The position numbers and the translations under genes were made by a program. From IMG/VR virus record IMGVR_UViG_3300020152_000002, positions 1 through 64,000 of that record: DNA of 64,000 bases; one strand, given 5' to 3'. Shown here piece by piece: positions 1 through 64,000 of the stretch (position 1 is its first letter; each line of letters begins with the position of its first letter). The stretch is from a virus. The notes under the pieces were generated by a model, which had not been told where the DNA came from, did not search any database, and was given only the letters and a program-made list of their open reading frames with translations.

Positions 1-755
1 CCCGTGAAGCCGAAGATCGCCTGATGCGGGTCGCCGACCGCGACCAGACGGCCGCCGGGCTTGAGCATCTTCTTGGCGAGGGCGCGACGGGTCGGGTTCG
101 TGTCCTGCGCCTCGTCGATCAGCACCCAGTCGTTTTGCAGCATCCGCAGATCGCGTTGCAGCGGCAGGTAGACCATATCGTCGTAGTCGATGATCTCAAG
201 GTTCAGGTTCGAGCGGTTCAGCGCGACCTTCGACATGGCGATCACCTGATCCATCCGGGCGTTCTCCGGCAGGTTCTCGTCGAGACCGAAGTGCGAGATC
301 ATTTCGAGCCACGCGGCGTCGGTGATCTGCGCCAGCGGAACGCCCATGGCACCGAAGCCGCGTTGCTTCGCCATCGACACGATGCCGACGACAGCGCCAG
401 CCAGTTCACGCAGGTCTTCACGCTCGGAGATGATGTCGTTGACGATCTCGGCGACCTTCGTGGCATCGACGCGCAGGGCGTGACGCTGACCGTAGGTGAA
501 GCGAAGCTGCTTGTAACCCGCCGAGTGGAAGGTCGAAGCGAAGACGCCCTTGCGGCCCGCCACGCGCTCCTTGAGTTCCTTCGCCATCTTCGAGTTGTAG
601 GCACCGAGGAAGACGTAGCCGGACATCAGGTCCAGCGCCTTGACGATGGTCGTGGTCTTGCCAGCGCCAGCGACGGCTTCGACGAGCGCGTTGCCCTCGC
701 CGCCCGACACCCAGTCGAAGAAGCCATTTTGTTGCGGGGAAGGAATGAAGGTCAT
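1..755 (-). CDS. UvrD/PcrA-like SF1 DNA helicase, N-terminal part (runs off window)
   Basis: Reading the minus strand from ATG 753-755 gives an open frame to the window edge (about 251 residues). Walker A AGAGKTTT is at residues 29-36, an STFHSAG motif at 74-80, the DEAQ-type Walker B VLIDEAQDTN at 211-220 and motif III VGDPHQAIFGF at 240-250. This order is diagnostic of the 1A domain of superfamily 1 UvrD/Rep/PcrA helicases, which unwind DNA with ATP during replication or repair. The start follows an AGGGAGA ribosome site about 10 nt upstream, and a promoter at 801-829 serves it. The C-terminal helicase domain lies outside the window. Confidence 0.9.
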   Translation of the reverse strand, partial: MTFIPSPQQNGFFDWVSGGEGNALVEAVAGAGKTTTIVKALDLMSGYVFLGAYNSKMAKELKERVAGRKGVFASTFHSAGYKQLRFTYGQRHALRVDATKVAEIVNDIISEREDLRELAGAVVGIVSMAKQRGFGAMGVPLAQITDAAWLEMISHFGLDENLPENARMDQVIAMSKVALNRSNLNLEIIDYDDMVYLPLQRDLRMLQNDWVLIDEAQDTNPTRRALAKKMLKPGGRLVAVGDPHQAIFGFT

Positions 756-759
756 GTGA

Positions 760-787
760 GCGGGTCTCCCTGTGCCGGTTGACAACG
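760..787 (-). promoter_or_regulatory. 5' leader element shared with the gene at 13673-14194
   Basis: The leader between promoter and ATG of the helicase gene is nearly identical to 14199-14225 upstream of another leftward gene. Both read CGTTRTCAACCG, then an optional extra base, then CACAGGGAGACCCGC, including the ribosome site AGGGAGA. This suggests a shared post-transcriptional signal or an enhanced translation leader. The function is inferred only. Confidence 0.55.
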
Positions 788-800
788 AATGTGATGACCC

Positions 801-829
801 TCTCTACGCACTCCCCATCACGCAGTCAA
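801..829 (-). promoter_or_regulatory. sigma-70-like promoter for the helicase gene
   Basis: On the minus strand TTGACT (829-824), a 17-nt spacer and TAGAGA (806-801) fit a bacterial housekeeping promoter. It lies just after the stop of the upstream gene (833) and about 45 nt before the helicase ATG. The TAGAGA hexamer recurs in another promoter of this window at 13102-13107. Confidence 0.6.
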
Positions 830-832
830 CAA

Positions 833-1273
833 CTAAAATAGCTCGTCGGGATCGTCCATGCCGAGTGCGATAGCGAACCCGCGAAGAACACCGCGAGCCT
901 CGGACTCCTTTTCGCGCATCTGCATCTCGTTACGCTGTCCGGGCAGGAACGCAGCCCGCAACAGCAAGGCCAGTTCTGGCTCATTGGCGTAGGCATACCA
1001 GAAGATGATCTCCGACCGCATATTGGTCGGGCTAGTGCCCGTCGTCCGCATCACGGGCTCAAGCGTGATCGACGTAACGCGCGACAACAGCTTCTCCGGG
1101 GACACGGCGGGCGTCCGGTAGAAGGGCTCGATCTTCTCGGGCACATGAAAGCTGATCGTCCGGCCCATGAACTCGCCCATGCGGTTTTCACGGGGATCAG
1201 GCGACAGCCAAGACGGGATGTTGAGGATAGTGAGCGGTTCGTGAAGCTCGCGGTCCATGACGACAACGCGCAT
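833..1273 (-). CDS. hypothetical protein, 146 aa
   Basis: Soluble-looking protein without a family I recognise. It begins MRVVVMDRELHEPL and ends in an acidic tail, MDDPDELF, that loosely resembles the D-x-F-[DA]-x-L tails of neighbouring gene products. It is the last gene of a tightly packed leftward group (1285-4895) and its stop is immediately followed by the promoter of the helicase gene. The start ATG at 1273 is the first in frame and fits the 11-nt gap to the upstream gene. Confidence 0.75.
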   Translation of the reverse strand: MRVVVMDRELHEPLTILNIPSWLSPDPRENRMGEFMGRTISFHVPEKIEPFYRTPAVSPEKLLSRVTSITLEPVMRTTGTSPTNMRSEIIFWYAYANEPELALLLRAAFLPGQRNEMQMREKESEARGVLRGFAIALGMDDPDELF

Positions 1274-1284
1274 GTGAAACAGTC

Positions 1285-1533
1285 CTAGAGAATGGCGAAA
1301 GGGTCGTCCTCTGCCGGGGTTTCAGCGAGGCAAGCGAACGGGTCGGTCTCGGGCTCCTTGGCCGGTGCAGAACCCTCCGGCCGCCCCAGCGCATCCCACA
1401 GCAGGAAGGCGGCCTTGCGATCCCAGCTAGAGTCGCGCAGGCCCCGGATGCCACAGGAGTAGACCTTCTCGTCCGGCACACCGTCGAGCATCGCCGGGAA
1501 GTCATTGGCGAAGAACTTCTCGAACGGCGTCAT
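1285..1533 (-). CDS. hypothetical protein with C-terminal DDPFAIL motif, 82 aa
   Basis: Small acidic protein of unknown function. Its last third is low-complexity and carries two copies of a recurring phage motif: TDPFACL internally and DDPFAIL as the last residues. Its start codon overlaps the stop of the 1530-2111 gene (ATGA), which implies translational coupling. The residues before the tail, about 1-50, look folded (FFANDFPAMLDGVPDEKVYSC). Confidence 0.75.
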   Translation of the reverse strand: MTPFEKFFANDFPAMLDGVPDEKVYSCGIRGLRDSSWDRKAAFLLWDALGRPEGSAPAKEPETDPFACLAETPAEDDPFAIL

Positions 1534-2111
1534 TGAATGTCGAACTCATCATCGGCCACGGGGGCAGCCATATCGCGCGGTTCCCACCAGCCCCCGATAC
1601 GCGGGCGCAGCGGATCGTCCGGTTTGACATCGACGATCAGACCGTCCCCGTCGATCATGTAGGTCGGCAGCGAGTAGGTCGTCGAGTAGCTGGGATCAGC
1701 GCGCATTTGCAGATAATCGTAGAACGCATCCATGGCGTCCTGAAAGCGCGTGATCTGTAGGATGCGCGCATACTCGCGCAGTTCGTCGTCGTCGTGCCAG
1801 TTCCGCAGCCTGTCGAACGGGATCATGTCGAAGCACGACGCCATGGACCACGCCTGATACGTCGAACTCAACACGCGCTCATACCAGTAGACGCCCATGG
1901 GCAGCAGCGTCCCCAGCCCATCATAGAACCCGGCCCTGATCACCGTCACGAAGCCCGGTTCTTCATTCAGGGCAGCGCCCGGCTTGAAGTGACGCAGGAA
2001 GCGCACGACGGATGGGATCAGATACAGGTCATAGCGGCGGGGGTCAGACATCGGATCATAGGTCGGCAGGATAGGATCGCCCCAAGGGGTGACGCCAAAT
2101 CCGTAGTTCAT
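1530..2111 (-). CDS. hypothetical protein with C-terminal DDEFDIQ, 193 aa
   Basis: Aromatic-rich globular protein (many Tyr, Trp and Phe) with no family I recognise. The C-terminus VADDEFDIQ matches the tail motif DDEFDIL of the 20389-21876 product with only the last residue changed. It is co-transcribed with 1285-1533, sharing the ATGA overlap, and follows 2130-2858 by 18 nt. Confidence 0.75.
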   Translation of the reverse strand: MNYGFGVTPWGDPILPTYDPMSDPRRYDLYLIPSVVRFLRHFKPGAALNEEPGFVTVIRAGFYDGLGTLLPMGVYWYERVLSSTYQAWSMASCFDMIPFDRLRNWHDDDELREYARILQITRFQDAMDAFYDYLQMRADPSYSTTYSLPTYMIDGDGLIVDVKPDDPLRPRIGGWWEPRDMAAPVADDEFDIQ

Positions 2112-2129
2112 GCCGTCCGGCCCCTCTCG

Positions 2130-2858
2130 TTACATCAGGCCCGCGAACGGGTCGGCCTTGGGCTTCTGGATGACTTCGCCCCACTCGTCCACTTCGGGCT
2201 CGCCCTCGGCGGCCGGAGCGGGCTCCGCAGGGGCACTCTCGGGCTCGGCCGCGCCCATGTCCAGATCGGCGAAGGGATCGGCCTCCGGCGCACTCTCGAC
2301 GGCGCTGGCGGTCGGCTCGCTGCCCATGTCCAGATCGGCGAACGGATCGGGCTCGGCGGCCGTCAGGTCCAGATCGCCGGACAGGTCGATGTCGGCCGCC
2401 GGGGGCTCGGTGTGAGCCGCGTCCGTCAGGTCCGGGGCCGCGCCGGTCGTGGCAGGCTTGGCCGCCGCCCGGCTCCGGGTGCTCGGCACCGTCGCCTTGG
2501 GAGTGCCGCTGCCGCCCTTGGGCAGCGTGTCGTTCTCCACGTCCTGCCTGAACATGGCGTAGCCGTCCGCCCGCCTGAACGCCCAGCGCACGATGCCTTC
2601 GACCGGGAACGGACAGTAGATGAACGGCCCGTAGCGGTTGTCGCGGCCCAGCGGGAACTCGCTGCCCTCGACGCCCAGTGGCGTCTCCATCTGGTGCGGA
2701 TAGTTGCCGTCGCCAGTGTGCGCCTTCCACCAGAGTTCGTTCTGCTGCTGGATGCGCTTCTTGTAGTCCTCCCACGGCTCCGTGTTGCCGAAGGAGTGCC
2801 AGTTCGGCGGTTCGGCTCCGTAGAGAAGATACGGGTTCTTGGTAGTCGGAGTGACCAT
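2130..2858 (-). CDS. hypothetical protein with disordered tail and three DPFA[DG]L motifs, 242 aa
   Basis: Residues 1-100 look folded (NPYLLYGAEPPNWHSFG, WAFRRADGYAMFRQDVEND). The rest is a Pro/Ala/Glu-rich, probably disordered tail. That tail carries PDPFADLDMG, ADPFADLDMG and the terminal ADPFAGLM, plus VDEWGEVI, which is like TDEWGQII at the end of the 12063-13031 product. The repeated motifs in a flexible tail look like a multivalent short linear motif that recruits a partner. The partner is unknown. Confidence 0.75.
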   Translation of the reverse strand: MVTPTTKNPYLLYGAEPPNWHSFGNTEPWEDYKKRIQQQNELWWKAHTGDGNYPHQMETPLGVEGSEFPLGRDNRYGPFIYCPFPVEGIVRWAFRRADGYAMFRQDVENDTLPKGGSGTPKATVPSTRSRAAAKPATTGAAPDLTDAAHTEPPAADIDLSGDLDLTAAEPDPFADLDMGSEPTASAVESAPEADPFADLDMGAAEPESAPAEPAPAAEGEPEVDEWGEVIQKPKADPFAGLM

Positions 2859-2859
2859 A

Positions 2860-4686
2860 TCAGCCTCGCGGAAGGGGCGGGAGGAAGGACAGCAGGACGA
2901 CGAACATGACCAGCGCAGCGATGGCGCTGCCGAAGGCCATGGCGATCATCCACAGCGGGTTGACGGAGCGGATCGCCAGATGCTCGACTTCACCAACGAT
3001 CTGATGGTCCACGTTCGATCCAGCGGGATAGCTGTAGGAGCGCGTCGGCACCTTGCCCATCCCCTTGTTGATGAAGTCCGCGAACCACGCCTCGATCTCG
3101 GCCGTATCCTGCGGATCGTAGTCGCTGTCGATCATCGCCGTCAGCGTCATGGGGCGACCGTCGTAGCGCAGATGGTCCTTGTTGCGGATAACAAGCGCGC
3201 CGCCCGTGAAGTGCGTCATGCTGTCCTCGGGGCCGATCTCACGATGCGGGTCAGCGAAGCCGTGCCGGTCGATCCGTTGCCGCGTCGAACGCAGCACAGC
3301 TTCACGGGCTACCAGAGCGGCGTCGTCGCGTTGCACCATGCCGTCGTAGTCGTATTGGCCCAGCCGCTTGTCGATCCAGTCCACCATCGGCAGCGCATCG
3401 TCCTCGGCCTTGGCCGCAGCCGACGCCGCCGCGATGTTTTCCGGCGTGGCCGGAACGGGGATTTCGAGCGCGCCGATGATCTTGTCCAGCACGTTCAACT
3501 GGTGCTGCCAGTAGTCGTGATCGTCCTGCGTCTGCGCCTCGTCTCGCGCAATCGCCAGCGCCCGTCGCCAGTCGTTCTCGTGCGAGATGATGTCGGCGAT
3601 GGCGTCCGACCGGCTGTATTGATCCAGACCGACGCCGACGATGCTCTCGCGTTGCAGCCGGTCGTGAACGTCACCCAGCGTGGTCTCCGGCGGCAGGTGC
3701 CGCGCCAGACCTTCCTCGCGCAGTTCCTCCATTTCGAGCGCCACGCTGATGCGCTCGACGCCGCGCGCAATGCCCGGATGCCGGACGCCGCCAGTCCCCA
3801 AATGGTCGGCCAAGGAGTGCCGCTTGAACTGCCCGGCCGCCGACATGCGGCTCACCAGTTCACGCGAGTAGAAGGTTTCGCGCGATCCCTGCCGCTGATC
3901 CCGGATCAGTTCGAGATCGGCCCGAACGATTTCCTCCGGCGTGAAGTGCTCGCGGATCGCCTCGGCGATCTTCTGCGGCTCCACGTTGCCCAGCGCCGGG
4001 CTGGTCTTGTTATGGAAGTCACGCGCCAGTTGCAGCGTGATCCGGGCGACCTGATCGCCGTCCTTGGCGCGCTCGGCGAGGATGCCTTCGACCTGATCGT
4101 CATAGCGCGGCAGCAGAGGCAGATCGGCCTCCGAAACCATGTCGTTCGACGGGTCGCCGGGACCGCCGTCAACCGGGGGCTCGTGTTCTTGCTGCGCCAT
4201 GTCGGTGCTCTCCTGTGCGTCGCGCGTGTTCCGCATCTTGCGGTAGAGCGACCATGCGATGTTGCGGTTGGTTTCGTCGCGCTCGTAGATCAGTTCGAGC
4301 CACGACGGCTCGATCAGCTTTTCGGCGGCGAGCCACGCCCAGCCCTTCGGCGAGAACATCACCTGCGGAACCGACGTGGACAGTTTGAAGACGTAGCCCC
4401 AGTCGATCAGATTGCGGATCGCCGGGCCGACCGTCGTGGAGTTCAGGACCGTATCGCTCGTGTCGAACAGATGCCGCGTCTTCATCCCCGACGCATGACA
4501 GCGCCAGCGGCTCGGCTCCTTACCGACCGGGCGCGAACGCATCCGCACCTTGATCTCGGAACGCGCCAGCAGCGCCTCCATGGCGGCGCGACGAACTGGC
4601 GTCCACCAGCCCGGCATGTTGCTGGTGCCGTCGATATGAGTTTGGCGGTGTTCTTGAGTTGAGGCGCGGGTCACAGGATGTCCCAT
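2860..4686 (-). CDS. large membrane-anchored hypothetical protein with N-terminal winged-helix-like region, 608 aa
   Basis: Residues about 24-130 resemble a winged-helix module (AAMEALLARSEIKVR; TVGPAIRNLIDWGYVFKLS). The middle is mostly helical and charged. The end has one transmembrane segment (LWMIAMAFGSAIAALVMFVV) close to the C-terminus, so the bulk may sit in the cytoplasm. The start could be ATG 4686 or GTG 4674, the latter giving a GTGA overlap with the upstream stop. A well-formed ribosome site, AGGAG, lies 9-10 nt before an internal ATG at 4200, which would yield a 446-residue shorter form. No family recognised. Confidence 0.7.
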   Translation of the reverse strand: MGHPVTRASTQEHRQTHIDGTSNMPGWWTPVRRAAMEALLARSEIKVRMRSRPVGKEPSRWRCHASGMKTRHLFDTSDTVLNSTTVGPAIRNLIDWGYVFKLSTSVPQVMFSPKGWAWLAAEKLIEPSWLELIYERDETNRNIAWSLYRKMRNTRDAQESTDMAQQEHEPPVDGGPGDPSNDMVSEADLPLLPRYDDQVEGILAERAKDGDQVARITLQLARDFHNKTSPALGNVEPQKIAEAIREHFTPEEIVRADLELIRDQRQGSRETFYSRELVSRMSAAGQFKRHSLADHLGTGGVRHPGIARGVERISVALEMEELREEGLARHLPPETTLGDVHDRLQRESIVGVGLDQYSRSDAIADIISHENDWRRALAIARDEAQTQDDHDYWQHQLNVLDKIIGALEIPVPATPENIAAASAAAKAEDDALPMVDWIDKRLGQYDYDGMVQRDDAALVAREAVLRSTRQRIDRHGFADPHREIGPEDSMTHFTGGALVIRNKDHLRYDGRPMTLTAMIDSDYDPQDTAEIEAWFADFINKGMGKVPTRSYSYPAGSNVDHQIVGEVEHLAIRSVNPLWMIAMAFGSAIAALVMFVVLLSFLPPLPRG

Positions 4687-4895
4687 TGATGTTGCGTGAA
4701 GTCAGCGTGAAGGGCCACGATACACGCGGCGATCTTTTCCTGCAAGCCACCTTCGGGCTTGCCCGGTTCTACGATCCCGAGGATCGGCCGACCGGGGAGC
4801 GCGGGGTGCTCCACCCGGACGACGGCTGGCCCCCGGCCGAAGTCGAACTCGCGCACCGCGCAAGCCGCCACAAAGGCCGGGGGCACCGCCGTCAT
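4671..4895 (-). CDS. hypothetical protein ending QWDIL, 74 aa
   Basis: Small protein of unknown function. Its last residues, HQWDIL, match the WDIL tail of the 20131-20316 product and belong to the wider D-x-[FW]-[DA]-x-L group. The ATG overlaps the TGA of the preceding gene (TGATG at 4893-4897), so the two are probably coupled. Confidence 0.65.
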   Translation of the reverse strand: MTAVPPAFVAACAVREFDFGRGPAVVRVEHPALPGRPILGIVEPGKPEGGLQEKIAACIVALHADFTQHQWDIL

Positions 4896-5221
4896 CAGGC
4901 GCTCTTGCGCGCCTTGGACGGCCGCGCCGACGACTCGGCGATGCTGCGGGCGCTGGTCTCGCCGTTCGGGTTGTCGGCGGCCCAGTCCGGCCGCGTCAGG
5001 GTGCCCGCGAGGAACTTGGCGGCCCAGCCGCCGGGACGGCGCTGCGCGGCGCGACGCATCGTGTCGAGTTCCGACGCCGACCGGCTACGATCCGGGTTGT
5101 GCAGCGTCCGGTAGTGGTCGATGTTCTCGTTCCAGCTTCGACGTGCGATGGCGGCGGCGTTGATGCCGCGCTCACGATGCTGCCGCAGTCCGAAGGTGCT
5201 GCGCTTTTTACGTCCGGCCAT
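4895..5221 (-). CDS. hypothetical basic protein, 108 aa
   Basis: Strongly basic protein rich in Arg (MAGRKKRST, RQHRERG, MRRAAQRRP), possibly nucleic-acid binding. I recognise no family. The start is supported by AAAAGGAGA 5 nt upstream. It is followed without a gap by the 4671-4895 gene. Confidence 0.65.
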   Translation of the reverse strand: MAGRKKRSTFGLRQHRERGINAAAIARRSWNENIDHYRTLHNPDRSRSASELDTMRRAAQRRPGGWAAKFLAGTLTRPDWAADNPNGETSARSIAESSARPSKARKSA

Positions 5222-5234
5222 GTGGTCTCCTTTT

Positions 5235-5537
5235 CTACTCGGTTTCGTAATCGCTTCGGCGGATCAGCCACTCATCGTCGCCTGCGCCTTTGACAGCGTG
5301 GAAGTATCCCGGATTGGACTTCGTGTCCATAGTCGCGTTGCCGATCAGCGCAAAAACTACGTCGCGCGGTTCGACAGCTTTGACTTCCCTTCCCCCGATC
5401 ATGGTGATGACGGCGTTGTAGGGTGGTATCGCTCCGCCCTCTCGGTGCCGGGGAGAACTGACGCCGAGCACATTGGCGGGATTTACCTGCACCGTGTGCA
5501 GCCTGCCCTCCGCCGTCTGGACATGGACCATCGTCAT
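5235..5537 (-). CDS. hypothetical protein, 100 aa
   Basis: The frame is open further upstream, but the ATG at 5537 overlaps the stop of the 5534-5923 gene (ATGA), and the longer N-terminus is low-complexity Arg-rich shadow sequence. The product (MTMVHVQTAEGRL) looks like a small beta-rich domain with no recognised family. Confidence 0.65.
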   Translation of the reverse strand: MTMVHVQTAEGRLHTVQVNPANVLGVSSPRHREGGAIPPYNAVITMIGGREVKAVEPRDVVFALIGNATMDTKSNPGYFHAVKGAGDDEWLIRRSDYETE

Positions 5538-5923
5538 TGCGGCACCGACAAGGGCCAGTCGCGGGCGACGGTGAAAGCGCGCATCGGGATCAGACGACGC
5601 CACGGCTGATCCGTCAGGACAGCGACGAGTTCTTCCCAGCGCAGGCCCTCGGACGCCGCCACCTGTTCGAGCGTCCGGCCGCCGTGGTTGACCTTGCACC
5701 GCTCACGCTGCGCCGGGGTCGGCTTGAACGTGAACTGCCGCCAGCCGTCACCCAGCAGGGCGTGATAGTCGATCTCGTGGATCGGCATGACCACCCAGCC
5801 CTCAAGGCCCTGCGCGATCTCGGCCGCCTGCTTGTGATCGACGCGCGCATACTCCGGCGACGGCTGATGCGGAGCCCGCACCAGATCGCCCGTGGCCGGA
5901 TCGTGCCAGTAGTGGATCAGCAT
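5534..5923 (-). CDS. hypothetical protein, 129 aa
   Basis: Globular protein containing INHAL/WRQF-type aromatic stretches and a segment NHGGRTLEQVAASEGLRW that resembles a short helix-turn-helix. I do not recognise the family. The start ATG 5923 has AAGGAAG 8-11 nt upstream. It is coupled to the downstream gene through the ATGA at 5534-5537. Confidence 0.65.
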   Translation of the reverse strand: MLIHYWHDPATGDLVRAPHQPSPEYARVDHKQAAEIAQGLEGWVVMPIHEIDYHALLGDGWRQFTFKPTPAQRERCKVNHGGRTLEQVAASEGLRWEELVAVLTDQPWRRLIPMRAFTVARDWPLSVPQ

Positions 5924-5925
5924 GG

Positions 5926-6156
5926 TCAGTCTTCCTTGTCTGCGAAACGCAGGAGTTGCAGTTTTAACCGCTCCATCAACCAGATGACGGTGCCGCCGTC
6001 TGCGATAGAGGATGCGAAGTATTCTTCCTCGTCTTCATCGTATCCCATGATGACGACGTTCTTGAGCTTGCCGCTCTCGATGGCTTCCCTCAAGACCAGC
6101 ACTGGATCGGTGTCCAGACGGGTCACTCCCGGAAAGCGAACAAGCTCTCCCGCCAT
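5926..6156 (-). CDS. hypothetical acidic protein, 76 aa
   Basis: Small protein with an acidic loop (GYDEDEEEYF) and a helical C-terminal half (VIWLMERLKLQLLRF). Unknown function. It sits between genes with 0-3 nt spacing, sharing base 6156 with the next gene's stop. Confidence 0.65.
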   Translation of the reverse strand: MAGELVRFPGVTRLDTDPVLVLREAIESGKLKNVVIMGYDEDEEEYFASSIADGGTVIWLMERLKLQLLRFADKED

Positions 6157-6422
6157 CAGACTTCGCCCGGCCCGACGACGTAGGGAATGCGGATCACCGG
6201 GTGCTTCACACAGTTGATCCCGATGCGAATGCTGCCGCCTGCGTTCAGGAGCGCGAGTTCTTCCGGCGTCGGCTTGTATTGACTGACCATGAACACGAGC
6301 CCGCTATACTCGTCTTCTTCGTCGCGCGTCGGAAGGACGCCGATAGCGCCCCGCTCATTGGCGTTCCAGCCATCGGGCTCTCCGTGGCTCCGGTTCGCGC
6401 CGGGGATGCGTTCAACGTCCAT
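6156..6422 (-). CDS. hypothetical protein, 88 aa
   Basis: Small protein with an Asp/Glu-rich middle (PTRDEEDEYSGLVFMVSQ) and a hydrophobic beta-like end (HPVIRIPYVVGPGEV). No recognised family. Its 5' end overlaps the 6412-6609 gene by 11 nt, typical of this packed cluster. Confidence 0.65.
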   Translation of the reverse strand: MDVERIPGANRSHGEPDGWNANERGAIGVLPTRDEEDEYSGLVFMVSQYKPTPEELALLNAGGSIRIGINCVKHPVIRIPYVVGPGEV

Positions 6423-6609
6423 TGTCTTCTTCCTCTCCGCACCAGTCGCACTCGGCGCTGTTGCACAGTCCCATCTCGTGAAGTTCGGCCGGGCCGATGT
6501 CTTCCCCGTCTACATCGACGTAGCTGCCGCTCGCCGGGTCGATGAAGACTTCCGGGTCGTCGGTCGGCGTCAGGCCCGTTTTGGGCGTCAGGCTGACGCT
6601 ACTGGTCAT
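6412..6609 (-). CDS. small Cys-containing acidic protein, 65 aa
   Basis: Short acidic protein whose C-terminal part has three cysteines in CNSAECDWC, a possible metal-binding knuckle. The front half is low-complexity with a short beta stretch (EVFIDPASGSYVDVDGEDIG). Unknown function. It overlaps both neighbours by 11 nt. Confidence 0.6.
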   Translation of the reverse strand: MTSSVSLTPKTGLTPTDDPEVFIDPASGSYVDVDGEDIGPAELHEMGLCNSAECDWCGEEEDNGR

Positions 6610-6991
6610 CGTTCTCCCCGCCCGCGTTCGTGTCGCTGAACGGCTGATCGCCGACGCCCGCGAACTCGGGAAGCTCCTGATTGGAGTAATCGGCGACGAT
6701 CCATTCCGGCGTGTCGTCGATCCAGTGGATTTCGATGTCGAGCCCGGCGATGTTCTCCTGCGTCAGGCTGTCGCTCTCCGGGTCGATATACAGAGTGCCG
6801 TCGTCATTGATCTTGTTGACGGTGATCTGACCGCCCGCCACGTCCACGGCGACCGGCATAGCCTGCATGTCGGGACGACGCGGGTCTTTCAGCGGCTCGC
6901 CGGTCGTCTTGTCGATGACGACGAGATACTGGGTGATGGCCTGATCGTTCTTGTCAACGTCAGCTTTGAGGATGCCGCTCGGGATCGTCAT
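6599..6991 (-). CDS. hypothetical acidic protein, 130 aa
   Basis: The chosen ATG at 6991 has AGGAAAGAG 7-12 nt upstream and leaves only a 32-nt overlap with the upstream gene. The open frame extends to 7090, but that extension is antisense-like. The product (MTIPSGILKADVDKNDQ) is beta-rich and acidic with an Asn/Asp/Gln tail. No family recognised. Confidence 0.65.
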   Translation of the reverse strand: MTIPSGILKADVDKNDQAITQYLVVIDKTTGEPLKDPRRPDMQAMPVAVDVAGGQITVNKINDDGTLYIDPESDSLTQENIAGLDIEIHWIDDTPEWIVADYSNQELPEFAGVGDQPFSDTNAGGENDDQ

Positions 6992-7322
6992 GGCGCTCTT
7001 TCCTTGGCCGACCACGCGGCCTCTTGGGTGGAGGGACAGCATCGGTTGGCAGCGTTGCTTTCCGATACACTCGTTTGCCAGTCCTCGCATCTTGACGACG
7101 GGCGATCATCATACCGCGCCACGGGTCCACCGTGCTCGGTTCAACCTTCTGCCATGGCCCCCAGCTTGAGATCAGTCGCTCCCGCCCCTGAATGAACATG
7201 GTGCGGAACTCTGATCTCTGCCGAAACCACCATTCACCCGTATCCGGGTGCTCGGTGACTTGCCGCTCCGGCGTGACGCCGAAACGGGTTCGCCAGACAG
7301 GAAAGGCTTCGACCCTACGCAT
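6960..7322 (-). CDS. hypothetical protein with basic AT-hook-like tail, 120 aa
   Basis: Trp-rich N-terminal half (PVWRTRFGV, GEWWFRQRSEFRT, SSWGPWQKVE). The C-terminal tail contains KRPRGRPRKERHDD, which matches the RGRP core of an AT-hook, so minor-groove DNA binding is plausible. Function otherwise unknown. It overlaps the 7315-7662 gene by 8 nt. Confidence 0.65.
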   Translation of the reverse strand: MRRVEAFPVWRTRFGVTPERQVTEHPDTGEWWFRQRSEFRTMFIQGRERLISSWGPWQKVEPSTVDPWRGMMIARRQDARTGKRVYRKATLPTDAVPPPKRPRGRPRKERHDDPERHPQS

Positions 7323-7662
7323 CCTTGAACGGGTCCGTGAAGGCGACGAGTTCTTGCAGTTCCAGCTTGTCGCCGATCTGACGCAGGCTGACAGGCTTGG
7401 CGCGACAGGCGCGAGCGAAGGCGCTGCCGATCAGCGCCGTCTCCTTCGTGAAGCTCGGGCGGCCCTTGTGATCCGGGTGATGCCAGATCAACCCGGCGAC
7501 CGTCAGGACTTCTATCACCGCGTCCAGATCGGCCTCGCAGTTGAACGCCACAGGCCACACCCAGCGCCGCCGGTCGCCCTTGAAGCTGTATTGCAGAAAC
7601 CACAGCTTCATGCGGCGCTTCTCGATGTCTGCGAGCAAATCCTTGTCAGACTTGGACAGCAT
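7315..7662 (-). CDS. hypothetical protein, 115 aa
   Basis: Alpha/beta-looking protein (LLADIEKRRMKLWFLQYSF, DLDAVIEVLTVAGLIWH) with a C-terminus FTDPFKDA that partly resembles the DPFA[DG]L tails found elsewhere in the window. No family recognised. It overlaps both neighbours by 8-17 nt. Confidence 0.65.
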   Translation of the reverse strand: MLSKSDKDLLADIEKRRMKLWFLQYSFKGDRRRWVWPVAFNCEADLDAVIEVLTVAGLIWHHPDHKGRPSFTKETALIGSAFARACRAKPVSLRQIGDKLELQELVAFTDPFKDA

Positions 7663-8002
7663 CAGCTTCCCTCGTCAGCAGGAGCGACACCGGAATGACT
7701 TCCCAGTCGTCGGCGCTACGTCCGGCCACGGGGTCGCTTCGCAGGCCGGACACTTCCGGGCCGTCAAGGCTGTCGAAGCCCTGCCCGGACCATTCGACCC
7801 GGACGTAGCCCTTCACCCACCAGCGCAGGGCGTCTCCGGCCGCCTTGGGAGTGGCGAACAGGCGCGGGGTGCCGTTGTGGGTGTCGGGCTTGTCCGGGTT
7901 GACGTAGGTGCCCCCGGCGCGGCCCTTGAACCCCGGCATCAGCTTCCCGTCGCGCTTGCGCCGAAGGGCGTAGAAGCTCTGGCCCAGTTTCAGATCAGCC
8001 AT
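7646..8002 (-). CDS. hypothetical protein, 118 aa
   Basis: Globular protein beginning MADLKLGQSFYALRRKRDG, with a middle reading LFATPKAAGDALRWWVKG. I do not recognise the family. The gene is packed, overlapping 7995-8213 by 8 nt and 7315-7662 by 17 nt. Confidence 0.65.
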   Translation of the reverse strand: MADLKLGQSFYALRRKRDGKLMPGFKGRAGGTYVNPDKPDTHNGTPRLFATPKAAGDALRWWVKGYVRVEWSGQGFDSLDGPEVSGLRSDPVAGRSADDWEVIPVSLLLTREADAVQV

Positions 8003-8213
8003 TGTAACCCCATTGGAATGACGCGATCACCGCCAGCATGATCAGGACGACGCCGCCGAGCCCGACGATGCCCGACAGTATCCAGCTACAGATCGTTTGA
8101 TCCCACTGAACTTCACCCGCCACTTCGTTCCACCGTTGACCTTGGCGGAACACCGCCCGCGCCAGACCGCAGCACAGGACGCCGGGGATCAGGAAGCCGA
8201 GAACCTGCCACAT
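7995..8213 (-). CDS. small membrane protein with two predicted TM segments, 72 aa
   Basis: Residues 1-20 (WQVLGFLIPGVLCCGLARAV) and about 44-67 (ILSGIVGLGGVVLIMLAVIA) are hydrophobic helices. The loop between them is polar, giving a hairpin membrane topology. Unknown function. It lies in an early-type leftward cluster rather than the lysis region, so a holin role is not supported by position. Confidence 0.65.
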   Translation of the reverse strand: MWQVLGFLIPGVLCCGLARAVFRQGQRWNEVAGEVQWDQTICSWILSGIVGLGGVVLIMLAVIASFQWGYNG

Positions 8214-8214
8214 G

Positions 8215-8541
8215 TCAGTCTTCCAGCGGTTCCAGACAGAGCGGATAGCCGAAGTCCGCCGCCTCGTCTATGATGACGACGATCCTGAACGCGCTACCCG
8301 TCGTGGACAGCCCCGGCATGTGGTTCTGGTTCGCCCGCAGGATCGCTTCGCGGCGTTCCTCGTTGCTGAACACGACATCCGGGTTCGGACGTTCGGCGTG
8401 ACCGAAGATGTTTGGCATGACGCCGCGTTCGGACGTATAGAACTTCCCGCTGCGCTTGAAGATGTAGAAGGTCGCGTTCTTTGCCGGGATCGGGACTGCG
8501 CCCTTGGCCGGTTCCAGATCGGTCAGGTTCTCAAGGTCCAT
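8215..8541 (-). CDS. hypothetical protein, 108 aa
   Basis: Alpha/beta protein (ATFYIFKRSGKFYTSERGV; AFRIVVIIDEAADFGYPLCL) without a recognised family. It shares base 8541 with the stop of the NADAR gene upstream (TGATG), indicating translational coupling. Confidence 0.65.
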   Translation of the reverse strand: MDLENLTDLEPAKGAVPIPAKNATFYIFKRSGKFYTSERGVMPNIFGHAERPNPDVVFSNEERREAILRANQNHMPGLSTTGSAFRIVVIIDEAADFGYPLCLEPLED

Positions 8542-9185
8542 CAGTTCATCCCTCCGGTGTAGTGTTCACCGCTGCCGCCGCATTCCTGGCAGCGTGATCC
8601 GTCCTTCGCGCGGCCGGTGCTTTCGCATTCGGTGCAGGGCGTCGAGACGACGATCTTGACCGGCTCGTATTCCATGCCCAGCAGGCGGCAGGCTTCCTTG
8701 CTCAAGGAGCCGTCAGGATCGCCGGGGTAGATGCCCGCCATCTGGTAGAGGAACAGCCCCTCGCGGACCCGCATCAGCAGCTTGCCAAGGTGGTTCTCAC
8801 CGTGGCCGCCGCAGACGCCCCAGTAGCAGTCGCCCCATGTGTTGCCTTCGATCAGTTCGACCGGCGGATTGACCGTCGCCAACAGCTTGTCGCGCAGATC
8901 GGTGTTCAGCAGGAACTTCGACCGCAGGACAGCGAGCATGATGTCGAGCTTCCGGTCGTGGAAGTCCGGCGACCAAAGGTGCTTGAACGCCTTGGCATGT
9001 TTCTTGGTCTCGCCCGGCGTCGGGAGCACCCTGATCTTCTCGCGGTGCGGGCTGCCGTCCGGGAACTTCGCGGCCTGATAGGCGTGTTCGCTCGTCGGAT
9101 AGACGACGCCTTCGTAAACACAGGTTGCGTAGTAGAAGTTGGACAGGTAGCGGTTCGGCCCGTCGAATGAAGTGATCGCCACCAT
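8541..9185 (-). CDS. NADAR (YbiA-like) N-glycosidase-type protein with C-terminal zinc ribbon, 214 aa
   Basis: Residues 1-145 carry the YbiA/NADAR signature: FDGPNRYLSNF (7-17), VVYPTSEHAYQAAKF (27-41), EGNTWGDCYWG (113-123) and GENHLGKLLMRVRE (129-142). Characterised NADAR proteins hydrolyse N-glycosidic bonds in ADP-ribose-type substrates, including removal of ADP-ribose from guanine in DNA. Countering a host DarT-like or NAD-based defence is therefore possible here but is inference. A CxxC-x11-CxxC zinc ribbon of the DnaJ type (184-202) is added at the C-terminus. ATG 9185 overlaps the upstream TGA; an in-frame GTG at 9188 is an alternative start. Confidence 0.85.
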   Translation of the reverse strand: MVAITSFDGPNRYLSNFYYATCVYEGVVYPTSEHAYQAAKFPDGSPHREKIRVLPTPGETKKHAKAFKHLWSPDFHDRKLDIMLAVLRSKFLLNTDLRDKLLATVNPPVELIEGNTWGDCYWGVCGGHGENHLGKLLMRVREGLFLYQMAGIYPGDPDGSLSKEACRLLGMEYEPVKIVVSTPCTECESTGRAKDGSRCQECGGSGEHYTGGMN

Positions 9186-9712
9186 CACCGTTCCTCGTGA
9201 TGCTCGTGCAGGTCCAGTGGACAGTGCCGCCCGGACAGCGCCGGTTCACCGTCACGAAGCTGCGGGCACTCCGCCCAGTTGCACTCCCCGTCGCTCGCGC
9301 CGTGGCACATGGTGCCCTTCGGGAAGTTGGCGACGGCCGCCTGCATCCCGGCGTGACCGTCGTGCCAAATCTGGTGCTCGTGAGAGCCCGGCGGATGCGG
9401 GTTGGCCTCGGGGCTGTCGCCACGCAGGAAGGCGTGACGACCGGCGCGCAGCAGGGCCTTGTTCGGCGTGTCGCCGGGGATCGCCACCAGCGTCTTAAGC
9501 GCCTCCGGGTCCAGCCTCGGCATCTTGATCTCGTAGCGGACTTCCGGCTGCACCACTTCCAGCGTCAACTCGCTGCCACAGGTGACGCACTCTGCCTTGA
9601 CGACCGGACGCGCGCCATTGCCTTCGCTCGCGCCTGTGAACAGGGCGAACGCCGACGCCCGACACTTCGGGCACCACAGCGGGTCGGACGGGTTATGACG
9701 CAGCCGGATCAT
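9185..9712 (-). CDS. zinc-ribbon protein with RMF-like motif, 175 aa
   Basis: N-terminal zinc ribbon (CPKC near residue 14 and CVTC about 30 residues later). It is followed near the middle by GRHAFLRGDSPEANPHPPG and HQIWHDGHAG. This G-x3-F-x-G, NP and W-x2-G pattern resembles ribosome modulation factor (RMF) family proteins, which bind and hibernate ribosomes. The C-terminal part has further Cys and His residues. ATG 9712 overlaps the upstream stop (ATGA); the longer N-terminus was rejected. The RMF link is a motif-level inference. Confidence 0.65.
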   Translation of the reverse strand: MIRLRHNPSDPLWCPKCRASAFALFTGASEGNGARPVVKAECVTCGSELTLEVVQPEVRYEIKMPRLDPEALKTLVAIPGDTPNKALLRAGRHAFLRGDSPEANPHPPGSHEHQIWHDGHAGMQAAVANFPKGTMCHGASDGECNWAECPQLRDGEPALSGRHCPLDLHEHHEER

Positions 9713-9897
9713 CAGCCCTCGCTCTCGTCGGCGGGGCGCGTCCATTGCTCGACTTCGGTCATCTCGAAGGAGCCGTAGGATCGCACCATGCGGTTGCCCT
9801 TAAGCTCCTTGATCTTCTTGTCGCGCTCGGACTTCGTGGAGAACCCTTCCCGGCGTTCCTCCCCGTCGAAGTCGTAGATCAAAACGTAGCGTTCCAT
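9712..9897 (-). CDS. hypothetical protein, 61 aa
   Basis: Starts MERYVLIYDFDGEERREGF. The residues upstream in the same frame look like non-coding antisense, so the ATG at 9897 is preferred although its ribosome site (AAGAGAGA) is modest. Small alpha/beta protein with charged helix SERDKKIKELKGNRM. Unknown function. Confidence 0.6.
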   Translation of the reverse strand: MERYVLIYDFDGEERREGFSTKSERDKKIKELKGNRMVRSYGSFEMTEVEQWTRPADESEG

Positions 9898-9940
9898 GGC
9901 CGTCTCTCTTGCCAGCGTCATCGCCCGCTGGCTTGGCGTC

Positions 9941-10150
9941 TCACTGATACGGGTCGTTCGGTTCTTCGCGCCGACAGACCGCGCACCGGGTGTCCAGCTT
10001 GTTCGGCGTGAACCCCTCGGGACAGGTGCAGTAGCGTTTCGCATACCGCGTGAACTGGTCTTCCCGGAAGAACCAGATGTAGATGCAGGCCGCGAGGAAG
10101 ATCAGGACGCCGATCACCAGCGCCCATTCCTTGCCGGGTTCAACCGACAT
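9941..10150 (-). CDS. small membrane protein with cytoplasmic or periplasmic zinc knuckle, 69 aa
   Basis: One transmembrane helix (WALVIGVLIFLAACIYIWFF, about residues 9-28) is followed by a soluble tail with CTC and CAVC pairs, probably a zinc site. No family recognised. Overlaps the 10140-10403 gene by 11 nt. Confidence 0.65.
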   Translation of the reverse strand: MSVEPGKEWALVIGVLIFLAACIYIWFFREDQFTRYAKRYCTCPEGFTPNKLDTRCAVCRREEPNDPYQ

Positions 10151-10403
10151 TGACGCCTCCGAACAGATACAGGGCGGCGACGATCACCGCCGACAGGATG
10201 ATGACGTGCAGCGCGTCGCGGGCGGCGCGCTTGGCGTCGTGACCGCGATAGCCGTAGTTCGTGCTGAACGACATGAAGCCGAGCAGCAGCGGCAGGATCA
10301 CGAGCAGCCAGCGCGGATCGCGGATGGCGAGCGCCGCCAGCGCACCGAAGACCGCCATGCCCGCGATGGGCGCGACGCGGTTGATCAGGAAACTACTGGT
10401 CAT
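10140..10403 (-). CDS. small membrane protein, 87 aa
   Basis: Three hydrophobic helices are visible: APIAGMAVFGALAALAI, WLLVILPLLLGFMSF and VIILSAVIVAALYLF. The ATG at 10403 has AAAGGCGG upstream and overlaps the P-loop gene by 11 nt; the frame extends further but without support. Unknown function. Confidence 0.65.
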   Translation of the reverse strand: MTSSFLINRVAPIAGMAVFGALAALAIRDPRWLLVILPLLLGFMSFSTNYGYRGHDAKRAARDALHVIILSAVIVAALYLFGGVNVG

Positions 10404-10902
10404 CGGACACCGCCTTTCGGATGCGCGCGATCCAGCGGCCAAGGCGTTCGCGGATGCGCTGTTTCACGGGCTTGTAGATGGTCTGGACGATCTCGCCCGG
10501 CGTCAGGGCCTTCGGCCGCTGCGCGGTGTAGGGCACGTCCGCCAGCAGCACCGTGGGTTCGCCCTTGATCGGATCGCTGCCGAGAAGCTGCGTCGGCACT
10601 TCGACGAGGGCCAGCGCGTGATGGATGGCGGCCGTCACCGTCGTCTTGCCGGAGCCATGCGGACCCTCCACGAACACCGTCACCGGGCCGGGCACCGCCT
10701 TGACCGCCACGAACAGGTCGATCAGGTCGGCGGCTTGGCCGAGTATCTGCGGACTGGCTTGGAAGTCGCGGTCGAACTTCTTCCGCAGAGACGGATCACC
10801 AAGGTTGCCGAACTCGCCACTGTTTTGCAGCGAGTAGCGGACGGCGTTCCATTCCTTCTCGGTGAGCCGGACGTGCGCGGTGTCGTGTTTGAGGGCTGCC
10901 AT
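10393..10902 (-). CDS. P-loop NTPase, 169 aa
   Basis: Walker A VEGPHGSGKTTVTAAIH lies near residues 79-95, preceded by a beta strand (PVTVFVEG), as in small P-loop kinases and AAA-type ATPases. I see a possible Walker B strand (TVLLADVPY) but cannot assign a subfamily. The start has AGGAGA about 13 nt upstream. It is the first gene of an operon transcribed from the promoter at 10959-10987. Confidence 0.7.
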   Translation of the reverse strand: MAALKHDTAHVRLTEKEWNAVRYSLQNSGEFGNLGDPSLRKKFDRDFQASPQILGQAADLIDLFVAVKAVPGPVTVFVEGPHGSGKTTVTAAIHHALALVEVPTQLLGSDPIKGEPTVLLADVPYTAQRPKALTPGEIVQTIYKPVKQRIRERLGRWIARIRKAVSDDQ

Positions 10903-10958
10903 GCCGTGCTTTGATCTCCTGCGTGAACGGGCTGCGTCGCCCTGACCGTGAGACCTAA

Positions 10959-10987
10959 GCCCTACGCCCAGCCCTTAGACCTGTCAA
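10959..10987 (-). promoter_or_regulatory. sigma-70-like promoter for the P-loop gene
   Basis: TTGACA (10987-10982), 17-nt spacer, TAGGGC (10964-10959) on the minus strand, ending about 57 nt upstream of the ATG at 10902. A perfect consensus -35 box in a GC-rich setting. Confidence 0.65.
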
Positions 10988-10998
10988 GCACCAGAAAT

Positions 10999-11010
10999 CG
11001 GGCAAGCCCG
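10999..11010 (-). terminator. CGGGCTTGCCCG mini-hairpin
   Basis: On the minus strand CGGGCTTGCCCG is followed by ATTTCT. The same 12-mer appears at 16352-16363, 35966-35977 and 61263-61274, always in intergenic positions. It acts here as a second hairpin after 11022-11043. Confidence 0.5.
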
Positions 11011-11021
11011 GATACACGAAA

Positions 11022-11043
11022 CCCCCGATCCGAAGACCGGGGG
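11022..11043 (-). terminator. UUCG-tetraloop terminator hairpin
   Basis: Minus strand reads CCCCCGGTC-TTCG-GATCGGGGG followed by TTTC. This is a 9-bp stem with one G-U pair and a UUCG loop. It shares a 16-nt core, CCGGTCTTCGGATCGG, with the terminator at 61222-61253. It ends transcripts coming from the HNH gene side. Confidence 0.7.
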
Positions 11044-11230
11044 CTCGTTGGCGGAGCCTTGGTTGTTGGACCGGCGGCTCGCCGGGGAGATGTCGGGTCG
11101 TGGACGCTCCCCAGCGCCACGGCATCACGCCCGACTCATGCCCTTCGCCCTGTCGCTATCAGGCTCGGGTAATCCAAGGCCCGGAGGGGAGGCCGCGTAA
11201 GAGGCCAGCCGGACCAGCGACGGATCAGGC
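11022..11230 (-). ncRNA. candidate structured small RNA between promoter and terminator
   Basis: A promoter with perfect TTGACA (11264-11259) and TAGGGT (11240-11235) fires into about 200 nt ending at the UUCG terminator 11022-11043, with no ORF that has a ribosome site. The putative transcript can form GGGGAG/CTCCCC and CCGGCG-AGC-CGCCGG hairpins before the terminator. It could instead be just a long leader with attenuation of the downstream operon. Confidence 0.4.
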
Positions 11231-11234
11231 GGCG

Positions 11235-11264
11235 ACCCTAGTCCGGCTCCGGCGAGCCTGTCAA
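11235..11264 (-). promoter_or_regulatory. sigma-70-like promoter inside the 3' end of the HNH gene
   Basis: TTGACA (11264-11259), 18-nt spacer, TAGGGT (11240-11235) on the minus strand. The stop codon TAG of the HNH gene (11240-11238) is the first half of the -10 box. The only sequence between it and the next terminator is the candidate RNA. Confidence 0.6.
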
Positions 11265-11747
11265 GCGGGCCTGTTCTCGGGCCACATAGTCGGGGTCTGC
11301 GGGCCGGGGCCACCCCTGCTGCTGGGCCAGCAGCATCTTGGCGTCACGCTTCCGCTTGCGTTCCAGCTTGGCCTCGATCTTCGCCTGTCGCCGGGCTCGC
11401 TTCTCGGCCGCGTAGACCGGGTTGGCGTTCCGCTCCTGCCGCAGGCGCGTGTAGATCGGGATGGCGAGCGGAAGGATGCGCGCCTGTATGGCGAGTTCCT
11501 TCTTCGTCGGCATCCGGTTCCCCTTGCCGCCGTTACATGGACTGCAAGCTGCCAGCCCGTTTTTGATGCTGTTGCGACCGCCCTTCGACTTCGGGATGAC
11601 GTGATCGAACGTAGGCCAGACGGCAGGTGCATCGACTTCGATGTCCTCCGTCGTGAACTTGGCCGGGCAGTAGGCGCAAACCCCGCCTTGGGCTTCGACG
11701 AGCGCGAGAACGCGCATCGTCAAGGCTTGTGTGCTCTTTCTGCCCAC
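11238..11747 (-). CDS. HNH endonuclease, 169 aa
   Basis: A McrA-like HNH fold is evident: CAYC (24-27), the His/Asp-containing FDHVIPKSKGG (47-57), N59/N63 and CSPC (68-71). Four cysteines coordinate zinc and H49 acts in the metal-dependent cleavage of DNA. The C-terminal half is a long basic helix (Arg/Lys/Glu-rich, about 115-150) likely contacting DNA. It may be a free-standing homing nuclease or a phage genome-processing enzyme; its position far from the terminase favours the former, weakly. Confidence 0.88.
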   Translation of the reverse strand: MGRKSTQALTMRVLALVEAQGGVCAYCPAKFTTEDIEVDAPAVWPTFDHVIPKSKGGRNSIKNGLAACSPCNGGKGNRMPTKKELAIQARILPLAIPIYTRLRQERNANPVYAAEKRARRQAKIEAKLERKRKRDAKMLLAQQQGWPRPADPDYVAREQARLTGSPEPD

Positions 11748-12070
11748 TAGGACGCTCTACGAATGAACCCGACGAACCGGCCGCCGATATAGACGCCGTG
11801 CTGCCACGCGCGTCGATAGTCCTGCGCCGAATAGAACGGCCCCATGCGGTAGCTCCACATGTAGACGCCCCGCTCGAAGTTGTAGCCGATGCCGAGCGGC
11901 TTGGACACCCATCGCCACTCGGCACCCTCCGGCGGGTCCATGCGCTGCGGCAGGGCCGCCAGAGCCCGCGCCCGGAGGCGCAGGACCGGGGCGACCGCCC
12001 GGCGGCGCTGGGCTGCCCACCAGACGATGAGAGCCAGCCGCCGGGCCTGCCAGATCGACCGATCAGCCAA
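11747..12070 (-). CDS. hypothetical basic protein, 107 aa
   Basis: N-terminal amphipathic or membrane-associating helix (QARRLALIVWWAAQRRRAV) with Arg-rich flanks, then an aromatic domain (GIGYNFERGVYMWSYRMGPF). No recognised family. It shares base 11747 with the HNH gene start and overlaps the 12063-13031 gene by 8 nt. Confidence 0.65.
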   Translation of the reverse strand: MADRSIWQARRLALIVWWAAQRRRAVAPVLRLRARALAALPQRMDPPEGAEWRWVSKPLGIGYNFERGVYMWSYRMGPFYSAQDYRRAWQHGVYIGGRFVGFIRRAS

Positions 12071-13031
12071 TGATCTGCCCCCACTCGTCGGTGACGGGCT
12101 CGCTGGACGGCGCAGCCTCGGCCAAGGGAGCCGACGCCGGGGCTGCCAGTTCTTCCTCGCTGAACCCGGCTTCGCGGGCGACCCGGAACATCACGTCGCG
12201 GTTGAAGTTGGACAGCGTGGCGTCGTTCAGGGCCTCCCGGATGTCCGACAGCAGCGCCTCGCGCTTCGTCTGGCGCTCCTTCATCATCCGCTCGCGTTCG
12301 GCGGCGCGCTCGGCCGCTTCCCGCTCCGCCTGTTCGGCGCGCAGGCGTCGGTCTTCGAGCCACAGACGGTCTTCTTCGAGGATCGCCGGGCGGGTCTTGA
12401 GGCGGCCTTGCTCGGACAGCGTGGGGAACAGCATCAGGGCTTCTTCCTTCGACCCGAAGTTCTTGGCGTCGTGCATGAACATCTTGTCGCTGCTGTCACT
12501 GATGCGCTTCTCGTAGCTCATCACCGCTCCGCTCACGCGCGGATTGCGCGGCTCGGCATCGCTGGCGCGCGTCTCGCGTTCCCAGCCGTGGATTTCCCAC
12601 AGTTGCCCCCAGCCGTTGTCGATGCAGATGAAACCGACGACCCGATCTTCTTCCTCGTCCGCCAGAATGCCGGTGTCGATCACCGGGTAGACGGACTTGT
12701 AGCCGTAGCGACGGACACCGTAGGGGTTGTTCTCATCGGACGCATCCACGCGCTCGCCGAGCGTAAAGCCGATGGGTTCCGCCTTGAGCTTGGCGGCCAG
12801 CATCTTCGACTGGCACTTCGAGCACGGCCGAAACGCCTTCTCGTAGTCCGTCATTCCATAGGGCAGCGTGTAGGTGCCGAAGCTCGACTTGAACCCCCGG
12901 CCGGTCTCGCCGCACCACGCGGTGAAGTTCACGCGCTCCGGGCCGGTCGTGCCGTCGCCGTTCTGCGACAGTTCCCCGGTGTCCTCGCGGCTCTTGACGA
13001 TATGATCGCGGCGTCCAGATGAGCGGGCCAT
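12063..13031 (-). CDS. hypothetical protein with coiled-coil and C-terminal DEWGQIIG, 322 aa
   Basis: Residues 1-200 look folded with scattered Cys (WCGETGRGF, CSKCQSK) that may bind zinc. A Glu/Arg-rich coiled coil follows (about 215-265, RAEQAEREAAERAAERERM), then a Pro/Ala linker and the tail TDEWGQIIG. The DEWG-x2-[IV] signature also occurs in the tail of the 2130-2858 product. The start ATG 13031 has TAGGAGG 8-9 nt upstream, and the promoter at 13102-13131 drives it. Function unknown. Confidence 0.7.
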   Translation of the reverse strand: MARSSGRRDHIVKSREDTGELSQNGDGTTGPERVNFTAWCGETGRGFKSSFGTYTLPYGMTDYEKAFRPCSKCQSKMLAAKLKAEPIGFTLGERVDASDENNPYGVRRYGYKSVYPVIDTGILADEEEDRVVGFICIDNGWGQLWEIHGWERETRASDAEPRNPRVSGAVMSYEKRISDSSDKMFMHDAKNFGSKEEALMLFPTLSEQGRLKTRPAILEEDRLWLEDRRLRAEQAEREAAERAAERERMMKERQTKREALLSDIREALNDATLSNFNRDVMFRVAREAGFSEEELAAPASAPLAEAAPSSEPVTDEWGQIIG

Positions 13032-13078
13032 ATTGCAGCCTCCTATGATGACGTGGCGTTATTGCAGCCACCGAAAAA

Positions 13079-13100
13079 GGGTGCCGCCGAAGCGACACCC
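13079..13100 (-). terminator. UUCG-loop intrinsic terminator with T5 tail
   Basis: Minus strand GGGTGTCGC-TTCG-GCGGCACCC then TTTTT (A-run at 13074-13078). The 9-bp stem with UUCG loop is a textbook intrinsic terminator. It lies directly downstream of the promoter 13102-13131, so transcripts from that promoter would begin with this hairpin. Confidence 0.75.
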
Positions 13101-13101
13101 C

Positions 13102-13131
13102 TCTCTAGGACAGTTTGATGCGGACTGTCAA
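13102..13131 (-). promoter_or_regulatory. sigma-70-like promoter for the 12063-13031 operon
   Basis: TTGACA (13131-13126), 18-nt spacer, TAGAGA (13107-13102) on the minus strand. The -35 box contains the TGA stop of the 13128-13427 gene. The start site would fall in the first bases of the hairpin at 13079-13100. Confidence 0.6.
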
Positions 13132-13427
13132 GCGCGGCGAAACTTGAAGCTCGCGTCGTAGGTTTCGTTGTAGGCGGGCTTGTCGTATTCGACCTTCCAG
13201 CCTGCGTCACGGTAGGCTTCTTCGACGTTCAGCCAGCCGTTGTCGAAGATTTCCTGCCGAACCATACCGCCCGCTTCCAGCTTCGCCAGCACGTCCTTTT
13301 GCAGGATGGTGGCGCTGCCGTTCGTGAACTTGAGCGCCAGCAGTTCGTTGAAGGCGTCGAACACCGCCTCCGGGATATGCTGGCGCTTCGCGGCTGCGAT
13401 GTCGTCGGGGGATAGCGGACCCGCCAT
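13128..13427 (-). CDS. hypothetical protein, 99 aa
   Basis: Starts at ATG 13427 (MAGPLSPDDIAAAKRQ) with AAGGAG about 9 nt upstream and a TGATG overlap with the preceding frame. Mixed helical protein (AVFDAFNELLALKF, ILQKDVLAKLEAGG). A longer open frame exists to 14129, but its upstream part is out of frame with the real gene at 13673-14194. Function unknown. Confidence 0.7.
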   Translation of the reverse strand: MAGPLSPDDIAAAKRQHIPEAVFDAFNELLALKFTNGSATILQKDVLAKLEAGGMVRQEIFDNGWLNVEEAYRDAGWKVEYDKPAYNETYDASFKFRRA

Positions 13428-13672
13428 CAGTCGTCTCCTTCCACGCTCTGTTGAACTTCGAGGACAGTGGCGAAGGTCTCGCCCCTGATCTTGCTGCCGA
13501 AGGGTTTGTAGCAGAAGCCGCCCTTGGCCGGGATGATCTCGCCCGTCTTCTTGCCGTCGATCTTGACCACGATCCTGTCGGCCCCGCGCTGAACCGGGCG
13601 CGGCGACTGATAGTATTCGATGGTGGCCCCGCCGACGATCCGGCAGCGCCGGATCAGCTTCGCGTTGTTGGC
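13427..13672 (-). pseudogene. in-frame continuation after the stop of the 13673-14194 gene, 81 codons, no standard start
   Basis: After the TAA at 13673-13675 the same frame stays open for 81 sense codons and ends TGA at 13427-13429. The translation is protein-like (IVVKIDGKKTGEIIPAKG; FCYKPFGSKI; TFATVLEVQQS). There is no in-frame ATG and no GTG or TTG near the front, only a CTG. It is either the C-terminal part of a gene split by a nonsense change, a product made by stop-codon readthrough giving a protein of about 255 residues, or a separately started gene with a rare start. Confidence 0.5.
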
Positions 13673-14194
13673 TTAGGCCCCCTCCATGGAACGGATGTTC
13701 AGGTCGGCGGCGGTCAGTTCCAGCACCTTCGGACCCTGATAGTTGACATCGCTGATGTCGCGGATCGTGCCCGACCAGTTGGCCTTGATTTCCTCGTAGA
13801 TCGCGCGGTTGGCCTCGGACATCGAGCCGTCCATCACGTCTTCCTCGGGCGTCGGCACTTCGCTGTGCCAGAGGACCACGCCGCCGATCTGGCGCGCGAA
13901 GACGCGCTCGCCCGCCGAGTTGATGCCGTGGATGATGCTGCGCGAGCGCACCGGGCGGAACAGCGGGGCCGCCTCGTCGATGACCATGCGGCCGGTGTCC
14001 TCGTCGAACAGGCTGTGATCGCCGTCGCGCAGACCAGACTTGAAGCAGTCGAAGGCGAACTGACCCGCATCGTCGTTCGAGAAGGTGGCGACGCTGTTGC
14101 CGACGCCCGCCTGATAGCCGGGGGTGCATTCATACATCGGGGCGTCGGTGATCTTGACAGCGCCACCGAGGGCCTTGTGAGCGAACAGTTTCAT
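13673..14194 (-). CDS. hypothetical protein, 173 aa
   Basis: First gene after the promoter at 14229-14259. Starts MKLFAHKALGGAVKIT with AGGGAGA upstream in a leader nearly identical to that of the helicase gene at 755. Globular alpha/beta protein (GQFAFDCFKSGLRDGDHSLF, RSIIHGINSAGERVFARQIG). It ends SMEGA then TAA, and the frame stays open behind the stop (see 13427-13672). Function unknown. Confidence 0.7.
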   Translation of the reverse strand: MKLFAHKALGGAVKITDAPMYECTPGYQAGVGNSVATFSNDDAGQFAFDCFKSGLRDGDHSLFDEDTGRMVIDEAAPLFRPVRSRSIIHGINSAGERVFARQIGGVVLWHSEVPTPEEDVMDGSMSEANRAIYEEIKANWSGTIRDISDVNYQGPKVLELTAADLNIRSMEGA

Positions 14195-14198
14195 AGGT

Positions 14199-14225
14199 GC
14201 GGGTCTCCCTGTGCGGTTGATAACG
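14199..14225 (-). promoter_or_regulatory. 5' leader element, copy 2
   Basis: Nearly identical to 760-787: CGTTATCAACCG followed by CACAGGGAGACCCGC on the minus strand, placed the same way between promoter and ATG. The conservation of about 27 nt outside coding sequence points to a functional leader. Confidence 0.55.
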
Positions 14226-14228
14226 TCC

Positions 14229-14259
14229 TACCTATGGACTGCGTGATTAGGACTGTCAA
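14229..14259 (-). promoter_or_regulatory. sigma-70-like promoter for 13673-14194
   Basis: TTGACA (14259-14254). The -10 candidate is TAGGTA (14234-14229, 19-nt spacer) or CATAGG two bases earlier with 17. The TGA stop of the 14256-14726 gene is contained in the -35 box. Confidence 0.55.
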
Positions 14260-14726
14260 TGCCCCTGCGCGATTTTCTGCGTTTCTTCCAGATGCTCGAT
14301 GACTTCGTTCGCCTGCGCTTTGGACAGCGAACTGATCCAGTCCCACACCTTCATCTCCCAGTCGGCGGGTCCGAGATGCGGGATGTCGCGGTCGTCTTCG
14401 CGCAGCTTCCAGCAGTTCCATGTCGAATAGGACAGCGCCTTGAGGATCGCCCATATCTTCGACCGCTGCTGATCGGTAACGGGCGTCTCATCCGCAGGCG
14501 GCGGCTCCGGCAATGCGACCAGATAGGTCAGCGCATCCTTGGCTTCGACGAAGGTCAGTTGCGCGATCCAGTCAGCAACCGGCACCTTGTCGCGCCAGTC
14601 CAGATGCGGGATCGGATACAGGCTGCGGTCCACGTCTCCGCAGACGGCCGGGTTCCCGGCGCGCAGGCGCATCAGCGAGGCGATGTAGTCCTTCTGGCCC
14701 TGCGAGGCGAACTTCACTTCCGTCAT
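14256..14726 (-). CDS. hypothetical protein, 156 aa
   Basis: Starts at ATG 14726 (MTEVKFASQGQKDYIASLMRL), overlapping the upstream stop as ATGA. Two similar helical halves each resemble short DUF-like helix bundles (QGQKDYIASLMRLR and TDQQRSKIWAILKALS), which suggests an internal duplication. Family not recognised. Confidence 0.7.
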   Translation of the reverse strand: MTEVKFASQGQKDYIASLMRLRAGNPAVCGDVDRSLYPIPHLDWRDKVPVADWIAQLTFVEAKDALTYLVALPEPPPADETPVTDQQRSKIWAILKALSYSTWNCWKLREDDRDIPHLGPADWEMKVWDWISSLSKAQANEVIEHLEETQKIAQGH

Positions 14727-15007
14727 CGTGATCCCGGCCCTAGTCCTATGGCGCACCTGCGGCCATGCTCGATGATCTGGTCCAAGATCGTCGGCTCCCT
14801 TTGGCCGATGACCGTGATCTCCACCTTGTCGCCGACTTGGATGCCAACGTGCCCGCCGCGCGCTGCGCGCTCCGGCGAAACATGCACCTTGATCTTCGCT
14901 TCGCCCGATCCCGAGCAATCAAGGCAGATCGCCACGCCGTTCTTGACGCCCTTCGGCATCGGGTCGCGTGGGATGTATCCCAGCCCCTTGCATGGCTCGC
15001 ACTTCAT
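14723..15007 (-). CDS. small DnaJ-type zinc-ribbon protein, 94 aa
   Basis: Two CxxCxGxG-type elements, CEPCKGLGY (3-11) and CLDCSGSGE (28-36), form a DnaJ-like zinc ribbon. Residues 50-75 (HVGIQVGDKVEITVIGQ) look like a small beta barrel. Function unknown; such modules usually mediate protein or RNA contacts. Coupled to the next gene via ATGA. Confidence 0.7.
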   Translation of the reverse strand: MKCEPCKGLGYIPRDPMPKGVKNGVAICLDCSGSGEAKIKVHVSPERAARGGHVGIQVGDKVEITVIGQREPTILDQIIEHGRRCAIGLGPGSR

Positions 15008-15879
15008 TTGATGTCCTTGTCACTGTCCGGCGCATAGCCGTAACGCAGGTGCCCGTGCCGGTCGTCACAGACGACGATCACTTCGCAGCGCAGTTCTTCC
15101 ATCGTCTGTTTCAGGTTGTTGATGGCGTGTCTGGACAGCGTGATCGAGCAGTCATAGCGACCGCTGCCATACATGGCATCGGCGACCCGGCGGGCTATGA
15201 ACTCCGGGCAGCCGAAGCCGACGACCGCACCGCCGATCATGTCGGCTTCCTGACGATCCGGCCAAGGGTGGTCATCGACCGGAGTGCGATCCACATAGCG
15301 GGGCGACAGGGTGCCAGTGTAGCGGATGCTGATGGCGATGCCCCAGTCCGTCGATGACGGCTTGCGGCCGTAAGGCGCGGGCAGCGCCGCCATGATCGGT
15401 GTGTAGCCGAGCAGCATCCGCATCAGGATCATCAGTTCGATCTTGGCGTAGTCGCCGAAGATCAGCACGTCCTGACGGCAGTATTCCCGGACCTTCTGAT
15501 TGAACCTGCGAGCCGCCCGGCCGTAGATGTCGTCGATCCTGTTCTCGTGGACGACGTGACCGTTGTGGAAGACGTATCGTTGACCCTCGCGGAAACCTGC
15601 GAGCGACTGCATGAAGGACTTCGTTCCCTGCCGCGTATAGTCGCGCATCTTGCCGGGATAACGTCCGGTGTCGGTGCCCTTGACGTAGCGGTCCTTGAAC
15701 TCGTCGTAGCTCCCCGGCGGAGTGTCGAACGCCGCCATCGCCATGATGTCGCGCAGGTAGCTCGGGCCTTCGACCAGACGGCCGGTTGGCGACGCCCGCA
15801 GCGGATTGTCGCTGTCGCACTCGTCGCAGATCGCGTCGGCGCAGTTGTGGCAGCCCGGCTTGACGTGCGTCTTAGTCAT
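15004..15879 (-). CDS. hypothetical protein with N-terminal Cys4 knuckle, 291 aa
   Basis: CHNC (10-13) and CDEC (18-21) near the N-terminus suggest a bound zinc. The central part is helical and aromatic (FNQKVREYCRQDVLIFGDYAK), and the C-terminal third contains a strand-loop pattern (CEVIVVCDDRHGHLRYGY). No family recognised. It overlaps both neighbours (ATGA at 15004-15007 and 8 nt at 15872-15879). Confidence 0.7.
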   Translation of the reverse strand: MTKTHVKPGCHNCADAICDECDSDNPLRASPTGRLVEGPSYLRDIMAMAAFDTPPGSYDEFKDRYVKGTDTGRYPGKMRDYTRQGTKSFMQSLAGFREGQRYVFHNGHVVHENRIDDIYGRAARRFNQKVREYCRQDVLIFGDYAKIELMILMRMLLGYTPIMAALPAPYGRKPSSTDWGIAISIRYTGTLSPRYVDRTPVDDHPWPDRQEADMIGGAVVGFGCPEFIARRVADAMYGSGRYDCSITLSRHAINNLKQTMEELRCEVIVVCDDRHGHLRYGYAPDSDKDIK

Positions 15880-16066
15880 CCGGCATCTCCCGATGCAACG
15901 CCAAGGCCATGTTGATCAGGTCGCCCTTCTCCATGCGGCCGAGCCCTTGTGGCTCCGGCCTGCCCAGCGCACGGGACATGCTGCGGATGTTGCCTTCGGC
16001 GACGCGCCTGTGCCGCTTCGAGTAGTAGGCGTGGCTGACCGACGTGACTGTAGTGACAGTCCCCAT
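15872..16066 (-). CDS. hypothetical basic protein, 64 aa
   Basis: Short basic protein (YYSKRHRRVAEGNIRSMSRALGRP) that could bind nucleic acid. Starts MGTVTTVTSVSHAY at an ATG overlapping the stop of 16066-16302 (TGATG). No family recognised. Confidence 0.6.
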   Translation of the reverse strand: MGTVTTVTSVSHAYYSKRHRRVAEGNIRSMSRALGRPEPQGLGRMEKGDLINMALALHREMPDD

Positions 16067-16302
16067 CAGTTGCCGTTCGCCTCGGCGTTCGTCGGGCGAC
16101 CCTTGTAGGTCTCGGCCCAGTGGATCATGCCGTCGTCGTCCGCGATCAGGTATTCGTCACGGAACAGGTTGTCGATGGCGTTGCGCGCCAGATCGTCGGC
16201 GAACGTCTCCTTGAAGCCGGTCAGCAGCCCGGAGCGCGTCTGCGGCCCGTGCTTCTCGATCCATTGGCGGGCGTATCGTTGCTCGTTCAGCGAGGACGCC
16301 AT
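16066..16302 (-). CDS. winged-helix-like small protein, 78 aa
   Basis: Pattern QRYARQWIEKHGPQTRSGLL, then a helix (DDLARNAIDNLFRDEYLI) and a short beta wing (ADDDGMIHWAETY), resembles a winged helix of the kind used by small regulators. DNA binding is inferred. First gene after the promoter at 16343-16371, with GAAGGAGA upstream of the ATG. Confidence 0.6.
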   Translation of the reverse strand: MASSLNEQRYARQWIEKHGPQTRSGLLTGFKETFADDLARNAIDNLFRDEYLIADDDGMIHWAETYKGRPTNAEANGN

Positions 16303-16342
16303 GTTGCTGTCTCCTTCGTTCTGTGACCAGTCGTGAGCCTCG

Positions 16343-16371
16343 GCTATAAACCGGGCAAGCCCGATTGTCTA
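16343..16371 (-). promoter_or_regulatory. promoter with a hairpin as its spacer
   Basis: TAGACA (16371-16366), 17-nt spacer, TATAGC (16348-16343) on the minus strand. The spacer is almost entirely the 12-nt hairpin CGGGCTTGCCCG (16352-16363). The TAG stop of the upstream gene (16371-16369) forms half of the -35 box. The hairpin can also weaken read-through from upstream. Confidence 0.55.
16352..16363 (-). terminator. CGGGCTTGCCCG hairpin within promoter spacer
   Basis: Same 12-mer as at 10999-11010, followed on the minus strand by GTTTATAG. The T-run is weak, so termination would be partial. Confidence 0.4.
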
Positions 16372-16671
16372 GGCCGCCTGCGGCTTGGGTGGCCGGAACT
16401 CGTAGCCCTCCGCCTCGGCCCAGTGTCGCGCCTCGGCGATAGCGGGTTCGGGCTCGCCATAGCGGCCGTCGCCGGTCTCCCAAGGCTCCGGGAAGCCCGG
16501 CCCATCCCACAGCAGGATCGCCGCCCAGCCGCTTCCCAGCTTGCCGACTTCGATCCAGAACTTCGGCTTCTCCTTGACCTGATCGTCGAGTTGCTGCGCG
16601 CCGGACTGGACGTTCTCGGTCAGCTTCGTCTTGAACGGGTCGAACATCGGGTGTGACTTAGCGGACTTCAT
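16369..16671 (-). CDS. hypothetical protein, 100 aa
   Basis: ATG 16671 has GGAGGA about 8 nt upstream; the earlier in-frame ATG gives an Arg-rich shadow. The protein (MKSAKSHPMFDPFKTKL) contains FDPF near the N-terminus and an aromatic C-terminal half (SGWAAILLWDGPGFPEPWE). No family recognised. It overlaps the upstream gene by 14 nt. Confidence 0.65.
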   Translation of the reverse strand: MKSAKSHPMFDPFKTKLTENVQSGAQQLDDQVKEKPKFWIEVGKLGSGWAAILLWDGPGFPEPWETGDGRYGEPEPAIAEARHWAEAEGYEFRPPKPQAA

Positions 16672-17089
16672 CAGCTTCCTCCGTCTTCGCAGCCGGGTCC
16701 GCCGTGAGCAGCTTGACGGCCGCACCGATGGCCCGACGCATCCGGCTCTCCCATTCGCTGCGGTAGGTGGTCAGGCCCAGCGATCCGGCGTTGCCCGTCC
16801 ACGCCAGATGACCGTCGCCGCGATCCGGGAAGAACGCCTCAAGGGCGGCCTCCACGATGTCGTCGCGCCCGGCTGCGGGACCGTGCCAGCGTTCGACCGC
16901 CCACGTCTTGCGCGGGTCTGGCCCGAGTCCGTCGTTCAGGTCGCGGCCGGTTTGCAGAACCAAGTCCTCGTAGGACTTGCGCCAGTAGGCGCGATCACGG
17001 GACAGCTTGTCCAGCGTGTCGTTCCGTTTCAGCCACCAGACGGTGATCATGCCGCCGATGAAGGCAGCGACGATGAGGGCGATGGTCAT
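16658..17089 (-). CDS. single-pass membrane protein, 143 aa
   Basis: N-terminal transmembrane helix (IALIVAAFIGGMITVWWL, residues 3-20) followed by a charged helical domain and a soluble domain. Starts at ATG 17089 overlapping the upstream stop (ATGA). Function unknown. Confidence 0.65.
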   Translation of the reverse strand: MTIALIVAAFIGGMITVWWLKRNDTLDKLSRDRAYWRKSYEDLVLQTGRDLNDGLGPDPRKTWAVERWHGPAAGRDDIVEAALEAFFPDRGDGHLAWTGNAGSLGLTTYRSEWESRMRRAIGAAVKLLTADPAAKTEEADEVR

Positions 17090-17355
17090 GTGCTCGCTCC
17101 GGGGTCCGGGAACCGCGTCGAGCGATCCCAAATGATGCCGTCTTCGTGCATGAAGGCGACGCGGTATTCGTCCCGGTTGATCTTGTCGCGCGGGAAGGCG
17201 TTCTCGATCCTGTAGGTCACGAGATAGCCGGTGCCGATCACCAGCATCCCCAGTGCTTGCAGCGCGTGGCTGGCTCGACTGGGATGCTCCTTGCGGATCA
17301 GCGCCATCAGCGCGTCACGCCGGGCCTGATCGTGAACCTTCACCGGCTTGGTCAT
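17086..17355 (-). CDS. hypothetical protein, 89 aa
   Basis: Starts MTKPVKVHDQARRD at 17355 (ATGA overlap). Helical N-terminal half, a hydrophobic stretch (LQALGMLVIGTGYLVTY) and a beta-like end (DEYRVAFMHEDGIIWD). No family recognised. Confidence 0.65.
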   Translation of the reverse strand: MTKPVKVHDQARRDALMALIRKEHPSRASHALQALGMLVIGTGYLVTYRIENAFPRDKINRDEYRVAFMHEDGIIWDRSTRFPDPGAST

Positions 17356-17774
17356 CGGTAGACCCACAGCAGGGTCGCGCCGACGCTCACCGCCAGCAGG
17401 ACGCCGCCGATGAACCAGCGGGCGATCCGCCAGAACTGGGCAGCGTCGGCGACCCGGCGCGCATGGTCTGCGGCGACGCGCTCTTGCTCCGCCTTGAAGG
17501 CCGCCGCGCGCATCTCCTTCGCCTTGTCCGTGTCCAGCAGGATGTCGCACCGGAACGGGCCGCCGAAGCCGAAGCTGACGTTGATCTTCGAGCCGCACCG
17601 GGCGCACTCGTAGTTCGTGGACATGCCGCCGCTTGGCCCCTCGTAGAACTCCCCGACCGTCCCGCAGCACGGGCAGGTGTTGTTCCGGGCGGCAGCGACG
17701 TTCGGCTCGCCGTAGGTGCTGGCTTCGACTGCCAACATGCGCTGCGCCGCAGCGGGTGCTTCACGAAGGCTCAT
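17352..17774 (-). CDS. zinc-ribbon membrane protein, 140 aa
   Basis: CPCC (about 34-37) and CARC (about 57-60) define a zinc ribbon. A charged helix follows, then a C-terminal transmembrane segment (WFIGGVLLAVSVGATLLWVY). Start ATG 17774 overlaps the next upstream stop (ATGA). The domain order suggests a tail-anchored protein facing the cytoplasm. Function unknown. Confidence 0.65.
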   Translation of the reverse strand: MSLREAPAAAQRMLAVEASTYGEPNVAAARNNTCPCCGTVGEFYEGPSGGMSTNYECARCGSKINVSFGFGGPFRCDILLDTDKAKEMRAAAFKAEQERVAADHARRVADAAQFWRIARWFIGGVLLAVSVGATLLWVYR

Positions 17775-18142
17775 CGACGTTGCTCCTTGTATTTGACATA
17801 CGCCGCCGGGAAGTCCGGGTAGCGCCCTTCCAGAAAGTCGATCTTTTTCTTCCGGCGTTCTTGAATGTCCTTCAACGTGCTGCGCCCAGCCCAAGGTGGG
17901 CAGTATTCGCCGTCGAACAGCGTCCGGTGTTTGATGTAGGTCTGAAACGCCGACGCCTTCCAGTGCAGCGCGTCGTTCCAGCCTTGACGCCACTCGGCGT
18001 TGAACTCCTTCGGCCCGTCTTCGAGCTTCACGCCGTCGCCATACGCCTTGTTGCCTGCCGCCCGCGCTCGCATGGCCGGAGACATGTCGGGCACGTCTTC
18101 GAGCAGAGCTTCCAGCCGCTCTTGCTGGGTCAGGCCCGTCAT
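17771..18142 (-). CDS. RMF-like protein, 123 aa
   Basis: The stretch RARAAGNKAYGDGVKLEDGP followed by EWRQGWNDAL has the A-x2-G-x2-A-x2-G, P and W-x2-GW-x-DA spacing of ribosome modulation factor. RMF proteins dimerise ribosomes during stress. A second phage protein (9185-9712) has a similar motif. Start ATG 18142 overlaps the upstream stop. The assignment rests on motif spacing only. Confidence 0.6.
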   Translation of the reverse strand: MTGLTQQERLEALLEDVPDMSPAMRARAAGNKAYGDGVKLEDGPKEFNAEWRQGWNDALHWKASAFQTYIKHRTLFDGEYCPPWAGRSTLKDIQERRKKKIDFLEGRYPDFPAAYVKYKEQRR

Positions 18143-18300
18143 CGGCGCACCTTGTCCCACGGCTTCGCGGGCTTCTCGAAGCGGACAGCGATCCGCTTCC
18201 CGGCGCGCTCGGCGGCTCGCATCTGCGCCCGCTGCGCGGCTGCCTTCTGGTCGAACTGGACGACGAGAGGCGGCGGTGTGATCGTCAGGCGTTGCGTCAC
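18139..18300 (-). CDS. small basic protein, GTG start, 53 aa
   Basis: The GTG at 18300 overlaps the stop of the 18297-18491 gene as GTGA, matching the coupling pattern of the cluster. The product is basic and helical (QKAAAQRAQMRAAERAGKR), possibly nucleic-acid binding. The frame is open further upstream but without support. Confidence 0.55.
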   Translation of the reverse strand: MTQRLTITPPPLVVQFDQKAAAQRAQMRAAERAGKRIAVRFEKPAKPWDKVRR

Positions 18301-18491
18301 GAGCAAGCCCTGTGCAGAGCCCGGCCGTCCCGGACGACGCCAGCCTCGGCCAAGGTGCTGACGCACTCCTGCCGGGGATCGGGCTGCGCCGGGTAGGCGC
18401 GGAAGGCCAGCACCGCCACGACCGCAGCGATGAGGAACAGGGCCGACAGGATCGCGCCTGCGCCGCCGTTGGTTTGAGCCTGTGTGTTCAT
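18297..18491 (-). CDS. small membrane protein, 64 aa
   Basis: One transmembrane helix (AILSALFLIAAVVAVLAF, about 13-30) then a Pro-containing linker and a tail with two Cys (ECVSTLAEAG, HRACS) that could form a disulfide if exported. Ribosome site GGGGAGG lies about 11 nt upstream of the ATG. Confidence 0.6.
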   Translation of the reverse strand: MNTQAQTNGGAGAILSALFLIAAVVAVLAFRAYPAQPDPRQECVSTLAEAGVVRDGRALHRACS

Positions 18492-18492
18492 G

Positions 18493-18708
18493 TCAGTCGG
18501 GCCTCCCCTCGTTGTCGATGATGAACTTCTCGATCCGGTCGGCGTGACGGGCGTGGAAGGTGCCTTGATAGCCGCCTTGACCAGACCAGCCGCCCGCTGA
18601 TGGGATCGGCGAGATGCCCTCGGTGATGAGCCAGTCCATGAAGCGACGGGACAGCTTCTCGTCGCTCTGGATGGTCACGAGGACCGAACGGGTGACGGCG
18701 GCCCCCAT
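18493..18708 (-). CDS. hypothetical protein, 71 aa
   Basis: Starts MGAAVTRSVLVTIQSDEKLS at an ATG overlapping the TGA of the upstream gene (TGATG at 18706-18710). Alpha/beta pattern with GGWSGQGGYQGTF. No family recognised. Confidence 0.6.
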   Translation of the reverse strand: MGAAVTRSVLVTIQSDEKLSRRFMDWLITEGISPIPSAGGWSGQGGYQGTFHARHADRIEKFIIDNEGRPD

Positions 18709-19388
18709 CAGAAGCTCGGGTTCTGGTCGTTGTGCCAGCCGGAGACCAGCGACCACATGCCGTCATACTTCCAGCTTTCGGTCTTGCGCCGACGCCAGAA
18801 CTTCCGCTCCTTACCGTTGTGGTCCCGCGTCGTGATGATGCGGTTGTCCTTGCCGGTGATGCTGACGATCCGGCCGCACTGGTAGTAGTCGCCGTTGAAA
18901 CCGTAGCTGACCGGCTCGCCGACTTGGAAGGCGCGCATGACGGCGTAACGCGGGCTGACGCTCTCGCCGCGATCCACGGGCCAGTGCGGGCACTTCGTCA
19001 CGTCGGCGAGATAGGCGGCGACGCGGCTGGCGTCGTCGAAGCTGGTCTGACGGGTGCCGGTGCCCAAGTCCCAGCCGTTGCACAGGCTGGCGTATTCCTC
19101 GGGCTTGCGGTCGTCGTGAACCCGGCGGACGCCGAACAGATCGAGCAGATGGTCGTTGAAGCCCCTGAACCACGCCGGGCGCTTGTGGCCGGGGTCGCCC
19201 CACGAGACCATCTTGTGCGGGTTCCCGCCGACGAACTCCGCCGACAGAATGTGCTCCTTGGTCACGGGGTCCGCCATGTTCAGGCCGCCCTTCTCCGAAC
19301 GGTCCAGAGCGTCGTGGACGGCCTTCGCGCCAGCCTCATAGGCGGCAGCGGTTTCGGCCTTCATGGTCTCGATCTCTTGCGGGGTCAT
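18708..19388 (-). CDS. hypothetical protein, 226 aa
   Basis: The ATG at 19388 has a strong AGGAGG 5-6 nt upstream; the frame continues to 19454 but that part overlaps the promoter. N-terminal helix (TPQEIETMKAETAAAYEAG), then an aromatic globular domain (FRGFNDHLLDLFGVRRVHDD) and a beta-rich end with basic patch (KERKFWRRRKTES). First gene of the operon driven from 19454-19482. Function unknown. Confidence 0.7.
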   Translation of the reverse strand: MTPQEIETMKAETAAAYEAGAKAVHDALDRSEKGGLNMADPVTKEHILSAEFVGGNPHKMVSWGDPGHKRPAWFRGFNDHLLDLFGVRRVHDDRKPEEYASLCNGWDLGTGTRQTSFDDASRVAAYLADVTKCPHWPVDRGESVSPRYAVMRAFQVGEPVSYGFNGDYYQCGRIVSITGKDNRIITTRDHNGKERKFWRRRKTESWKYDGMWSLVSGWHNDQNPSF

Positions 19389-19453
19389 GGTCCCTCCTGT
19401 GAATGGCCTGTCTCGGCCCGACGTGAATGCCCGAAGGCGGTTGTGAAGCGTCA

Positions 19454-19482
19454 CCCATAAAGAAGGCCGGGCAGGCTGTCAA
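19454..19482 (-). promoter_or_regulatory. promoter overlapped by a terminator hairpin
   Basis: TTGACA (19482-19477), 17-nt spacer, TATGGG (19459-19454) on the minus strand. The -35 box sits in the loop and the spacer in the right arm of the hairpin 19463-19495, so terminator and promoter share sequence. It serves the 18708-19388 operon. Confidence 0.6.
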
Positions 19483-19495
19483 CCTACCCGGCCTT
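19463..19495 (-). terminator. terminator hairpin for the 19522-20064 gene
   Basis: Arms AAGGCCGGG and CCCGGCCTT (9 bp, perfect) with a 15-nt loop, followed on the minus strand by CTTTATG. It lies 27 nt after the stop at 19522. Confidence 0.6.
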
Positions 19496-19521
19496 GAAAA
19501 GTGCAGCGTGTTGAGGACTGT

Positions 19522-20064
19522 TTACTTCTTGCGCGGCTTGCGACCGGCGGGACCGTCCGGCTCGCTGCCCACGTCGTCCAGAGCGCCTTCCGCCTGCATC
19601 GCCTCGGCGGCTTCGCCAGCGTCGTGAACGCCGTCGCCTTCGGTCTGCATCTCGACGACTTCTTCACGGGTGTCGATCTCATCGAGCGACAGCGAGCCCT
19701 CGCCTTCGGCTCCGCCCTCCGGCGCAGCGGTGTCGATCTCGGGCAGCGCCTCGCCCGTGCCGTCGCCGACGATGGCTTCGCCGCCGACCGCATCGGCGTG
19801 TTGGATGCCCGCCCGTAGCGGCTCGCTCTCGGGCTCGCCCGGCAGCAGGTTGTCGCTGACCGACGTGTTGCGGCTGGACGCCACGCGGACGGCGGTGCTG
19901 TCGGCGATCTTGCGGGCGATCAGCCGGTCATCGGCGCTGGTCGGCCGGATCGCACCGAAGGCGGCGGCCTCGGCGATGTCCTGCTGGACGTTCTCGGCGA
20001 GGCGGCGACCCTTCGTGTAGACCGAACCGTTCGGGCGCTGGAAGGTGCAAGTCAGGAGCTTCAT
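19522..20064 (-). CDS. acidic, largely disordered protein, 180 aa
   Basis: The first 75 residues look ordered (MKLLTCTFQRPNGSVYTKG; DIAEAAAFGAIRP). The rest is Glu/Asp/Gly/Ala-rich and ends in a basic tag (GRKPRKK). Ribosome site CCGGAGGAAG upstream of the ATG and promoter at 20090-20119. Possibly a decoy or scaffold-like protein; function unknown. Confidence 0.65.
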   Translation of the reverse strand: MKLLTCTFQRPNGSVYTKGRRLAENVQQDIAEAAAFGAIRPTSADDRLIARKIADSTAVRVASSRNTSVSDNLLPGEPESEPLRAGIQHADAVGGEAIVGDGTGEALPEIDTAAPEGGAEGEGSLSLDEIDTREEVVEMQTEGDGVHDAGEAAEAMQAEGALDDVGSEPDGPAGRKPRKK

Positions 20065-20089
20065 GGCTTCCTCCGGGGAATGGGGCGTC

Positions 20090-20119
20090 AGGATAGGCAG
20101 ATCAGGTGTGGGTTCTCAA
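20090..20119 (-). promoter_or_regulatory. putative promoter for 19522-20064
   Basis: TTGAGA (20119-20114), 18-nt spacer, TATCCT (20095-20090) on the minus strand, about 26 nt before the ATG at 20064. Weaker than its neighbours. Confidence 0.45.
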
Positions 20120-20130
20120 GGCAGGGCGGG

Positions 20131-20316
20131 TCAAAGGATGTCCCATGCGGGATCGTCCGCCGGAACCATAGGCTCGGGCGGCTCGTAGGGATCGTCACGC
20201 AGCAGCGGACGCCACGGGCGACTGGGCCGCTCAAGCAGGTAGACTTGGGGGACCAGTTCGGCGTCCATCATGTCAGCGATCAGTTCCATCATCTCCGGTG
20301 CCAGTTGCGCCGCCAT
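20131..20316 (-). CDS. hypothetical protein ending ADDPAWDIL, 61 aa
   Basis: Helical N-terminus (AAQLAPEMMELIADMMDAEL) followed by a Pro-rich linker and the tail DDPAWDIL, one of the recurring C-terminal motifs. The first ATG (20316) directly follows a 7-bp GC hairpin and lacks a ribosome site, so the true start may be one of the ATGs around residues 9-10. Confidence 0.55.
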   Translation of the reverse strand: MAAQLAPEMMELIADMMDAELVPQVYLLERPSRPWRPLLRDDPYEPPEPMVPADDPAWDIL

Positions 20317-20364
20317 GCCCGCGCAACGCGGGCTGGCCCGGTCAGGTTCCGATCAGAGGGAATA

Positions 20365-20385
20365 GCCGGACACAGCGTGTCCGGC
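20365..20385 (-). terminator. hairpin terminator after 20389-21876
   Basis: GCCGGACAC and GTGTCCGGC form a perfect 9-bp stem with a 3-nt loop, followed on the minus strand by TATTCCC. It starts 4 nt after the stop of the upstream gene. Confidence 0.6.
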
Positions 20386-20388
20386 GTA

Positions 20389-21876
20389 TCACAGGATGTC
20401 GAACTCGTCGTCCGTGGCCGATATGTCGGGCGTGATGCGGTAGCCACCGCCATCCTTCGTGAAGGGAGGCGTCGGCGCTTCGATGATCCGCTCGGCTTCG
20501 CGCGCCACGGCGATCATGCTGTCCAGCGCAGCGGTGGTCGCCTCGGTCTCGGCGGCAGGCTTGATACGCAGGGCCATGATGCGTCCTTGCGGACCCCCGT
20601 CGCGGACGACCGTCACGCCCGGCGCACGAGCAGCCTTCTCGGCTTCGCGCTGCACTTCGTCAGACGGCCCGACAGGGATATAGCCATCTTCGTCGGCGGC
20701 ATGGAGCATCACCGGATCAGGCGGCGATCCGGTCATCTCACCGAGAATGTCCCACGGGTTTGTGGCCGTCTGGTAGATCGGCGTCCCGTCAGGCCATGCG
20801 CCAAACGACAGGTCCAGATCGGAAGGACCGTCACTCCCGGCAGGCGGATCAGACGGCAACATGATGTCCACGCCAGAGCCCTCGTAGGCGCTGTCGTCCG
20901 GCGCGAGTTCTCCGGTCGCCTCGGCGCGGATCGCGGCAGCCAGCATCGGCACGACGTGCTTCCCGGCGTCGGTCAGCCGCCAGTCGAACTTGCCCTTGCG
21001 CCGGATCAGGCCGAGCACGGCGAGCAGGCGGCAATGCTTGGCCGGACGCATCACGTCGGACAGGCCGGAGGCGAGCCAGTCCTGAAACCGCTGCGGACAC
21101 AGACGCGCAAGGGTGAAGCCGTCGCGCTCGCCGGAGGCCAGAGCAGCGGTGACGGCGCGCATCTCGTAAGAGCACCGCCAGTAGTCCACGTCGCCGTCAC
21201 GCACGAGTTGGATCATGCCCGCACCGTCCTCGGTCATGTTGAACGGACGAAGCTGGCGACCGTCCATGTGCGACGACTTCCACGCGACGCCGGGAAGGAT
21301 CGTCGTCTGCGTTAGGAAGGCGCATAGCTCGGGAGCGTATTCGACCGTGACGCGCGTCTCCGGCGTGAAGGACCGTCCTCCCTGTTTGCGCTGGGCCAGT
21401 TCGTCGAAGGCGAGTAGCAGTTCATTGGAGGGAATGAGACCATCCCCCCTCGGCGCAGGGAGCAATACCCCCAGCGCCTCGAACATGATGCCCCCCGGCA
21501 GTTTTGCGATGGGGGGTGGTCCAGACAGCCAGTCGAGGATGCCCTGCGGTAGCTCGGCCAAGACATCGGCCAAGGGAAAGAGCGGGGGAAGCGTCCGGCG
21601 GTCGCGGCTCATCGGCGGGAGCGCCTTGGCCCACGCTAGGCCGAAGGCGTTCAGCTTGAAGGCGCTCTCCGGGGGCCTGCCGTCGTTTATGCGGGAATCG
21701 GCGAGCGTTATTTGCGCCATGTTCCAGTCGGTCAGCTTGGTCTCGGACTTGGCGAACTGGCTGGTGCTGGCGGGGAGCGGATGCGGGTATTCCGCGTAGC
21801 ACTCCGCAAGGGCCTGATGGGTGTAGCGGTCGAGCCGAACCCAAGCCCGGCCTTGCTTTATTTGGATCATGGACAT
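20389..21876 (-). CDS. hypothetical protein with C-terminal DDEFDIL, 495 aa
   Basis: First gene left of the putative origin. The N-terminal half has helices with a possible winged-helix region around residues 270-330 (HCRLLAVLGLIRRKGKFDWR, then LTDAGKHVVPML). Residues 340-400 are acidic and disordered and contain NPWDIL; the last residues are ATDDEFDIL. A replication or regulatory role is suggested by its position next to the repeat region but not by a recognised domain. Promoter at 21912-21940. Confidence 0.7.
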   Translation of the reverse strand: MSMIQIKQGRAWVRLDRYTHQALAECYAEYPHPLPASTSQFAKSETKLTDWNMAQITLADSRINDGRPPESAFKLNAFGLAWAKALPPMSRDRRTLPPLFPLADVLAELPQGILDWLSGPPPIAKLPGGIMFEALGVLLPAPRGDGLIPSNELLLAFDELAQRKQGGRSFTPETRVTVEYAPELCAFLTQTTILPGVAWKSSHMDGRQLRPFNMTEDGAGMIQLVRDGDVDYWRCSYEMRAVTAALASGERDGFTLARLCPQRFQDWLASGLSDVMRPAKHCRLLAVLGLIRRKGKFDWRLTDAGKHVVPMLAAAIRAEATGELAPDDSAYEGSGVDIMLPSDPPAGSDGPSDLDLSFGAWPDGTPIYQTATNPWDILGEMTGSPPDPVMLHAADEDGYIPVGPSDEVQREAEKAARAPGVTVVRDGGPQGRIMALRIKPAAETEATTAALDSMIAVAREAERIIEAPTPPFTKDGGGYRITPDISATDDEFDIL

Positions 21877-21911
21877 GGTGACGGGTCTCTGATGCGGGAT
21901 GTGAACCTTAT

Positions 21912-21940
21912 TTGTTACGCGGTGTCGGGGGCCGGGTCAA
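21912..21940 (-). promoter_or_regulatory. sigma-70-like promoter for 20389-21876
   Basis: TTGACC (21940-21935), 17-nt spacer, TAACAA (21917-21912) on the minus strand, about 36 nt before the ATG. Confidence 0.55.
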
Positions 21941-22250
21941 CAGAGGGGGTTTGGAGGGCGATTTCGGGGGTCGGAGATGGTGGTTATGCGTTTATTCTAG
22001 GGGTGCGCCAAGTCGGGCTTACAAGTAGCAGGTGACGACATTAATAGGTAGTATATGTGTGGGGTGAGATTAAATGATGCGCCCTGACATCGCTATCGGG
22101 GTTGACGGCAAAAAAGCCGATGGTGTGGTGGAAGTGTAAAAATAGTTCTCCCTATGGGACTATATTATTCTTCTCAATAAAATAAAATAAAGATAAAAGC
22201 TAAAACCGGCTGTCCTTGGCCGCAGATCGTGCTCGCAGTCCGCATCACGC

Positions 22251-22330
22251 CGGAAAACGCAGAAGGTGATGCAGAAAATCGGTTTCAAACCTGCGCGGAA
22301 AACGCAGAAGGTGAATCGGAAAATCGGTTT
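22251..22330 (+). repeat. tandem 35-bp direct repeats (45-bp period)
   Basis: 22251-22285 and 22296-22330 match at all but four clustered positions. Both begin CGGAAAACGCAGAAGGTGA and end GAAAATCGGTTT, and they differ at TGCA versus ATCG in the middle. A 61-codon ORF across them (22266-22451) is a by-product of the repeats. Confidence 0.8.
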
Positions 22331-22383
22331 GGAGGCTAGGATCGAACGGAAAATGGTAAATCTGAATAAAAGCGGGCATCACG

Positions 22384-22746
22384 TTAACCTTAACACGCCG
22401 TTAACCTTAAAAAGTAGGGTTAACGCAGCATTAAGGTTAATCGGCCGGTAAGGTTAATCACACAGTAACCTTAAAAGTTAAGGTTAATCGGGTAAGGCGA
22501 AGAAGTAAGGTTAATCGGCATAAAACTGTTAACCCTACTTCGCTGTTAAGGTTAATCAGGGGTTAACATTCACGCCTTGTTAACCTGAATAGTTAAGGTT
22601 AACCCGGTTAAGCAGTCCTGTTAACGCTACCAAACATGGTTAACCGCATTAACCACCGCCGTTAATCACGTCTGTTTACGCAATCTTAACGAATCTGTGC
22701 CCATGGGGAGCCACGGTTAATGTTCCATGAATGACCGGAACATTAA
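22384..22746. repeat. array of 27 TTAA sites with TAAGGTTAATC iterons
   Basis: Twenty-seven TTAA tetramers occur in 363 bp of an otherwise GC-rich genome. Six direct copies of TAAGGTTAA[TC]C (starting near 22430, 22448, 22477, 22506, 22545 and 22592) alternate with reversed copies TTAACCTTA. Spacings repeat at 6, 11, 13 and 17 nt. Three pairs have TTAA-N7-TTAA spacing (22390, 22420, 22552), the spacing of CtrA boxes. Iterons for an initiator or operator sites are possible roles. Confidence 0.75.
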
Positions 22747-22748
22747 CC
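22715..22748. repeat. perfect 12-bp inverted repeat with 10-nt loop
   Basis: GGTTAATGTTCC (22715-22726) and GGAACATTAACC (22737-22748) are exact reverse complements. Dyad operators and origin hairpins look like this. It forms the right edge of the TTAA array. Confidence 0.8.
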
Positions 22749-22945
22749 AGTCCGCAGAACGCAGCCGGAACAAAACGTAGACGTTTGCGAACTCCGATTT
22801 TTTCGACCCGTGACACCGGAGACGGCAGAAAACCGCTCCACGGGCTTAAAAACGGCCTTTCTGGGCATTCTCATTATGGGACACCTTTTCGGCGTCCTTT
22901 TTACGCCGTCCGCATCAAAAAGCGGGTTTTCGCAGTCCGCATTAG

Positions 22946-22974
22946 TTGACTGTTAAGCGGCGCGCGCGTAGAAC
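22946..22974 (+). promoter_or_regulatory. sigma-70-like promoter for the rightward 23.1-26.2 kb operon
   Basis: TTGACT (22946-22951), 17-nt spacer, TAGAAC (22969-22974) on the plus strand. The first gene begins at 23113, leaving a leader of about 130 nt. Confidence 0.6.
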
Positions 22975-23112
22975 CGTCATGTTAGGTCTTTGACATCGTT
23001 TATCCCTCCCGCGTCCGGCTAGTCCGGCGCGGCTTTGTGCATCCCTTCGCGGGAACTGACACAGACTAACCGGCCGCAATGACGCGGCCTGATCATCTAG
23101 GGAAACACACAG

Positions 23113-23292
23113 ATGCAACACCGCCTTTTGACCGAAACCGCGACGTTCAAGCCGACTGCGGCCTTTGAACCGCTCGCCAAGCTCGCCAGCGTTCAACGCG
23201 ACAACCGCCGCGAACGCCTCTCGACTGTCGCCCTTGCGGCCGTCGCCTTCATCGCCGCTTTCGCGGCCGTCTACATCGCCACGGGGTTCTAA
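23113..23292 (+). CDS. small membrane protein, 59 aa
   Basis: MQHRLLTETATFKPTAAF at the start, a basic stretch (QRDNRRERL) and a C-terminal transmembrane helix (ALAAVAFIAAFAAVYIA). First gene of the rightward early-type operon; function unknown. Ribosome site TAGGGAAAC precedes the ATG by about 10 nt. Confidence 0.65.
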   Translation: MQHRLLTETATFKPTAAFEPLAKLASVQRDNRRERLSTVALAAVAFIAAFAAVYIATGF

Positions 23293-23297
23293 GCGCC

Positions 23298-23543
23298 ATG
23301 CAATCGCACTACTTGCTGAACATCGCCAAGCGGACGGATCAGACGCGCTTTTATGACGGCGCGCATCATCCGGTTTACGCGCACTTCGCGGCCGTCCGCC
23401 TTCCGCAGATGAAGGCGCATGAAGCGGAAGCCGTCGCCGTCGCCGAAGACTTCGCGCGCCGGTTCCCGTCGCCGGACTTCCGGCTTTCCCTGACTTACTG
23501 GGAAGGGCGCGGGTTCGGCGTCGCCTTTGAGGGTTCGGAATAA
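23298..23543 (+). CDS. hypothetical protein, 81 aa
   Basis: Alpha/beta protein (MQSHYLLNIAKRTDQTRFYD; AHEAEAVAVAEDFARRF) of unknown family. Its stop overlaps the next start (TAATG at 23541-23545). Confidence 0.65.
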   Translation: MQSHYLLNIAKRTDQTRFYDGAHHPVYAHFAAVRLPQMKAHEAEAVAVAEDFARRFPSPDFRLSLTYWEGRGFGVAFEGSE

Positions 23544-23713
23544 TGGCAACCCTTCACGTCTGGCGAAACGGCGCTTTCCGCGCCGTCGCCTTGGCCGTCG
23601 CGTCGCCTCTTGAGGCGTCGCAGGCTTCGCGCGCCGTTCGCGGCGCTTTCGTCGCGTGGCGAGATCGGAACGGCTGGCGGTTCTACCGCAACGGCCGCCG
23701 CATCGCCGTCTAA
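23543..23713 (+). CDS. small basic protein, 56 aa
   Basis: MATLHVWRNGAFRAVALAV at the start and FYRNGRRIAV at the end. Overlaps the upstream stop (TAATG). Unknown function. Confidence 0.55.
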   Translation: MATLHVWRNGAFRAVALAVASPLEASQASRAVRGAFVAWRDRNGWRFYRNGRRIAV

Positions 23714-23751
23714 CCCTTCACACAACCGGAACCGCGAAAGGAAACCGGACC

Positions 23752-23940
23752 ATGAGCAAGAGCTTTCATTCCCGCCTTCGGGACGCGCTAGACGACGCGC
23801 ATTGCGGCGAAGGCCGCTTGAGCACGGTTGAGCACTATCGGCTTAAGCGCGCCATGCGCGAAGCCAATATGCGCGGCCGTCAGTTTCAGGACGCCGAAGA
23901 ACTCGCCGAGTTCATCGCAGGCGGGAGGCGCTTTCAATGA
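23752..23940 (+). CDS. hypothetical protein, 62 aa
   Basis: Starts MSKSFHSRLRDALDDAHCG after AAAGGAAAC. Mostly helical and charged (VEHYRLKRAMREANMRGRQF). Ends in ATGA shared with the next start at 23937. Unknown function. Confidence 0.6.
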   Translation: MSKSFHSRLRDALDDAHCGEGRLSTVEHYRLKRAMREANMRGRQFQDAEELAEFIAGGRRFQ

Positions 23941-24581
23941 GGCGCGTCGGAACCTTGGCGGAGGAATACCGCCGCAACCGTCAAACCGGCGCTTCCGCGC
24001 TTACCGCCTATCAATGGGCGAAGTCCGCGCGCGAAACGTCCGCGTTCTGGTATCGCGCCGAAGGCGTCAGCAAATACAAAACCAGCTTTTGCAACGCGGA
24101 CGGCGCGGAAGTTTGGGAGATCGAAAGCAAGTCCGGCGCTATCCGCGCGGAAATCGCCATCATGCCGGATTATGACGGCGGGTTAGACTTCGATCACGGA
24201 ACGGAAGATTACGCGAGCTTCCGCCGTTACTTCCGCGAAACTGCCAAACTGGGCAAACACGCGGCGCACGTCGCGGCCGTCAAAGCCTTGCGGCAGTATG
24301 AAGAAGACCAGAAAGGCGAGAACAACGGCAGTTGCTACGGCGTCGCCGTCCGCGTCTTTCACAACGTCCCGCGCTTAGAGGCTGGCGAGCCGATAGGCGA
24401 GGACTCGCTTTGGGGTATCTGCGTCAACGACGACGCGGAAGGCGAGCGTTATCTTTGGGAATGCGCCGCCCAAGTCTACGCCGAAGCAACTAGCGGCCTT
24501 TGCCGCAAGATCAGGGACGCGCGCCGCGAAGCGTTCCGCGCCATCATGGCGGAAGCCTTCGCGGCTAACTTCGCCGTCTAA
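23937..24581 (+). CDS. hypothetical protein, 214 aa
   Basis: Alpha/beta protein (TLAEEYRRNRQTGASALTAY; YGVAVRVFHNVPRLEAGEPI; SLWGICVNDDAEGERYLWEC). The alternation resembles conserved phage proteins with an unknown function. Codon use is rich in GCG, GCC and GTC like the rest of this operon. No family named. Confidence 0.7.
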   Translation: MRRVGTLAEEYRRNRQTGASALTAYQWAKSARETSAFWYRAEGVSKYKTSFCNADGAEVWEIESKSGAIRAEIAIMPDYDGGLDFDHGTEDYASFRRYFRETAKLGKHAAHVAAVKALRQYEEDQKGENNGSCYGVAVRVFHNVPRLEAGEPIGEDSLWGICVNDDAEGERYLWECAAQVYAEATSGLCRKIRDARREAFRAIMAEAFAANFAV

Positions 24582-24618
24582 CCCTTCACACAGTCGAGAC
24601 AGACAAGGAAACAAGCCA

Positions 24619-26046
24619 ATGGCTAAGGTCTTCAATAACAGCATGGTCGCGCACGTTTGGGCGCAAGGCGAACAGCCGTCCGGCCGTTCGCATAACGGCA
24701 ACTTCTACTTTGACGGCCGTATCCTCTACTCATACGGAAGTCACTTCGCGGTTGGCGTCCGCATGAACAACGCGCAAGCCGTCCTGAACTCGGATAGCTA
24801 TTCGATCAGCACGACGGGAATGCAAAGCGACGCCAGCCGCGCGACTATCCATTTCGAGACAGTCCGCGTTCCGAAGCTACAGGACATCGCGCGAGACCTT
24901 TCTTACATCGCCAATAACGGCGTGAAGGGCGGCCGAAGCGCGGACGCCGTGGCGGCCGTCATCCGGCATATCGAAACTCACGCGGCGGCGCTGCAATACA
25001 GGGCGCGCGGCGCTTGGGATTACAGCAAGTCGGAATATCCCGAAGCTGGCGAGGCGACGGCGGCCGAAACGCTCTTGCGGTTCTGCGGCATTCCGAAGGC
25101 GCGAGCCGCAGCCGCGATCAAGCGCGGACTGGCGAGCGCCGAAAAGCGCGCCAAGGCGGAAGCGGCTGATCAGCGGAAGCGCGACAAGGCGGAAGCCGTC
25201 GCCTTCGCGGACATGACGCCGAATGAGTTTGACGCGGTTATGGAGCGGCGTTTTCACGTCCGGCCGTTCAACGGCAACCGTTCAAACGACATCTATCAGG
25301 CGGAGGCTTTGCAGCGCGTCAGCAAGGCGCTTTTCCGCATGATCAAAACGGCGAAGGCGGAAAAGCTATCCGCCGCGCGCCTTGGCCGTTTGAAGGCGCA
25401 TCGCGCGGGAGTTCTCGCCACGCTCAAAGCCTATAACGACGACGCGGCGGAATACGTCGCGCGGCAACACGCCGAACGCTTCGCCAACTGGGAAGCGCGC
25501 TACACGGCCGCGAAGGATGACGCCGAACGGCTCGCCGTCTGGCGGACAAACGGCGTCAGTTCGGCCGCCTATGCGGAAGGCTCGCCAGAGCGCGCCAAGC
25601 TAGAAGCGGCGGAAGCCGAAGGGCGCGCGCTGGATAGCGCCGACAGAATGGCGAAGGAACGCGAGCAACGCGAAGCGTGGTTGCGTGGCGAGGGTCCGGC
25701 GCGCGTGTATCTGTCGGGACCGAACGGGACGGCGCTAGTTCGCCGCTCGCCAGACGGCGAACGGCTGGAAACGTCGCAGGGCGCGGACGTGCCTTGGGAT
25801 CACGCCGTCAAAGCCTTCCGCTTCATCCGTCTGTGTGTGGAGCGCGGCGAAGGCTTCAAGAGCAACGGCCGAACCGTCCGCGTCGGTCACTTCCGCGTGG
25901 ATGAGATCACGGCGGAAGGCGACATGCGCGCCGGTTGCCATCGCTTCTCTTGGGAAGCCATGCGCGAGCTTGCGGAGCGTGAAGGCGTCTTTGAGCTTCC
26001 GCCGTCTGCGGAGGCAGTCGAGACGCGCGAAGGCGTCGCGCATTGA
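24619..26046 (+). CDS. conserved phage-type protein of unknown function, 475 aa
   Basis: The N-terminus (FNNSMVAHVWAQGEQPSGRS; NGNFYFDGRILYSYGSHFAV) is a pattern I associate with a widespread phage and plasmid protein family of unknown function. Residues 180-210 are a Lys/Glu/Ala-rich helix, and long charged helices continue to 380. A beta-rich C-terminal domain follows (VYLSGPNGTALVRRSPDGER). Largest gene of the rightward early operon. Ribosome site ACAAGGAAAC is upstream. Confidence 0.7.
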   Translation: MAKVFNNSMVAHVWAQGEQPSGRSHNGNFYFDGRILYSYGSHFAVGVRMNNAQAVLNSDSYSISTTGMQSDASRATIHFETVRVPKLQDIARDLSYIANNGVKGGRSADAVAAVIRHIETHAAALQYRARGAWDYSKSEYPEAGEATAAETLLRFCGIPKARAAAAIKRGLASAEKRAKAEAADQRKRDKAEAVAFADMTPNEFDAVMERRFHVRPFNGNRSNDIYQAEALQRVSKALFRMIKTAKAEKLSAARLGRLKAHRAGVLATLKAYNDDAAEYVARQHAERFANWEARYTAAKDDAERLAVWRTNGVSSAAYAEGSPERAKLEAAEAEGRALDSADRMAKEREQREAWLRGEGPARVYLSGPNGTALVRRSPDGERLETSQGADVPWDHAVKAFRFIRLCVERGEGFKSNGRTVRVGHFRVDEITAEGDMRAGCHRFSWEAMRELAEREGVFELPPSAEAVETREGVAH

Positions 26047-26240
26047 ACGTCTGTGACAACGCCAGACGCGACGCGCATCTAATGGCGAGGCGGGAACGTG
26101 ACCGCCTCGCCATGCAAGCGACGCTTAAGCAGGCAAGGGCGGCCGTCCTAAGCAGCCGTCAGAACGCAGGGGTTAAGGGCGGGTTAATCGGCCTAGCCGT
26201 TGCGGTCATAACGTGGCCTTTTAGTCACATGAAGCAGTAA
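26043..26240 (+). CDS. small membrane protein, TTG start likely, 65 aa
   Basis: The frame begins with TTG at 26043, overlapping the stop of the previous gene as TTGA, with GAAGG about 10 nt upstream. An ATG at 26082 is the alternative. The N-terminal two thirds are basic; the C-terminus has one transmembrane helix (GGLIGLAVAVITWPF). Unknown function. Confidence 0.5.
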   Translation: MNVCDNARRDAHLMARRERDRLAMQATLKQARAAVLSSRQNAGVKGGLIGLAVAVITWPFSHMKQ

Positions 26241-26672
26241 GCCAGTAGAGGCAGAGTAGAGCGCAAGTAATCGCAGCCAATGAGCGAAGCGGTTACTTGC
26301 GTTCATCTGTTCAATGTCAGTTGAGCACAAGTAAGAGGGAAGATGAGCCAAGCATTCAAAACCCGAATCCCCCAATGGCACAGTAGAGCGGGGTTCGGCC
26401 GGGCTCGACAGCGAATGTGTCTACGCAACCCGTAAAATAGTTCAAAAAGGATCGCCAAAAGTGCAAAACAAGGCAGTCCTGAATAAAAAGCATGTGTTCG
26501 CTGTATTTTAATCGCAGAATGCCCCAAATCGCCCTAATAGACCGCCTTCGAGCGCAGATTTTTCAGAAATAGGAGCCGAAAAAGCTCCAAATGCGCCAAT
26601 CTGAATAAAATCCCCGCCTTGCCCGGCCCAAATCGCCTTGACGCCGCAGCGTCCGGCAAGCATTTTCGGCGC
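26241..26672. other. 430-bp intergenic region before the terminase operon
   Basis: No supported gene. It contains a 9-bp inverted repeat (CGCAAGTAA 26262-26270 and TTACTTGCG 26293-26301, 22-nt loop), a further CACAAGTAA nearby, a small GGAGC/GCTCC hairpin near 26572-26588, two copies of CCCAAATCGCC (about 26524 and 26628) and the putative promoter of the terminase gene. Confidence 0.55.
26638..26666 (+). promoter_or_regulatory. putative promoter giving a leaderless terminase mRNA
   Basis: TTGACG (26638-26643), 17-nt spacer, CATTTT (26661-26666). A start site 7 nt further falls on the ATG at 26673, and no ribosome site precedes that ATG, so a leaderless transcript fits both observations. Confidence 0.45.
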
Positions 26673-27371
26673 ATGTCCGCTCTCGCCCTCCAATCCGACG
26701 ACTACATGCGCGTCGAACCGCTCGGCCCCGCCGAGAAGGCGGAGATCGTAGACGCGCTCTACAAGCACTTCTCGATGCAGAAGGTCGTCGAAGCCACAGG
26801 CTACGATCTGCGGCGGATTATGACCGCCATCGACGAAGACCCGGAGTTCTCGAACGCCATGGCGCTCGCCGAACGGCACCTGTCGGTGATCGGTGAGGAC
26901 GAGCTTAAGCGCCGCGCGATCCACGGGGTCGATAGCGTCGTGGTCGCCAACGGCCGCGTCGTCTATCAGGTCGTGGACGGCGTTCGCCGCCCGATGGTCG
27001 AGACCAAATACAGCGACGCGCTGCTCAAGACCTATCTCGAAGCCAACCGGCGCGACAAGTTCGGTGCCAAGCTCGAAGTGACCACCACGCACAAGGGCGT
27101 CATCGCCCTGCCTGCGTTCTCGCCCGAGATGATGCAGCTTCTCTTGGCCGATGCCAGAGGGGAGCGCGTCGAACTGATCGTGGATCAGGAGATGGACGCC
27201 GAGGACAAGCCGGAAGTGATCGACGCCGAATACAGCGTCGTCGGGGAAGCCGCCAACACGGACGCCGAGTTCGAGCGCGCCGATGATGAGACGATCCGTC
27301 AGCGCGTCCGGGAGATGACCCGCGAGACGGTCCCGGAGTCGGCCACGGAAGACGGCTTCGACATCCTGTGA
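26673..27371 (+). CDS. terS: terminase small subunit, 232 aa
   Basis: Directly upstream of the large terminase gene and coupled to it (GTGA). Residues about 20-60 form a helix-turn-helix-like element (IVDALYKHFSMQKVVEATGY, then DLRRIMTAIDEDPEFSNAMA), as in small terminases that bind packaging sites. The rest is helical with an acidic tail ending ATEDGFDIL, one of the recurring C-terminal motifs. ATG 26673 is preferred over an upstream TTG at 26619. Identification rests on position and the N-terminal fold. Confidence 0.75.
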   Translation: MSALALQSDDYMRVEPLGPAEKAEIVDALYKHFSMQKVVEATGYDLRRIMTAIDEDPEFSNAMALAERHLSVIGEDELKRRAIHGVDSVVVANGRVVYQVVDGVRRPMVETKYSDALLKTYLEANRRDKFGAKLEVTTTHKGVIALPAFSPEMMQLLLADARGERVELIVDQEMDAEDKPEVIDAEYSVVGEAANTDAEFERADDETIRQRVREMTRETVPESATEDGFDIL

Positions 27372-28900
27372 AAATCCGGGTCTCGCCAGAGCTATACGCC
27401 GCCTATCAGGCTGCGAAGAAGGCGTTCGACAACGCCGCGTGGCGTCCAAACAGCGTCGCCCAGTGCCTCGCCATCAACTGTCAGGAGCCCGAGCTACTGC
27501 TTGAGGGCAACCGAGGCGGCGGCAAGACGATCACGCTGCTGATGACCTACGCCGTCTACGTCGATAAGGGGTTCGGCGCGGCGTGGCGCGGGATCATCTT
27601 CCGTAACACCTACAAGGCGCTGGAAGACATCATCAACCAGTCCAAAAAAGTGTTCTGGCGCATCTGGCCTGACGCGACCTTCAACGAGACGGAGCGTCTG
27701 TGGCGCTTCCCGAACGGTGAAAGCCTCAAGTTCTCGCAGTTCGCAACTCCCGACGACTATAACACATGGCACGGTCAGGAGTTTCCCTTCATCGGATGGG
27801 AAGAACTGACGAACTATCCGACCGACGCCTGCTATCGGTCGATGATGTCGTGTAACCGCTCTAGCTCGCCGGGCATTCCGAAGATCATCCGCGCGACGAC
27901 CAACCCGTCCGGTCCCGGCAAGCGGTGGGTGAAGAACCGCTGGCAACTGCCGACCATGCGGAACCAGTGTCTCGTCGATCTCAAGGACGAGGACGGTTAC
28001 GAAGTCCCGAACAGGATGTCTCTGCACTTCAAGTTCGAGGACAACCTTGATCTGGTGCGCGTGGACCCGAAATACATGTCGCGGGTGCGGCAGTCGGCGG
28101 CGAACGCCGAAATCCGCAAGGCGTGGGTGGAAGGCGACTGGAACTCGAAGTCGGGCGGGTTCTTCGACGAGTGCTTCGAGCCGTCGATCCACATGATCCC
28201 GAAGTTCGTCATCCCGGAGGGCTGGAAGCTGTTCCGGGCTCTCGACTGGGGCTACAACGCGCCCTACAGCTACGGCGTCTACGCCGAGTGCCCGGAAACC
28301 ACCATCGTCGATCTCGAACCCGAGCGGAAGATCATCAACGGCGTCGCGCACGACATCCCGCGCCAGATGTTGTTCATCAGGGGCGACATCGTGCGGGTGT
28401 TCGAGGACTACGGCTGGGTGCCGACCAGTGGTCAGAACAAAGGCGTCCGGTTGTCACCGGCAGCGGCGGCCGAACGGTTCAAGATGCTCGAAATGAAGTG
28501 GGGCATCCATAAGCTGATCAAGGGCGGCGTCGCCGGGGTCGATCTCTGGAACACGCAGACCGACGACAACGCCCCGATCCACCAGTTCGAGCTACGCGAT
28601 CTCGACATGGACAAGGCAGACGTGAGCCGGGGTAGCCGGAAAGGCGGCCTGATGACGCTCGTCTCCTACCTAGAGAACGCGGTGCCCAAGGCAGTAGACG
28701 GGATGCGTCTTCCGAGGGAGAACCCGGCGCTGTTCTTCATCGAAGCCAACAACGCGCAGGCTCTACGCATCCTCTCCGAGATCACACCCGACCCGGAGAA
28801 CCCCGATGACTTCCACAAGGACGCGGAAGACCATATCATCGACGAAATCCGCTACATTCTGTCCCGGCGGGACCAGTCGGTCAGGCAGCATCACGCCTGA
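27368..28900 (+). CDS. terL: terminase large subunit, 510 aa
   Basis: ATPase domain: Walker A GNRGGGKT (47-54), Walker B FIGWEE (141-146) and the coupling motif ATTNPSGPGKRW (176-187). Nuclease domain: ALDWG with D293, GVDLWNTQTDD with D392, and EDHIIDEIRY (487-496) as the third acidic site. This is the packaging motor that cuts concatemers and pumps DNA into the prohead. It starts with GTG overlapping the terS stop. Confidence 0.95.
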   Translation: MKIRVSPELYAAYQAAKKAFDNAAWRPNSVAQCLAINCQEPELLLEGNRGGGKTITLLMTYAVYVDKGFGAAWRGIIFRNTYKALEDIINQSKKVFWRIWPDATFNETERLWRFPNGESLKFSQFATPDDYNTWHGQEFPFIGWEELTNYPTDACYRSMMSCNRSSSPGIPKIIRATTNPSGPGKRWVKNRWQLPTMRNQCLVDLKDEDGYEVPNRMSLHFKFEDNLDLVRVDPKYMSRVRQSAANAEIRKAWVEGDWNSKSGGFFDECFEPSIHMIPKFVIPEGWKLFRALDWGYNAPYSYGVYAECPETTIVDLEPERKIINGVAHDIPRQMLFIRGDIVRVFEDYGWVPTSGQNKGVRLSPAAAAERFKMLEMKWGIHKLIKGGVAGVDLWNTQTDDNAPIHQFELRDLDMDKADVSRGSRKGGLMTLVSYLENAVPKAVDGMRLPRENPALFFIEANNAQALRILSEITPDPENPDDFHKDAEDHIIDEIRYILSRRDQSVRQHHA

Positions 28901-28916
28901 TCAGCGTGACGGCGGC

Positions 28917-28946
28917 TTGAAAACCCATCCACCCCTCGCGTAGGCT
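28917..28946 (+). promoter_or_regulatory. putative promoter giving a near-leaderless portal mRNA
   Basis: TTGAAA (28917-28922), 18-nt spacer, TAGGCT (28941-28946). The portal ATG (28955) is 9 nt after the -10 box and has no clear ribosome site. Confidence 0.5.
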
Positions 28947-28954
28947 CCCCGCCC

Positions 28955-30514
28955 ATGGCCCGACAACCCAAGTCCGTCGTAGACAATGCCCGGAGGCAGG
29001 CCCGCCAGACCAAGGCGGCGCTGGACCCCTCCACGCCTTCGCTCGACTACAAGGCGCTGCAAGGCGACTGGAACCTGATCTCGACGGTGCTGGGCGGCAC
29101 GAAGTCGATGCGCGCGGCCGGGAAGTCCCTGCTGCCGCAGCACGAAGGCGAGAGCGATCTGCGCTACAAGGATCGCCTGAACAGCGCCACCTTCACGAAC
29201 TACACGGCGCTGACGCTCGATCACTGGTGCGGCAAGCCGTTCTCGAAGCCCGCCGTCATCTCGAAGGACAGCGACCCCGACATCATCAAACTAGCGGCCG
29301 ACATCGACCTGTGTGGCTCCGAACTGACGGTGGTCCTGAAAGACTGGTTCACGAAGGGCATGGCGAAGCGCCGTGCCTACTGCCTCGTCGAGTATCCGAA
29401 GGTGCCGGATCACATTCGGGCTCGCGGCGTGACCTTGGCCGACGAACAGCGTCTCAATCTGCGCCCTTACTGGGTGATCATCCCGGCGGAGGCGATGATC
29501 GCGCCCCGCAAGGAGCGGGTGAACGGCGAAGACATCTTCACGAACGTCCGCTTCTACGACAACGAGACCTACTACGACGGTTTCGAGGAAAAGGTGCGGG
29601 TCCGCATCCGCGAGATCGAACGTGCGGTCCTCGAACGCGACGAGTTCGGCGACGAAGTGAGCGTCGTCGTGCGGACGCGCCTTCACGTCAAGAAGGATCG
29701 CAACGAGTGGGACACGAAGGACTGGGAAACGGTCGATGCGCCGGATAACCTGATCACGCTCGTCGAGTTCGACACCGGCAAGCTCGAACTGCTCGATCTC
29801 GCCTACCTGAACATCACGCACTGGCAGTCGGCGTCGGATCAACGCAACTGCCTGACCACCGCGCGCTTCCCGATCCTCGCGGCCAAGGGCGTCGCGGCGG
29901 ATACGGTCGTGACCATCGGCCCCTACGCCTTCCTCGCGTCGAAGGACTCGAACAGCGAGTTCTACTACGTCGAGCACGGAGGCGCGGCGCTGGACGCCGG
30001 GCAGACCGATCTCGACAAGCTCACCGAAGACATGGCGCTCTACGGGGCGGAGATGCTGAAACAGCGTCCCGACCGGGAGACCGCAACATCTCGGGTTCTG
30101 GACCAAGCAGAAAACACAGCCCCCTTGCAGGTGCATGTGTTCAACTTCATCAGCGCCGTCAACATGGCGCTGTATTACACCGCTCGTTGGCTGGACAAGC
30201 CCGAGAACACGGTGGCGCGCATCGAGATGGATACTGACTTTGCGCTGTCGGCGGAAGCGACGCAAAAAGTCGATCACTTGAAGGAACTTCGCAAGTCGGG
30301 GGACATTTCACGCAAGCAACTTCTCACTGGCATGAAAGAGGCCAAGGCTCTGCCCGACAGCTTCGACATCACCGCCAATGAGTCGGAGCTTGACGCGGAA
30401 GCCGATGCCAAGGCCACAAAGGCGGCGGACGCGGCGAAGAAGCTGGCAGCCGCCAGTCCACCCAAACCCGCTCCGGGTAGTCCGGGCGGGAAGACCCCGG
30501 AGAAAGACCAATGA
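28955..30514 (+). CDS. portal protein (DUF4055-like), 519 aa
   Basis: Located after the large terminase, with features of DUF4055-type portals: DRLNSATFTNYTALTLDHWC near 68-87, LRPYWVIIPAEAMI near 167-180, and YLNITHWQSASDQRNCLTTA near 284-303. Helical C-terminal region and a Lys/Ala/Pro-rich tail. Portals form the dodecameric vertex through which DNA enters. Confidence 0.88.
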   Translation: MARQPKSVVDNARRQARQTKAALDPSTPSLDYKALQGDWNLISTVLGGTKSMRAAGKSLLPQHEGESDLRYKDRLNSATFTNYTALTLDHWCGKPFSKPAVISKDSDPDIIKLAADIDLCGSELTVVLKDWFTKGMAKRRAYCLVEYPKVPDHIRARGVTLADEQRLNLRPYWVIIPAEAMIAPRKERVNGEDIFTNVRFYDNETYYDGFEEKVRVRIREIERAVLERDEFGDEVSVVVRTRLHVKKDRNEWDTKDWETVDAPDNLITLVEFDTGKLELLDLAYLNITHWQSASDQRNCLTTARFPILAAKGVAADTVVTIGPYAFLASKDSNSEFYYVEHGGAALDAGQTDLDKLTEDMALYGAEMLKQRPDRETATSRVLDQAENTAPLQVHVFNFISAVNMALYYTARWLDKPENTVARIEMDTDFALSAEATQKVDHLKELRKSGDISRKQLLTGMKEAKALPDSFDITANESELDAEADAKATKAADAAKKLAAASPPKPAPGSPGGKTPEKDQ

Positions 30515-31194
30515 ACAAGACCCCCTACGTCGGCATGACTGTCGTCGTCCATGATCGCGGCCGTCCGCAGGCCGGGCGCGATGTCCACCCCGCCATCATC
30601 ACGCAGGTCGTGAACGAAGGTGCGGGCACCATCGCCGTCCGCGTCCTGCCCGAACAGGGCGTGGACTACCCGATCAAGGCCATCAACTACATGCACGGCG
30701 ACGCCTACATGGAGGGCCTGTCGTGGCGCTGGCCCGAAGACCCGTCCAAGGTCCAGACCGGCGCTGGCGAGGCCCGCACCCCGGCTCCGCAGGACGTGGC
30801 GGCCCCGACGCCGGGCGACCACGAGCCCCGCACCGTCGCCGGGAAGGAAGTCGCCAAGCCGGGCGACGCTCCGCAGGCCGGTCAGTCCAGCGACGTGACG
30901 GGCGAAGGCTCGCTCGCGGCGCAGGACGGCAACGCCGACGCGGCGGAAGGGGAGGGCGGCGACGATCCGTTCGCCAACCTGACCGACACCCCGCAGGACG
31001 GCAAGAAGCCCGCTGACGGTGCCGACAGCGCCTCGGTCGCCAACGCGGCCGGGAACGTCGCCGACACCGCCGCCGGAGCCGACGCCAACACGTCCGACGC
31101 GACGAAGGGCAGCCTGACGGCCGCCTCGGAAGGCGCGCAGAAGGCGGGCGACAAGGCCGCCGACAAGAAGGACGACGGCAAGAAGGCCAAGTAA
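30511..31194 (+). CDS. hypothetical head-region protein with disordered tail, 227 aa
   Basis: Residues 1-70 form a compact beta domain (PYVGMTVVVHDRGRPQAG; GTIAVRVLPEQGVDYPI). The rest is Ala/Asp/Gly/Lys-rich and disordered, with one DDPFANL motif, and ends in KKAK. ATGA overlap with the portal gene. Possibly a minor capsid or internal protein. Confidence 0.6.
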   Translation: MNKTPYVGMTVVVHDRGRPQAGRDVHPAIITQVVNEGAGTIAVRVLPEQGVDYPIKAINYMHGDAYMEGLSWRWPEDPSKVQTGAGEARTPAPQDVAAPTPGDHEPRTVAGKEVAKPGDAPQAGQSSDVTGEGSLAAQDGNADAAEGEGGDDPFANLTDTPQDGKKPADGADSASVANAAGNVADTAAGADANTSDATKGSLTAASEGAQKAGDKAADKKDDGKKAK

Positions 31195-31205
31195 GCGTCT
31201 CGGAA

Positions 31206-31233
31206 GGCCGTCCCGGTTAGCGCCGGGACGGCC
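31206..31233 (+). terminator. 11-bp perfect hairpin after 30511-31194
   Basis: GGCCGTCCCGG (31206-31216) pairs with CCGGGACGGCC (31223-31233); loop of 6 nt. There is no T-run after it, so it may stabilise the mRNA end or act with a factor. Confidence 0.5.
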
Positions 31234-31257
31234 GACCACCCTCACGAGGACATCACC

Positions 31258-31446
31258 ATGGACCGTCTGGTTCGCATCATCTTTCTCATCGTTCTTCTCG
31301 CCGTCATCGCCCTGTGTATCTGGCTACCGTCGCTGCTGCCGATGAACTGGCGCGCGGTCATCGGGTGGATCACGCTGTCCGGGGTCGGTATCGCGGCGGT
31401 GATCCTTCTCGTCGCGTGGAGCTACGCGACAGCCATGCGGTCATAG
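31258..31446 (+). CDS. two-TM small protein, holin candidate, 62 aa
   Basis: Helices LVRIIFLIVLLAVIALCIWL (about 3-22) and VIGWITLSGVGIAAVILLVA (about 34-53), with a short loop and basic ends, fit a class II holin or a small structural membrane protein. It is immediately upstream of the endolysin gene, which supports the lysis role. An alternative holin may be one of the genes at 59-61 kb. Confidence 0.6.
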   Translation: MDRLVRIIFLIVLLAVIALCIWLPSLLPMNWRAVIGWITLSGVGIAAVILLVAWSYATAMRS

Positions 31447-31455
31447 GAGCCGACC

Positions 31456-32061
31456 ATGAACCTGAACCCATTCGCAAACTGGAAAGCCCCCGGCGCGGCG
31501 AACGCCGTCCCCGGTGAAGGCCAGAAGGTCAATCCGGCCGCGCCGTTCGCAGCGGCCTATTGGATCGCGTGGGCGCTGCTGCAAGTCGGCACCCGTGAGA
31601 TCGTCGGCCCGCGCCACTCCCCCGTCATCATGGGCTGGATCAGGGAACTCGGCGCGAAGGCGCTGGGCATTCAGGTCAACGACGACGAGACGCCGTGGTG
31701 CGGCACATTCGCCGCCATGGTGATGAAGATGGCGAGGCTGTCCATTCCGGCCATCGCCGTGAGAGCGTCCCAGTGGGGCAGGGCTGGAAACTGGGGCCGC
31801 GAACTGCTGGCACCGCGTCCGGGCTGCATCATGGTCTTCACGCGCAACGGCGGCGGTCACGTCGGCTTCTACATGGGGGAGACCCGGACGCACTTCCGCA
31901 TTCTCGGCGGCAATCAGTCCAACAGCGTCAGCGAGACGTGGATCGCCAAGGATCGCTTGGCCGAAGGTGGGATGCGCTGGCCCAAGGGTGTGCCCCTGCC
32001 CGCCGCGCATCGCATCCATCTCAAGAGCGACGGCAAGCCCGCTTCGACCAACGAAGCGTAA
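31456..32061 (+). CDS. endolysin, NlpC/P60-like (TIGR02594 type), 201 aa
   Basis: PWCGTF supplies the catalytic Cys82, GGGHVGFYMG supplies His135 and GGNQSN (151-156) supplies the third polar residue, the arrangement of TIGR02594/NlpC-P60-type peptidases that cut peptidoglycan stem peptides. No signal peptide is obvious, so export would need a holin; 31258-31446 precedes it. Located between portal and scaffold, away from the spanins. Confidence 0.8.
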   Translation: MNLNPFANWKAPGAANAVPGEGQKVNPAAPFAAAYWIAWALLQVGTREIVGPRHSPVIMGWIRELGAKALGIQVNDDETPWCGTFAAMVMKMARLSIPAIAVRASQWGRAGNWGRELLAPRPGCIMVFTRNGGGHVGFYMGETRTHFRILGGNQSNSVSETWIAKDRLAEGGMRWPKGVPLPAAHRIHLKSDGKPASTNEA

Positions 32062-32075
32062 AAGCCCTCTCGACA

Positions 32076-32105
32076 GATGCGGCCCTAGTCGTCTAGGGTC
32101 GCATC
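32076..32105 (+). terminator. 13-bp hairpin before the scaffold gene
   Basis: GATGCGGCCCTAG and CTAGGGTCGCATC pair with one G-U and a TCGT loop, followed by ACTTCATT. A strong stem with a weak T-tract, so an attenuator or processing site is also possible. Confidence 0.55.
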
Positions 32106-32158
32106 ACTTCATTCACCACCCCCGTTACGCACGGTTCAGATCAGGGTAAGCACTCCCC

Positions 32159-32980
32159 ATGGAAGACTTCTACTTCGAGGACAACGCGGAACTCCCGGAG
32201 GCGGAGTTCGAGAGCAAAGTCCCGGCGGACTTCCGCTTCGCCTACACGAAGGGCGACGGCGGCACCTACAAGCTGAACGACCAATACGCCGCCGCCGCCA
32301 AGCTGATCGACGGCCGGGGTCGGACGCTCAAGCAGGCGAAGGCCACGAACCAGTCGGTCGGCCTCGAAAGCAAGCAGCGCCGCGAAACCCTCGAAAAGTG
32401 GGCCGCCGAGACCGGCTTCGAGTCGCCGGAAGCGGCGAAGGAAGCCATCGCCGCCATGCAGGAGAAGATCAACTCCAAGTCGGCGATCAAGCCGGAGGAA
32501 GTTCGCGCCGCCATCGAGAAGGAGTTCACCGGCAAGCTCGAAGCGTCCGAGAAGAAGGCGGAAGCCATGTTCTCGACGCTGGAAAAGCACCTGCGCGACA
32601 AGGACGCCCTGTCGGCCATCGCCGAGCACAAGGGCAACGCGAAGCTGCTGATGCCGCTGATCCTCGCGCAGACCAAGGTCGTGCAGGACGAAGACACCGG
32701 GGAGTATTTCACCGCTGTCCTGAACGCGAAGGGCGAAGTCCGCGCCGGAGCGGACGGCGGCCCGCTGTCCATCAGCAAGCTCGTCGCCGAGATGAAGGAA
32801 GACAAGGACTTGGCGTCCGCCTTCGAGGGCTCGCAGAAGAACGGTGGCGGCACCGATCCGAAGCAGCAGCAACAGCGCGGCCCGCATCAGCCGACCAACC
32901 AGCAGCGTCGGGAAGGCGGCGAAGATCGCGCCCAGCGCGGCATCAGCAAGATCAGCGCGGGGCTCGCGCAACGCCGCTGA
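32159..32980 (+). CDS. scaffolding protein, 273 aa
   Basis: Highly charged helical protein placed directly before the major capsid gene, with a central helix-rich domain (EKEFTGKLEASEKKAEAMF; LLMPLILAQTKVVQDEDTGE) and a Gln/Arg-rich tail ending ISKISAGLAQRR. These traits are typical of capsid scaffolds that are removed during maturation. No protease gene is visible next to it. Confidence 0.75.
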   Translation: MEDFYFEDNAELPEAEFESKVPADFRFAYTKGDGGTYKLNDQYAAAAKLIDGRGRTLKQAKATNQSVGLESKQRRETLEKWAAETGFESPEAAKEAIAAMQEKINSKSAIKPEEVRAAIEKEFTGKLEASEKKAEAMFSTLEKHLRDKDALSAIAEHKGNAKLLMPLILAQTKVVQDEDTGEYFTAVLNAKGEVRAGADGGPLSISKLVAEMKEDKDLASAFEGSQKNGGGTDPKQQQQRGPHQPTNQQRREGGEDRAQRGISKISAGLAQRR

Positions 32981-33045
32981 TCGAGGCTTGACGGCAAAAT
33001 CGTTAACGAGCCGACTTGAAAACGGCCGTTAACCATGACAAGGAT

Positions 33046-33070
33046 CAGGGCGCGCTCACAACGCGCCCTG
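33046..33070 (+). terminator. intrinsic terminator between scaffold and capsid genes
   Basis: CAGGGCGCG and CGCGCCCTG form a 9-bp perfect stem, followed by TTTCGTTT. Partial termination here would raise capsid-only transcripts if a promoter follows. Confidence 0.65.
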
Positions 33071-33080
33071 TTTCGTTTCC

Positions 33081-33129
33081 GGGGGGATACCCGGCGCAGG
33101 GAGCGGGACGGCACGGGGGGATACCCGGC
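33081..33129 (+). repeat. 15-bp direct repeat upstream of the capsid gene
   Basis: GGGGGGATACCCGGC occurs at 33081-33095 and 33115-33129, 34 bp apart, just after the terminator and 45 bp before the ATG. The spacing of about three helical turns is compatible with protein binding or promoter elements. Confidence 0.75.
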
Positions 33130-33133
33130 ATGT

Positions 33134-33165
33134 CCACAAGAGCGGTGAAAACCCCTTTCTGTGGA
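33134..33165 (+). promoter_or_regulatory. hairpin overlapping the capsid gene ribosome site
   Basis: TCCACA (near 33132-33137) can pair with TGTGGA (near 33160-33165), which contains the GGAG ribosome site of the capsid gene. It could slow translation until it is opened. It is only a 6-bp stem. Confidence 0.35.
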
Positions 33166-33173
33166 GACATCCC

Positions 33174-34115
33174 ATGGCGTCCGTGACGCTCGAAGAAGCC
33201 GGTAAGCTGGCGGAAGACCAACTCGTTCAAGGCGTGATCGAGGAAATCATCGACTCGAACCCCATGTTCGAGATTTTCCCGTTCGAGGGCATCGACGGCA
33301 ACTCGCTGGCCTTCAACCGCGAGAACACGCTGGGCGACGTGCAGGTGCTCGGCGTCGGCGGCACCATCACCGCCAAGAACCCCGCGACGTTCACCCGCGT
33401 CAACGCCAACCTGACCACGATCCTCGGCGACGCCGAAGTCAACGGCCTCATTCAGGCCACCCGGTCGGGCAACGTGGACCAGAAGGCGCAGCAGATCGCG
33501 TCCAAGGCCAAGTCGGCGGCCCGCAAGTATCAGGACATGATGATCAACGGCACCGGCGTCGGTGACGAGTTCGTCGGCCTGCGCGGTCTGGTCGCCAACA
33601 GCCAGAAGGTCAACGCCAAGACGGCGGGCGACGACACGAACGGCGGCGTCCTGACGTTCGAGCTTCTCGACGAACTGCTGGACATGATCAAGGACAAGGA
33701 CAGCCGTCCCGACTTCCTGATGATGTCGGCGCGTGAACGCCGTCGCGTTCAGCAACTCCTGCGCGCCATGGGCGGTGCGTCTCCGGCCGATGTCTACACG
33801 ATGCCGTCCGGCGAGCAGATCATCGCCTACAACAACGTCCCCATCTTCATCAACGACTACATCCCGACGAACCTGACGCGCGGCAACCGTTCGGACGCCT
33901 CGGTCATCTTCGCCGGGACGTGGGACGACGGCTCGCTGACCCACGGCATCTCGGGCCTGACCGCCCGGAACGCGGCGGGCATCAGCATCGTGGAAGTCGG
34001 CCAGTCCGAGACCAAGGACGAGGAAATCACCCGCGTCCGCTGGTATTGCGGGATGGCGAACTTCTCGCAGAAGGGCCTCGCCATGCTGCAATACGTCGTG
34101 CCGCCGACCAGCTAA
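33174..34115 (+). CDS. major capsid protein, HK97-type, 313 aa
   Basis: Follows the scaffold gene. N-terminal helix (TLEEAGKLAEDQLVQGVIEE), a long spine-helix-like segment (VDQKAQQIASKAKSAARKYQ, then DMMINGTG), a beta-rich P-domain and a C-terminal part (WYCGMANFSQKGLAMLQYVV) fit the HK97 fold of double-stranded DNA phage capsids. It is probably the most abundant virion protein. Confidence 0.85.
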   Translation: MASVTLEEAGKLAEDQLVQGVIEEIIDSNPMFEIFPFEGIDGNSLAFNRENTLGDVQVLGVGGTITAKNPATFTRVNANLTTILGDAEVNGLIQATRSGNVDQKAQQIASKAKSAARKYQDMMINGTGVGDEFVGLRGLVANSQKVNAKTAGDDTNGGVLTFELLDELLDMIKDKDSRPDFLMMSARERRRVQQLLRAMGGASPADVYTMPSGEQIIAYNNVPIFINDYIPTNLTRGNRSDASVIFAGTWDDGSLTHGISGLTARNAAGISIVEVGQSETKDEEITRVRWYCGMANFSQKGLAMLQYVVPPTS

Positions 34116-34131
34116 GGCGGCTTGCGCCCAC

Positions 34132-34161
34132 GGCGGGTCTGGCCCTATGGTCAGGCCCGCC
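34132..34161 (+). terminator. hairpin after the capsid gene
   Basis: GGCGGGTCTG and CAGGCCCGCC pair over 10 bp with one T-G wobble. A TTCTTT stretch follows about 10 nt later. Likely partial terminator. Confidence 0.5.
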
Positions 34162-34225
34162 GCTCGGGCGTTCTTTCGCGTTCGTGTAGGCTTTCAACCA
34201 ACCCTCATTGAGAGAGGCACCAGAG

Positions 34226-34810
34226 ATGGCCCTGTTCAAAGTGGTTCTGCAAAGCGGAGCCTTCACGACGCTGGGCGGCAACAACGCCATGATCGTCGAA
34301 GCGGACAACGCCGCCGACGCCAAGGCCGCCGCCATGAACTATTCCGGCGACGACGCCGCCCCGTGGGATCAGGCGGTCGCCACCGAGATCACCCCCGACG
34401 CCACCTTCGCCGGGCTCCGGCTCGAAGTCCGCATCACGGCGGATGCGGACAACGGCTTCGACGAAGACGTGGTGATCGACTACACCGTGCCGGAAGGCGC
34501 GTCCGCCGATACCGTCGATGAGATCGGCGCGCTGCTGGTGGCGGAGATGAACGCTCACGCCGATCTGGCGGGCGTCACCTACACGTCGGGCTCCGACACC
34601 GTGACCATCGTGGAGGCCAACAACGTCGGCCTGTCCGCAATCTCCGCCAAGGTCTACGCGACCGGCGCGGCCGGTGAATACGAAGTCACCGGCATGGCCC
34701 CCACGGTCGGCGCGGTCGGTCTCGACGCCTCGTCGGATCGCACCATCGTCCTGACCCCGCTGGGCAACGGCCGTCCGGTCGTCGTCACCGGCTACAAGAC
34801 GGGCATCTGA
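34226..34810 (+). CDS. head protein with a domain shared with the tail tube, 194 aa
   Basis: Starts MALFKVVLQSGAFTTLGGNN after GAGAGG. Residues 68-163 (LEVRITADADNGFDEDVVID ... EVTGMAPTVGA) closely resemble residues 185-274 of the tail tube product (42068-43948), with the same order of DNG, YT, AH, TYT, A-x-N-x-G and GMAPT. The role is probably a capsid decoration or structural protein. It is located between the capsid gene and other head genes. Confidence 0.65.
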   Translation: MALFKVVLQSGAFTTLGGNNAMIVEADNAADAKAAAMNYSGDDAAPWDQAVATEITPDATFAGLRLEVRITADADNGFDEDVVIDYTVPEGASADTVDEIGALLVAEMNAHADLAGVTYTSGSDTVTIVEANNVGLSAISAKVYATGAAGEYEVTGMAPTVGAVGLDASSDRTIVLTPLGNGRPVVVTGYKTGI

Positions 34811-34818
34811 TACTGCCC

Positions 34819-35466
34819 ATGAAAGCCGAGAACCAATCCATGCTGATCGCGGAAGCGCAAGGTCAGCAGACAATCCAAGCCCTGTTCATGCAGACCGGGC
34901 CGAAGGAACAGGGCGTCATTCTCAACTGCCAGTTCGAGCGCGACCCGGAAGACGGCAAGCTCTACTACGTCTTCACCGGGACGGCCGATCACTACATGCA
35001 GTTCCGGTCGCTGATGGCCGACTACGCCGTCCGGCCGGTCCACGAGATCGAGGGCCACCGCCTGAACCCGAAGACGCACGAGGCCGCCGCCCAAGAAGCG
35101 GGCGAGGCCGCGCCGGTCGTGGACACCGCCCCGGCGGAGTCGAAGTCGGCGGCCGACACGGGCGACAACCCGCCGGAGCTTTCCGCCACCGAAGGCGAGA
35201 TCGTCCGGCCCGAAGGAGACGCCGATGTCGCATCGGTTCACAGTCCCGGCCAACCTGCCGACAGCGGGCAATCCTCGCCCGCTCCGGGTGGTGAAGCCAG
35301 CGGGGCCAGCGCCGGGGATCACGCTGATGACCGGAGCGGACATGCTGGGGAACCCGGAGCTTCGGATCGGGGTGCCGGGGGAGAAGCCGCCGCCGCGAAC
35401 GGTGCTGGCACCGTCAGCGGAGAAGTGAAGCCGGGCTCGGCGAGCGATCCGTTCGCTGACCTTTAA
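34819..35466 (+). CDS. hypothetical head-region protein with disordered tail ending SDPFADL, 215 aa
   Basis: Residues 1-85 are ordered (MLIAEAQGQQTIQALFMQTG; FERDPEDGKLYYVFTGTADH). The rest is Glu/Ala/Gly-rich and disordered and ends in SDPFADL, one of the recurring tail motifs. The disordered part is overlapped by a different reading frame with its own ribosome site (35225-35428). Confidence 0.65.
   Translation: MKAENQSMLIAEAQGQQTIQALFMQTGPKEQGVILNCQFERDPEDGKLYYVFTGTADHYMQFRSLMADYAVRPVHEIEGHRLNPKTHEAAAQEAGEAAPVVDTAPAESKSAADTGDNPPELSATEGEIVRPEGDADVASVHSPGQPADSGQSSPAPGGEASGASAGDHADDRSGHAGEPGASDRGAGGEAAAANGAGTVSGEVKPGSASDPFADL
35225..35428 (+). CDS. candidate overprinted gene inside 34819-35466, 67 aa
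   Basis: Open frame nested in another frame of the host gene. It starts MSHRFTVPANLPTAGNPRPL with AGGAGA about 5 nt upstream of the ATG. The product looks less repetitive than the host-frame translation of the same DNA. Its stop, TGA at 35426-35428, is inside the host gene. It may be a small head protein (VVKPAGPAPGITLMTGADM). Confidence 0.45.
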   Translation: MSHRFTVPANLPTAGNPRPLRVVKPAGPAPGITLMTGADMLGNPELRIGVPGEKPPPRTVLAPSAEK

Positions 35467-35496
35467 CGCAGTCCTGAACACAGAGGGAGAAGGCCG

Positions 35497-35913
35497 ATGG
35501 CCTCGCTGATCTACAACAAGGCCATCGACGCGCTGGTTCGCGCAGGCATCAACTTCGCGTCGGACACCTTCAAGGTGATGCTGGTCACGTCCAGCTACAC
35601 GCCGAACAAGGACACCCACGAGGATCGCGCCGACGTGACCAACGAAGTCACCGGCACCGGCTACACCGCCGGGGGCGTCGCCACGACTCCGACGATCACG
35701 CTGGACACGACCAACGACCGGGTGGACATCACCTTCTCGAACGTCTCGTGGGCCTCGGCGACCATCACCGCTCGGGCGGCCGTGATCTACAAGTCCACGG
35801 GCACCGCCGCGAACGACACCCTGATCGCCTATGTGGACTTCGGCAGCGACGTGTCCTCGACCAACGCCGCCTTCGCCGTCACCTTCTCGTCGGCGCTGCG
35901 GTTCCAGAACTGA
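35497..35913 (+). CDS. phage structural protein, beta-rich, 138 aa
   Basis: Beta-rich protein (LVRAGINFASDTFKVMLVTS; DRVDITFSNVSWASATITAR; ANDTLIAYVDFGSDVSSTNA) of a type often found among head or tail genes of siphophages. AGGGAGAAGG precedes the ATG. A terminator follows, so it ends the first structural transcript segment. Confidence 0.6.
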   Translation: MASLIYNKAIDALVRAGINFASDTFKVMLVTSSYTPNKDTHEDRADVTNEVTGTGYTAGGVATTPTITLDTTNDRVDITFSNVSWASATITARAAVIYKSTGTAANDTLIAYVDFGSDVSSTNAAFAVTFSSALRFQN

Positions 35914-35946
35914 TCTAGCTTTCTCGGTTCCGGCCGGGATACGATG

Positions 35947-35981
35947 AAGGCGGGTAGGCTCCAATCGGGCTTGCCCGCCTT
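35947..35981 (+). terminator. intrinsic terminator before the fibre gene
   Basis: AAGGCGGG (35947-35954) pairs with CCCGCCTT (35974-35981), followed by TTT. The loop contains the 12-mer CGGGCTTGCCCG (35966-35977), which can form its own hairpin. Confidence 0.7.
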
Positions 35982-36013
35982 TTTCATTCACGCATCAGCA
36001 TAGGGAGAGCATC

Positions 36014-39000
36014 ATGGCGGACTTGCCTGACGGCGATACGACGCTCTCCTATACCGGCTCGGCAGTCGAATACGACATCACCGAAGACGGCTTCATTCAT
36101 TTCAAGCTGTGGGGCGGCGCTGGCGCAGGCGGCGGGTTTTTTAGCGCCACCAGTGCGAACGCCTCGAAGGGCGGAGGCGGCGGGTTTGTCAGAGGCAAGC
36201 TCGAAGTCCAAGCTGGCGATGTCGTCAAAATCGAAGTCGGGCAAGGCGGTCAAAAAGGCAACGGCAACGCGCAGGCATTCGGCAGCGTCAACGGCGACGC
36301 GGGCTTGGGTGGTTGGCCGGATGGCGGCAATGGTGGCAGCAACCCCTACTCCGTAAATGGCGGTGGCGGCGGATCGACCCGCCTCTACATCAACAACGTC
36401 CTGATGGCGGCCGCAGGTGGCGGTGGCGGATCGGGCGGGGTGGATGGTCGCGGTCCCGGCGCGGGCGGCGGCCTCAACGGCGCTGATGGTCAAGACCCTA
36501 CAAACACCGGCTGCGGCACGGGTGGCTCGCAGTTGGCGGGCGGCGTCAATGGTTTCGCTCCGGCGACCACGAACTATCATGGCGCGTCGCTTGACGGAGG
36601 CAACGGCTGGCCCTCTGGCGTGTCGTCGATCTCGACCAGCAGCGACGCAACCGGCGGCGGTGGTGGGGGCGGCTATTATGGCGGTGGTGGCGGCGGCCGT
36701 GCCGGGGGATATTGTTCGAGCGGCGGTGGCGGCTCTAGCTACGCGGACGCTTCGGCTACGGACGTTGTTCACGAGCAAGGATCGCTGCACCTAGCGGGAG
36801 GCAATACCGACCCGGACTATGCAGCCGGGATCGGTGTCGGCGGCACGACATCGACGGTAACAACGTCGATCACGGCAGGCGGCAACGGTCGCGCTGTCCT
36901 TGAGTTCGCCAAGCCGCTCGACGTTTCAGAGCCGGTAGTGATTGGCTACTCGGGCGCTGCCGAAGTTTACGAAGTCCTCGAAGACGGCTTCCTTGAGATC
37001 AAGTCGTGGGGCGCTGGCGGCGGTGGCGGTATCGTTCACAGCAGCATTCAGACGACGGGCTATCGCACGGGCGGCGGCGGGTATGCGCGCGGCGTCCTGC
37101 CGGTGTCGGCAGGCGACATCATCCGCGTCGAAGTCGGGCAAGGTGGACGCCGCGCCGAGAGTGAGACGACAGGATCGGCAGGCGGTTGGCCGGATGGCGG
37201 GCGAGGCACCCAAGGCGCGTCTGGCGCTGGCGGGAACTTCTACCGTGGCGGCGGTGGCGGGGGCTCGTCGCGGGTCTACCTGAACGACGTGCTGATCCTC
37301 GTCGCTGGGGCCTCCGGGGGCGGCTGCCGGGGCTATGGCGGCGCTGGTGGGGGTGAGACTGGCGGGACGGCCTTCGGCGGGGCCACAGGCGGCTCCCAGT
37401 CGGCCGGGGGATCGGTCGGCGGGGCCTTCCTGCGCGGCGCTGACGCTCCGATTGCGCCGACGACCGGGGCAAGCTCGGGCGGCGGTGGGGGCGGCTACTA
37501 TGGCGGCGGCTACGACGGTGACGATACGAACGTCAACGGTGGCGGTGGCGGGTCCAGCTATCGCAACACTTCGGTCGCTGCCTTCGGCGAAGTGGCCCAA
37601 GGCACGAATGGTAGCGCAGGCACGGCCGCGAAGACGGATGACCCGGATTACGTCGCCAACGCCGGTCGCGGTGGTCAGACCTATGCGGGTCCGGCGACAA
37701 CGACGCACGGTGATAACGGCCTTGTCGTCATCCGTGGAAACGACGGTGCAGACTATGCGCTCGTTCAGGAAGAACAGACTGGCATCGCCGCCACGGGAGC
37801 CTCGCAAGAGTGGGTGATCCCCGCGAATGGCGTGTTCAAGGCGGACATGTGGGGCGCAGGCGGTGGCGGAGCTTACTCCGGCCTCGTCGGGGGTCCATAT
37901 CCACCCGGCGGCGCAGGCGGTCATACCTACGTCGAAGTGCCGGTGCTCGAAGGCGACGTGTTGCGCGTCGATGTCGGCAAGGGCGGTCTGCGCGGTCGCC
38001 AGCCGAACAATCCAGCGGGAGGCGGTTGGCCGGATGGCGGCAGCGCCGGGAGCAACACGAGCAGTTCGTCCGCCTGCGGATCGGGCGGTGGTTCGACGCG
38101 CATCTTCGTCAATGACATCCTCGTCGCTGTCGCTGGCGGCGGTGGAGGCGGCGGCATTCCGGGTCGCGGCGCGACGCCGGGCGCAGGTGGCGGCGAGAGC
38201 GGCACAACGTCAGTCGATAGTTCGTCGGCCGTCAATGCGGCCACGGGCGGATCGCAGTCTGCCGGGGGCGTCAATGTCTCCTACCCGACCGACGCGGGTT
38301 ATCAGGGCGGATACCTTCAAGGCGGCAACGGTCGTCCGGCCGGGATCGCGGTCGGCACCGAAGACAGCCGTAACGCGGCGGGAGGCGGCGGAGGCTACTA
38401 TGGGGGTGGCGGTGCTGGCCTGACCGGCAGCTACTTCCGCGCTGGCGGTGGCGGCTCGGGCTATGTTCAAGACGGGCTTGCCGGGGAAACGACGGCAGGC
38501 TCGGCGGGAGTTCCGCCAGAGACCAGCAACCCGAACTACCCCGGCGGCAACGTCGGTTACGGAGGCAACGGCACTGGCTCGCTGGGCACTGTCCAGAACG
38601 GCTACGACGGGTTTGTCAGCTACTACTATGAACCGCTGTCCTACGTCGTTGGCGAGATCGGCACGGTCACGCGCAGCGGCGTCATCGACGCCACGGTTAC
38701 AGGCGCGGTGGACAAGTCCGCCGACATCGGCACGGTGGCGATCTCTGCAATCACCGGGATCGGTGATGGCGGAACGGTCGTCAACGCGCTGCTGGGGCCT
38801 ATCGAAGTCGCCATCACCGCGCCTATCGGTGTCGGCCGAGTGCAGAACGGGTGGGAAGGAGACTTGCCCGGCCCGGTGACGATCACGGCCCCCTCCGCCA
38901 TCGCCGATACGGCCGTGTATGCGATTGGCGGAATCGGCACCATCACGATCCTGTCCCTGATCGAAGGCGCTCCCGAACAGGAAGCCAACGTCGTCCTTGA

Positions 39001-40261
39001 TCTCGTCTTCGAGTTCGACGGCGGGGTGGAGATCACGACGGAACTGGAAGCGTCGGCGACGGGGCTGGCGGCGCTCGACGGCAGCTTTGGCGATGCCGTT
39101 GTCATCGCGCCGGTCAACGGCTTCTATTCGTCGGAAGACCAAGACACCGAAGTCGAGTTCGGCGGTGAGATCGTCGTCGTGCCGCTGGAAGGCTACGCGG
39201 CGCAAGCCATCGTCGAGCCCGAGCTTCCCCACGCCTTCACCACCGAGAGCCTGCTTGAGGCGTCGGCGACCGGCGCGGCTGCGATCTCGGCGCGCATCAG
39301 CTTCATCCCGGAGAACGGGCAAGGCGGGGGCGTCGGGATCGGCAAGATCGAAGCGACGCCTTCGACGCCGGACATGGAGACCAGCGGAGATGTCGGTCGT
39401 GTCTCTATCGACCCGATCCTCGGCGTTGGTCTGTCCGGCGACGACGTGGTGCTGGCGGTCGGTATCATGCCGGATCGCGTGTCGCTAGAATGGACGAACA
39501 CGAACGACAATCAGGCAACCGGGCAGGGGGCGGCTTTCGCTGTCCTGAACGCTGGCGGAAGCTCGAACCCGGCTGACAACTATCTGTTCCGCGTCTGGCG
39601 AAACACGAACATCGACGGGTCTGCGGTCGGCGCAGCAGATGTCACCGCCGACATCACCGCGACTGTCACCTTCGCGTCGCCTCAAGGCGTCACGGTTCGC
39701 GGGCAGAGCATCCTTGCCCCCATCGGAACGATCTTCGTTCGTCGGACCCTTGGCGGAGCCGGTGATGACCCGGCATTCGAGGGCGACGCGCTGGCGGGTG
39801 CTGATCTGGTTGACATGCCGGTCATCATCACGCCGCCGGAGAGCGAATACGGCGTCGAAGGCGAGGCGACCGGGCAAGGCCAACTGACCATCGTGATCCT
39901 GCCGCCGGAGGGCTCGGCGGACGTGGGGCAGGAGATCGGCTTCGATCTGCCCGGCCCCATCGTCCTGACGGCCCCGGAGGGCGCTGGCTGGACCGTGGAC
40001 GCCGAGTCCACCGCCGAAGCGGACCTGACGGCCGTCGTGACCCTGCTGCCGCCCGAGGCGCAGCCCACGATCAGCCTGACGGTCGCCCTGCCCGGCCCCG
40101 TGGCCGTTTCCCCGGTGACGACGGCCTTCCGGGTGATCGCTACGGCCGGGACGGCGTTGTTCGTTCGGCAGGTGAGCGGCGAGGCCGTTTTCCGCCGAGT
40201 TGAAAACGCAGTCGCGGTCGTAGAGGATAGGATCGAAAGAACTGCCGTCATCCGGGGCTGA
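36014..40261 (+). CDS. glycine-rich fibre-like protein, 1415 aa
   Basis: Three homologous blocks of about 285-305 residues start near 11, 310 and 594. Each has a beta start (GSAVEYDITEDGFIHFKLWG-like), a strand segment (VQAGDVVKIEVGQGG), GWPDGG, an STRLYINNVLM-like strand and long poly-Gly runs (GGGGGGYYGG type). These resemble glycine-rich adhesin domains. Beyond 870 come smaller beta repeats (IGTVTRSGVIDATV; LPGPVTITAP). Likely a surface fibre or receptor-binding protein. It is unusual in lying between head and connector genes. Confidence 0.7.
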   Translation: MADLPDGDTTLSYTGSAVEYDITEDGFIHFKLWGGAGAGGGFFSATSANASKGGGGGFVRGKLEVQAGDVVKIEVGQGGQKGNGNAQAFGSVNGDAGLGGWPDGGNGGSNPYSVNGGGGGSTRLYINNVLMAAAGGGGGSGGVDGRGPGAGGGLNGADGQDPTNTGCGTGGSQLAGGVNGFAPATTNYHGASLDGGNGWPSGVSSISTSSDATGGGGGGGYYGGGGGGRAGGYCSSGGGGSSYADASATDVVHEQGSLHLAGGNTDPDYAAGIGVGGTTSTVTTSITAGGNGRAVLEFAKPLDVSEPVVIGYSGAAEVYEVLEDGFLEIKSWGAGGGGGIVHSSIQTTGYRTGGGGYARGVLPVSAGDIIRVEVGQGGRRAESETTGSAGGWPDGGRGTQGASGAGGNFYRGGGGGGSSRVYLNDVLILVAGASGGGCRGYGGAGGGETGGTAFGGATGGSQSAGGSVGGAFLRGADAPIAPTTGASSGGGGGGYYGGGYDGDDTNVNGGGGGSSYRNTSVAAFGEVAQGTNGSAGTAAKTDDPDYVANAGRGGQTYAGPATTTHGDNGLVVIRGNDGADYALVQEEQTGIAATGASQEWVIPANGVFKADMWGAGGGGAYSGLVGGPYPPGGAGGHTYVEVPVLEGDVLRVDVGKGGLRGRQPNNPAGGGWPDGGSAGSNTSSSSACGSGGGSTRIFVNDILVAVAGGGGGGGIPGRGATPGAGGGESGTTSVDSSSAVNAATGGSQSAGGVNVSYPTDAGYQGGYLQGGNGRPAGIAVGTEDSRNAAGGGGGYYGGGGAGLTGSYFRAGGGGSGYVQDGLAGETTAGSAGVPPETSNPNYPGGNVGYGGNGTGSLGTVQNGYDGFVSYYYEPLSYVVGEIGTVTRSGVIDATVTGAVDKSADIGTVAISAITGIGDGGTVVNALLGPIEVAITAPIGVGRVQNGWEGDLPGPVTITAPSAIADTAVYAIGGIGTITILSLIEGAPEQEANVVLDLVFEFDGGVEITTELEASATGLAALDGSFGDAVVIAPVNGFYSSEDQDTEVEFGGEIVVVPLEGYAAQAIVEPELPHAFTTESLLEASATGAAAISARISFIPENGQGGGVGIGKIEATPSTPDMETSGDVGRVSIDPILGVGLSGDDVVLAVGIMPDRVSLEWTNTNDNQATGQGAAFAVLNAGGSSNPADNYLFRVWRNTNIDGSAVGAADVTADITATVTFASPQGVTVRGQSILAPIGTIFVRRTLGGAGDDPAFEGDALAGADLVDMPVIITPPESEYGVEGEATGQGQLTIVILPPEGSADVGQEIGFDLPGPIVLTAPEGAGWTVDAESTAEADLTAVVTLLPPEAQPTISLTVALPGPVAVSPVTTAFRVIATAGTALFVRQVSGEAVFRRVENAVAVVEDRIERTAVIRG

Positions 40262-40264
40262 TCC

Positions 40265-40636
40265 GTGGCTGATCTCACCAGCGTTCCTACTCAAATCGAC
40301 TTCACGATGCCGTCCGGCGACAGCCGCACGATCAAGGTCAAGTGCATCGGTTCGGATAAGTCGCCGTTCTCGTTGGCGGAAGCCAATCAGATCAGGTGGC
40401 AGATCGCGCGCTCGGTGCGCGGTCCTGCGATGCTGTCGAAAGACCTGTCCGAAGGCGTCGAGATCGTGCAGGATGGCGACGACTGGTATATTCAGGTGGA
40501 GATCGACCCGGCTGACACCGAAGGCATGAAGGGCGACTACTATCACGAGTGCGAAGTGCGTTTCACGGATGGCGCAGTTCTCACTCCATTCGCGGGCGTC
40601 GTGACGGTCGTGGAAGACTTGGTGAGGGACACCTAA
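40265..40636 (+). CDS. fibre-associated or baseplate-type small protein, 123 aa
   Basis: Beta-sandwich-like protein with IDFTMPSGDSRTIKVKCIG and WYIQVEIDPADTEGMKGDYY, similar in style to BppU-type or Ig-like domains near fibres. GTG start at 40265 just after the fibre stop; the stop overlaps the next ATG (TAATG). Confidence 0.55.
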   Translation: MADLTSVPTQIDFTMPSGDSRTIKVKCIGSDKSPFSLAEANQIRWQIARSVRGPAMLSKDLSEGVEIVQDGDDWYIQVEIDPADTEGMKGDYYHECEVRFTDGAVLTPFAGVVTVVEDLVRDT

Positions 40637-41169
40637 TGGCGATCACGCTTCGCATCCAGAACGACACCGGCCGCACCGAGAACGCGAACAGCTACATCGA
40701 CGTGGAGTGGTTTCAGGAGTATGCCGCCGAGAGCGGCTACGATGTCGAAGGCACGTTCGACGACGAGGAAGATCAGAAGGTTCATCTCGTCCGCGCCTTC
40801 CGCTACATGAACACCCGGTTCAACTACAAGGGCGAGATGACTGCCTACGATCAGTCGTCCGCTTTCCCGCGCTACAACCTGACGGATCGCAACGGCTACC
40901 TGATCTCCGGCGTCCCGCTCGCCGCCAAGCAGGCGCAGGCCGAGTATGCGTGGCTGTCGAAGACGCTGGACGGCGGCCTGAACCCGACCCCGACGCGGGA
41001 CGCAACCGGCGCTCGCATTACGCAGGTGAGCGAACGGGTCGGGCCGATCAGCGAGAGCAAGTCGTTCGCCAGTGGCGGGGCCTTCGAGATGCCGGAGTAT
41101 CCGGTGCCTGACGGCATCCTTCGCGCTGCCGGGTTCATCGTGACCGGCGGAACCATCATTCGGGGATAG
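40636..41169 (+). CDS. head-tail connector (DnaT-like adaptor), 177 aa
   Basis: The N-terminal RTENANSYIDVEWFQEYAAE and the later helices match the head-tail adaptor proteins annotated as DnaT-like, which sit on the portal. TAATG overlap with the preceding gene. Order (connector, closure, terminator, tube) supports the call. Confidence 0.65.
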   Translation: MAITLRIQNDTGRTENANSYIDVEWFQEYAAESGYDVEGTFDDEEDQKVHLVRAFRYMNTRFNYKGEMTAYDQSSAFPRYNLTDRNGYLISGVPLAAKQAQAEYAWLSKTLDGGLNPTPTRDATGARITQVSERVGPISESKSFASGGAFEMPEYPVPDGILRAAGFIVTGGTIIRG

Positions 41170-41171
41170 TA

Positions 41172-41567
41172 GTGTCGGAATACAGTTCCGCCATCGACCT
41201 AGCTGCCCGTCTGATCATCAAGAAGGGCCGCGAAGTCATCTTCCGTCACAAGGTGGCGGCACCGACCGATGGAACGCCATCGGGGGCGGACGATGAGCCG
41301 TGGAACAAGGCTGACCCTAGCTGGCCCACGCAGAAGCTCAAGATGGTCTTTCTGGACTACGAGCAGAAAGAGATCGACGGGACCAACATCAAATCCGGCG
41401 ACAAGAAGGTGCTGATGTTCGCCAAGGGCGTCAAATACCAACCGAACACGTCGGATCAGATCGTCGAGCTTCCGAAGCACGGCGGCAAGACGTGGAACAT
41501 CGTCGATGTCGATAAGCTGCAACCGGGCGAAGAAGTCGTCATGTATACGCTGCAAGTGAGGCGGTAA
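41172..41567 (+). CDS. head closure protein, 131 aa
   Basis: Second of three small connector genes. Beta-rich (LKMVFLDYEQKEIDGTNIKS; KVLMFAKGVKYQP; WNIVDVDKLQPGEEVVMYTL), consistent with stopper or closure proteins that bind the adaptor ring. GTG start. Confidence 0.6.
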   Translation: MSEYSSAIDLAARLIIKKGREVIFRHKVAAPTDGTPSGADDEPWNKADPSWPTQKLKMVFLDYEQKEIDGTNIKSGDKKVLMFAKGVKYQPNTSDQIVELPKHGGKTWNIVDVDKLQPGEEVVMYTLQVRR

Positions 41568-42064
41568 TGGCGTCCTATACACCCGCAGAAGCTCGCCGCT
41601 GGATTTTGAAGACCTTTCAGGCGACATGGGCCGACCCCGACAAGGGTTGGCGCGGTATCAAGGATGAGATGGGTGATCCGATCTCCTTGGCCGCCGAACC
41701 GCGTATCGACTGGGAGAACGTCGAAGACGAGAACACGCCGGACGTAACAGAGCCGCATCTGTTCGTCTACGTCCGGCACTACGCTTCAAATCCGGCCACG
41801 GTTGGAGGCGAGACGCGCAAGATCGTGACCCGCCGGGGCTTCGTGCTGGTGCGGGTTTGGGTTCCTGCCGACAGTGGCTTGAAAACCGCCGACGCCATCA
41901 GCTACGTTGTCAAGACGGCTTTCGAGCGGAAGCGTGGCGTGGGTGCTGGATCGGGGATCATCTTCCGGTCGTGGCGGCCTACCGAAGCGGGTCCGCAGAA
42001 GAACGGCACCTTCCTGACCGTTTCGACGGTTGACTTTGAATACGACGAGATCACAGGGGTCTAA
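41567..42064 (+). CDS. tail terminator/completion protein, 165 aa
   Basis: Alpha/beta protein placed just before the tail tube gene (RRWILKTFQATWADPDKGW; RRGFVLVRVWVPADSGLKTA), as in tail terminators that cap the tube. TAATG overlap with the upstream gene. Confidence 0.6.
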   Translation: MASYTPAEARRWILKTFQATWADPDKGWRGIKDEMGDPISLAAEPRIDWENVEDENTPDVTEPHLFVYVRHYASNPATVGGETRKIVTRRGFVLVRVWVPADSGLKTADAISYVVKTAFERKRGVGAGSGIIFRSWRPTEAGPQKNGTFLTVSTVDFEYDEITGV

Positions 42065-42067
42065 CCG

Positions 42068-43948
42068 ATGGTCAACAAGGTTGACGCGAACTTCACCGGC
42101 CTGCGCTACGCCAAGGAAGTGCAGGGCCAGCCCGGCGTCCTGCCCGGCGAGGAAGGCAACTCCGGCTCGCCGATCTGGCTTGAGCTTGAGCCGAACAGCT
42201 ACTCGGACTTCGGCGCGGAAGTCACCACGACCGCCCGCTCGCCGATCACCGCCGGGCGGCAGAAGAAGAAGGGCCGCGTCACCGATCTCGACGCCAACGG
42301 CGGCTTCCAGATCGACTTCACCGGCAACAACATGGTGGACCTTCTGGACACCTTCATGTTCGCCGACTGGCGCGCTGCCGCCACCGTCACTCGCATCGAG
42401 AGCGTGACCGGCGCGACCGACCGCTACACGAAGACCGGCGCGTTCGGCTCGGGCTTCGCGGCCGGTGATCTGGTCTTCGCGTCGGGCTTCGTGCTCGACG
42501 CCAACAACGGGCTCAAGGCGATCTCCGCCGTCAACGCCGACTACATCACGGTCGGCGACGGTCTGGTGGATGAAGCCGCCACCGTGCAACCGGCCGATCT
42601 CGCCGGTTACGTCTTCGGCATCGTGATCGAAGCCGATGGCGACAACGGCTACGGCAGCGACGTGGAAGTCAGCTACACCGCCGAAGCGGGCGACGACATC
42701 GACGACGTGGGCAACGCCCTCGTCGCGCTGCTGGCGGCGCACACCCCGGCGGTGACGGCGACCTACACCGCCGCCACCGATGTCCTGCAAATCGCCTCGG
42801 CGGAGAACGCTGGTGACAGCGTGATCACCGCGACGGTCACGGACCCGCAGGGCTATGTGCAGACGGGCATGGCCCCGACCATCGAAGCGGCGACCGGCAC
42901 CCCCGCCGACACGCGCGACGTGGACTGGACGGCCGCCGCGACCGCCGTGGACTACATCGAATACGGCAAGCTGCAACGCATCGGCGTTCAGTCCGCCGCT
43001 GGCGATCTGGACGTTGACGCCGCCACCGATCCGCTGCACCCGGCGCTGACCAGCACGACGCTGGACTTCACCGACTACGGTCTGATCCCCGGTCAGTGGG
43101 TCTACATCGGCGGCGACGCGGCGGGCACCCGGTTCACGAACGCCGGGAACAACGGCTTCGCCCGCGTCTTCTCGGTGTCGGCGAACCGGCTGGCGTTCGA
43201 CAAGACGCAGAACACGATGGTCAACGAGGCCAACGCCGCGCAGACCGTCCGCCTGTTCTTCCCGGACCTGATCAAGAACGAGGCCGACCCGGACCTGATC
43301 GTGACCAAGACGGTCCAGTTCGAGCGGAAGGTCGTCGTCGGCTACGAATACCTGATGGGTTCGCACGGCAACGAACTGACGATCAACATGCAGACCGCCG
43401 ACAAGATCACGGTGGATATGGCGTTCGTCTCGTTCGACGCCGACCCGACCGAGAGCCGGAAGCCGGGTTCGTTCCCGCCGATCCGCACCGCGCCGGAAGC
43501 GTTCAACACGACCAGCGATGTCGTCCGCATCCGTGCGTCGAAGCAAGGCAGCGCCTCGCCGCTGTTCGGCTTCGTGCAGGAGATGTCGCTGTCCATCAAC
43601 AACAACGTCGAGCCGTTGAAGGCCATCGGCGTCCTCGGGGCCTTCGACGCCAGCATTGGCGACTTTGAAGTCACCGGGGACATCACGGCCTACTTCAACG
43701 ACATCGAAGCGGTGCAAGCCGTCCGCAACTCGGACAGCCTGTCCATCGACTTCGCGCTGGCCTTCGACAACCAAGGCTGGCTGTTCGACGTGCCGCTGTT
43801 CACCGGCTCGAACGGGATGCTGAACGTGGAGAAGGATCAGGCCATCACGATCCCGGTGGGGATCGAGGCGGCCGAAGACCCCGATCTGCACACCACCCTG
43901 ATCGTCTGCTGGTTCCCCTACCTGCCCTCGGTGGCGATGGCGAACTAG
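42068..43948 (+). CDS. major tail tube protein with inserted domain, 626 aa
   Basis: Directly follows the terminator protein and precedes the chaperones. Tube-like segments at both ends (FGAEVTTTARSPI, ITAGRQKKKGRVTDLDANGG; LSIDFALAFDNQGWLF) flank a domain (about 185-274) shared with the head protein 34226-34810. At 626 residues it is about three times the usual tube length, so the insertions may decorate the tail surface. Confidence 0.75.
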   Translation: MVNKVDANFTGLRYAKEVQGQPGVLPGEEGNSGSPIWLELEPNSYSDFGAEVTTTARSPITAGRQKKKGRVTDLDANGGFQIDFTGNNMVDLLDTFMFADWRAAATVTRIESVTGATDRYTKTGAFGSGFAAGDLVFASGFVLDANNGLKAISAVNADYITVGDGLVDEAATVQPADLAGYVFGIVIEADGDNGYGSDVEVSYTAEAGDDIDDVGNALVALLAAHTPAVTATYTAATDVLQIASAENAGDSVITATVTDPQGYVQTGMAPTIEAATGTPADTRDVDWTAAATAVDYIEYGKLQRIGVQSAAGDLDVDAATDPLHPALTSTTLDFTDYGLIPGQWVYIGGDAAGTRFTNAGNNGFARVFSVSANRLAFDKTQNTMVNEANAAQTVRLFFPDLIKNEADPDLIVTKTVQFERKVVVGYEYLMGSHGNELTINMQTADKITVDMAFVSFDADPTESRKPGSFPPIRTAPEAFNTTSDVVRIRASKQGSASPLFGFVQEMSLSINNNVEPLKAIGVLGAFDASIGDFEVTGDITAYFNDIEAVQAVRNSDSLSIDFALAFDNQGWLFDVPLFTGSNGMLNVEKDQAITIPVGIEAAEDPDLHTTLIVCWFPYLPSVAMAN

Positions 43949-43984
43949 CCGGGCTTGCCAGCCTTCTAACGGCCGGATATGTTG

Positions 43985-44010
43985 AGGGCCGCCCTAGTCG
44001 GGGCGGCCCT
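43985..44010 (+). terminator. strong intrinsic terminator after the tail tube
   Basis: AGGGCCGCCC and GGGCGGCCCT form a perfect 10-bp stem, with loop TAGTCG, followed by TTTC. It reduces expression of distal tail genes relative to the tube. Confidence 0.8.
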
Positions 44011-44039
44011 TTTCACGTCACCATCACAGGACAGTCCCA

Positions 44040-44546
44040 GTGGCGAAGCAACCAGCTTTCAACCCGTTCGCGCAGTATGAAGTGAACGAAGACCTTGAGA
44101 CGGCGGGCGTCTGGCTCGTCGATCCGTTCCACCGTATGCGCGTCGCTCGCGCGGGCGGTCGGAACACGAAGTTCAACACGATCTACGAGGCGCTGACGAA
44201 GCCCTACAAGCGCGCCATCCAGACGAAGACGCTGCCCAAGGACATCGACCTTGAACTGTCCCGCGAACTCTACGCGAAGGCGGTCATCACCGGCTGGTCC
44301 GTGGCCGAGATCGAGCAGAAGGACGGCCGCAACGTCGCCAAGCGCGATGAGAAGGGCGAGATCATCTGGATCGACGGCAAGATGTTCGACCCGGTGACGT
44401 TCGAGATCATCGACGTGTCGGTGGAGAAGATCGTCGAGACCTTCCGCGTGAAGCCGGAGCTTTACAGCTACGTCGTCGAGCGCGCCAACGACGTGACCAC
44501 CTTCCGCGACGAAGACGCGGACGAAGCCGACGTGGGAAACTCCTAG
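44040..44546 (+). CDS. tail assembly chaperone (gpG-like), 168 aa
   Basis: Small acidic protein between tail tube and tape measure genes, the position of lambda gpG. GTG start with AGGACA upstream. The 3' end contains the slippery heptamer GGGAAAC (44534-44540) four nucleotides before the stop (44544-44546). Most ribosomes stop here; a fraction shift back one base into the next frame. Confidence 0.8.
   Translation: MAKQPAFNPFAQYEVNEDLETAGVWLVDPFHRMRVARAGGRNTKFNTIYEALTKPYKRAIQTKTLPKDIDLELSRELYAKAVITGWSVAEIEQKDGRNVAKRDEKGEIIWIDGKMFDPVTFEIIDVSVEKIVETFRVKPELYSYVVERANDVTTFRDEDADEADVGNS
44534..44540 (+). promoter_or_regulatory. programmed -1 frameshift site GGGAAAC
   Basis: The zero frame reads G-GGA-AAC, exactly X-XXY-YYZ, in the last codons of the upstream chaperone. 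A shift gives an open frame that continues to 44956. The position matches the lambda G/GT site. Confidence 0.85.
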
Positions 44547-44956
44547 CGTTCCTCGAATACCGCTTCAAATACGGGGACAACGAAAAGAGCATGATCGAGC
44601 AGTCATTGCGGGGACACGGCAAGTTGCCGGACCCGATAATGAACGCTCCTGAACTGTTCCCTTGGTTGTCCCCGTATTACGACGCATTCGAGGAACTGGT
44701 GGGAGAGCGCCGGTTTGACGGGATGACCGGCGAACACAGTCCGATCCCGTGGACTGCCATCGACCGCTACGCCCTGCGGCACCGGCACGGCGTCGGACGT
44801 GATTTCCCGACTCTGCTGCGGTATATCCGGGAGCTAGACTTCAAGCACCGGAAGCTCATCCGGGACAGCAGGCCGAAGCCGCAGGATCGCGGCGGCAATA
44901 AGTCGGGCAAGCCCGCTTCTGTCCCCAAGAGAAGGCCGCCGCGTCGCAGAAGGTAA
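44540..44956 (+). CDS. frameshift extension of the tail chaperone (gpGT-like), 138 codons
   Basis: Open in the -1 frame directly from the slippery site, with conserved-looking sequence before its first ATG at 44591 (FLEYRFKYGDNEKSM). The fusion with the first 167 codons of 44040-44546 would be 305 residues. The C-terminal part is basic and Pro-rich (KSGKPASVPKRRPPRRRR). In lambda the G-T fusion loads the tape measure protein. Confidence 0.8.
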   Translation, partial: LLAFLEYRFKYGDNEKSMIEQSLRGHGKLPDPIMNAPELFPWLSPYYDAFEELVGERRFDGMTGEHSPIPWTAIDRYALRHRHGVGRDFPTLLRYIRELDFKHRKLIRDSRPKPQDRGGNKSGKPASVPKRRPPRRRR

Positions 44957-44968
44957 TCGGAGGCGGCG

Positions 44969-45394
44969 ATGGTCTCGCGCGTAGGCTCAAACCAGTTCAG
45001 TAAGCGCCTGCGTCTCCGCAAAGAACAGTTCAAGGGCGCGTCCGAAAGGATGCTCAAGAACGCCGCCCGCGCCGCACTCGAAGTGATGGTGGCGAATACT
45101 CGGGTCGATACGTCGCGGGCCGTCTCCAACTGGATCGTTACCCGCGACGGCCCATCCTCTGACTTCATTCCTGCTTATTCGCCGGGCAAGAAGGGCTCGA
45201 CGGCCGCCCTGTCCATGGCCGAAGCTCTCGCCATGGGGCGGGCCGAGATCGAGGCATTCGACATCAACGCGGACCTCGACTTGTTTATCACGAATAACAC
45301 CCCGTATCTTCGCTACATCGAAGGCTCTGCCCTTACTGCCATGGGGCAGCAGGCCGCGAAATCAGCACTCGTCGGGGCAAGACTGTTCAGCTAA
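44969..45394 (+). CDS. HK97 gp10-like minor tail/neck protein, 141 aa
   Basis: Sequence pattern VDTSRAVSNWIV, PAYSPGKKGST and LFITNNTPYLRYIEGSAL resembles gp10-like neck and minor tail proteins. It lies between the chaperones and the tape measure, a less usual place for that family. Its stop overlaps the tape measure start (TAATG). Confidence 0.55.
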   Translation: MVSRVGSNQFSKRLRLRKEQFKGASERMLKNAARAALEVMVANTRVDTSRAVSNWIVTRDGPSSDFIPAYSPGKKGSTAALSMAEALAMGRAEIEAFDINADLDLFITNNTPYLRYIEGSALTAMGQQAAKSALVGARLFS

Positions 45395-48300
45395 TGGCCG
45401 AAGAAGTCTTCAAGGTCAGGTTTACGCAGGATGGCGCAAAGGAGATCGTTCGCTCCTTTGACGACTTCATCCGTGGAGCCGATACTGCGGAGGAAGCCGC
45501 ACAACGTCTGGTCAAGGCGACCAATGACGTGCGCCGGTCTGCTGACCCGGCCCAGCGAGCCTACGACAAACTGGCAGGGTCGATGCACACCCTGCGCCGC
45601 GCTGAACAAGCCGGTATCATCAGTGCGGGAGAACGGGCGCGTCTTCAAGATCGCCTGACCATCACGTCGCAGGCCCAGCTTCGGCCAATCGGTTCGCTGA
45701 TCTCGAAGATCGGCGAGGAAACGCGGGCGTGGGGGCGGTCGAACGTCGAGCGTCAGGCGACGCTCCGCACGATCAGTCAAGTCGAGAGCATGATGCGTCG
45801 CGGCATTGCCGTGACCGATCAGGAGCGGGCTGCGATCCAGCAGGCGAACACCGCCTACTATCGGAAGCGCGAGAGCCTGCGTGAAGTCGCCGAAGCGGAA
45901 GCGGCGGCTGCCGCTGCCGCGAAGAAGTCGGCGGCGGAACAGGCGACGGCGACAAACCGGATGATCCGGGAAAACGCGCAACTGCTGTCGTCCTACGAAC
46001 AGACCTATCGCAACTCCGGCAACGCCGTCGAGAGCGCCATCGCCAAGCAGAACGCCGCCATCGCCAGCGCGGCCGACGCCTACCGCCGTGGCGTCATCAG
46101 CGGTGAGCAGCTTGTCGAAGTCGAAGGCCGCATCCGTCGTCAATACGAAGAGGCCATCGACCCGACCACGCGCATCGCCCGGTTGACGCGGGAACGCGCG
46201 CAGTATCTCACTGGCCTCGCCAACAGCGGTCGCAATCTGGCGCAGGTGGAGCGCGAGCTTGCCCGGCTCGACGCGCAGGGGATCACGGTCGGCCAAGCCC
46301 GCATCCGGCAGCTTCGCCAAGAGGCGCAGGCGGTGGATCGTCTGCAAAATGGCTACGAGAGCATCGGCCGACTGCAAACGGTGTTCAGCCGGGTTCTCGG
46401 CGGTGTCGGGCTCGGCATGGCCGCTGCCTTCTTCACGCGGTCGCTCGACGACGTGACGACCTACAACAACCGGCTGCGGCTGGTGGCGACTTCGCAGGAG
46501 AACGCGAACCGCCTGTTCGACGAGGCCGTGGGCATCGCCAACAGGTCACGCTCGGCGCTGGGCGACGTGGTGGAGGCTTACGGCCGGATCGCGCGCTCGA
46601 CCCGTGAACTGGGACTGTCCCAGCAAGACGCCCTGAACATCACGGAAGCCGTCACGAAGTCCTTCCGCATCTCCGGCGCGTCCATTCAGGAAGCGTCCGC
46701 ATCGGCGGTTCAGTTCGGTCAGGCCCTCGCGTCGAACCGACTGGGCGGTGATGAACTGCGCTCGATCCTCGAACAAGCGCCGCGTCTGGCGCAGGCCGTC
46801 GTGGATGGGATCAACCTGCTGAACTCGACCGATCCTTCGACGCTGCCCAAGGCGCTGCGGGATGAGATCGCCAAGACCGGCCGCATCTCCATCGGCACGA
46901 TGCGTCAGATCGCCAAGGAAGGTCTGCTGACCAGCGATGTCGTGGCCCGTGCGGTGATGACGCAGCAGGGCGCGATCAACAGCGAGTTCGCACGGACGAT
47001 CCCGACCATCGCCGAGAGCTTCGTCGTTCTCAAGAACAACTGGCTGGCCTTCCTGAACGACTTCAACAAGGGGTCCAGCGTCGCCGCGATCATCGCGGGC
47101 GGCGTCATGCTGATCGGTCGGAACCTTGAGACCATCATTCCCATCGCGGCGACGCTCGCTGCGATGATGGCGACGGTGTTTGTCGTCAAGACCATTCAGG
47201 ACTTCGTGAACGTCATCCGGGCGGTGCCGGGGTGGATCGGCGTAGCCACGGCGGCGACACAGGCGAACACCGTGGCGACCGGCGCGAACACCGGGGCTAT
47301 CACGGCGCAGTCCGGCACCCTCGGAACGAACACCGCCGCCATCATCGCCGAGACCGAAGCTCTCGCCGCCAACAGCGCCGCCCAAGGGGCCAACGCCGGA
47401 GCCCGCGCAGGGGCCGGTGCGGCTGCCGCTGGCGGCCGTGTCGTTCAGGGCGGGGGTGCTGCCGTCAACGCGGTCGCCAACGGCATGACGGCGGCTGGCG
47501 TGGCCGCTGCTGCCGCCGCCCCGCGCGTGACCCTGATGCAGCGCGCCACGTCGGCCCTCGGGATGGCTGCGCGGGTGACGCTCGGCTTCGTTCTGGCGCT
47601 CGCCGCCGGGGTCGGCACCTTCGTCCTCGCGGCGGCTGCCGGGCTCGGGCTGGTGATCGGCCTGTGGGCGCTTCTGCGCGACAGGACGGAAGACGCGACC
47701 GAACAACTGCTGATCTACGGAGAAGGCGCAACGCAGAAGGCGATCAAGGGTCAGGTCGGCTTCTTCGATGTCGCGCTTGGTCTGTGGGATACGCTGTCCG
47801 GCAAGGTGGATGAAGTTTCGCAGTCCCAGTTGCAGCACCAGCAACAAGTCCGCGATCAAGGCATCACCGCCGCGCAGGAACGCACCGAAGCCGAAATCCA
47901 AGCTGAACAAGAGCGGCTGGACGCCAGCGCCGTTGCTGCCGCGAGCACGATGTCTGTCTACGCGCAGATGAATGAGGGTATCATCAAAGACTTCATCGGC
48001 ATGGTCGGTGATCTGGTCCGTGGCGCGACCTACATCAGCGAGACTTTCGGAACGGTGTTCAACTGGATCGGGGCCGCAGCCTCGAACATGGTCAACGCCA
48101 TCGGTCAACGGATCGCCCAGTTCTACAACCGCTTCGTTCTGCCCATCGTGAACCAAGCCGCCCGGTTCGGCATCGGCAGCGGAGGCACGGCGCTGTCCGA
48201 AGCGAACAACCAGCAAGACCTTGGCGCTGTCTGGCGGCAGGGCGACCGCAACGCCGTCATGGCGGCCGGTCAAGCTGGCAACGCCACCGAAGAACTGCTG

Positions 48301-50376
48301 GCCCGGTCGATCCTGTCTCGCGCTGCCCGCTCGCAGGGTGCCGGACGCGCCGGGCTTGAAGGCCCGACCACGCCGACGCTCACCAGCCCCTCCGGCGGAG
48401 ATGACGCGCGCCGTCGTAACCGCGAGCTTGAAGAAGCCCGCCGTCGCTACCGTCAGCTTCGGGATGAACTGGACCCTCTCGCCAAGATCACCGACGACTA
48501 CGCGGCCGATCAGGCGACCCTCAACGAGGCCCTGCAACGCGGCTTCATCACGGCGTCGCAACACGCCGACCTGATGGGCCGCCTGACGGCGCGCTACAAT
48601 GACGCCATCGACCCGCTGTCGAAGTATGTCCGTGAGTCGAACGCCGAACTGGCGATCCTACAACTGTCGGTCGGCGAGCGCGAACTGGCGACGGCGATCA
48701 TGGAGCGTGAGCGTTCCGAGCGGGAGCGCCTGCGCCGCGACCTGACCGCCGACGAGCGCGCCCGGATCGCCGAGATCGAAGGAATGCGGATCGCGGCCGA
48801 GCGCCGGGCGTCCATGGTGGACGGCATCATGGACGCGGCCCGCGCCCGTGAGATCGAGCTTGGCTATCTTGGGCAGACGCCGCAGATGATCGAAGCCGAG
48901 CAGCGCGCCCGTGGCTATCTCGACGAGGCGCTGCGGAACAACGTCGAAGGGGCGCAAGCCCTGTTCGAGCAAGCTGTCCAGCAAGAGCTTGAGTTCATCC
49001 GTCTGCGTGACGCCGGTCGTCGCGTCGATGAGATGTATCTGTCCATGACGGAGAGCAGCCGGACGCTGGCGCAGGACACCGCCGCGCTGAATACGCTGTT
49101 CGGTCAGGGTCGTATCAGCCTCGAACGCTATAACCGCGAACTTCGCAATCTGGCGCTCAATGATCTGGCCGAACAGACGGGCGGCGGCGCTGGACGTGAA
49201 CGCGCGATCCTCAATCTCAAGAACCGCACGGAGGACATGGCGTCCGGCGTGGAGACGGCGTTCAACAACGCCTTCCAGTCGATTGAGGACGGGTTCGCCG
49301 GGCTGTTCGCGGGTGCCGAGTTCGACGCCTCGCAACTGTTCAGCAACATCGCGTCCGACGCCGCGCGCATCTTCTACAGGGCTGCCATCGACCCGCTCGT
49401 CACGCGGCTTGGTCAGCAGGCCGGGCTTGCCGGGTTCGGCGACAGCGCGCAAGCGACGGCGGCTGCCGCTGCCCAGCAACAGCAGATCGAGAGCGCCCGC
49501 ACGGCTGTCGCCGCGCAGGGGGAGCAAACGCGCGCTGCCTTGGCCGGGCTGACGGCTCCTACGCAGATCAGCGAAGCCGCCACGACGCAGGCTGGCGTGG
49601 AAGCCGCCCGGACCACCGCCGCGACGACGGGCGTCCAGACGCGCGCCGCGCTCGAAGCTGCCGCCCAGCCGGGGCTCGTGTCGGCCGCCGCCGGACAGCA
49701 GGCCGCTATCGAGACGGCCAAGACGGCGGCCACGGGCACGGGCGTCGCCACCCGCGTCGGGATCGAGGCTGGGGCGCAGGGAACGCTCGCCGGGGTCAAG
49801 GCTGGCGACGTGGCCCTGCATACCGGCGCAGAGACGGCGAAGACGGCCGCCACGGTCGCCGGAGCCGCCACCCGCACCGCGACCGAAGCCTCGGCCGCTG
49901 CGACGACCAAGGGGTTGTCGATCACCAGCGCCCTCACCGAGATCGGGGCCAACGCTGTGAGGGCCGCCACGGGGGCCTACGCGGCTATCGCGGGCATCCC
50001 GGTCGTCGGGCCGGTGCTCGCGCCCGCTGCGGCTGCTGCGGCGCTCTACGGGGTCTACGCGCTGGGCCGGAAGATGTTCTCGGCCGAGCAGGGCTTCGGC
50101 AGCGTCCCCTATGACGGCGCAGTCACCGAACTTCACAAGGAAGAAATGGTGCTGCCCGCCAAGTATGCGAACCCGCTGCGTGACAATCTGGTCAACGGCG
50201 ACGGCTTCGGCGGCGGTGAACAGGCTCCGCCGGAAGTCAACATCGACCAGCAGTTCGTGAACGTCCTTGACCCGGCGGCCATGGTGGATGCTATGGAGTC
50301 GAACCGTGGCGTCCGCGCCGTGCTCAACATCATTCAGTCCAACCCCGAAGCCATCAAACGCGCTCTGTCGGTGTAA
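45394..50376 (+). CDS. tape measure protein, 1660 aa
   Basis: Largest gene of the window. Long helical N-terminal region with coiled coils, a hydrophobic block near 722-765 (ARVTLGFVLALAAGVGTFVL), further coiled coils and an Ala/Thr-rich repeat region near 1366-1512 with four copies of a roughly 20-residue motif. The C-terminus contains a hydrophobic helix (IPVVGPVLAPAAAAAALYGV) and LHKEEMVLPAKYANPLRD, typical of tape measures. Length sets tail length, probably well over 200 nm. Confidence 0.92.
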   Translation: MAEEVFKVRFTQDGAKEIVRSFDDFIRGADTAEEAAQRLVKATNDVRRSADPAQRAYDKLAGSMHTLRRAEQAGIISAGERARLQDRLTITSQAQLRPIGSLISKIGEETRAWGRSNVERQATLRTISQVESMMRRGIAVTDQERAAIQQANTAYYRKRESLREVAEAEAAAAAAAKKSAAEQATATNRMIRENAQLLSSYEQTYRNSGNAVESAIAKQNAAIASAADAYRRGVISGEQLVEVEGRIRRQYEEAIDPTTRIARLTRERAQYLTGLANSGRNLAQVERELARLDAQGITVGQARIRQLRQEAQAVDRLQNGYESIGRLQTVFSRVLGGVGLGMAAAFFTRSLDDVTTYNNRLRLVATSQENANRLFDEAVGIANRSRSALGDVVEAYGRIARSTRELGLSQQDALNITEAVTKSFRISGASIQEASASAVQFGQALASNRLGGDELRSILEQAPRLAQAVVDGINLLNSTDPSTLPKALRDEIAKTGRISIGTMRQIAKEGLLTSDVVARAVMTQQGAINSEFARTIPTIAESFVVLKNNWLAFLNDFNKGSSVAAIIAGGVMLIGRNLETIIPIAATLAAMMATVFVVKTIQDFVNVIRAVPGWIGVATAATQANTVATGANTGAITAQSGTLGTNTAAIIAETEALAANSAAQGANAGARAGAGAAAAGGRVVQGGGAAVNAVANGMTAAGVAAAAAAPRVTLMQRATSALGMAARVTLGFVLALAAGVGTFVLAAAAGLGLVIGLWALLRDRTEDATEQLLIYGEGATQKAIKGQVGFFDVALGLWDTLSGKVDEVSQSQLQHQQQVRDQGITAAQERTEAEIQAEQERLDASAVAAASTMSVYAQMNEGIIKDFIGMVGDLVRGATYISETFGTVFNWIGAAASNMVNAIGQRIAQFYNRFVLPIVNQAARFGIGSGGTALSEANNQQDLGAVWRQGDRNAVMAAGQAGNATEELLARSILSRAARSQGAGRAGLEGPTTPTLTSPSGGDDARRRNRELEEARRRYRQLRDELDPLAKITDDYAADQATLNEALQRGFITASQHADLMGRLTARYNDAIDPLSKYVRESNAELAILQLSVGERELATAIMERERSERERLRRDLTADERARIAEIEGMRIAAERRASMVDGIMDAARAREIELGYLGQTPQMIEAEQRARGYLDEALRNNVEGAQALFEQAVQQELEFIRLRDAGRRVDEMYLSMTESSRTLAQDTAALNTLFGQGRISLERYNRELRNLALNDLAEQTGGGAGRERAILNLKNRTEDMASGVETAFNNAFQSIEDGFAGLFAGAEFDASQLFSNIASDAARIFYRAAIDPLVTRLGQQAGLAGFGDSAQATAAAAAQQQQIESARTAVAAQGEQTRAALAGLTAPTQISEAATTQAGVEAARTTAATTGVQTRAALEAAAQPGLVSAAAGQQAAIETAKTAATGTGVATRVGIEAGAQGTLAGVKAGDVALHTGAETAKTAATVAGAATRTATEASAAATTKGLSITSALTEIGANAVRAATGAYAAIAGIPVVGPVLAPAAAAAALYGVYALGRKMFSAEQGFGSVPYDGAVTELHKEEMVLPAKYANPLRDNLVNGDGFGGGEQAPPEVNIDQQFVNVLDPAAMVDAMESNRGVRAVLNIIQSNPEAIKRALSV

Positions 50377-50381
50377 TCATC

Positions 50382-51323
50382 ATGTCGTGGATCACAGGAA
50401 CAGCTACCGATCTGAAAGACCTTCTTGAACAGGTCAAGGATCATGCCGTCAGCGAGGGGTGGACTGTCCATTACTCGACCGGCGGTGCTGCGCCGAATAC
50501 CGACATGTGCTTCTTTGAAGGTCCGGGTTACGGCAGCGGCTATGAATGCTACTTCGGCATTCGCACGTTCGAGAACGCTCCGAACAACCACTACTGTCTC
50601 GAACTGCGCGGACAGACGGCATATGACGGCGCAAAAGGCTGGGCGGATCAACCCGGCCGGTCGCCGAACACGACGTTCACCCGCCTGTGGAATGGCACGA
50701 TGACCTACTGGCTGGCGATCTCGGATCGCCGGATGCTGCTGATCGTCAAGTGCTCGAACACCTATCATTCGCTCTACGCCGGGTTCTTCAACCCCTTCGC
50801 CAATCCCGTCGAATACCCCTATCCCATGTATATCGCGGGCGACGCCCCGGATGTCGGGCCATTCGGTGCGACGGACGTGAATGCGCGCTCGGTGGCCTTC
50901 CCCGGTCGCGGTGGAGCCTACATGCGCGATCCGGCGGGGAACTGGCGCGTGGTCGCCGTCTGGAACGATGACGAGAGCTTCGACTTCCAGCGCGGCGCGA
51001 CCGGCGTCTTCACCGTCTGGCCCTACCTGTCCTACGTCACGAACTCGGACAACCCGGTGAACCAATACGCCTACCCGCCCTACGCTCGGGCGGAGGCGCT
51101 GCCGGGCGTCAGCGACAGCATGTTCATGTCGAACTGCTACATCATCGGCACCGATGACGAGGCGGGCGTCATGGGTGTGCTCGAAGGTGTCTACTGGGTG
51201 CCCGGCAACACGATCTCCGCCGAACAGCAGCTTACGGTGGACGGCAACACCTATCGCGTCTTCATCGCCATCTCGCGGTCGGTCGAAAGTCCGTCGCAGT
51301 TCTACGCCGTGAGGGAGGCGTAA
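50382..51323 (+). CDS. minor tail protein, paralogue A, 313 aa
   Basis: Aromatic beta-rich protein (GWTVHYSTGGAAPNTDMCFF; PNTTFTRLWNGTMTYWLAIS). It resembles the next gene product in its N-terminus (LL..V..A..GWTVH versus LLASFAGSNDWTVH) and overall layout, suggesting duplication. Position after the tape measure implies a tail tip or side component. Confidence 0.6.
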   Translation: MSWITGTATDLKDLLEQVKDHAVSEGWTVHYSTGGAAPNTDMCFFEGPGYGSGYECYFGIRTFENAPNNHYCLELRGQTAYDGAKGWADQPGRSPNTTFTRLWNGTMTYWLAISDRRMLLIVKCSNTYHSLYAGFFNPFANPVEYPYPMYIAGDAPDVGPFGATDVNARSVAFPGRGGAYMRDPAGNWRVVAVWNDDESFDFQRGATGVFTVWPYLSYVTNSDNPVNQYAYPPYARAEALPGVSDSMFMSNCYIIGTDDEAGVMGVLEGVYWVPGNTISAEQQLTVDGNTYRVFIAISRSVESPSQFYAVREA

Positions 51324-51324
51324 C

Positions 51325-52356
51325 ATGTCTTTCCAAACCGGCACCTTCGATAACACCGACACGTTGGCGGATGTCTTCGCGCTTCTGGCGTCGTTCGCGG
51401 GCTCGAACGACTGGACGGTTCATACGTCCACTGGCATCGACTTCCACGCTTCGCAGGACGAATGTCACGTCAGCCTCGTAGGCACCACCACGAGCACCAT
51501 GAACGACCAGTTCGGGCCGTCCGGCAGCGCGACTACCCCGGATCATCGCATCAACGGGCGGCTACGGGCTACCGCAGCGGCCTACAGCGCCTCGGACGTG
51601 ACCGGCAACAACGGCCGGGTTGTCTCGAATGACTGGACGCCACCCTACGCGAACTACTGGCTGTTCTCGAATGCAGACGGCGAAGCCCCCTACATCCATC
51701 TCGTCGTGCAGCGCGCGGACGGCCGCTTCAACCATCTGTCGTTCGGCGTGGTCGATAAGAAGGGTGCTTCGTATACCGGCGGTGCATTCCTTCACGGCAC
51801 CTACTGGCAATGGGGCTTTTCCGCCAACACGGAGAGCGGAGGCGCGAACGGCTCGAACCTGTCTACCGCCGCGCATCTCTATTTCGGCTCCCTGAATAAC
51901 CAGATCAACTTTGCCGGGCATAATATCTTTCTCGGCGACGTGGACGCTGATCTGATCATTCACAACAATACCGTCGTCAACTTCACTCGCGGTAAGCTGG
52001 CCCCGCTGTTCGACGCCACGAAGTCTCTGGCGGGGCATACTTCGTCGGTCTATGCGCGCTGGCTTGGCCCGTTCTTCCATCTCGGCCCGCATCCGATCAA
52101 CGGCGTAACGCCGCTGATGGAAGTTCCGGTCATGCGCTTCAACACCGAGAGTTCCCGGCTGCAATATCTCGGCTCTCTACCGGACTGGCGCTATTGCTCG
52201 ATGATCGGGCGCGATGAAGGGGAGACTGTCAACTTCTCGTCCGATGAGTGGCTGATCTTCCCGCTCAAACGCGCCCTGCCATGGAACCCGGAACCGTTTG
52301 CCGCCAAGAGCGTCACGTCCGGCCCCTACGGTGTGGCGATCAAGAAGAACGTCTAG
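51325..52356 (+). CDS. minor tail protein, paralogue B, 343 aa
   Basis: Starts MSFQTGTFDNTDTLADVFAL. Beta-rich (LRATAAAYSASDVTGNNGRV; NYWLFSNADGEAPYIHLVVQ). Likely paralogue of 50382-51323 and a tail tip component. Function not otherwise known. Confidence 0.6.
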   Translation: MSFQTGTFDNTDTLADVFALLASFAGSNDWTVHTSTGIDFHASQDECHVSLVGTTTSTMNDQFGPSGSATTPDHRINGRLRATAAAYSASDVTGNNGRVVSNDWTPPYANYWLFSNADGEAPYIHLVVQRADGRFNHLSFGVVDKKGASYTGGAFLHGTYWQWGFSANTESGGANGSNLSTAAHLYFGSLNNQINFAGHNIFLGDVDADLIIHNNTVVNFTRGKLAPLFDATKSLAGHTSSVYARWLGPFFHLGPHPINGVTPLMEVPVMRFNTESSRLQYLGSLPDWRYCSMIGRDEGETVNFSSDEWLIFPLKRALPWNPEPFAAKSVTSGPYGVAIKKNV

Positions 52357-52359
52357 GCC

Positions 52360-54096
52360 ATGAGCATCGGCCGGAAGTTCAGCGAGCCGGTCACGGTCTA
52401 CGATGCCTACGGGCGTCCGACGCCGGAGCCTGTGCTGGTCCATGCCTCCGTCGCCGAAGCGTCGGAGCGTTTCGCGTTCGCGGGTGACGGCGTTCTTGAG
52501 ACGCCGACCGACACCCCCTACGCAGGCATCGGCATCCGGTTCGTCAGCAGCTTCTTCGGCACCTACTATAACCGCGTCTACGCCATTCCGCGTTCGCTGG
52601 CGTTGGTCGATCCTGACAACGGCGATCCGAACACCTTCTACCTGTGGAACGCCTCGTTCGAGACGGTTGAACTGACCGACATCGCGGCCTCGGGAAACAC
52701 GGGCCTGACGCTCTCGTTCGATGTCGGTCTCGTTCTCGACGAGATGGTCCTTGGGGAAGTCGCGGTGATCGTCACTCCGGCTGCCCCCGTGGCCGCCGAT
52801 GCGGACTACAGCTTCACCTTCGACAACGGCTTCGTCGCGCCGTTCTTCGTGAGCCTGCTGCGGACGAACCTGCTGTTGCTCGCACCCGAAGTGCCGGTCA
52901 ACCAGACCCTCGAATGGAAGACCAACATCCTGACCGCGCGTGACGGCACCGAGCAGCGGTTCGGCGTTCGCCAGCTTGCCCGCGAGAGCCTGTCCTACAA
53001 GTTCATCTACGAGAGCACCGATCAGGAGCGCGAAGTCTACGCGCAGTTCTTCGCAAAGGGCGGTGAAGTCTTCTCGGTTCCGATCTGGCATGACCCGATC
53101 CGCCTGATGGAGGCAGCGACCGCAGGCGCGACGCAGGTGAAGATCGACACCGCCCGCTATGACGTGGGCGCTGACGATCAGCTTTATATCGAGCACGATG
53201 ACGGCTCCTACGAGATCGTGCGGGTCGAAGCCGTCCAGTTCGACGGCACCACCATCTCGCTTTACACGGCGCTGCTGGCGGACGTGCCGACGACCCGTCG
53301 CATTTATCGGGTGACGACCGTCTATCTGCCTAGTCGGCCGACTCTCCGCCGGGGAGCATACCAGCACCTTGAAACGACGCTCGACCTTCGGCTGACGACC
53401 GCCCGCGAACTCTATACCGGCGACGCCGTGGCCGTTGAGATCGGGCAGACGACGCAGCTTCGGGATCGGGTGATCTCGTCCACGGTCTATACGCTGGGTG
53501 GCGTTCCCATCATGCACGGTCGTCCTCTCGTTGAAGGCACCGTCGATGAGAGCTTCGACTGGAACTACGAAGTGCTGGACTACGAGACCGGCGTGTTCGA
53601 CCAGACGACACCGCTGGATAAAGCGGCTGTCACCTATGAGCGTATGTTCTACGCGCGCTATCCCTACCAGAAGTTCTTCTACAACTATGCCATGGACCAC
53701 ATGCACGGCCAACGTCGGCCAGTGTGGCTCCCGACGTGGCAGCAAGAACTCAATGGTCGCGTCACCAGCGCCATCGGGACGACGGTCATCATCGGCGACG
53801 AACGCTACTTCGACGACTTCCCGGCCGACAGCAGTCACCGGGGACTCTGGTTCCGCTGGACACAGGGCTGGCTTGCCCGGCGCGTGGTCGCGGTCGCCAA
53901 GGACGGGGAGGGCAACACGGTCGTCGAGATCGAGCCCGCCCTGCCCCTCGACTTCCCGGCAAGCCCGCCTTATCAGGTTGGGTTCCTCGTGCTGGCGAGG
54001 CTCGGGTCCGACGAAGTGCAAATCGAGCACCGGGCGGCCTATAGTCTGCTGAACATGACGTTCCAGTCCACGAACAGCACCGACGAAGGGGTGTAG
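52360..54096 (+). CDS. distal tail/hub-region protein, 578 aa
   Basis: Beta-rich protein with TLEWKTNILTARDGTEQRFG in the middle and RPVWLPTWQQELNGRVTSA near the C-terminus, a pattern seen in minor tail proteins encoded just before BR0599/DUF2163-type genes. It probably forms part of the distal tail ring or hub. Confidence 0.65.
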   Translation: MSIGRKFSEPVTVYDAYGRPTPEPVLVHASVAEASERFAFAGDGVLETPTDTPYAGIGIRFVSSFFGTYYNRVYAIPRSLALVDPDNGDPNTFYLWNASFETVELTDIAASGNTGLTLSFDVGLVLDEMVLGEVAVIVTPAAPVAADADYSFTFDNGFVAPFFVSLLRTNLLLLAPEVPVNQTLEWKTNILTARDGTEQRFGVRQLARESLSYKFIYESTDQEREVYAQFFAKGGEVFSVPIWHDPIRLMEAATAGATQVKIDTARYDVGADDQLYIEHDDGSYEIVRVEAVQFDGTTISLYTALLADVPTTRRIYRVTTVYLPSRPTLRRGAYQHLETTLDLRLTTARELYTGDAVAVEIGQTTQLRDRVISSTVYTLGGVPIMHGRPLVEGTVDESFDWNYEVLDYETGVFDQTTPLDKAAVTYERMFYARYPYQKFFYNYAMDHMHGQRRPVWLPTWQQELNGRVTSAIGTTVIIGDERYFDDFPADSSHRGLWFRWTQGWLARRVVAVAKDGEGNTVVEIEPALPLDFPASPPYQVGFLVLARLGSDEVQIEHRAAYSLLNMTFQSTNSTDEGV

Positions 54097-54099
54097 GTT

Positions 54100-54900
54100 T
54101 TGACGTTCCTCGCTGACGAGACCAGCGTAGACAAGGGGCAGCCGATTGAACTGTATAGGTTCGTCGGCTCTCTGGACGTTTATACCTACACGTCTGGCAA
54201 TCGTCCGATCACCTACAACTCCGAAGTCTACCGTCCGGTCCCGATGCAGCGCAGCGAGATCAAGCTGGGCGACGTGACTGAACGGAACGAGTTGAAGGTC
54301 ACAATGCCGATCAGCGTAAAGCTGGTGCGTGATTATGGCTTCGACATTCCGCCGCCTGAACTGACGCTTTCCATCTTCCGCGTTCACGGCGTCAGTGGCG
54401 CGATCCAGCCGTGGTTCCGAGGCAGCGTCGTCTCAATCACCATGGAGGGCAACAAAGCCTCCGTGGCGATCCCGTCGATCTTCTCGGCTTACATGTCGTC
54501 CGAGTTCCCGAACATCATGTATCAGAGCCAATGCAACTGGCCTCTGTATTCGCCGGGCTGCGGCGTGAACCGCGACGACTACCGGCTGGACACCGTTATC
54601 AACGCCATCATCGACGAGACCAAGATCGTCGTGGAGGACGCGGCTGACTACGCGAACGGATGGTTCAAGGCAGGTGAAATCGTCACGGCGCAGGAGCGCC
54701 GACTGATCGTCGAGCACAGCGGGTCTCAACTGACCCTGAACTATCCCTTCCGCTCGATGACGCAGGGCATGAATGTCACGGCCTACGCCGGGTGCGACCA
54801 CAGCATTCAGACGTGCCACGAGAAGTTCGACAATCTGGTCAACTTCTTCGGGTTCCCCTACACGCCATCTCTCAACCCCTTCCTCGTGGGGCTGCGCTAA
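54100..54900 (+). CDS. DUF2163/BR0599-family minor tail protein, 266 aa
   Basis: N-terminal part (GQPIELYRFVGSLDVYTYTS; EVYRPVPMQRSEIKLGDVTE) and the Cys-rich C-terminal part (CNWPLYSPGCGVNRDDY; CDHSIQTCHEKFDNLVNFFG) match phage BR0599/DUF2163 proteins, which belong to the tail tip. The four Cys may form disulfides or bind metal. TTG start; the stop overlaps the next start (TAATG). Confidence 0.8.
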   Translation: MTFLADETSVDKGQPIELYRFVGSLDVYTYTSGNRPITYNSEVYRPVPMQRSEIKLGDVTERNELKVTMPISVKLVRDYGFDIPPPELTLSIFRVHGVSGAIQPWFRGSVVSITMEGNKASVAIPSIFSAYMSSEFPNIMYQSQCNWPLYSPGCGVNRDDYRLDTVINAIIDETKIVVEDAADYANGWFKAGEIVTAQERRLIVEHSGSQLTLNYPFRSMTQGMNVTAYAGCDHSIQTCHEKFDNLVNFFGFPYTPSLNPFLVGLR

Positions 54901-56939
54901 TGTGGATTGCTCTGATCGTCGCGGTCGGGTTCTTCCTGCTGGCGCAGTTGATGATCCCGACGCAGAAAGCGAAGGCTGGCACCTTCGACGACTTCGACTT
55001 CCCGCGCATCGACGACGGGTCGCCGGTCTACTACATCGCGGGTCGCGTCAAAGTCGATAGCGCAAACCTGCTGTGGTATGGCGACTTCTCATCTAAGCCT
55101 ATCAAGAAGAAGTCCGGCCTGTTCAAGAAGTCCACGGTTGGCTACAAATACTTCCTCGGTTTCCAGCTTGGCATCTGCCTCGGGCCGGGCGTGAAGTTGC
55201 TGCGCGTCTGGTTCGGGCAGGAAGAACCCGGCTACGTCAACACGGGCGGCAATACCGGCGGCTCCTTCACGATGAAGGACGAAGACGCTTTCGGCGGCGA
55301 GACCGGCGGTGGCGGCTACGATCTGCAATGCACCTACTATCCCGGCTCATCGACGCAGACAGCCGATCCTTACCTGCAACAGCATCTTGATCTGGTGCCG
55401 GGCTGGCGCGGGCTCGCCTATCTGGTCATGCACGGCTACATCGGCAACTCGACGAACCTGCAAGCTGTGTCCGTCGAAGTCGAGCGTGTCCCGGACCCGC
55501 TGGGCCTCGGGCCGAAGGCGCTCATCGGCACCGAAGGCGACGTGAACCCGGCGAACGTCATCTACGAAATGCTGACCAACAACTTCGGCGCGCTGGGCAT
55601 CAATCCGGTGCGCCTGAACGTGGCGTCGTTCGTCAGCGCCGGGAACATCTTCTTTGACGAGGACGAGGGTATCAGCGTCGGCTTCGGCGGTTCGACCGGC
55701 AAGATCGCTGATGCCTTTGCCGACATCCTGCGTCAAGTCGATGCGACGATGTATGACGACCCGGTGGACGGTCAGGTCTATCTCAAGCTGCTGCGGCCGG
55801 ACTACGATGTCTCCGAACTGCCGGTGCTCGACGCTTCGTCGATCATGGAAGTCGCCAGCTACGCGATCAACCTGTGGGGTGACACGAAGAACAAGGTCCG
55901 CGTGACCTACACCGACCGCTCCCGGAACTACAAGAACGATGCGGTTGCCGTGGCCGAAGACATGGCGAACATCGCCTTCCAAGGCAACGAAGTGAAGCCG
56001 TCTACTTCGGAGTATCCGCACGTCAAGCGGTCGGCCCATGCCGCGCGTAAAGCCACCCGCGATCTGGCGATCCTCTCCACTCCCATCGCCAACATCCGTC
56101 TCACGTCTCTGCGTTTCGAGATGGGCCTGCGTCCCGGCTCGCCGGTCAAGATGAGCTATGGCGAGTATGAGATCGAGCAACTGATCCTGCGCGTGAAGTC
56201 GGTCAATCTCGGCGATCTGACGAACAACCGTCTCGTCATCGAACTTACGTCCGACAAACACGCCCGGTCGCTGACGATCTACGGTGTTCCGGGTCCGTCG
56301 CTGTTCGAGCGCCCTGTGCTGTCGGCGCAGTCGATCACCGTGGCGAAGACGCTGGAAGCGCCGATCTGGTTTGTGCGCGCACAGGACGACATCATTGACG
56401 AAGAAGCGCCTCGCGTGATGGCGCTGCCGAAACGGCCGTCCGGCACCCAGCAGGCGTATCGTCTCTACGCCAAGGTCGCGGGTGAAGCTGCCTACGAAGA
56501 AATCGACAGCGAAGTGGCCTACCCGGAACACGGGACGCTTCACGCCAACTATCCGCTTTCCTACGCCTACGACAACACCGTGGGCCTCGAACTGGCGACG
56601 CTCGACGAGCCCGACGTGTTGACGCAGGCGACGGTGGCGCAGATCACCCAGCAGGGCGTCAACCTGATCCTCGTGGACGACGAGATCATGGCGTTCGAGA
56701 CCTACGAGACGAACGGCTCCGGCCGGTATGTGCTCAAGGGCGTCCACCGGGCCTTGCTCGATACCGTCCCGGCCGCGCATAGTGCCGGGGCGAAGGTGGT
56801 CTGGCTGACGGCCGACAACGTGGGGACGCGCGAGTTCGCGGTCGGCGACGACGTGAGCCTCGTGCTGGCGTCTATCGCCCCCCGTGGCAGCCAGAACGAG
56901 ACCACAGGCGTCACCATGTCCGTTCCGGGGGAACTCTGA
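54900..56939 (+). CDS. tail tip/hub protein with N-terminal TM helix, 679 aa
   Basis: ATG 54900 overlaps the upstream stop. Residues 1-18 (WIALIVAVGFFLLAQLMI) are a hydrophobic helix, odd for a virion protein. The rest is a large beta-rich protein (YNVIYEMLTNNFGALGINPV-like, DASSIMEVASYAINLWGDTK) in the position of tail hubs related to lambda gpJ. TM presence suggests membrane contact during assembly or DNA injection. Confidence 0.65.
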   Translation: MWIALIVAVGFFLLAQLMIPTQKAKAGTFDDFDFPRIDDGSPVYYIAGRVKVDSANLLWYGDFSSKPIKKKSGLFKKSTVGYKYFLGFQLGICLGPGVKLLRVWFGQEEPGYVNTGGNTGGSFTMKDEDAFGGETGGGGYDLQCTYYPGSSTQTADPYLQQHLDLVPGWRGLAYLVMHGYIGNSTNLQAVSVEVERVPDPLGLGPKALIGTEGDVNPANVIYEMLTNNFGALGINPVRLNVASFVSAGNIFFDEDEGISVGFGGSTGKIADAFADILRQVDATMYDDPVDGQVYLKLLRPDYDVSELPVLDASSIMEVASYAINLWGDTKNKVRVTYTDRSRNYKNDAVAVAEDMANIAFQGNEVKPSTSEYPHVKRSAHAARKATRDLAILSTPIANIRLTSLRFEMGLRPGSPVKMSYGEYEIEQLILRVKSVNLGDLTNNRLVIELTSDKHARSLTIYGVPGPSLFERPVLSAQSITVAKTLEAPIWFVRAQDDIIDEEAPRVMALPKRPSGTQQAYRLYAKVAGEAAYEEIDSEVAYPEHGTLHANYPLSYAYDNTVGLELATLDEPDVLTQATVAQITQQGVNLILVDDEIMAFETYETNGSGRYVLKGVHRALLDTVPAAHSAGAKVVWLTADNVGTREFAVGDDVSLVLASIAPRGSQNETTGVTMSVPGEL

Positions 56940-58984
56940 TGGAAGGCCGGGCTCTCCGCCCCTACCCGCCTGTCGTCGTCAGCTTTGACGGCGAGCTTGC
57001 GCCTGCCTCCGTCGAAAACCTGACGCCCATCGTCGTCGAGTGGAAGCGCCGAGATCGCCGCAAGCAGATCATCGCCCTGCCGAGCGATCCCGACGAGGAT
57101 GTTGAAAGCGGCACCGAGTTCTGCGTTCGTCACGGCCCGCCCGGCTTCCAGACGGTCACTGTCCTCGGCACAGCGTCCGAGACCAGCGGCGACTTCAATC
57201 TGGACTTCGCGGGTTACAGCCGCATCGAAATCTTCGCGCGGCGCGACGGGTATGAGAGCACGGCATTCGTCTTCGACACGACGGCGGAGAACGGGGCTGG
57301 GGCCTCCGTCGCCGGATTGCTGGGCACCGTGGCCGTCACTGGCGCTGTCGAAGGCGCTGTGACCGTTCAGGTCGAAGCCGAACTGCCGACCATCGACATC
57401 CAGTTCACGGAGCCGGTGGAGCTTGAAGTCGAACTGCCCGAAGCGATCACCGTCACGCCGGTCGAAGGGTCGGTGGACACTATCGTCGAGATCACCGAGA
57501 ACTTCATCATCGGCGTGTCGTCGCTGCTGGAAGTTACGGTAGACATCAGCGTTGAAGCCGCAGGCGACATCGGCACAATCACGGCCACGGTTCCGACTGT
57601 CACTCTTGAGGCCGGAGCCGACAAGGTGGCGGGCACGGGCATCTACGCCTTCCCGGCCGTCGTGCTCGATGAAGTCCTCGGGTTCGCGGAGGGTGAGATC
57701 GTCGAGCCGACAACCACCATGGCAACGCCGATTTGGGGCAACAACGGGCGCATGGCGGGCAGCGTTCCGTTCTCTACGGGCAGCGTCACGCGCTACGTCA
57801 ACCCGCTGGGCCAGTTGCTCCCCTACGCCGACTTCGCCTACACGCCGCATACGACCGAAGGCGCTTGGCGTCATCCGATTGGCGCGGACGGAACGCTGGA
57901 CCGCCTCAACATCAACGTCTCGGCTAACGGCCGCAGTTCCGACACCGTGTTCACGCTGACTGTCAACGGTGTCGATACGACGCAAACTGTGACTGTCGGC
58001 GGGGGCGTGACCGGAGACGTGCTGACCGCTGGTGATCCGGTCGCCGTGGTGGCTGGCGATCTGCTGGGCCTCAAAGTCGTGACCGGCGCAGGCGGTGGCA
58101 CCCTGTCGCTGGCCTGCACCAGCATGTCGTTCGAGGCAGACGAGGGAGTGGTCATGCACCACTCCATGATGGGCGATCTCGCCATGAACCAAGCGCCGTC
58201 CACGGGCGCGCGGGGCGGCCCGATCCATGGCACGGTCGAAGGCAACAGCTTCGGCGAGTCGTGGGATGGTTCGCCGATCTCGTCGGGCAACAACTATTCC
58301 GCCCGTGTCCACACCGCAGGCGTTGTCAGCCGTCTTGTCGTTTACGTTCCCACGAACACGTCTTCTGTGGATCAGACGTTCACGCTCTGGAAGAACGGTG
58401 TCGCAACCGACCTGTTCGTGACTATCCCGGCGGGCACGACAGGACAGTTCTCGAACAACGCCGACGAGATCGCTGTCGAGCCCGGCGACAGGCTTCATTA
58501 TCGACTGGTAGCGACAGCAGGCGGCGGAACAGGGTCGTCCCGGTTCGGCTGGGCACAGTGTATCATCTCGCGGGATGTCGCGGCCTACGACGTGTATGTC
58601 GCGCAGCGAGCATCCGATACGCTGCAAGGTTATAGCGGCTCGCAGCACTTCTTTGGCCTTGCGCTCATCAACCCGAATACGAGCGACAACGACACTGGCA
58701 GCCACACTCGTCAAAACCTGCCAGTTGGCGGCGTCGTGGACAAGCTGTGGGTGCGTTACAATCACTCGGGCGGCGGCACGTCAGGATACAGCTACACGCT
58801 GCGTAAGGGCGGGGCCAACACGGCGCTGGCGGCGAACGCCCCGGCGAGCACCGGAAGCGGCACGGCGGAAGATACGACGCACACCGTCAACTTCGCGGAC
58901 GGCGACCGCGTGTCGGTCGGCTTCCAAGCGGAGTCGTTCAGCCAGTGGCCGCAGGCATGGGGCTTCACGGTCTCGGCCGCCTGA
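56939..58984 (+). CDS. tail fibre/receptor-binding-like protein, 681 aa
   Basis: Beta-rich with short repeats (LPTIDIQFTEPVELEVELPE; GDIGTITATVPTVTLEAG) similar in style to the C-terminal part of 36014-40261. The second half holds three related blocks of about 120 residues with LTVNGVDTTQTVTV, LWKNGVATDLFVTI and LRKGGANTALAANA. Last tail gene; start overlaps the upstream stop (TGATG). Confidence 0.65.
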   Translation: MEGRALRPYPPVVVSFDGELAPASVENLTPIVVEWKRRDRRKQIIALPSDPDEDVESGTEFCVRHGPPGFQTVTVLGTASETSGDFNLDFAGYSRIEIFARRDGYESTAFVFDTTAENGAGASVAGLLGTVAVTGAVEGAVTVQVEAELPTIDIQFTEPVELEVELPEAITVTPVEGSVDTIVEITENFIIGVSSLLEVTVDISVEAAGDIGTITATVPTVTLEAGADKVAGTGIYAFPAVVLDEVLGFAEGEIVEPTTTMATPIWGNNGRMAGSVPFSTGSVTRYVNPLGQLLPYADFAYTPHTTEGAWRHPIGADGTLDRLNINVSANGRSSDTVFTLTVNGVDTTQTVTVGGGVTGDVLTAGDPVAVVAGDLLGLKVVTGAGGGTLSLACTSMSFEADEGVVMHHSMMGDLAMNQAPSTGARGGPIHGTVEGNSFGESWDGSPISSGNNYSARVHTAGVVSRLVVYVPTNTSSVDQTFTLWKNGVATDLFVTIPAGTTGQFSNNADEIAVEPGDRLHYRLVATAGGGTGSSRFGWAQCIISRDVAAYDVYVAQRASDTLQGYSGSQHFFGLALINPNTSDNDTGSHTRQNLPVGGVVDKLWVRYNHSGGGTSGYSYTLRKGGANTALAANAPASTGSGTAEDTTHTVNFADGDRVSVGFQAESFSQWPQAWGFTVSAA

Positions 58985-58985
58985 C

Positions 58986-59015
58986 TAGAAATCTGATGCG
59001 CCGGGGTGGTAGGTT
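58986..59015 (+). promoter_or_regulatory. weak promoter candidate before the lysis-type genes
   Basis: TAGAAA (58986-58991), 18-nt spacer, TAGGTT (59010-59015), just after the tail gene stop. Two mismatches from consensus in the -35 box. Confidence 0.35.
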
Positions 59016-59043
59016 CGGCGATCCTTGCGCCCCGGAAGCTGCC

Positions 59044-59550
59044 GTGCCCCGCCCGAACTCGCTCACGAACTGGATCAAGCTGCCCGTCGATCTCAAGCGG
59101 GTCGGCGAATGGATCAGCATGTTGCGCGATCTCGCGGCTCTGCTGTTCATCCCGTTCCTGTGCCTCTACGGCGCGATCATGGTCTATGTCCTCGTCCGGT
59201 TCTTCGGGAACCCGGAGCGGCCGGAGAGCGTGGTGCTGGCGGTCGTGAACTATCTCGGCGCGGCGCTGGTCGGCCTGTGCGTCCTGATCGGGCTGGGCGT
59301 CCTCTGGCTTCAACGCCGGAACATCCCGACCATGACGATCACGACGCCCATGGGCACCGTCAACATCGGCTCTGGCGACGCCGCACAGGCCGGGCTTGCC
59401 GGAGCGGTCATCGACGCCATCACCCCGCCTGACGCGCCCTCCGTGGCCGCCGCTGCGGCCGGTGGAGCACCCCCGCCGTCCAAGCCTGCGGCCACGGCTG
59501 CCGCCGACGCGGAGTTCGAGCCCGAACCGCCCGCCGGAGGGAAGTCCTGA
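59044..59550 (+). CDS. two-TM membrane protein, 168 aa
   Basis: GTG at 59044 has GGAAG about 8 nt upstream; an ATG at 58996 is an alternative without a ribosome site. Helices near FIPFLCLYGAIMVYVLVRFF and YLGAALVGLCVLIGLGVLWL, then a Pro/Ala-rich tail. Located directly before the spanin genes, so a lysis role (holin or antiholin) is possible. Confidence 0.55.
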   Translation: MPRPNSLTNWIKLPVDLKRVGEWISMLRDLAALLFIPFLCLYGAIMVYVLVRFFGNPERPESVVLAVVNYLGAALVGLCVLIGLGVLWLQRRNIPTMTITTPMGTVNIGSGDAAQAGLAGAVIDAITPPDAPSVAAAAAGGAPPPSKPAATAAADAEFEPEPPAGGKS

Positions 59551-60101
59551 TGCTGAACTGGATCGCAGACCGCATCTTCGGGCCGCTGTTCGACGGCCTG
59601 CTGACGTGGGCACCGTGGCTCTGGCTGGCCCTGTGCGCCACGGTGGCGCTCTACCTCTTTTTCGCCATGCCGCTCGTGTTCAAGCGGCGCTGGCAGGCCA
59701 TCGTCGCTGCCGCCGTCGTCGGGTTCGTCGCGCTGTGGGTGTGGCAACACTTCGACGAGTTCGCAGACTTGAAGCGCCAGAACGACGAACTGGTTCAACA
59801 GAACGAAGAACTCGAAGGCCGAGTGGACAATCTCGGTCAAAGCATCAGCAACTATGAGACCGCAGTCGGCAATCTCGAACGTCGTCAACGTCAGATCAGA
59901 GCCGAGATCACCGCAGCCCGACAAGGGCTCGACAGTGAGACCATTCAGAGGGAAGTCAACAATGATCCGGGGCAAGCTGCTGTCGATCTGTCTGATCGCT
60001 GGAATAGCTTTGGCAGGATGTCAGACGAGGCCACAAGCGGGTTCGGCCGTCCAACGGCTTCCGCTACCGGCCCCAGCGCCGACGCAGACGCAGGAAGTTG
60101 A
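59550..60101 (+). CDS. i-spanin (Rz-like), 183 aa
   Basis: Two N-terminal hydrophobic helices (about 22-42 and 49-66) followed by a coiled coil (70-120, FADLKRQNDELVQQNEELEG). An out-of-frame lipoprotein gene begins inside its 3' part, as in lambda Rz/Rz1. Spanins link inner and outer membranes and fuse them in the last step of lysis. A single TM is usual, so the second helix is odd. Confidence 0.7.
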   Translation: MLNWIADRIFGPLFDGLLTWAPWLWLALCATVALYLFFAMPLVFKRRWQAIVAAAVVGFVALWVWQHFDEFADLKRQNDELVQQNEELEGRVDNLGQSISNYETAVGNLERRQRQIRAEITAARQGLDSETIQREVNNDPGQAAVDLSDRWNSFGRMSDEATSGFGRPTASATGPSADADAGS

Positions 60102-60276
60102 GTGGGGCATCCTACAGCCGGGGGAACAGCCGTCAGAGACGGTCGTTACCCTCACCTTGCCCATGTTTGATCGTCTCGTGTCCAACGAAGCTGAACAGTT
60201 GCGTTGGATCAAGGAAGCTGTAGAACAGCTTCGCTACTACAGAGGCGAACAACCGGGGGCCACGCAGCAGCGATGA
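59962..60276 (+). CDS. o-spanin (Rz1-like) lipoprotein, 104 aa
   Basis: MIRGKLLSICLIAGIALAGC is a type II signal peptide with lipobox LAGC (cleavage before Cys20), followed by a Pro-rich stretch (LPLPAPAPTQT). It overlaps the Rz-like gene in another frame by 140 nt. Ribosome site GAGGGAAG upstream. Longer than lambda Rz1, with a helical C-terminal part (EAEQLRWIKEAVEQLRYYRG). Confidence 0.75.
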   Translation: MIRGKLLSICLIAGIALAGCQTRPQAGSAVQRLPLPAPAPTQTQEVEWGILQPGEQPSETVVTLTLPMFDRLVSNEAEQLRWIKEAVEQLRYYRGEQPGATQQR

Positions 60277-60740
60277 CCAAGCCTATGATCCTCGTCCACT
60301 TCGATCACTTCCGCGAGACCTTCCCGTTTCGGGCTCTCGAATGGCTGATGGCCGTCGTCCTGATCGGGTGGGGCCTTGTGCTGCTGCACCCTGACTACTC
60401 GGCCGATCAGTCCGCGTGGGCGAATACGCTGTTCGCTCACGTCTCGTCTCAACTTTTTGGTCAAGCCTGCCTCGTCGTAGGCTTGATTAGGTTCACCGCC
60501 CTGCTTATCAATGGTCTGTGGTGGAGGACGCCGTTTGCACGTCTTGTAACAACCTTCGCCGCCAACTTCCTGTGGGTCGCCATCGTCTTCGGGCTGGCTG
60601 CGTCGGACACGTTGAATACTGGCTGGGCTGTGTATCCCGCCTTTGTAGTCGCCGAGTTCTATAACGCCTTCCGTTCCGCCGACGACTCCCGCAAAAGTTG
60701 GCTGGAACGAAAGGCAGCGCGAGTTGGACGGTCTCGATAA
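60273..60740 (+). CDS. multi-pass membrane protein, 155 aa
   Basis: ATGA overlap with the Rz1-like gene. About four hydrophobic helices (WLMAVVLIGWGLVLL, LFGQACLVVGLIRFTALLI, ARLVTTFAANFLWVAIVFGL, WAVYPAFVVAEFYNAF). Position next to the spanins suggests a lysis-associated protein; holin is one option. Confidence 0.6.
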   Translation: MTKPMILVHFDHFRETFPFRALEWLMAVVLIGWGLVLLHPDYSADQSAWANTLFAHVSSQLFGQACLVVGLIRFTALLINGLWWRTPFARLVTTFAANFLWVAIVFGLAASDTLNTGWAVYPAFVVAEFYNAFRSADDSRKSWLERKAARVGRSR

Positions 60741-61131
60741 GCTCCCGGCATGGATACAGGTCGCGGTCTTTCTTGGCGTCCTGATCGCCACCACCGTCGC
60801 CTCTGCCTCCGGGTGGATGCGCGACAAGTGGTTTAAGCGCCCATCCTCCGCCCCCTCGCCTACGCTCCCCACGAAAGATGCCGTCGTGATGTCGGCCGCT
60901 ATCGCGGACAGTCAGGCCATCAACAATCTGGCTACCGGCATCAACCGGCTCGTGGACTTCCTTGAACAGGACCGCGAAGATCAGGAGCGCAGGGACCGCG
61001 CCCTGCGGACGTGCATCCAAGAGCTTCTGGACAGCAACGACCGGGTGGCGGGGCTCTTGAGGCAGGCCCTCCATCCGTTCGGCTTCGGCGGCGTCGCCCG
61101 GCCGGGGGACAGGCCGCCGGACGGCTCTTGA
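60724..61131 (+). CDS. single-TM protein with coiled-coil, 135 aa
   Basis: TTG start at 60724, overlapping the previous gene by 17 nt. One N-terminal helix (IQVAVFLGVLIATTVASASG), then a charged coiled coil (FLEQDREDQERRDRALRTC). Could be a holin-like or spanin-accessory protein. Unknown. Confidence 0.55.
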   Translation: MDGLDKLPAWIQVAVFLGVLIATTVASASGWMRDKWFKRPSSAPSPTLPTKDAVVMSAAIADSQAINNLATGINRLVDFLEQDREDQERRDRALRTCIQELLDSNDRVAGLLRQALHPFGFGGVARPGDRPPDGS

Positions 61132-61221
61132 CGGAACGGCCGGGCCGTGGGATAGGGAGATCGTCTAGGCCGGGCTGCGCGCTCGTTCTTGGTCATGTGG
61201 GAAGCCAACTCCTGTGACGTT

Positions 61222-61253
61222 CAGCCCCGCCGGTCTTCGGATCGGCGGGGCTG
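61222..61253 (+). terminator. 14-bp UUCG hairpin at the end of the rightward operon
   Basis: CAGCCCCGCCGGTC-TTCG-GATCGGCGGGGCTG, a stem of 14 bp with one G-U, followed by ATGCGTTTT. It shares a 16-nt core with the terminator at 11022-11043. Confidence 0.8.
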
Positions 61254-61262
61254 ATGCGTTTT

Positions 61263-61280
61263 CGGGCTTGCCCGATTTTT
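61263..61280 (+). terminator. CGGGCTTGCCCG hairpin with T5 tail
   Basis: CGGGCTTGCCCG (61263-61274) followed by ATTTTT. Second terminator after 61222-61253; its T-run overlaps the stop codon of the convergent gene (61279-61281). Confidence 0.7.
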
Positions 61281-61563
61281 AAGCGTCGTCCCCGTAAAGC
61301 AGGATCATGTAGTTGTCACCGTGGCACCGCTTCGGTTTACAGTGGCAGACCAAATCCCTTCCGCGCAGGTATTCCAGCCAAGCAGGGTTCTCGGCGGCAC
61401 GGTTACGCGCATATACTAGGTGCAGATCGCAGACATCATCGCGGGTGGTTCCATGGACACCGATGACGAAGGGATTGCCGTAGGCCGTCCCTCTGTCGAT
61501 ACACACCGCGTCGGCCGGGTAGCCGTCACGCTTCATGTTCAAGACGCGAGGGCGGTCAGCCAC
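61279..61563 (-). CDS. DUF4326-family protein, 94 aa
   Basis: The motifs RVLNMKRDGYPADAVCIDRG, GNPFVIGVHG, and LRGRDLVCHCKPKRCHGD correspond to DUF4326, a phage and bacterial family with a conserved CHCKPK-x-CHGD end. Activity unknown. GTG start at 61563, overlapping the stop of the upstream nuclease-like gene. Confidence 0.75.
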   Translation of the reverse strand: MADRPRVLNMKRDGYPADAVCIDRGTAYGNPFVIGVHGTTRDDVCDLHLVYARNRAAENPAWLEYLRGRDLVCHCKPKRCHGDNYMILLYGDDA

Positions 61564-62161
61564 CGGCTCGCTGTCCTTGACCGAACCGAAACCGCGACCG
61601 GCTGTCGATGAAGCCCTCGTCTTGCAACAGGGCCTCCACGGGCGACAGAGCGATGGCGTCGATTCCGGGCGTCGCCTCTGCCAGCAGATCGGCGTAGGCC
61701 CCCGCCACGGTCGGCCGGGCCAGCAGATCGTAGAGAGCCCGCACCGTGGCCGCATCCCGGCGAGGAACAGCCGGGCAAGCTCGGGTCAGGATGCAGCGCC
61801 GGTCCAGCGTCTCGTGCGTCACAGCGCCCCTCTCGGGCAGGCTGGGCAGGAACAGGCCGGGGACCAGCCAAACGCGCTCCACGCAGCCGATCAGGGCATA
61901 GCTGCGGCCACCTGCCAGCCACCGCTTCTGCCCCCACTCCCGCTGCCCGCGCTCGAACCTGATCTCGCCTCCGGCGATCCGCTTCCGGGGCTGGTGCAGC
62001 AGCTTGGTCTCAAGGTGGAAGGAGCCGCCGTCATAGCAGCCTTCGATGTCCGGCGTCGCCTTGCCGACGACGTTCTCTACACGCTGGGCGTGGAACTTGG
62101 GACTGCTGAAATCTGGATGGCGCTTAAGCCAGTCCCACAGGATGCCTTCGGACGACGCCAT
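61556..62161 (-). CDS. PD-(D/E)XK-type nuclease (VRR-NUC/RecU-like), 201 aa
   Basis: Sequence ENVVGKATPDIEGCYDGGSF followed by HLETKL fits the PD-x(10-15)-ExK catalytic pattern, with the later QREWGQKRWLAGGRSYALIG like the helix and strand that follow in VRR-NUC and resolvase-type nucleases. Probably a Holliday-junction or repair nuclease. The C-terminal half is helical. Confidence 0.65.
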   Translation of the reverse strand: MASSEGILWDWLKRHPDFSSPKFHAQRVENVVGKATPDIEGCYDGGSFHLETKLLHQPRKRIAGGEIRFERGQREWGQKRWLAGGRSYALIGCVERVWLVPGLFLPSLPERGAVTHETLDRRCILTRACPAVPRRDAATVRALYDLLARPTVAGAYADLLAEATPGIDAIALSPVEALLQDEGFIDSRSRFRFGQGQRAGG

Positions 62162-62165
62162 GGCG

Positions 62166-62735
62166 TCACCGCGCCGCGAACCAGTCGGCGTAGGACATGT
62201 CCCGGTCGATCTGCTGGAACACCTTCGCGTAGATGAACTGATACAGGTGCTTTTGCAGCGTGACGCCGATGTCGTTGATCAGGTCTTCGACGCCGGTCAG
62301 TTCATCCACCTTGAAGTCGGTCGGAACGCGCGGCTGTTGACCGGGAACGCGCAGGCGGAAGACGAAGCCGCCGTTCTCCTTGATCAGATCGGCTTCGTTC
62401 TGGTGCCGCACGTCGTCGCAGATGATCAGCGCCTTGGACTGCCCCGCCATGACGAACTGTTGGAGCCACAGGTTTCCGTTCGTCAGGTCTCGGGCCACCT
62501 TGCCGATGCCCTCCATGAACTGACGCGGCGACGCTCCGCAGAGCGCCGGGTGCGGCTGTTCCTTGAGGACGGGATCGCGCAGGACTTCCATCGGGACGCC
62601 GAGCACGACCATGATCTCCCTGATCTTGTCGGCGAACGAGATGCAGGTGAACCCATGGCCCTGCGTGAAGTAGTGCGACAGCGTGGTCTTCCCGCTGCCG
62701 ACGTATCCGGCGATGCCGATGATCAGGCGCGACAT
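62166..62735 (-). CDS. deoxynucleoside monophosphate kinase, 189 aa
   Basis: Walker A GIAGYVGSGKTTLSHYF at the N-terminus (about 7-23), FADKIREIM and LVIICDDVRHQNEADLI-like segments, and FRLRVPG after the strand match phage dNMP kinases, which convert dNMPs to dNDPs for phage DNA synthesis. Confidence 0.8.
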   Translation of the reverse strand: MSRLIIGIAGYVGSGKTTLSHYFTQGHGFTCISFADKIREIMVVLGVPMEVLRDPVLKEQPHPALCGASPRQFMEGIGKVARDLTNGNLWLQQFVMAGQSKALIICDDVRHQNEADLIKENGGFVFRLRVPGQQPRVPTDFKVDELTGVEDLINDIGVTLQKHLYQFIYAKVFQQIDRDMSYADWFAAR

Positions 62736-62744
62736 GACGATCCC

Positions 62745-63092
62745 TTACGGCAGCGGAACTTCGACGGGCTTGTAAACTCCGTCTTTCCGGTCCCACTTGA
62801 GGACTTGCAGCCGGGGGCAGTCGGTCAGGCTGTAGACGACGATGGCGGCGAGACCGCACAGCACCGGATCGCCGCTGAACACGAGATAGTCCACTTCGGC
62901 GTTGAACTCGGACAGCTTCTCGTTCAGCAAGTCCAGTTCGTCGCGGCCTTCCAGTTCCTCCATCTGCTTCTTCGTCGCAGGCAGCAAGAAGTGGACAGCG
63001 CCGTAGGGATACAGCGACGAGTAGTCGTGGCTGGCGTAGGTGCCATCCTTCTGCTTGTAGCGGCTTTCTTGGACGACGAATACTCGTGACAT
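62745..63092 (-). CDS. hypothetical conserved phage protein, 115 aa
   Basis: Alpha/beta protein (RVFVVQESRYKQKDGTYASH; VDYLVFSGDPVLCGLAAIVV) with the look of a conserved phage protein of unknown function. TGATG-like overlap with the helicase gene at 63092. Confidence 0.65.
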   Translation of the reverse strand: MSRVFVVQESRYKQKDGTYASHDYSSLYPYGAVHFLLPATKKQMEELEGRDELDLLNEKLSEFNAEVDYLVFSGDPVLCGLAAIVVYSLTDCPRLQVLKWDRKDGVYKPVEVPLP

Positions 63093-64000
63093 TAGACGTA
63101 TGACTCCTGTAGCAGTCGCTTCAACTCGACGAGGCCCGTGCCTGCGATCAGGTCTGCTACGTTGATCTTGTTTGAGAGAGCGTTGAGGATGTAGCTGTCG
63201 ATGCTATTCAAGCCGATGATGTCGATTAGGTCAACGGGGAGCTTGCCGATTTGGGTGCCCCGCTCGCTCGCCTGATCGCGCTGGATCAGGTCGAAGGTGT
63301 GCGACCCCCAAATGATCGTGTTGCAGAAGGACAGGTCGCCCCCGACGCCGCCGGACAGGGCATGGCCGAAGATGACCTTCTTGGTCTCGCTCCGGCCGAA
63401 GTCGTAGATCGTCTGGATATGGCTGCCCCCGGATTTGCCGTGGACTTCCGAGAACCCGATGTCGGCCGCCTCTAGCAGCTTCCGCATGACATCGAACTCG
63501 TAGTGGTATTGAAGCCATATGATGACCTTGCCCTGCGCCTTCTCGACTTCGTTCATTATCAGATTGAAGCGAGGGTTTTCTTCCGGCGGGACCAGTTCGA
63601 TCAGCCCATCCGTCTTCGTGATCAGGAAGCCGCTGCCTACCTGCTGTAGCTTCTGGAAGAACACGCCGCCGTCAAGGATTTCACCGTCAAGGACGGGGTT
63701 CTCTTGCAGCGTGTCGTAGACCTTCTGCTGCTTGTCCGTCATCTCGAACAAGCGTTCGATGTTCAGGGGCTTGTGAAGCTCCGGGACATCTTCACGACGC
63801 AGCACGGTAGTCCACTTCTCGATCCGTCGCGTCAGTTCTTCTTCGTTCTGCGGCCCGAGGAACTTCACATACGGACGGCCTGCCCGCGTCTTCGTAACTT
63901 CCCACAGACCGAAGTAGTTCTTGAACTCCTCATACGTCGTGAAGCCGAGCGCCCCCTTCTCAAGAAGCTCGAACTCGCTGTAGGCGTTCATCGGGTTGCC
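63092..64000 (-). CDS. SNF2-like helicase, C-terminal part (runs off window)
   Basis: The frame is open to the window edge; the first residues GNPMNAYSEF match the TGTP-x-N region before SNF2 motif IV. Later GKVIIWLQYHYEFDVMRKLL, the SGGSHIQTIYDFG region and HALSGGVGGDLSFCNTIIWG (motif V-like) and DLIQRDQASERG (motif VI) fit the second RecA-like domain. ATP-dependent DNA translocation or remodelling. Confidence 0.8.
   Translation of the reverse strand, partial: GNPMNAYSEFELLEKGALGFTTYEEFKNYFGLWEVTKTRAGRPYVKFLGPQNEEELTRRIEKWTTVLRREDVPELHKPLNIERLFEMTDKQQKVYDTLQENPVLDGEILDGGVFFQKLQQVGSGFLITKTDGLIELVPPEENPRFNLIMNEVEKAQGKVIIWLQYHYEFDVMRKLLEAADIGFSEVHGKSGGSHIQTIYDFGRSETKKVIFGHALSGGVGGDLSFCNTIIWGSHTFDLIQRDQASERGTQIGKLPVDLIDIIGLNSIDSYILNALSNKINVADLIAGTGLVELKRLLQESYV

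Follow-up and report, generated by a model that had tools for sequence, protein, structure and literature searches.

A C-terminal tag on unrelated phage proteins

Why do unrelated proteins of one phage, a primase, an exonuclease and DNA-binding and packaging proteins among them, end in nearly the same few residues? The question is raised by IMGVR_UViG_3300020152_000002, an 87.6-kb Brevundimonas-type siphophage with 115 proteins. An initial annotation of a 64,000-nt stretch of this record (the window; 88 proteins) described a D-x-[FW]-[DA]-x-L motif at protein C-termini; the remaining 23 kb (27 proteins) lay outside its view. Each of the eight C-termini that it listed is found at the position given, as are the internal copies. 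The motif does recur at C-termini, but the strict formula is too narrow. The tag consists of an acidic stretch followed by [FWY]-D-I-L (FDIL, WDIL, FDIQ, FDIR) or D-P-F-[AD]-x-L at the C-terminus, and 12 of the 115 proteins carry it there, against about 0.1 predicted from shuffles.

The pattern originally proposed, for which a comparison with shuffled sequences had been suggested, matches at the very C-terminus of 6 of the 88 window proteins, far above the shuffle mean of 0.03 (2000 shuffles, maximum one match). Among the 27 held-out proteins, [FW]-D-I-x-end occurs three times against 0.01 expected. The last 23 kb adds a tagged primase, a DUF2800/Cas4-like exonuclease and a GapR-like protein, and the T7-type SSB encoded there carries a weaker form of the tag; the primase (DEWDIL) and SSB (DEFQL) tips are alike, not identical. 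Taken together, the internal copies show no enrichment over shuffles (14 against 11.0 ± 3.6), and the signal is therefore mainly C-terminal. Those in the products of 1285–1533, 2130–2858, 20389–21876 and 30511–31194 are conserved in orthologues.

Tagged genes of the window

Several tagged genes lie on the minus strand. The 82-aa protein (1285–1533), which had no match in Pfam and PHROG searches, ends in EDDPFAIL and contains an internal TDPFACL; its DDPFAIL tip is found in six of six phages. The 193-aa protein (1530–2111) ends in ADDEFDIQ, with ADDEFDI in five relatives. The 242-aa protein (2130–2858) has a disordered tail, two internal DPFADL copies and the tip ADPFAGLM, and its relatives have ADPFDL tips together with two internal copies. 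A 74-aa protein (4671–4895) ends in QHQWDIL; its relatives end in SQDQWDIL, SQDFDIL or SQEFDI, a swap between Trp and Phe. The 61-aa protein (20131–20316) ends in DDPAWDIL, and its relatives in DDVWDIL or ENVWDIL. The 495-aa protein (20389–21876) has the tip TDDEFDIL and an internal NPWDIL. Its orthologues all retain LDDEFDIL despite a diverged tail before the tip; a search of IMG/VR for relatives of this protein confirmed none.

Other genes lie on the plus strand. The terminase small subunit (TerS; 26673–27371; PHROG 4044, E 7.5e-17) ends in TEDGFDIL, which is kept in relatives. A search with this protein led to one relative contig, G003. The protein encoded after the portal gene (30511–31194) contains DDPFANL within a disordered tail, where it is conserved in relatives, and has no C-terminal tip. 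The protein encoded directly after the major capsid gene (34819–35466) is composed of a small N-terminal domain, a long disordered linker and the tip SDPFADL. The proteins encoded at the equivalent position in Enc34, V18, Danisaur and the IMG/VR phage G002 bear each phage's own tag.

Conservation of the tip

The tip is kept in all five isolated Brevundimonas phages, which share about 80% nucleotide identity with the study phage, and in all 12 orthologue groups, as expected from the idea that relatives should retain it. Orthologues differ by substitutions such as QHQWDIL to SQDFDIL and DDPFDIR to RTAFDIL. Because Phe/Trp and codon changes occur within tips that are kept, it is the protein that is under selection. 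The tagged genes differ from one another in codons and use all three stop codons, so the tag is not duplicated DNA, and a spread of gene ends at the DNA level is ruled out. A composition artefact is likewise ruled out by the shuffles, by the cross-genome background and by control gene pairs.

Tips are specific to phage lineages

Related phages carry other tips on the same functions: DEV in Hafnia phage Enc34, DLLG in Ruegeria phage V18, EDMI in G002, where the portal is also tagged, and DPLA in RcRudolph. The Enc34 tip is found on the primase, exonuclease, SSB, TerS and post-capsid ORF17, and that of V18 on the primase, exonuclease, SSB and post-capsid gp55. In a tag-by-genome matrix, ends of the form [FWY]DI[LIQR]? 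number eight each in the study phage, Delta and Leszy and five each in G003 and the phage G001, with none in 18 other phages or loci; [DE][DEG][ML][IV] ends number seven in G002. Counts of non-homologous protein pairs with like tips lie above the cross-genome background in Leszy (21 versus 2.1), G001 (15 versus 1.5), G002 (12 versus 1.3) and the study phage (14 versus 2.2), and are 0–1 in prophage-type controls. The tag is absent from temperate prophages with a related primase, those checked being without the phage PolA/SSB module.

Across 20 lineages, the tips of the primase, exonuclease, SSB and post-capsid protein change together between phages, with a within-phage mean similarity of 10.10 compared with 6.75 ± 0.32 when permuted. 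Covariation is strongest for primase–SSB and primase–exonuclease (both p 5e-5), followed by exonuclease–SSB (p 9e-4; not significant in the first 12 lineages) and by the post-capsid protein paired with any of the other three (p 0.001–0.007). TerS tips match poorly overall (primase–TerS p 0.37), and no within-phage match is seen for the tips of polymerase, helicase and tail proteins. The GapR-like gene ends in AFDIL or PFDIR in the Brevundimonas phages and in DFLD in L065, and has no tip in G001 and G002; it gained the tag independently in two lineages, each time with that lineage's own tip.

That acidic tails might have no shared partner, and instead be a general solubility or ssDNA-mimic feature whose likeness arises from composition or gene-end recombination, draws on the frequency of such tails in the DUF2815/T7-type SSB family. 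Against this, composition-preserving shuffles fail to yield the tips, the DNA coding for them differs among tagged genes, and the sequence-specific tips match within phages and not between them; 38 control family pairs outside primase, SSB and exonuclease show no match (mean excess 0.03, three below 0.05). We consider this explanation extremely improbable.

The presence of different tips on like functions across distant viruses suggests that the tagged proteins are gathered on one virus-encoded partner. The initial annotation read the motif as a shared docking tag with a single partner, and sequence comparison supports this reading well, through conservation, lineage matching and the independent gains in the GapR-like gene. 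Whatever the identity of this partner, the tag is very probably a docking tag for a protein of the phage itself: a C-terminal short linear motif that would serve as a lineage-specific address, read by one partner in the phage replication core.

Host proteins as candidate partners

The initial annotation had also allowed for a host partner, such as a protease adaptor, a clamp or another host factor. The β-clamp, PCNA and T4 gp45 offer the closest parallel, with many unrelated DNA enzymes addressing one hub by one short and often C-terminal motif. The β-clamp-binding motif, QL[SD]LF, has Gln at position 1, and tips of the form D-[MIL]-[ILF] loosely resemble its core. The clamp motif is anchored by this Gln and conserved across bacteria, whereas the phage tip varies with lineage and mostly lacks Gln; only the 4671–4895 family has Gln before Trp or Phe, the others having Glu, Pro, Ala, Gly or Val. 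This Gln is described in a review as important, though not strictly necessary (PMC11139829). Family searches found no clamp among the replication genes tested.

A degron or adaptor signal directed at the host would be expected to be the same in phages of the same host, but three Rhodobacteraceae phages have three tips (RcRudolph DPLA, RDJL6 FPDDL, V18 DLLG) and Caulobacteraceae phages also differ (DQV/RDLV in Caulobacter phage SR18, FDIL in the Brevundimonas phages). Such variety of tips within a single host family points to a partner that is probably encoded by the phage. Host mimicry was rejected because 115 alphaproteobacterial genomes, none of them identified as Brevundimonas or Caulobacter, show no excess of FDIL-stop (about 40 occurrences, with a similar number in the reversed control). 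A sliding clamp, protease or adaptor, chaperone or other host protein is therefore disfavoured, and we regard it as very unlikely.

The phage SSB as candidate partner

The SSB of the study phage (67966–68652 of the record; Pfam PF10991, 97 bits; PHROG 112, E 4.6e-33) has the DUF2815/Enc34/T7 gp2.5 fold, an OB-fold with a capping helix, and Foldseek matches it to 4jg2, 4klk, 5odl and T7 1je5. It ends in a long acidic C-terminal tail, ...DFGDLTADEMAFDDPAAGIMPGDGADEFQL. The Enc34 SSB (ORF6, PDB 5odj/5odk/5odl) belongs to the same family, and its C-terminus lies in the β-sheet groove of a neighbour (PMC5686142). That paper considered the tail solely within the SSB; the shared tag comes from the present analysis. 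Our literature search found no description of a shared C-terminal tag in phages, although it covered few subscription journals and is thus weak evidence of novelty.

Sequence comparison and modelling lead us to propose tentatively, at slightly below an even chance, that the partner is the SSB encoded by the phage itself, a T7-type (DUF2815/Enc34-like) protein, and that its concave ssDNA groove is the docking site. In the absence of DNA this groove would hold the acidic tip of the SSB; matching tips would tether the primase, exonuclease, GapR-like protein and other carriers to SSB-coated DNA, and through the tagged TerS and capsid-associated protein packaging would be drawn there as well. In AlphaFold2 predictions, the tag in the SSB chain forms a short β-strand with pLDDT just above 50, and beside a confident PolA it is coil with pLDDT of about 31–34. 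These chains are tethered read-through monomers and not complexes, so that only per-residue confidence and secondary structure are usable; the contrast is weak and uneven, as the tag is embedded mid-chain beside PolA but forms the actual end of the SSB chain. Counter to the SSB assignment, the SSB tip is DEFQL in the Brevundimonas phages, not FDIL, and DDVQF in G001. Partnership with the SSB is also not obvious for the head-associated protein, the G002 portal and several early proteins.

The main rival is the phage A-family DNA polymerase, PolA, whose basic patches would receive the tips of the primase, SSB, exonuclease and further proteins in an expanded version of the T7 gp4 and gp2.5 tails on gp5. 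PolA is encoded in every tagged phage checked, fragments aside, is itself never tagged and has a conserved basic RYRK C-terminus. Basic patches of gp5 bind gp4 tails, and the nearest solved precedent has such a tail sitting on the polymerase (PDB 6p7e; PMC12593628). The tagged TerS and capsid-associated protein are harder to explain with PolA, and the low-confidence coil noted above is weak evidence against it; we judge this partner possible but unlikely.

Another phage protein, such as the SNF2-like helicase, the primase, the terminase large subunit or a small protein, is quite unlikely. The helicase is found in most tagged phages, and a gene for a 108-aa product (68681–69007 of the record) is found only in the Brevundimonas phages, G001 and G002, which have the largest tag sets. 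The absence of this gene from other tagged phages means that it is not a general partner, and these candidates show no positive structural or covariation sign.

Comparison with known tails

The T7 gp2.5 and gp4 tails are the known minimal case of such tags, in which a primase–helicase and an SSB from this fold family have an acidic tip in common (DTDF in gp4, DGDF in gp2.5), the gp4 tails docking on a replisome partner (PMC12593628). Primase and SSB tips are likewise matched within the phages studied here, covarying across lineages, but most tips end in Leu, Ile or Val and not in an aromatic residue. T7 has two such proteins with a terminal Phe, whereas the study phage has about a dozen with a lineage-specific tip and a putative partner, extending to the terminase, the capsid-linked protein and early proteins.

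The bacterial SSB-Ct (DDDIPF) is likewise an acidic disordered tail whose last residues form a short hydrophobic tip. There, one SSB tail serves many partners; in the study phage, many proteins carry the tip and the receptor is likely single. SSB-Ct ligands end in Phe after acidic residues, whereas the phage tips are FDIL, WDIL and PFADL, with -P-F- not terminal. The earlier description of the motif as unlike the canonical SSB tail therefore holds for DDDIPF but not for the phage's own T7-type (DUF2815) SSB tail, which the tag resembles and with which it covaries.

Implications for phage replication and packaging

A physical link between phage replication and packaging has long been suspected, with a vague mechanism. 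We propose, with confidence evenly balanced, that many siphoviruses with a T7-type SSB may use a phage-specific C-terminal address code, borne by the primase, exonuclease, SSB, terminase and a capsid-linked protein, that would assemble replication, recombination and packaging on one phage-encoded hub; code and receptor would co-diverge, leaving modules of different phages incompatible. If so, there would be a simple, testable rule for how genome replication is physically linked to packaging, and the T7 gp2.5/gp4 tails would become a general, lineage-coded system. Sequence alone would then reveal members of the replication and packaging assembly among uncharacterized proteins, with the products of 1285–1533, 1530–2111, 2130–2858, 4671–4895, 20131–20316 and 20389–21876 as candidates. 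Such a code would also suggest that recombination between phages meets a barrier of module compatibility, and that peptides might serve as a handle for inhibiting phage replication in the laboratory.

Tagged proteins of the phage record

Replication, recombination and packaging proteins of this phage carry a conserved, lineage-coded C-terminal tip, in which an acidic stretch is followed by [FWY]-D-I-L or D-P-F-[AD]-x-L. The full virus record spans 87,606 bp (the window covers bases 1–64,000) and encodes 12 tagged proteins, eight in the window and four beyond it. The window proteins end in DDPFAIL (1285–1533), DDEFDIQ (1530–2111), ADPFAGLM (2130–2858), QHQWDIL (4671–4895), DPAWDIL (20131–20316), DDEFDIL (20389–21876), EDGFDIL (terminase small subunit, TerS; 26673–27371, PHROG 4044) and SDPFADL (34819–35466, directly after the major capsid gene). 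Outside the window are a GapR-like protein (DDPFDIR; record 66961–67341, minus strand, L006:3961–4341; Pfam PF10073), a T7-type single-strand DNA-binding protein (SSB; ADEFQL; record 67966–68652; PF10991, PHROG 112), a DUF2800 exonuclease (GDAFDIL; record 69093–70580; PF10926, PHROG 69) and a primase-polymerase (IDEWDIL; record 73899–76367; PF09250, PHROG 1156). Pfam and PHROG searches gave no family match for the post-capsid protein or for six other carriers. In the post-capsid protein a long low-complexity linker joins a small N-terminal part to the tip; by position this protein presumably recalls lambda gpFI.

The C-termini listed in the initial annotation are all present in the sequence, and the pattern proposed there matches 6 of 88 window proteins, compared with 0.03 in shuffles. 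Beyond the window, [FW]-D-I-end occurs in 3 of 27 proteins (0.01 expected). Mean net acidic charge over the last 25 residues is 5.0 in tagged proteins versus 0.2 in others. Codons differ among the tips and all three stops are used, so the amino acids are what is conserved.

The closest named relatives are five isolated Brevundimonas siphophages, Leszy, Delta, BabaJaga, Poludnitsa and Fanboy (80–83% identity over matched parts). Genes of these phages and of the remainder of the record were called with our own script, which agrees with the Leszy annotation at 111 of 113 stop codons; C-termini depend on stop codons alone. Twelve orthologue families of tagged proteins keep the tip in every one of the six phages, while F and W replace each other and the length varies by one residue.

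A second near-C-terminal motif, DEWG[EQ][VI]I, is common to the otherwise unrelated window proteins 2130–2858 and 12063–13031 (VDEWGEVI; TDEWGQIIG; TDEWGEIISGA in Delta). Divergent gene blocks are separated by a lower-G+C intergenic stretch at about 21900–23100 (0.55 in the 22–24 kb bin versus about 0.64), which is likely regulatory and corresponds to the 1.3-kb gap reported for Delta.

Tips of related phages

Proteomes of IMG/VR primase relatives and phage records were compared. The [FWY]DI tip occurs eight times each in the source phage, Delta and Leszy, five times each in the related contigs G003 and G001, and not at all in the other 18 phages or loci compared. In G001 (contig of L019; primase 48% identical) five proteins end in WDIL/WDII. 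EDMI-like tips mark G002 (contig of L020), where the primase, the portal and the post-capsid protein carry them, as do several small early proteins. Tips are DFG/DFE in G004 and G007, DPLA in RcRudolph, FPDDL in RDJL6 and FLD in Bradleyvirinae-type phages. Non-homologous pairs with similar tips exceed the cross-genome background by a wide margin in Leszy (p 1e-14), G001 (1e-10), G002 (2e-8) and the source phage (8e-8); prophage loci used as controls have 0–1 such pairs. Neither the A-family DNA polymerase (PolA) nor the T7-type SSB of the tagged phages was found in five related virus records, and gene-called loci of four of these are among the prophage controls.

For a 108-residue protein encoded between the SSB and exonuclease genes (record 68681–69007), conservation across the genomes compared is limited to the Brevundimonas phages, G001 and G002, which also have the largest tag sets. 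In G008 (contig of L040), a related IMG/VR phage, a single in-frame TGA lies within the PolA reading frame (19970–21445) and may reflect recoding of the stop codon or an error in the frame.

Tip covariation across lineages

Further phages were picked solely for carrying a T7-type SSB, and all entered the test whatever the outcome. In Hafnia phage Enc34 the primase, exonuclease, SSB, TerS and post-capsid ORF17 all end in DEV, and ORF3 ends in EEEEV. The tip of Ruegeria phage V18 is DLLG, shared by its primase, exonuclease, SSB and post-capsid gp55; in Proteus phage Danisaur, DDDL/DDDI is found on gp6, on post-capsid gp19 and on the SSB. Pairs with DQV and with RDLV occur in Caulobacter phage SR18, sharing is slight in AhaSv and eiAU, and in T7 gp2.5 ends in DGDF and gp4 in DTDF. 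The post-capsid counterparts in Enc34, V18, Danisaur and G002 likewise have a small N-terminal domain, a disordered linker and the tag.

Across 20 lineages, mean within-phage tip similarity is 10.10; permuting the tips between phages lowers it to 6.75 +/- 0.32. Tips covary for primase–SSB (p 5e-5), primase–exonuclease (5e-5) and exonuclease–SSB (9e-4), values that are somewhat optimistic because of relatedness among the Casjensviridae lineages and among those of the Brevundimonas group; the TerS match is weak. An earlier test with 12–16 lineages gave about 1e-4 for primase–SSB and about 0.002 for primase–exonuclease, SSB–exonuclease being not significant. For 38 control pairs, drawn from families such as polymerase, helicase, terminase and tail proteins, the mean excess is 0.03; three pairs reach p below 0.05, two of which involve the portal, itself tagged in G002.

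Candidate partners of the tip

The initial annotation had proposed docking to one phage or host partner. A host protein is disfavoured: three Rhodobacteraceae phages carry three different tips, tips also differ among Caulobacteraceae phages, and 115 alphaproteobacterial genomes contain no excess of FDIL-stop. Among phage proteins, the SSB and PolA are the best candidates. In favour of the SSB is its fold, confirmed as T7-type. PolA as the partner is supported by T7, where gp4 tails dock on basic patches of gp5 (PMC12593628) and a polymerase–tail peptide structure exists (PDB 6p7e). Two AlphaFold2 runs modelled the tagged GapR-like protein tethered by natural read-through, once to PolA and once to SSB. 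The tag is disordered (pLDDT 31–34) next to PolA, which itself is predicted with confidence; in the chain with SSB, the final F-D-I of the tag adopts a strand whose pLDDT is slightly over 50. This contrast mildly favours SSB over PolA, in an uneven comparison where contacts are not visible. Separately from the tip, phages of Firmicutes and Proteobacteria broadly conserve an [AS]x[DE][DE]F motif, which lies both in the tail of the SSB and close to the end of the exonuclease (SSB family loci L225–L302, exonuclease tails).

The gene for the GapR-like DNA-binding protein adjoins the SSB and PolA genes. Several related phages have homologues, of which some bear the local tag. The tip is AFDIL or PFDIR in the Brevundimonas phages and DDDFLD in locus L065, where the SSB ends in EDFLD; the homologues of G001 and G002 have no tip. 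That a gene independently gains the tip of its own phage is difficult to account for unless a partner is shared and co-diverges.

A model for tip function

Tail-mediated docking is already known for T7, bacterial SSB and clamps. The searchable literature yielded no description of a lineage-specific code on about a dozen proteins that would link replication to packaging. We infer that the tips dock in the same groove of the SSB as its own tail. SSB-coated forks would capture the exposed tips of primase, exonuclease and GapR-like protein, and tagged TerS and the capsid-linked protein would deliver DNA ends and proheads there as well. Co-evolution of tip and groove would give each phage lineage its own code.

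Follow-up and report, generated by a model that had tools for sequence, protein, structure and literature searches.

We asked what reads a dense array of TTAA tetramers that lies between two divergent gene blocks of a phage genome. The window, i.e. the whole stretch of DNA analysed, comprises 64,000 nucleotides (positions 1 to 64,000 of IMG/VR record IMGVR_UViG_3300020152_000002). An earlier note made from its letters had proposed either an initiator-binding origin or a site that titrates the host cell-cycle regulator CtrA or is controlled by it. We give a probability of roughly 0.8 to the reading of the array, part of the divergent control region in a Delta-like phage, as a putative operator for phosphorylated host CtrA.

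The TTAA array and its control region

The array occupies positions 22384..22746. These 363 bp contain exactly 27 TTAA, as the earlier note had counted, while 5000 dinucleotide shuffles of the same stretch gave a mean of only 5.4 (sd 1.9) and a maximum of 13. The complete virus record (87,606 bases) holds 51 TTAA and four TTAA-N7-TTAA dyads; 27 of the former and three of the latter lie in the array, and thus more than half of the record's TTAA fall in 0.4% of its length. The GC content is 42% across the array vs about 63% for the genome. As in elements of the LPEG kind, TTAA/CtrA sites were strongly concentrated in one gap, this gap was intergenic and lay between divergent gene blocks, and the canonical TTAA-N7-TTAA was found in three perfect copies with further sites carrying one mismatch (CtrA sites were tallied by consensus throughout). 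All six direct TAAGGTTAA[TC]C copies reported previously were located (starts at 22432, 22449, 22479, 22506, 22547 and 22594). Inverted copies are present as well, at 22384 and 22401 with a degenerate one near 22467, but they are fewer and lie mostly at the left end of the array, so the alternation of direct and inverted copies that had been described is only partial.

The intergenic control region (21877..23112, 1,236 bp) contains 31 TTAA, and its position between the gene blocks is common to the relatives. The first leftward gene (20389..21876, minus strand) is an ortholog of DELTA_119 (43% identity), and its product had no Pfam or PHROG match. The rightward block begins at 23113 with a gene for 59 aa (23113..23292, plus strand), the positional counterpart of DELTA_1 with similarity in the first 12 residues only, and runs on to the terminase subunits (large subunit, the landmark of this block, at 27368..28900, plus strand) and the major head protein. 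Left of the array lies an A+T-rich block (AATAAAATAAAATAAAG..., 22160..22215) that is conserved in the alignment, and the A+T maximum of the genome falls inside the 21877-23112 gap. Also on the left is a tandem repeat of two 45-bp copies that are 80% alike (22251..22340); its core, GGTGAAGGTGA, is repeated in the aligned relatives too, and it may be a separate regulatory element. On the right, a block that aligned as conserved in all seven phages (22735..22870) is a candidate rightward promoter region. Searches within the gap found no sigma-70 promoters (block 22735..22870 included) and no intrinsic terminators, and a search for tRNA genes found none. Three more TTAA, with one N7 dyad among them (at 26173), form a small A+T-rich intergenic group at 26125-26187, upstream of the terminase small subunit, which is a possible further CtrA site.

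Conservation in related phages

We then compared the array among related phages. A blastn search of the gap against phages returned five Brevundimonas phages (Delta, Fanboy, BabaJaga, Poludnitsa and Leszy) and no others. Identity of the terminase large subunit is 88% to those of the five phages and 91% to that of IMG/VR contig L013, which was found by a terminase protein search of viral contigs and carries the array closest to the present one; the left flanking protein, used as a query against the viral contigs, found no relative. Judging from the relatives, which infect Brevundimonas, the host probably belongs to Brevundimonas or elsewhere in the Caulobacterales. An orthologous array was present in all six relatives, rather than absent or scrambled, the outcomes that the earlier note had set against its proposal. 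Each of the seven aligned gaps has 26 to 34 TTAA, and conserved blocks flank the array on both sides. The TTAA bases agreed with the relatives at 89%, the remaining array bases at 70%. One unit is doubled in Fanboy, and the Delta group lacks units near 22530-22580. Such turnover with the motif kept is what would be expected of binding sites.

For Delta, the sections of Mascolo et al. (2022, PMC9437464) that we consulted give 30 TTAA in the gap, 12 of them in six canonical CtrA dyads, and our recount of Delta returned the same figures (30 TTAA, six N7 dyads). According to these sections, phosphorylated C. crescentus CtrA shifted an 81-bp Delta probe from the array edge, with three sites and two half-sites, in EMSA. 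The activity of a leftward Delta promoter fragment went up when CtrA was impaired, indicating that CtrA represses leftward transcription in Delta, and the model put forward is one of "lytic deferment". CtrA~P binding together with an effect on transcription is described there for Delta, phiCbK and Cp1R7A-A1 (PMC9437464). The idea of a host-CtrA control site is thus strongly supported by the Delta ortholog, which binds CtrA~P in EMSA and whose leftward promoter is repressed by CtrA. Judged by its sequence, the present array is a further example of this already published device.

The regulated gene in the same sections of that account is DELTA_120, a 68-codon ORF left of the array (PMC9437464). 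We set DELTA_120 aside as the regulated gene, as it is without a coding signature. The matching frame (22163..22378, minus strand) is open here, but none of ATG, GTG and TTG stands where it should begin; its sole start is an internal TTG, which leaves 42 codons. Among four Delta-group phages, the variable columns of DELTA_120 were spread over codon positions 1, 2 and 3 as 10:12:13, and two neighbouring genes given the same treatment yielded 8:3:15 and 8:5:18. The Fanboy copy of the ORF shifts frame close to its end, and overlap with the tandem 45-bp repeat accounts for the residues that recur in the frame. DELTA_120 is therefore probably not protein-coding, and the published reporter data remain valid as a readout of leftward promoter activity.

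Spacing of the TTAA sites

We also asked which spacings set the array apart. Adjacent TTAA are 6 (six times), 11 (three times), 13 (four times) or 17 nt (four times) apart in 17 of the 26 gaps. When 27 non-overlapping tetramers were placed at random, spacing 17 (P<0.001) and spacing 6 (P about 0.02) were enriched and spacing 13 weakly so (P about 0.04), several spacings having been tested. Spacing 11, that of the CtrA N7 site, showed no excess over the TTAA density (3 pairs vs 1.95 expected, P=0.31). Thus the near-quantised spacing that had been noticed holds for 6 and 17, weakly for 13, and does not extend to 11. The three TTAA-N7-TTAA pairs are real, matching the consensus at 22390..22404, 22420..22434 (kept in all seven aligned gaps) and 22552..22566, though their number is what the density gives. 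What is significant in the array is the doublet TTAA-SS-TTAA (6 bp) and the 17-bp spacing, rather than the canonical 11 bp.

The doublet is the dominant unit of the array. There are six TTAA-N2-TTAA in the whole record, every one inside the array, including a doublet-N7-doublet composite, TTAACCTTAA-N7-TTAACCTTAA (22384..22410), and plus-strand TTAAGGTTAA doublets at 22431..22440, 22478..22487, 22546..22555 and 22593..22602, the second and fourth of which are kept in all seven aligned gaps. Per gap there are 5 to 10 TTAA-N2-TTAA, which in every one of the seven exceeds random placement (P 0.03 or less each); as the genomes are related, these tests are non-independent. Mascolo et al. (2022, PMC9437464) count N7 dyads and half-sites, and the 6-bp doublet is not discussed in the sections consulted.

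Doublet arrays also occur in other phages. Viral contigs were searched with the pattern TTAASSTTAA-N7-TTAASSTTAA, which itself contains doublets. It matched 36 contigs, and in 34 of them the GC content of the match was 50% or more; 29 of the 34 had at least 12 TTAA in 360 bp, and removal of similar arrays left 19 distinct GC-rich loci. With the pairs that had served for selection set aside, the 19 arrays still showed the 6-bp spacing 64 times vs 26 expected (z=7.5), and spacings of 27 bp (z=8.9), 34 bp (z=5.4) and 21 bp (z=3.8) were enriched as well. One of the arrays lies within the terminal repeat of Caulobacter phage CcrBL9, a phage that appears in the list of Mascolo et al. (2022, PMC9437464) as far as consulted, and two further contigs that were examined are distantly similar to phages of Erythrobacter, Sphingobium, Caulobacter and Brevundimonas. 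In GC-rich DNA of the IMG/VR contigs L025, L031, L035, L036, L049, L054, L059 and L066, TTAACCTTAA doublets form very dense arrays (16-27 TTAA/360 bp); these contigs are outside the 2022 survey, as far as its text was consulted, and some are without close relatives in the phage collection.

In bacterial genomes, the composite had 53 matches. Most lie in A+T-rich DNA and resemble chance, and only the five in DNA of more than 60% GC were taken as signal. Four of these five are from Methylopilaceae (Methylopila, Hansschlegelia; L173, L176, L182 and L205), with the composite TTAACCTTAA-N7-TTAAGGTTAA. Three of the four end 55-56 bp upstream of a flagellin start; the fourth locus (L173) ends before the gene, and the neighbouring flagellin is in the same order. 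In Sinorhizobium, CtrA directly targets flagellin genes (PMC6180460), and therefore the position of the composite before such genes lends independent support to its reading as a CtrA-type operator. The composite, otherwise very rare in the class, was rejected as a common chromosomal CtrA site: its sole carrier among 385 genomes of that class was the centre genome, which had been selected for this very feature. Tentatively, and at a little under even odds, we propose that in many phage CtrA arrays the working unit is the doublet TTAA-SS-TTAA rather than TTAA-N7-TTAA, often as doublet-N7-doublet at 21 or 27 bp, which phages may have refined so that binding is cooperative and steep, or so that CtrA competes with a second protein, and that DELTA_120 is no gene.

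What would read the array

Points counted against the CtrA operator are the N7 spacing, which stays at the density level, the dominant 6-bp spacing, which is unlike a textbook CtrA site, and the published regulated ORF, which is probably no gene. Could a second protein, of host or phage, then read the doublets, competing with CtrA or aiding it, with only the N7 dyads left as CtrA sites? The 6-bp spacing corresponds to half a helical turn, unlike the N7 site, the doublet excess in the 19 distinct arrays lies outside the selection pairs, and Delta has proteins annotated as helix-turn-helix. We nevertheless regard such a reader as unlikely: TTAACC, present in the doublet, also opens the ungapped CtrA motif TTAACCAT (PMC6180460), in Methylopilaceae the N7 core before flagellin genes has doublets on both sides, and the recurrence of doublets in unlike phages speaks against a phage-encoded version.

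A replication origin seems very improbable. There the repeats would serve an initiator as iterons, melting would occur in the A+T-rich block next to them, and CtrA might also block, as at the Caulobacter chromosome origin. Such an origin agrees with the direct and inverted repeats, with the conserved A+T-rich block at their side and with the A+T maximum there. No DnaA box was found in the gap; the skew extrema, which gene direction confounds, differ between Delta and the present record, and neither is at the array; the flanking genes had no match to a known replication or initiator family, and the replication genes of Delta are far off. The same doublet arrays, moreover, occur in other phage groups and upstream of host flagellin genes. 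The iteron-type origin of the earlier note was thus left without positive support, as the gap and its flanking genes showed no initiator gene beside the iterons with DnaA boxes, and the array no skew extremum common to Delta and the record. That the array mainly titrates host CtrA and so disturbs the host cell cycle is, in our judgement, scarcely probable at all. Its half-sites far exceed promoter needs, and their copy number climbs as the phage replicates. However, the sites sit in a divergent promoter gap flanked by conserved blocks, and in the sections consulted the Delta ortholog acts in cis on a reporter (PMC9437464).

Under the preferred reading, a CtrA operator, many CtrA molecules would cooperatively fill the TTAA half-sites in the infected swarmer cell of a CtrA-bearing host, where CtrA is high, and this would hold down the leftward promoter and perhaps the rightward one as well. 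Clearance of CtrA at the swarmer-to-stalked transition would release the promoter, so that phage expression would track the host cell cycle, and the large number of sites would make the switch steep. The comparison shows that related phages of one group maintain an array of sites for a regulator of the host cell cycle, and the spacing grammar that emerges is concrete (doublet, N7, 21/27 bp). If DELTA_120 is no gene, the leftward operon and a leader RNA, should there be one, are where the hunt for CtrA-controlled transcripts restarts.

Finally, we compared the array with known systems. The Methylopilaceae flagellin upstream regions share the doublet-N7-doublet composite; they have a single composite instead of an array, their doublets are reversed (CC first, GG second), and their CtrA sites are putative. 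In phiCbK and CcrBL9, TTAA sites are likewise concentrated intergenically, and CcrBL9 also has doublet composites. In contrast to the present array, those sites belong to phages of much greater size and are placed in their direct terminal repeats; phiCbK has just two doublets in its first 12 kb, and its tested promoters were, in the sections consulted, activated and not repressed (PMC9437464). The pilA promoter of Caulobacter crescentus resembles the array in its several CtrA sites, including repressing upstream sites and non-canonical spacing, but it has four sites only, and 6-bp doublets are unmentioned in the part of the source consulted (PMC11264516). The Delta array differs in having six perfect N7 dyads vs three here, in units gained and lost, and in its DELTA_120 frame, which is without a start codon in the present phage. 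It shares with the present array the same site between the DELTA_119 and DELTA_1 counterparts, the same motif, the conserved flanking blocks and nearly the same number of TTAA in the gap (30 in Delta vs 31 here).
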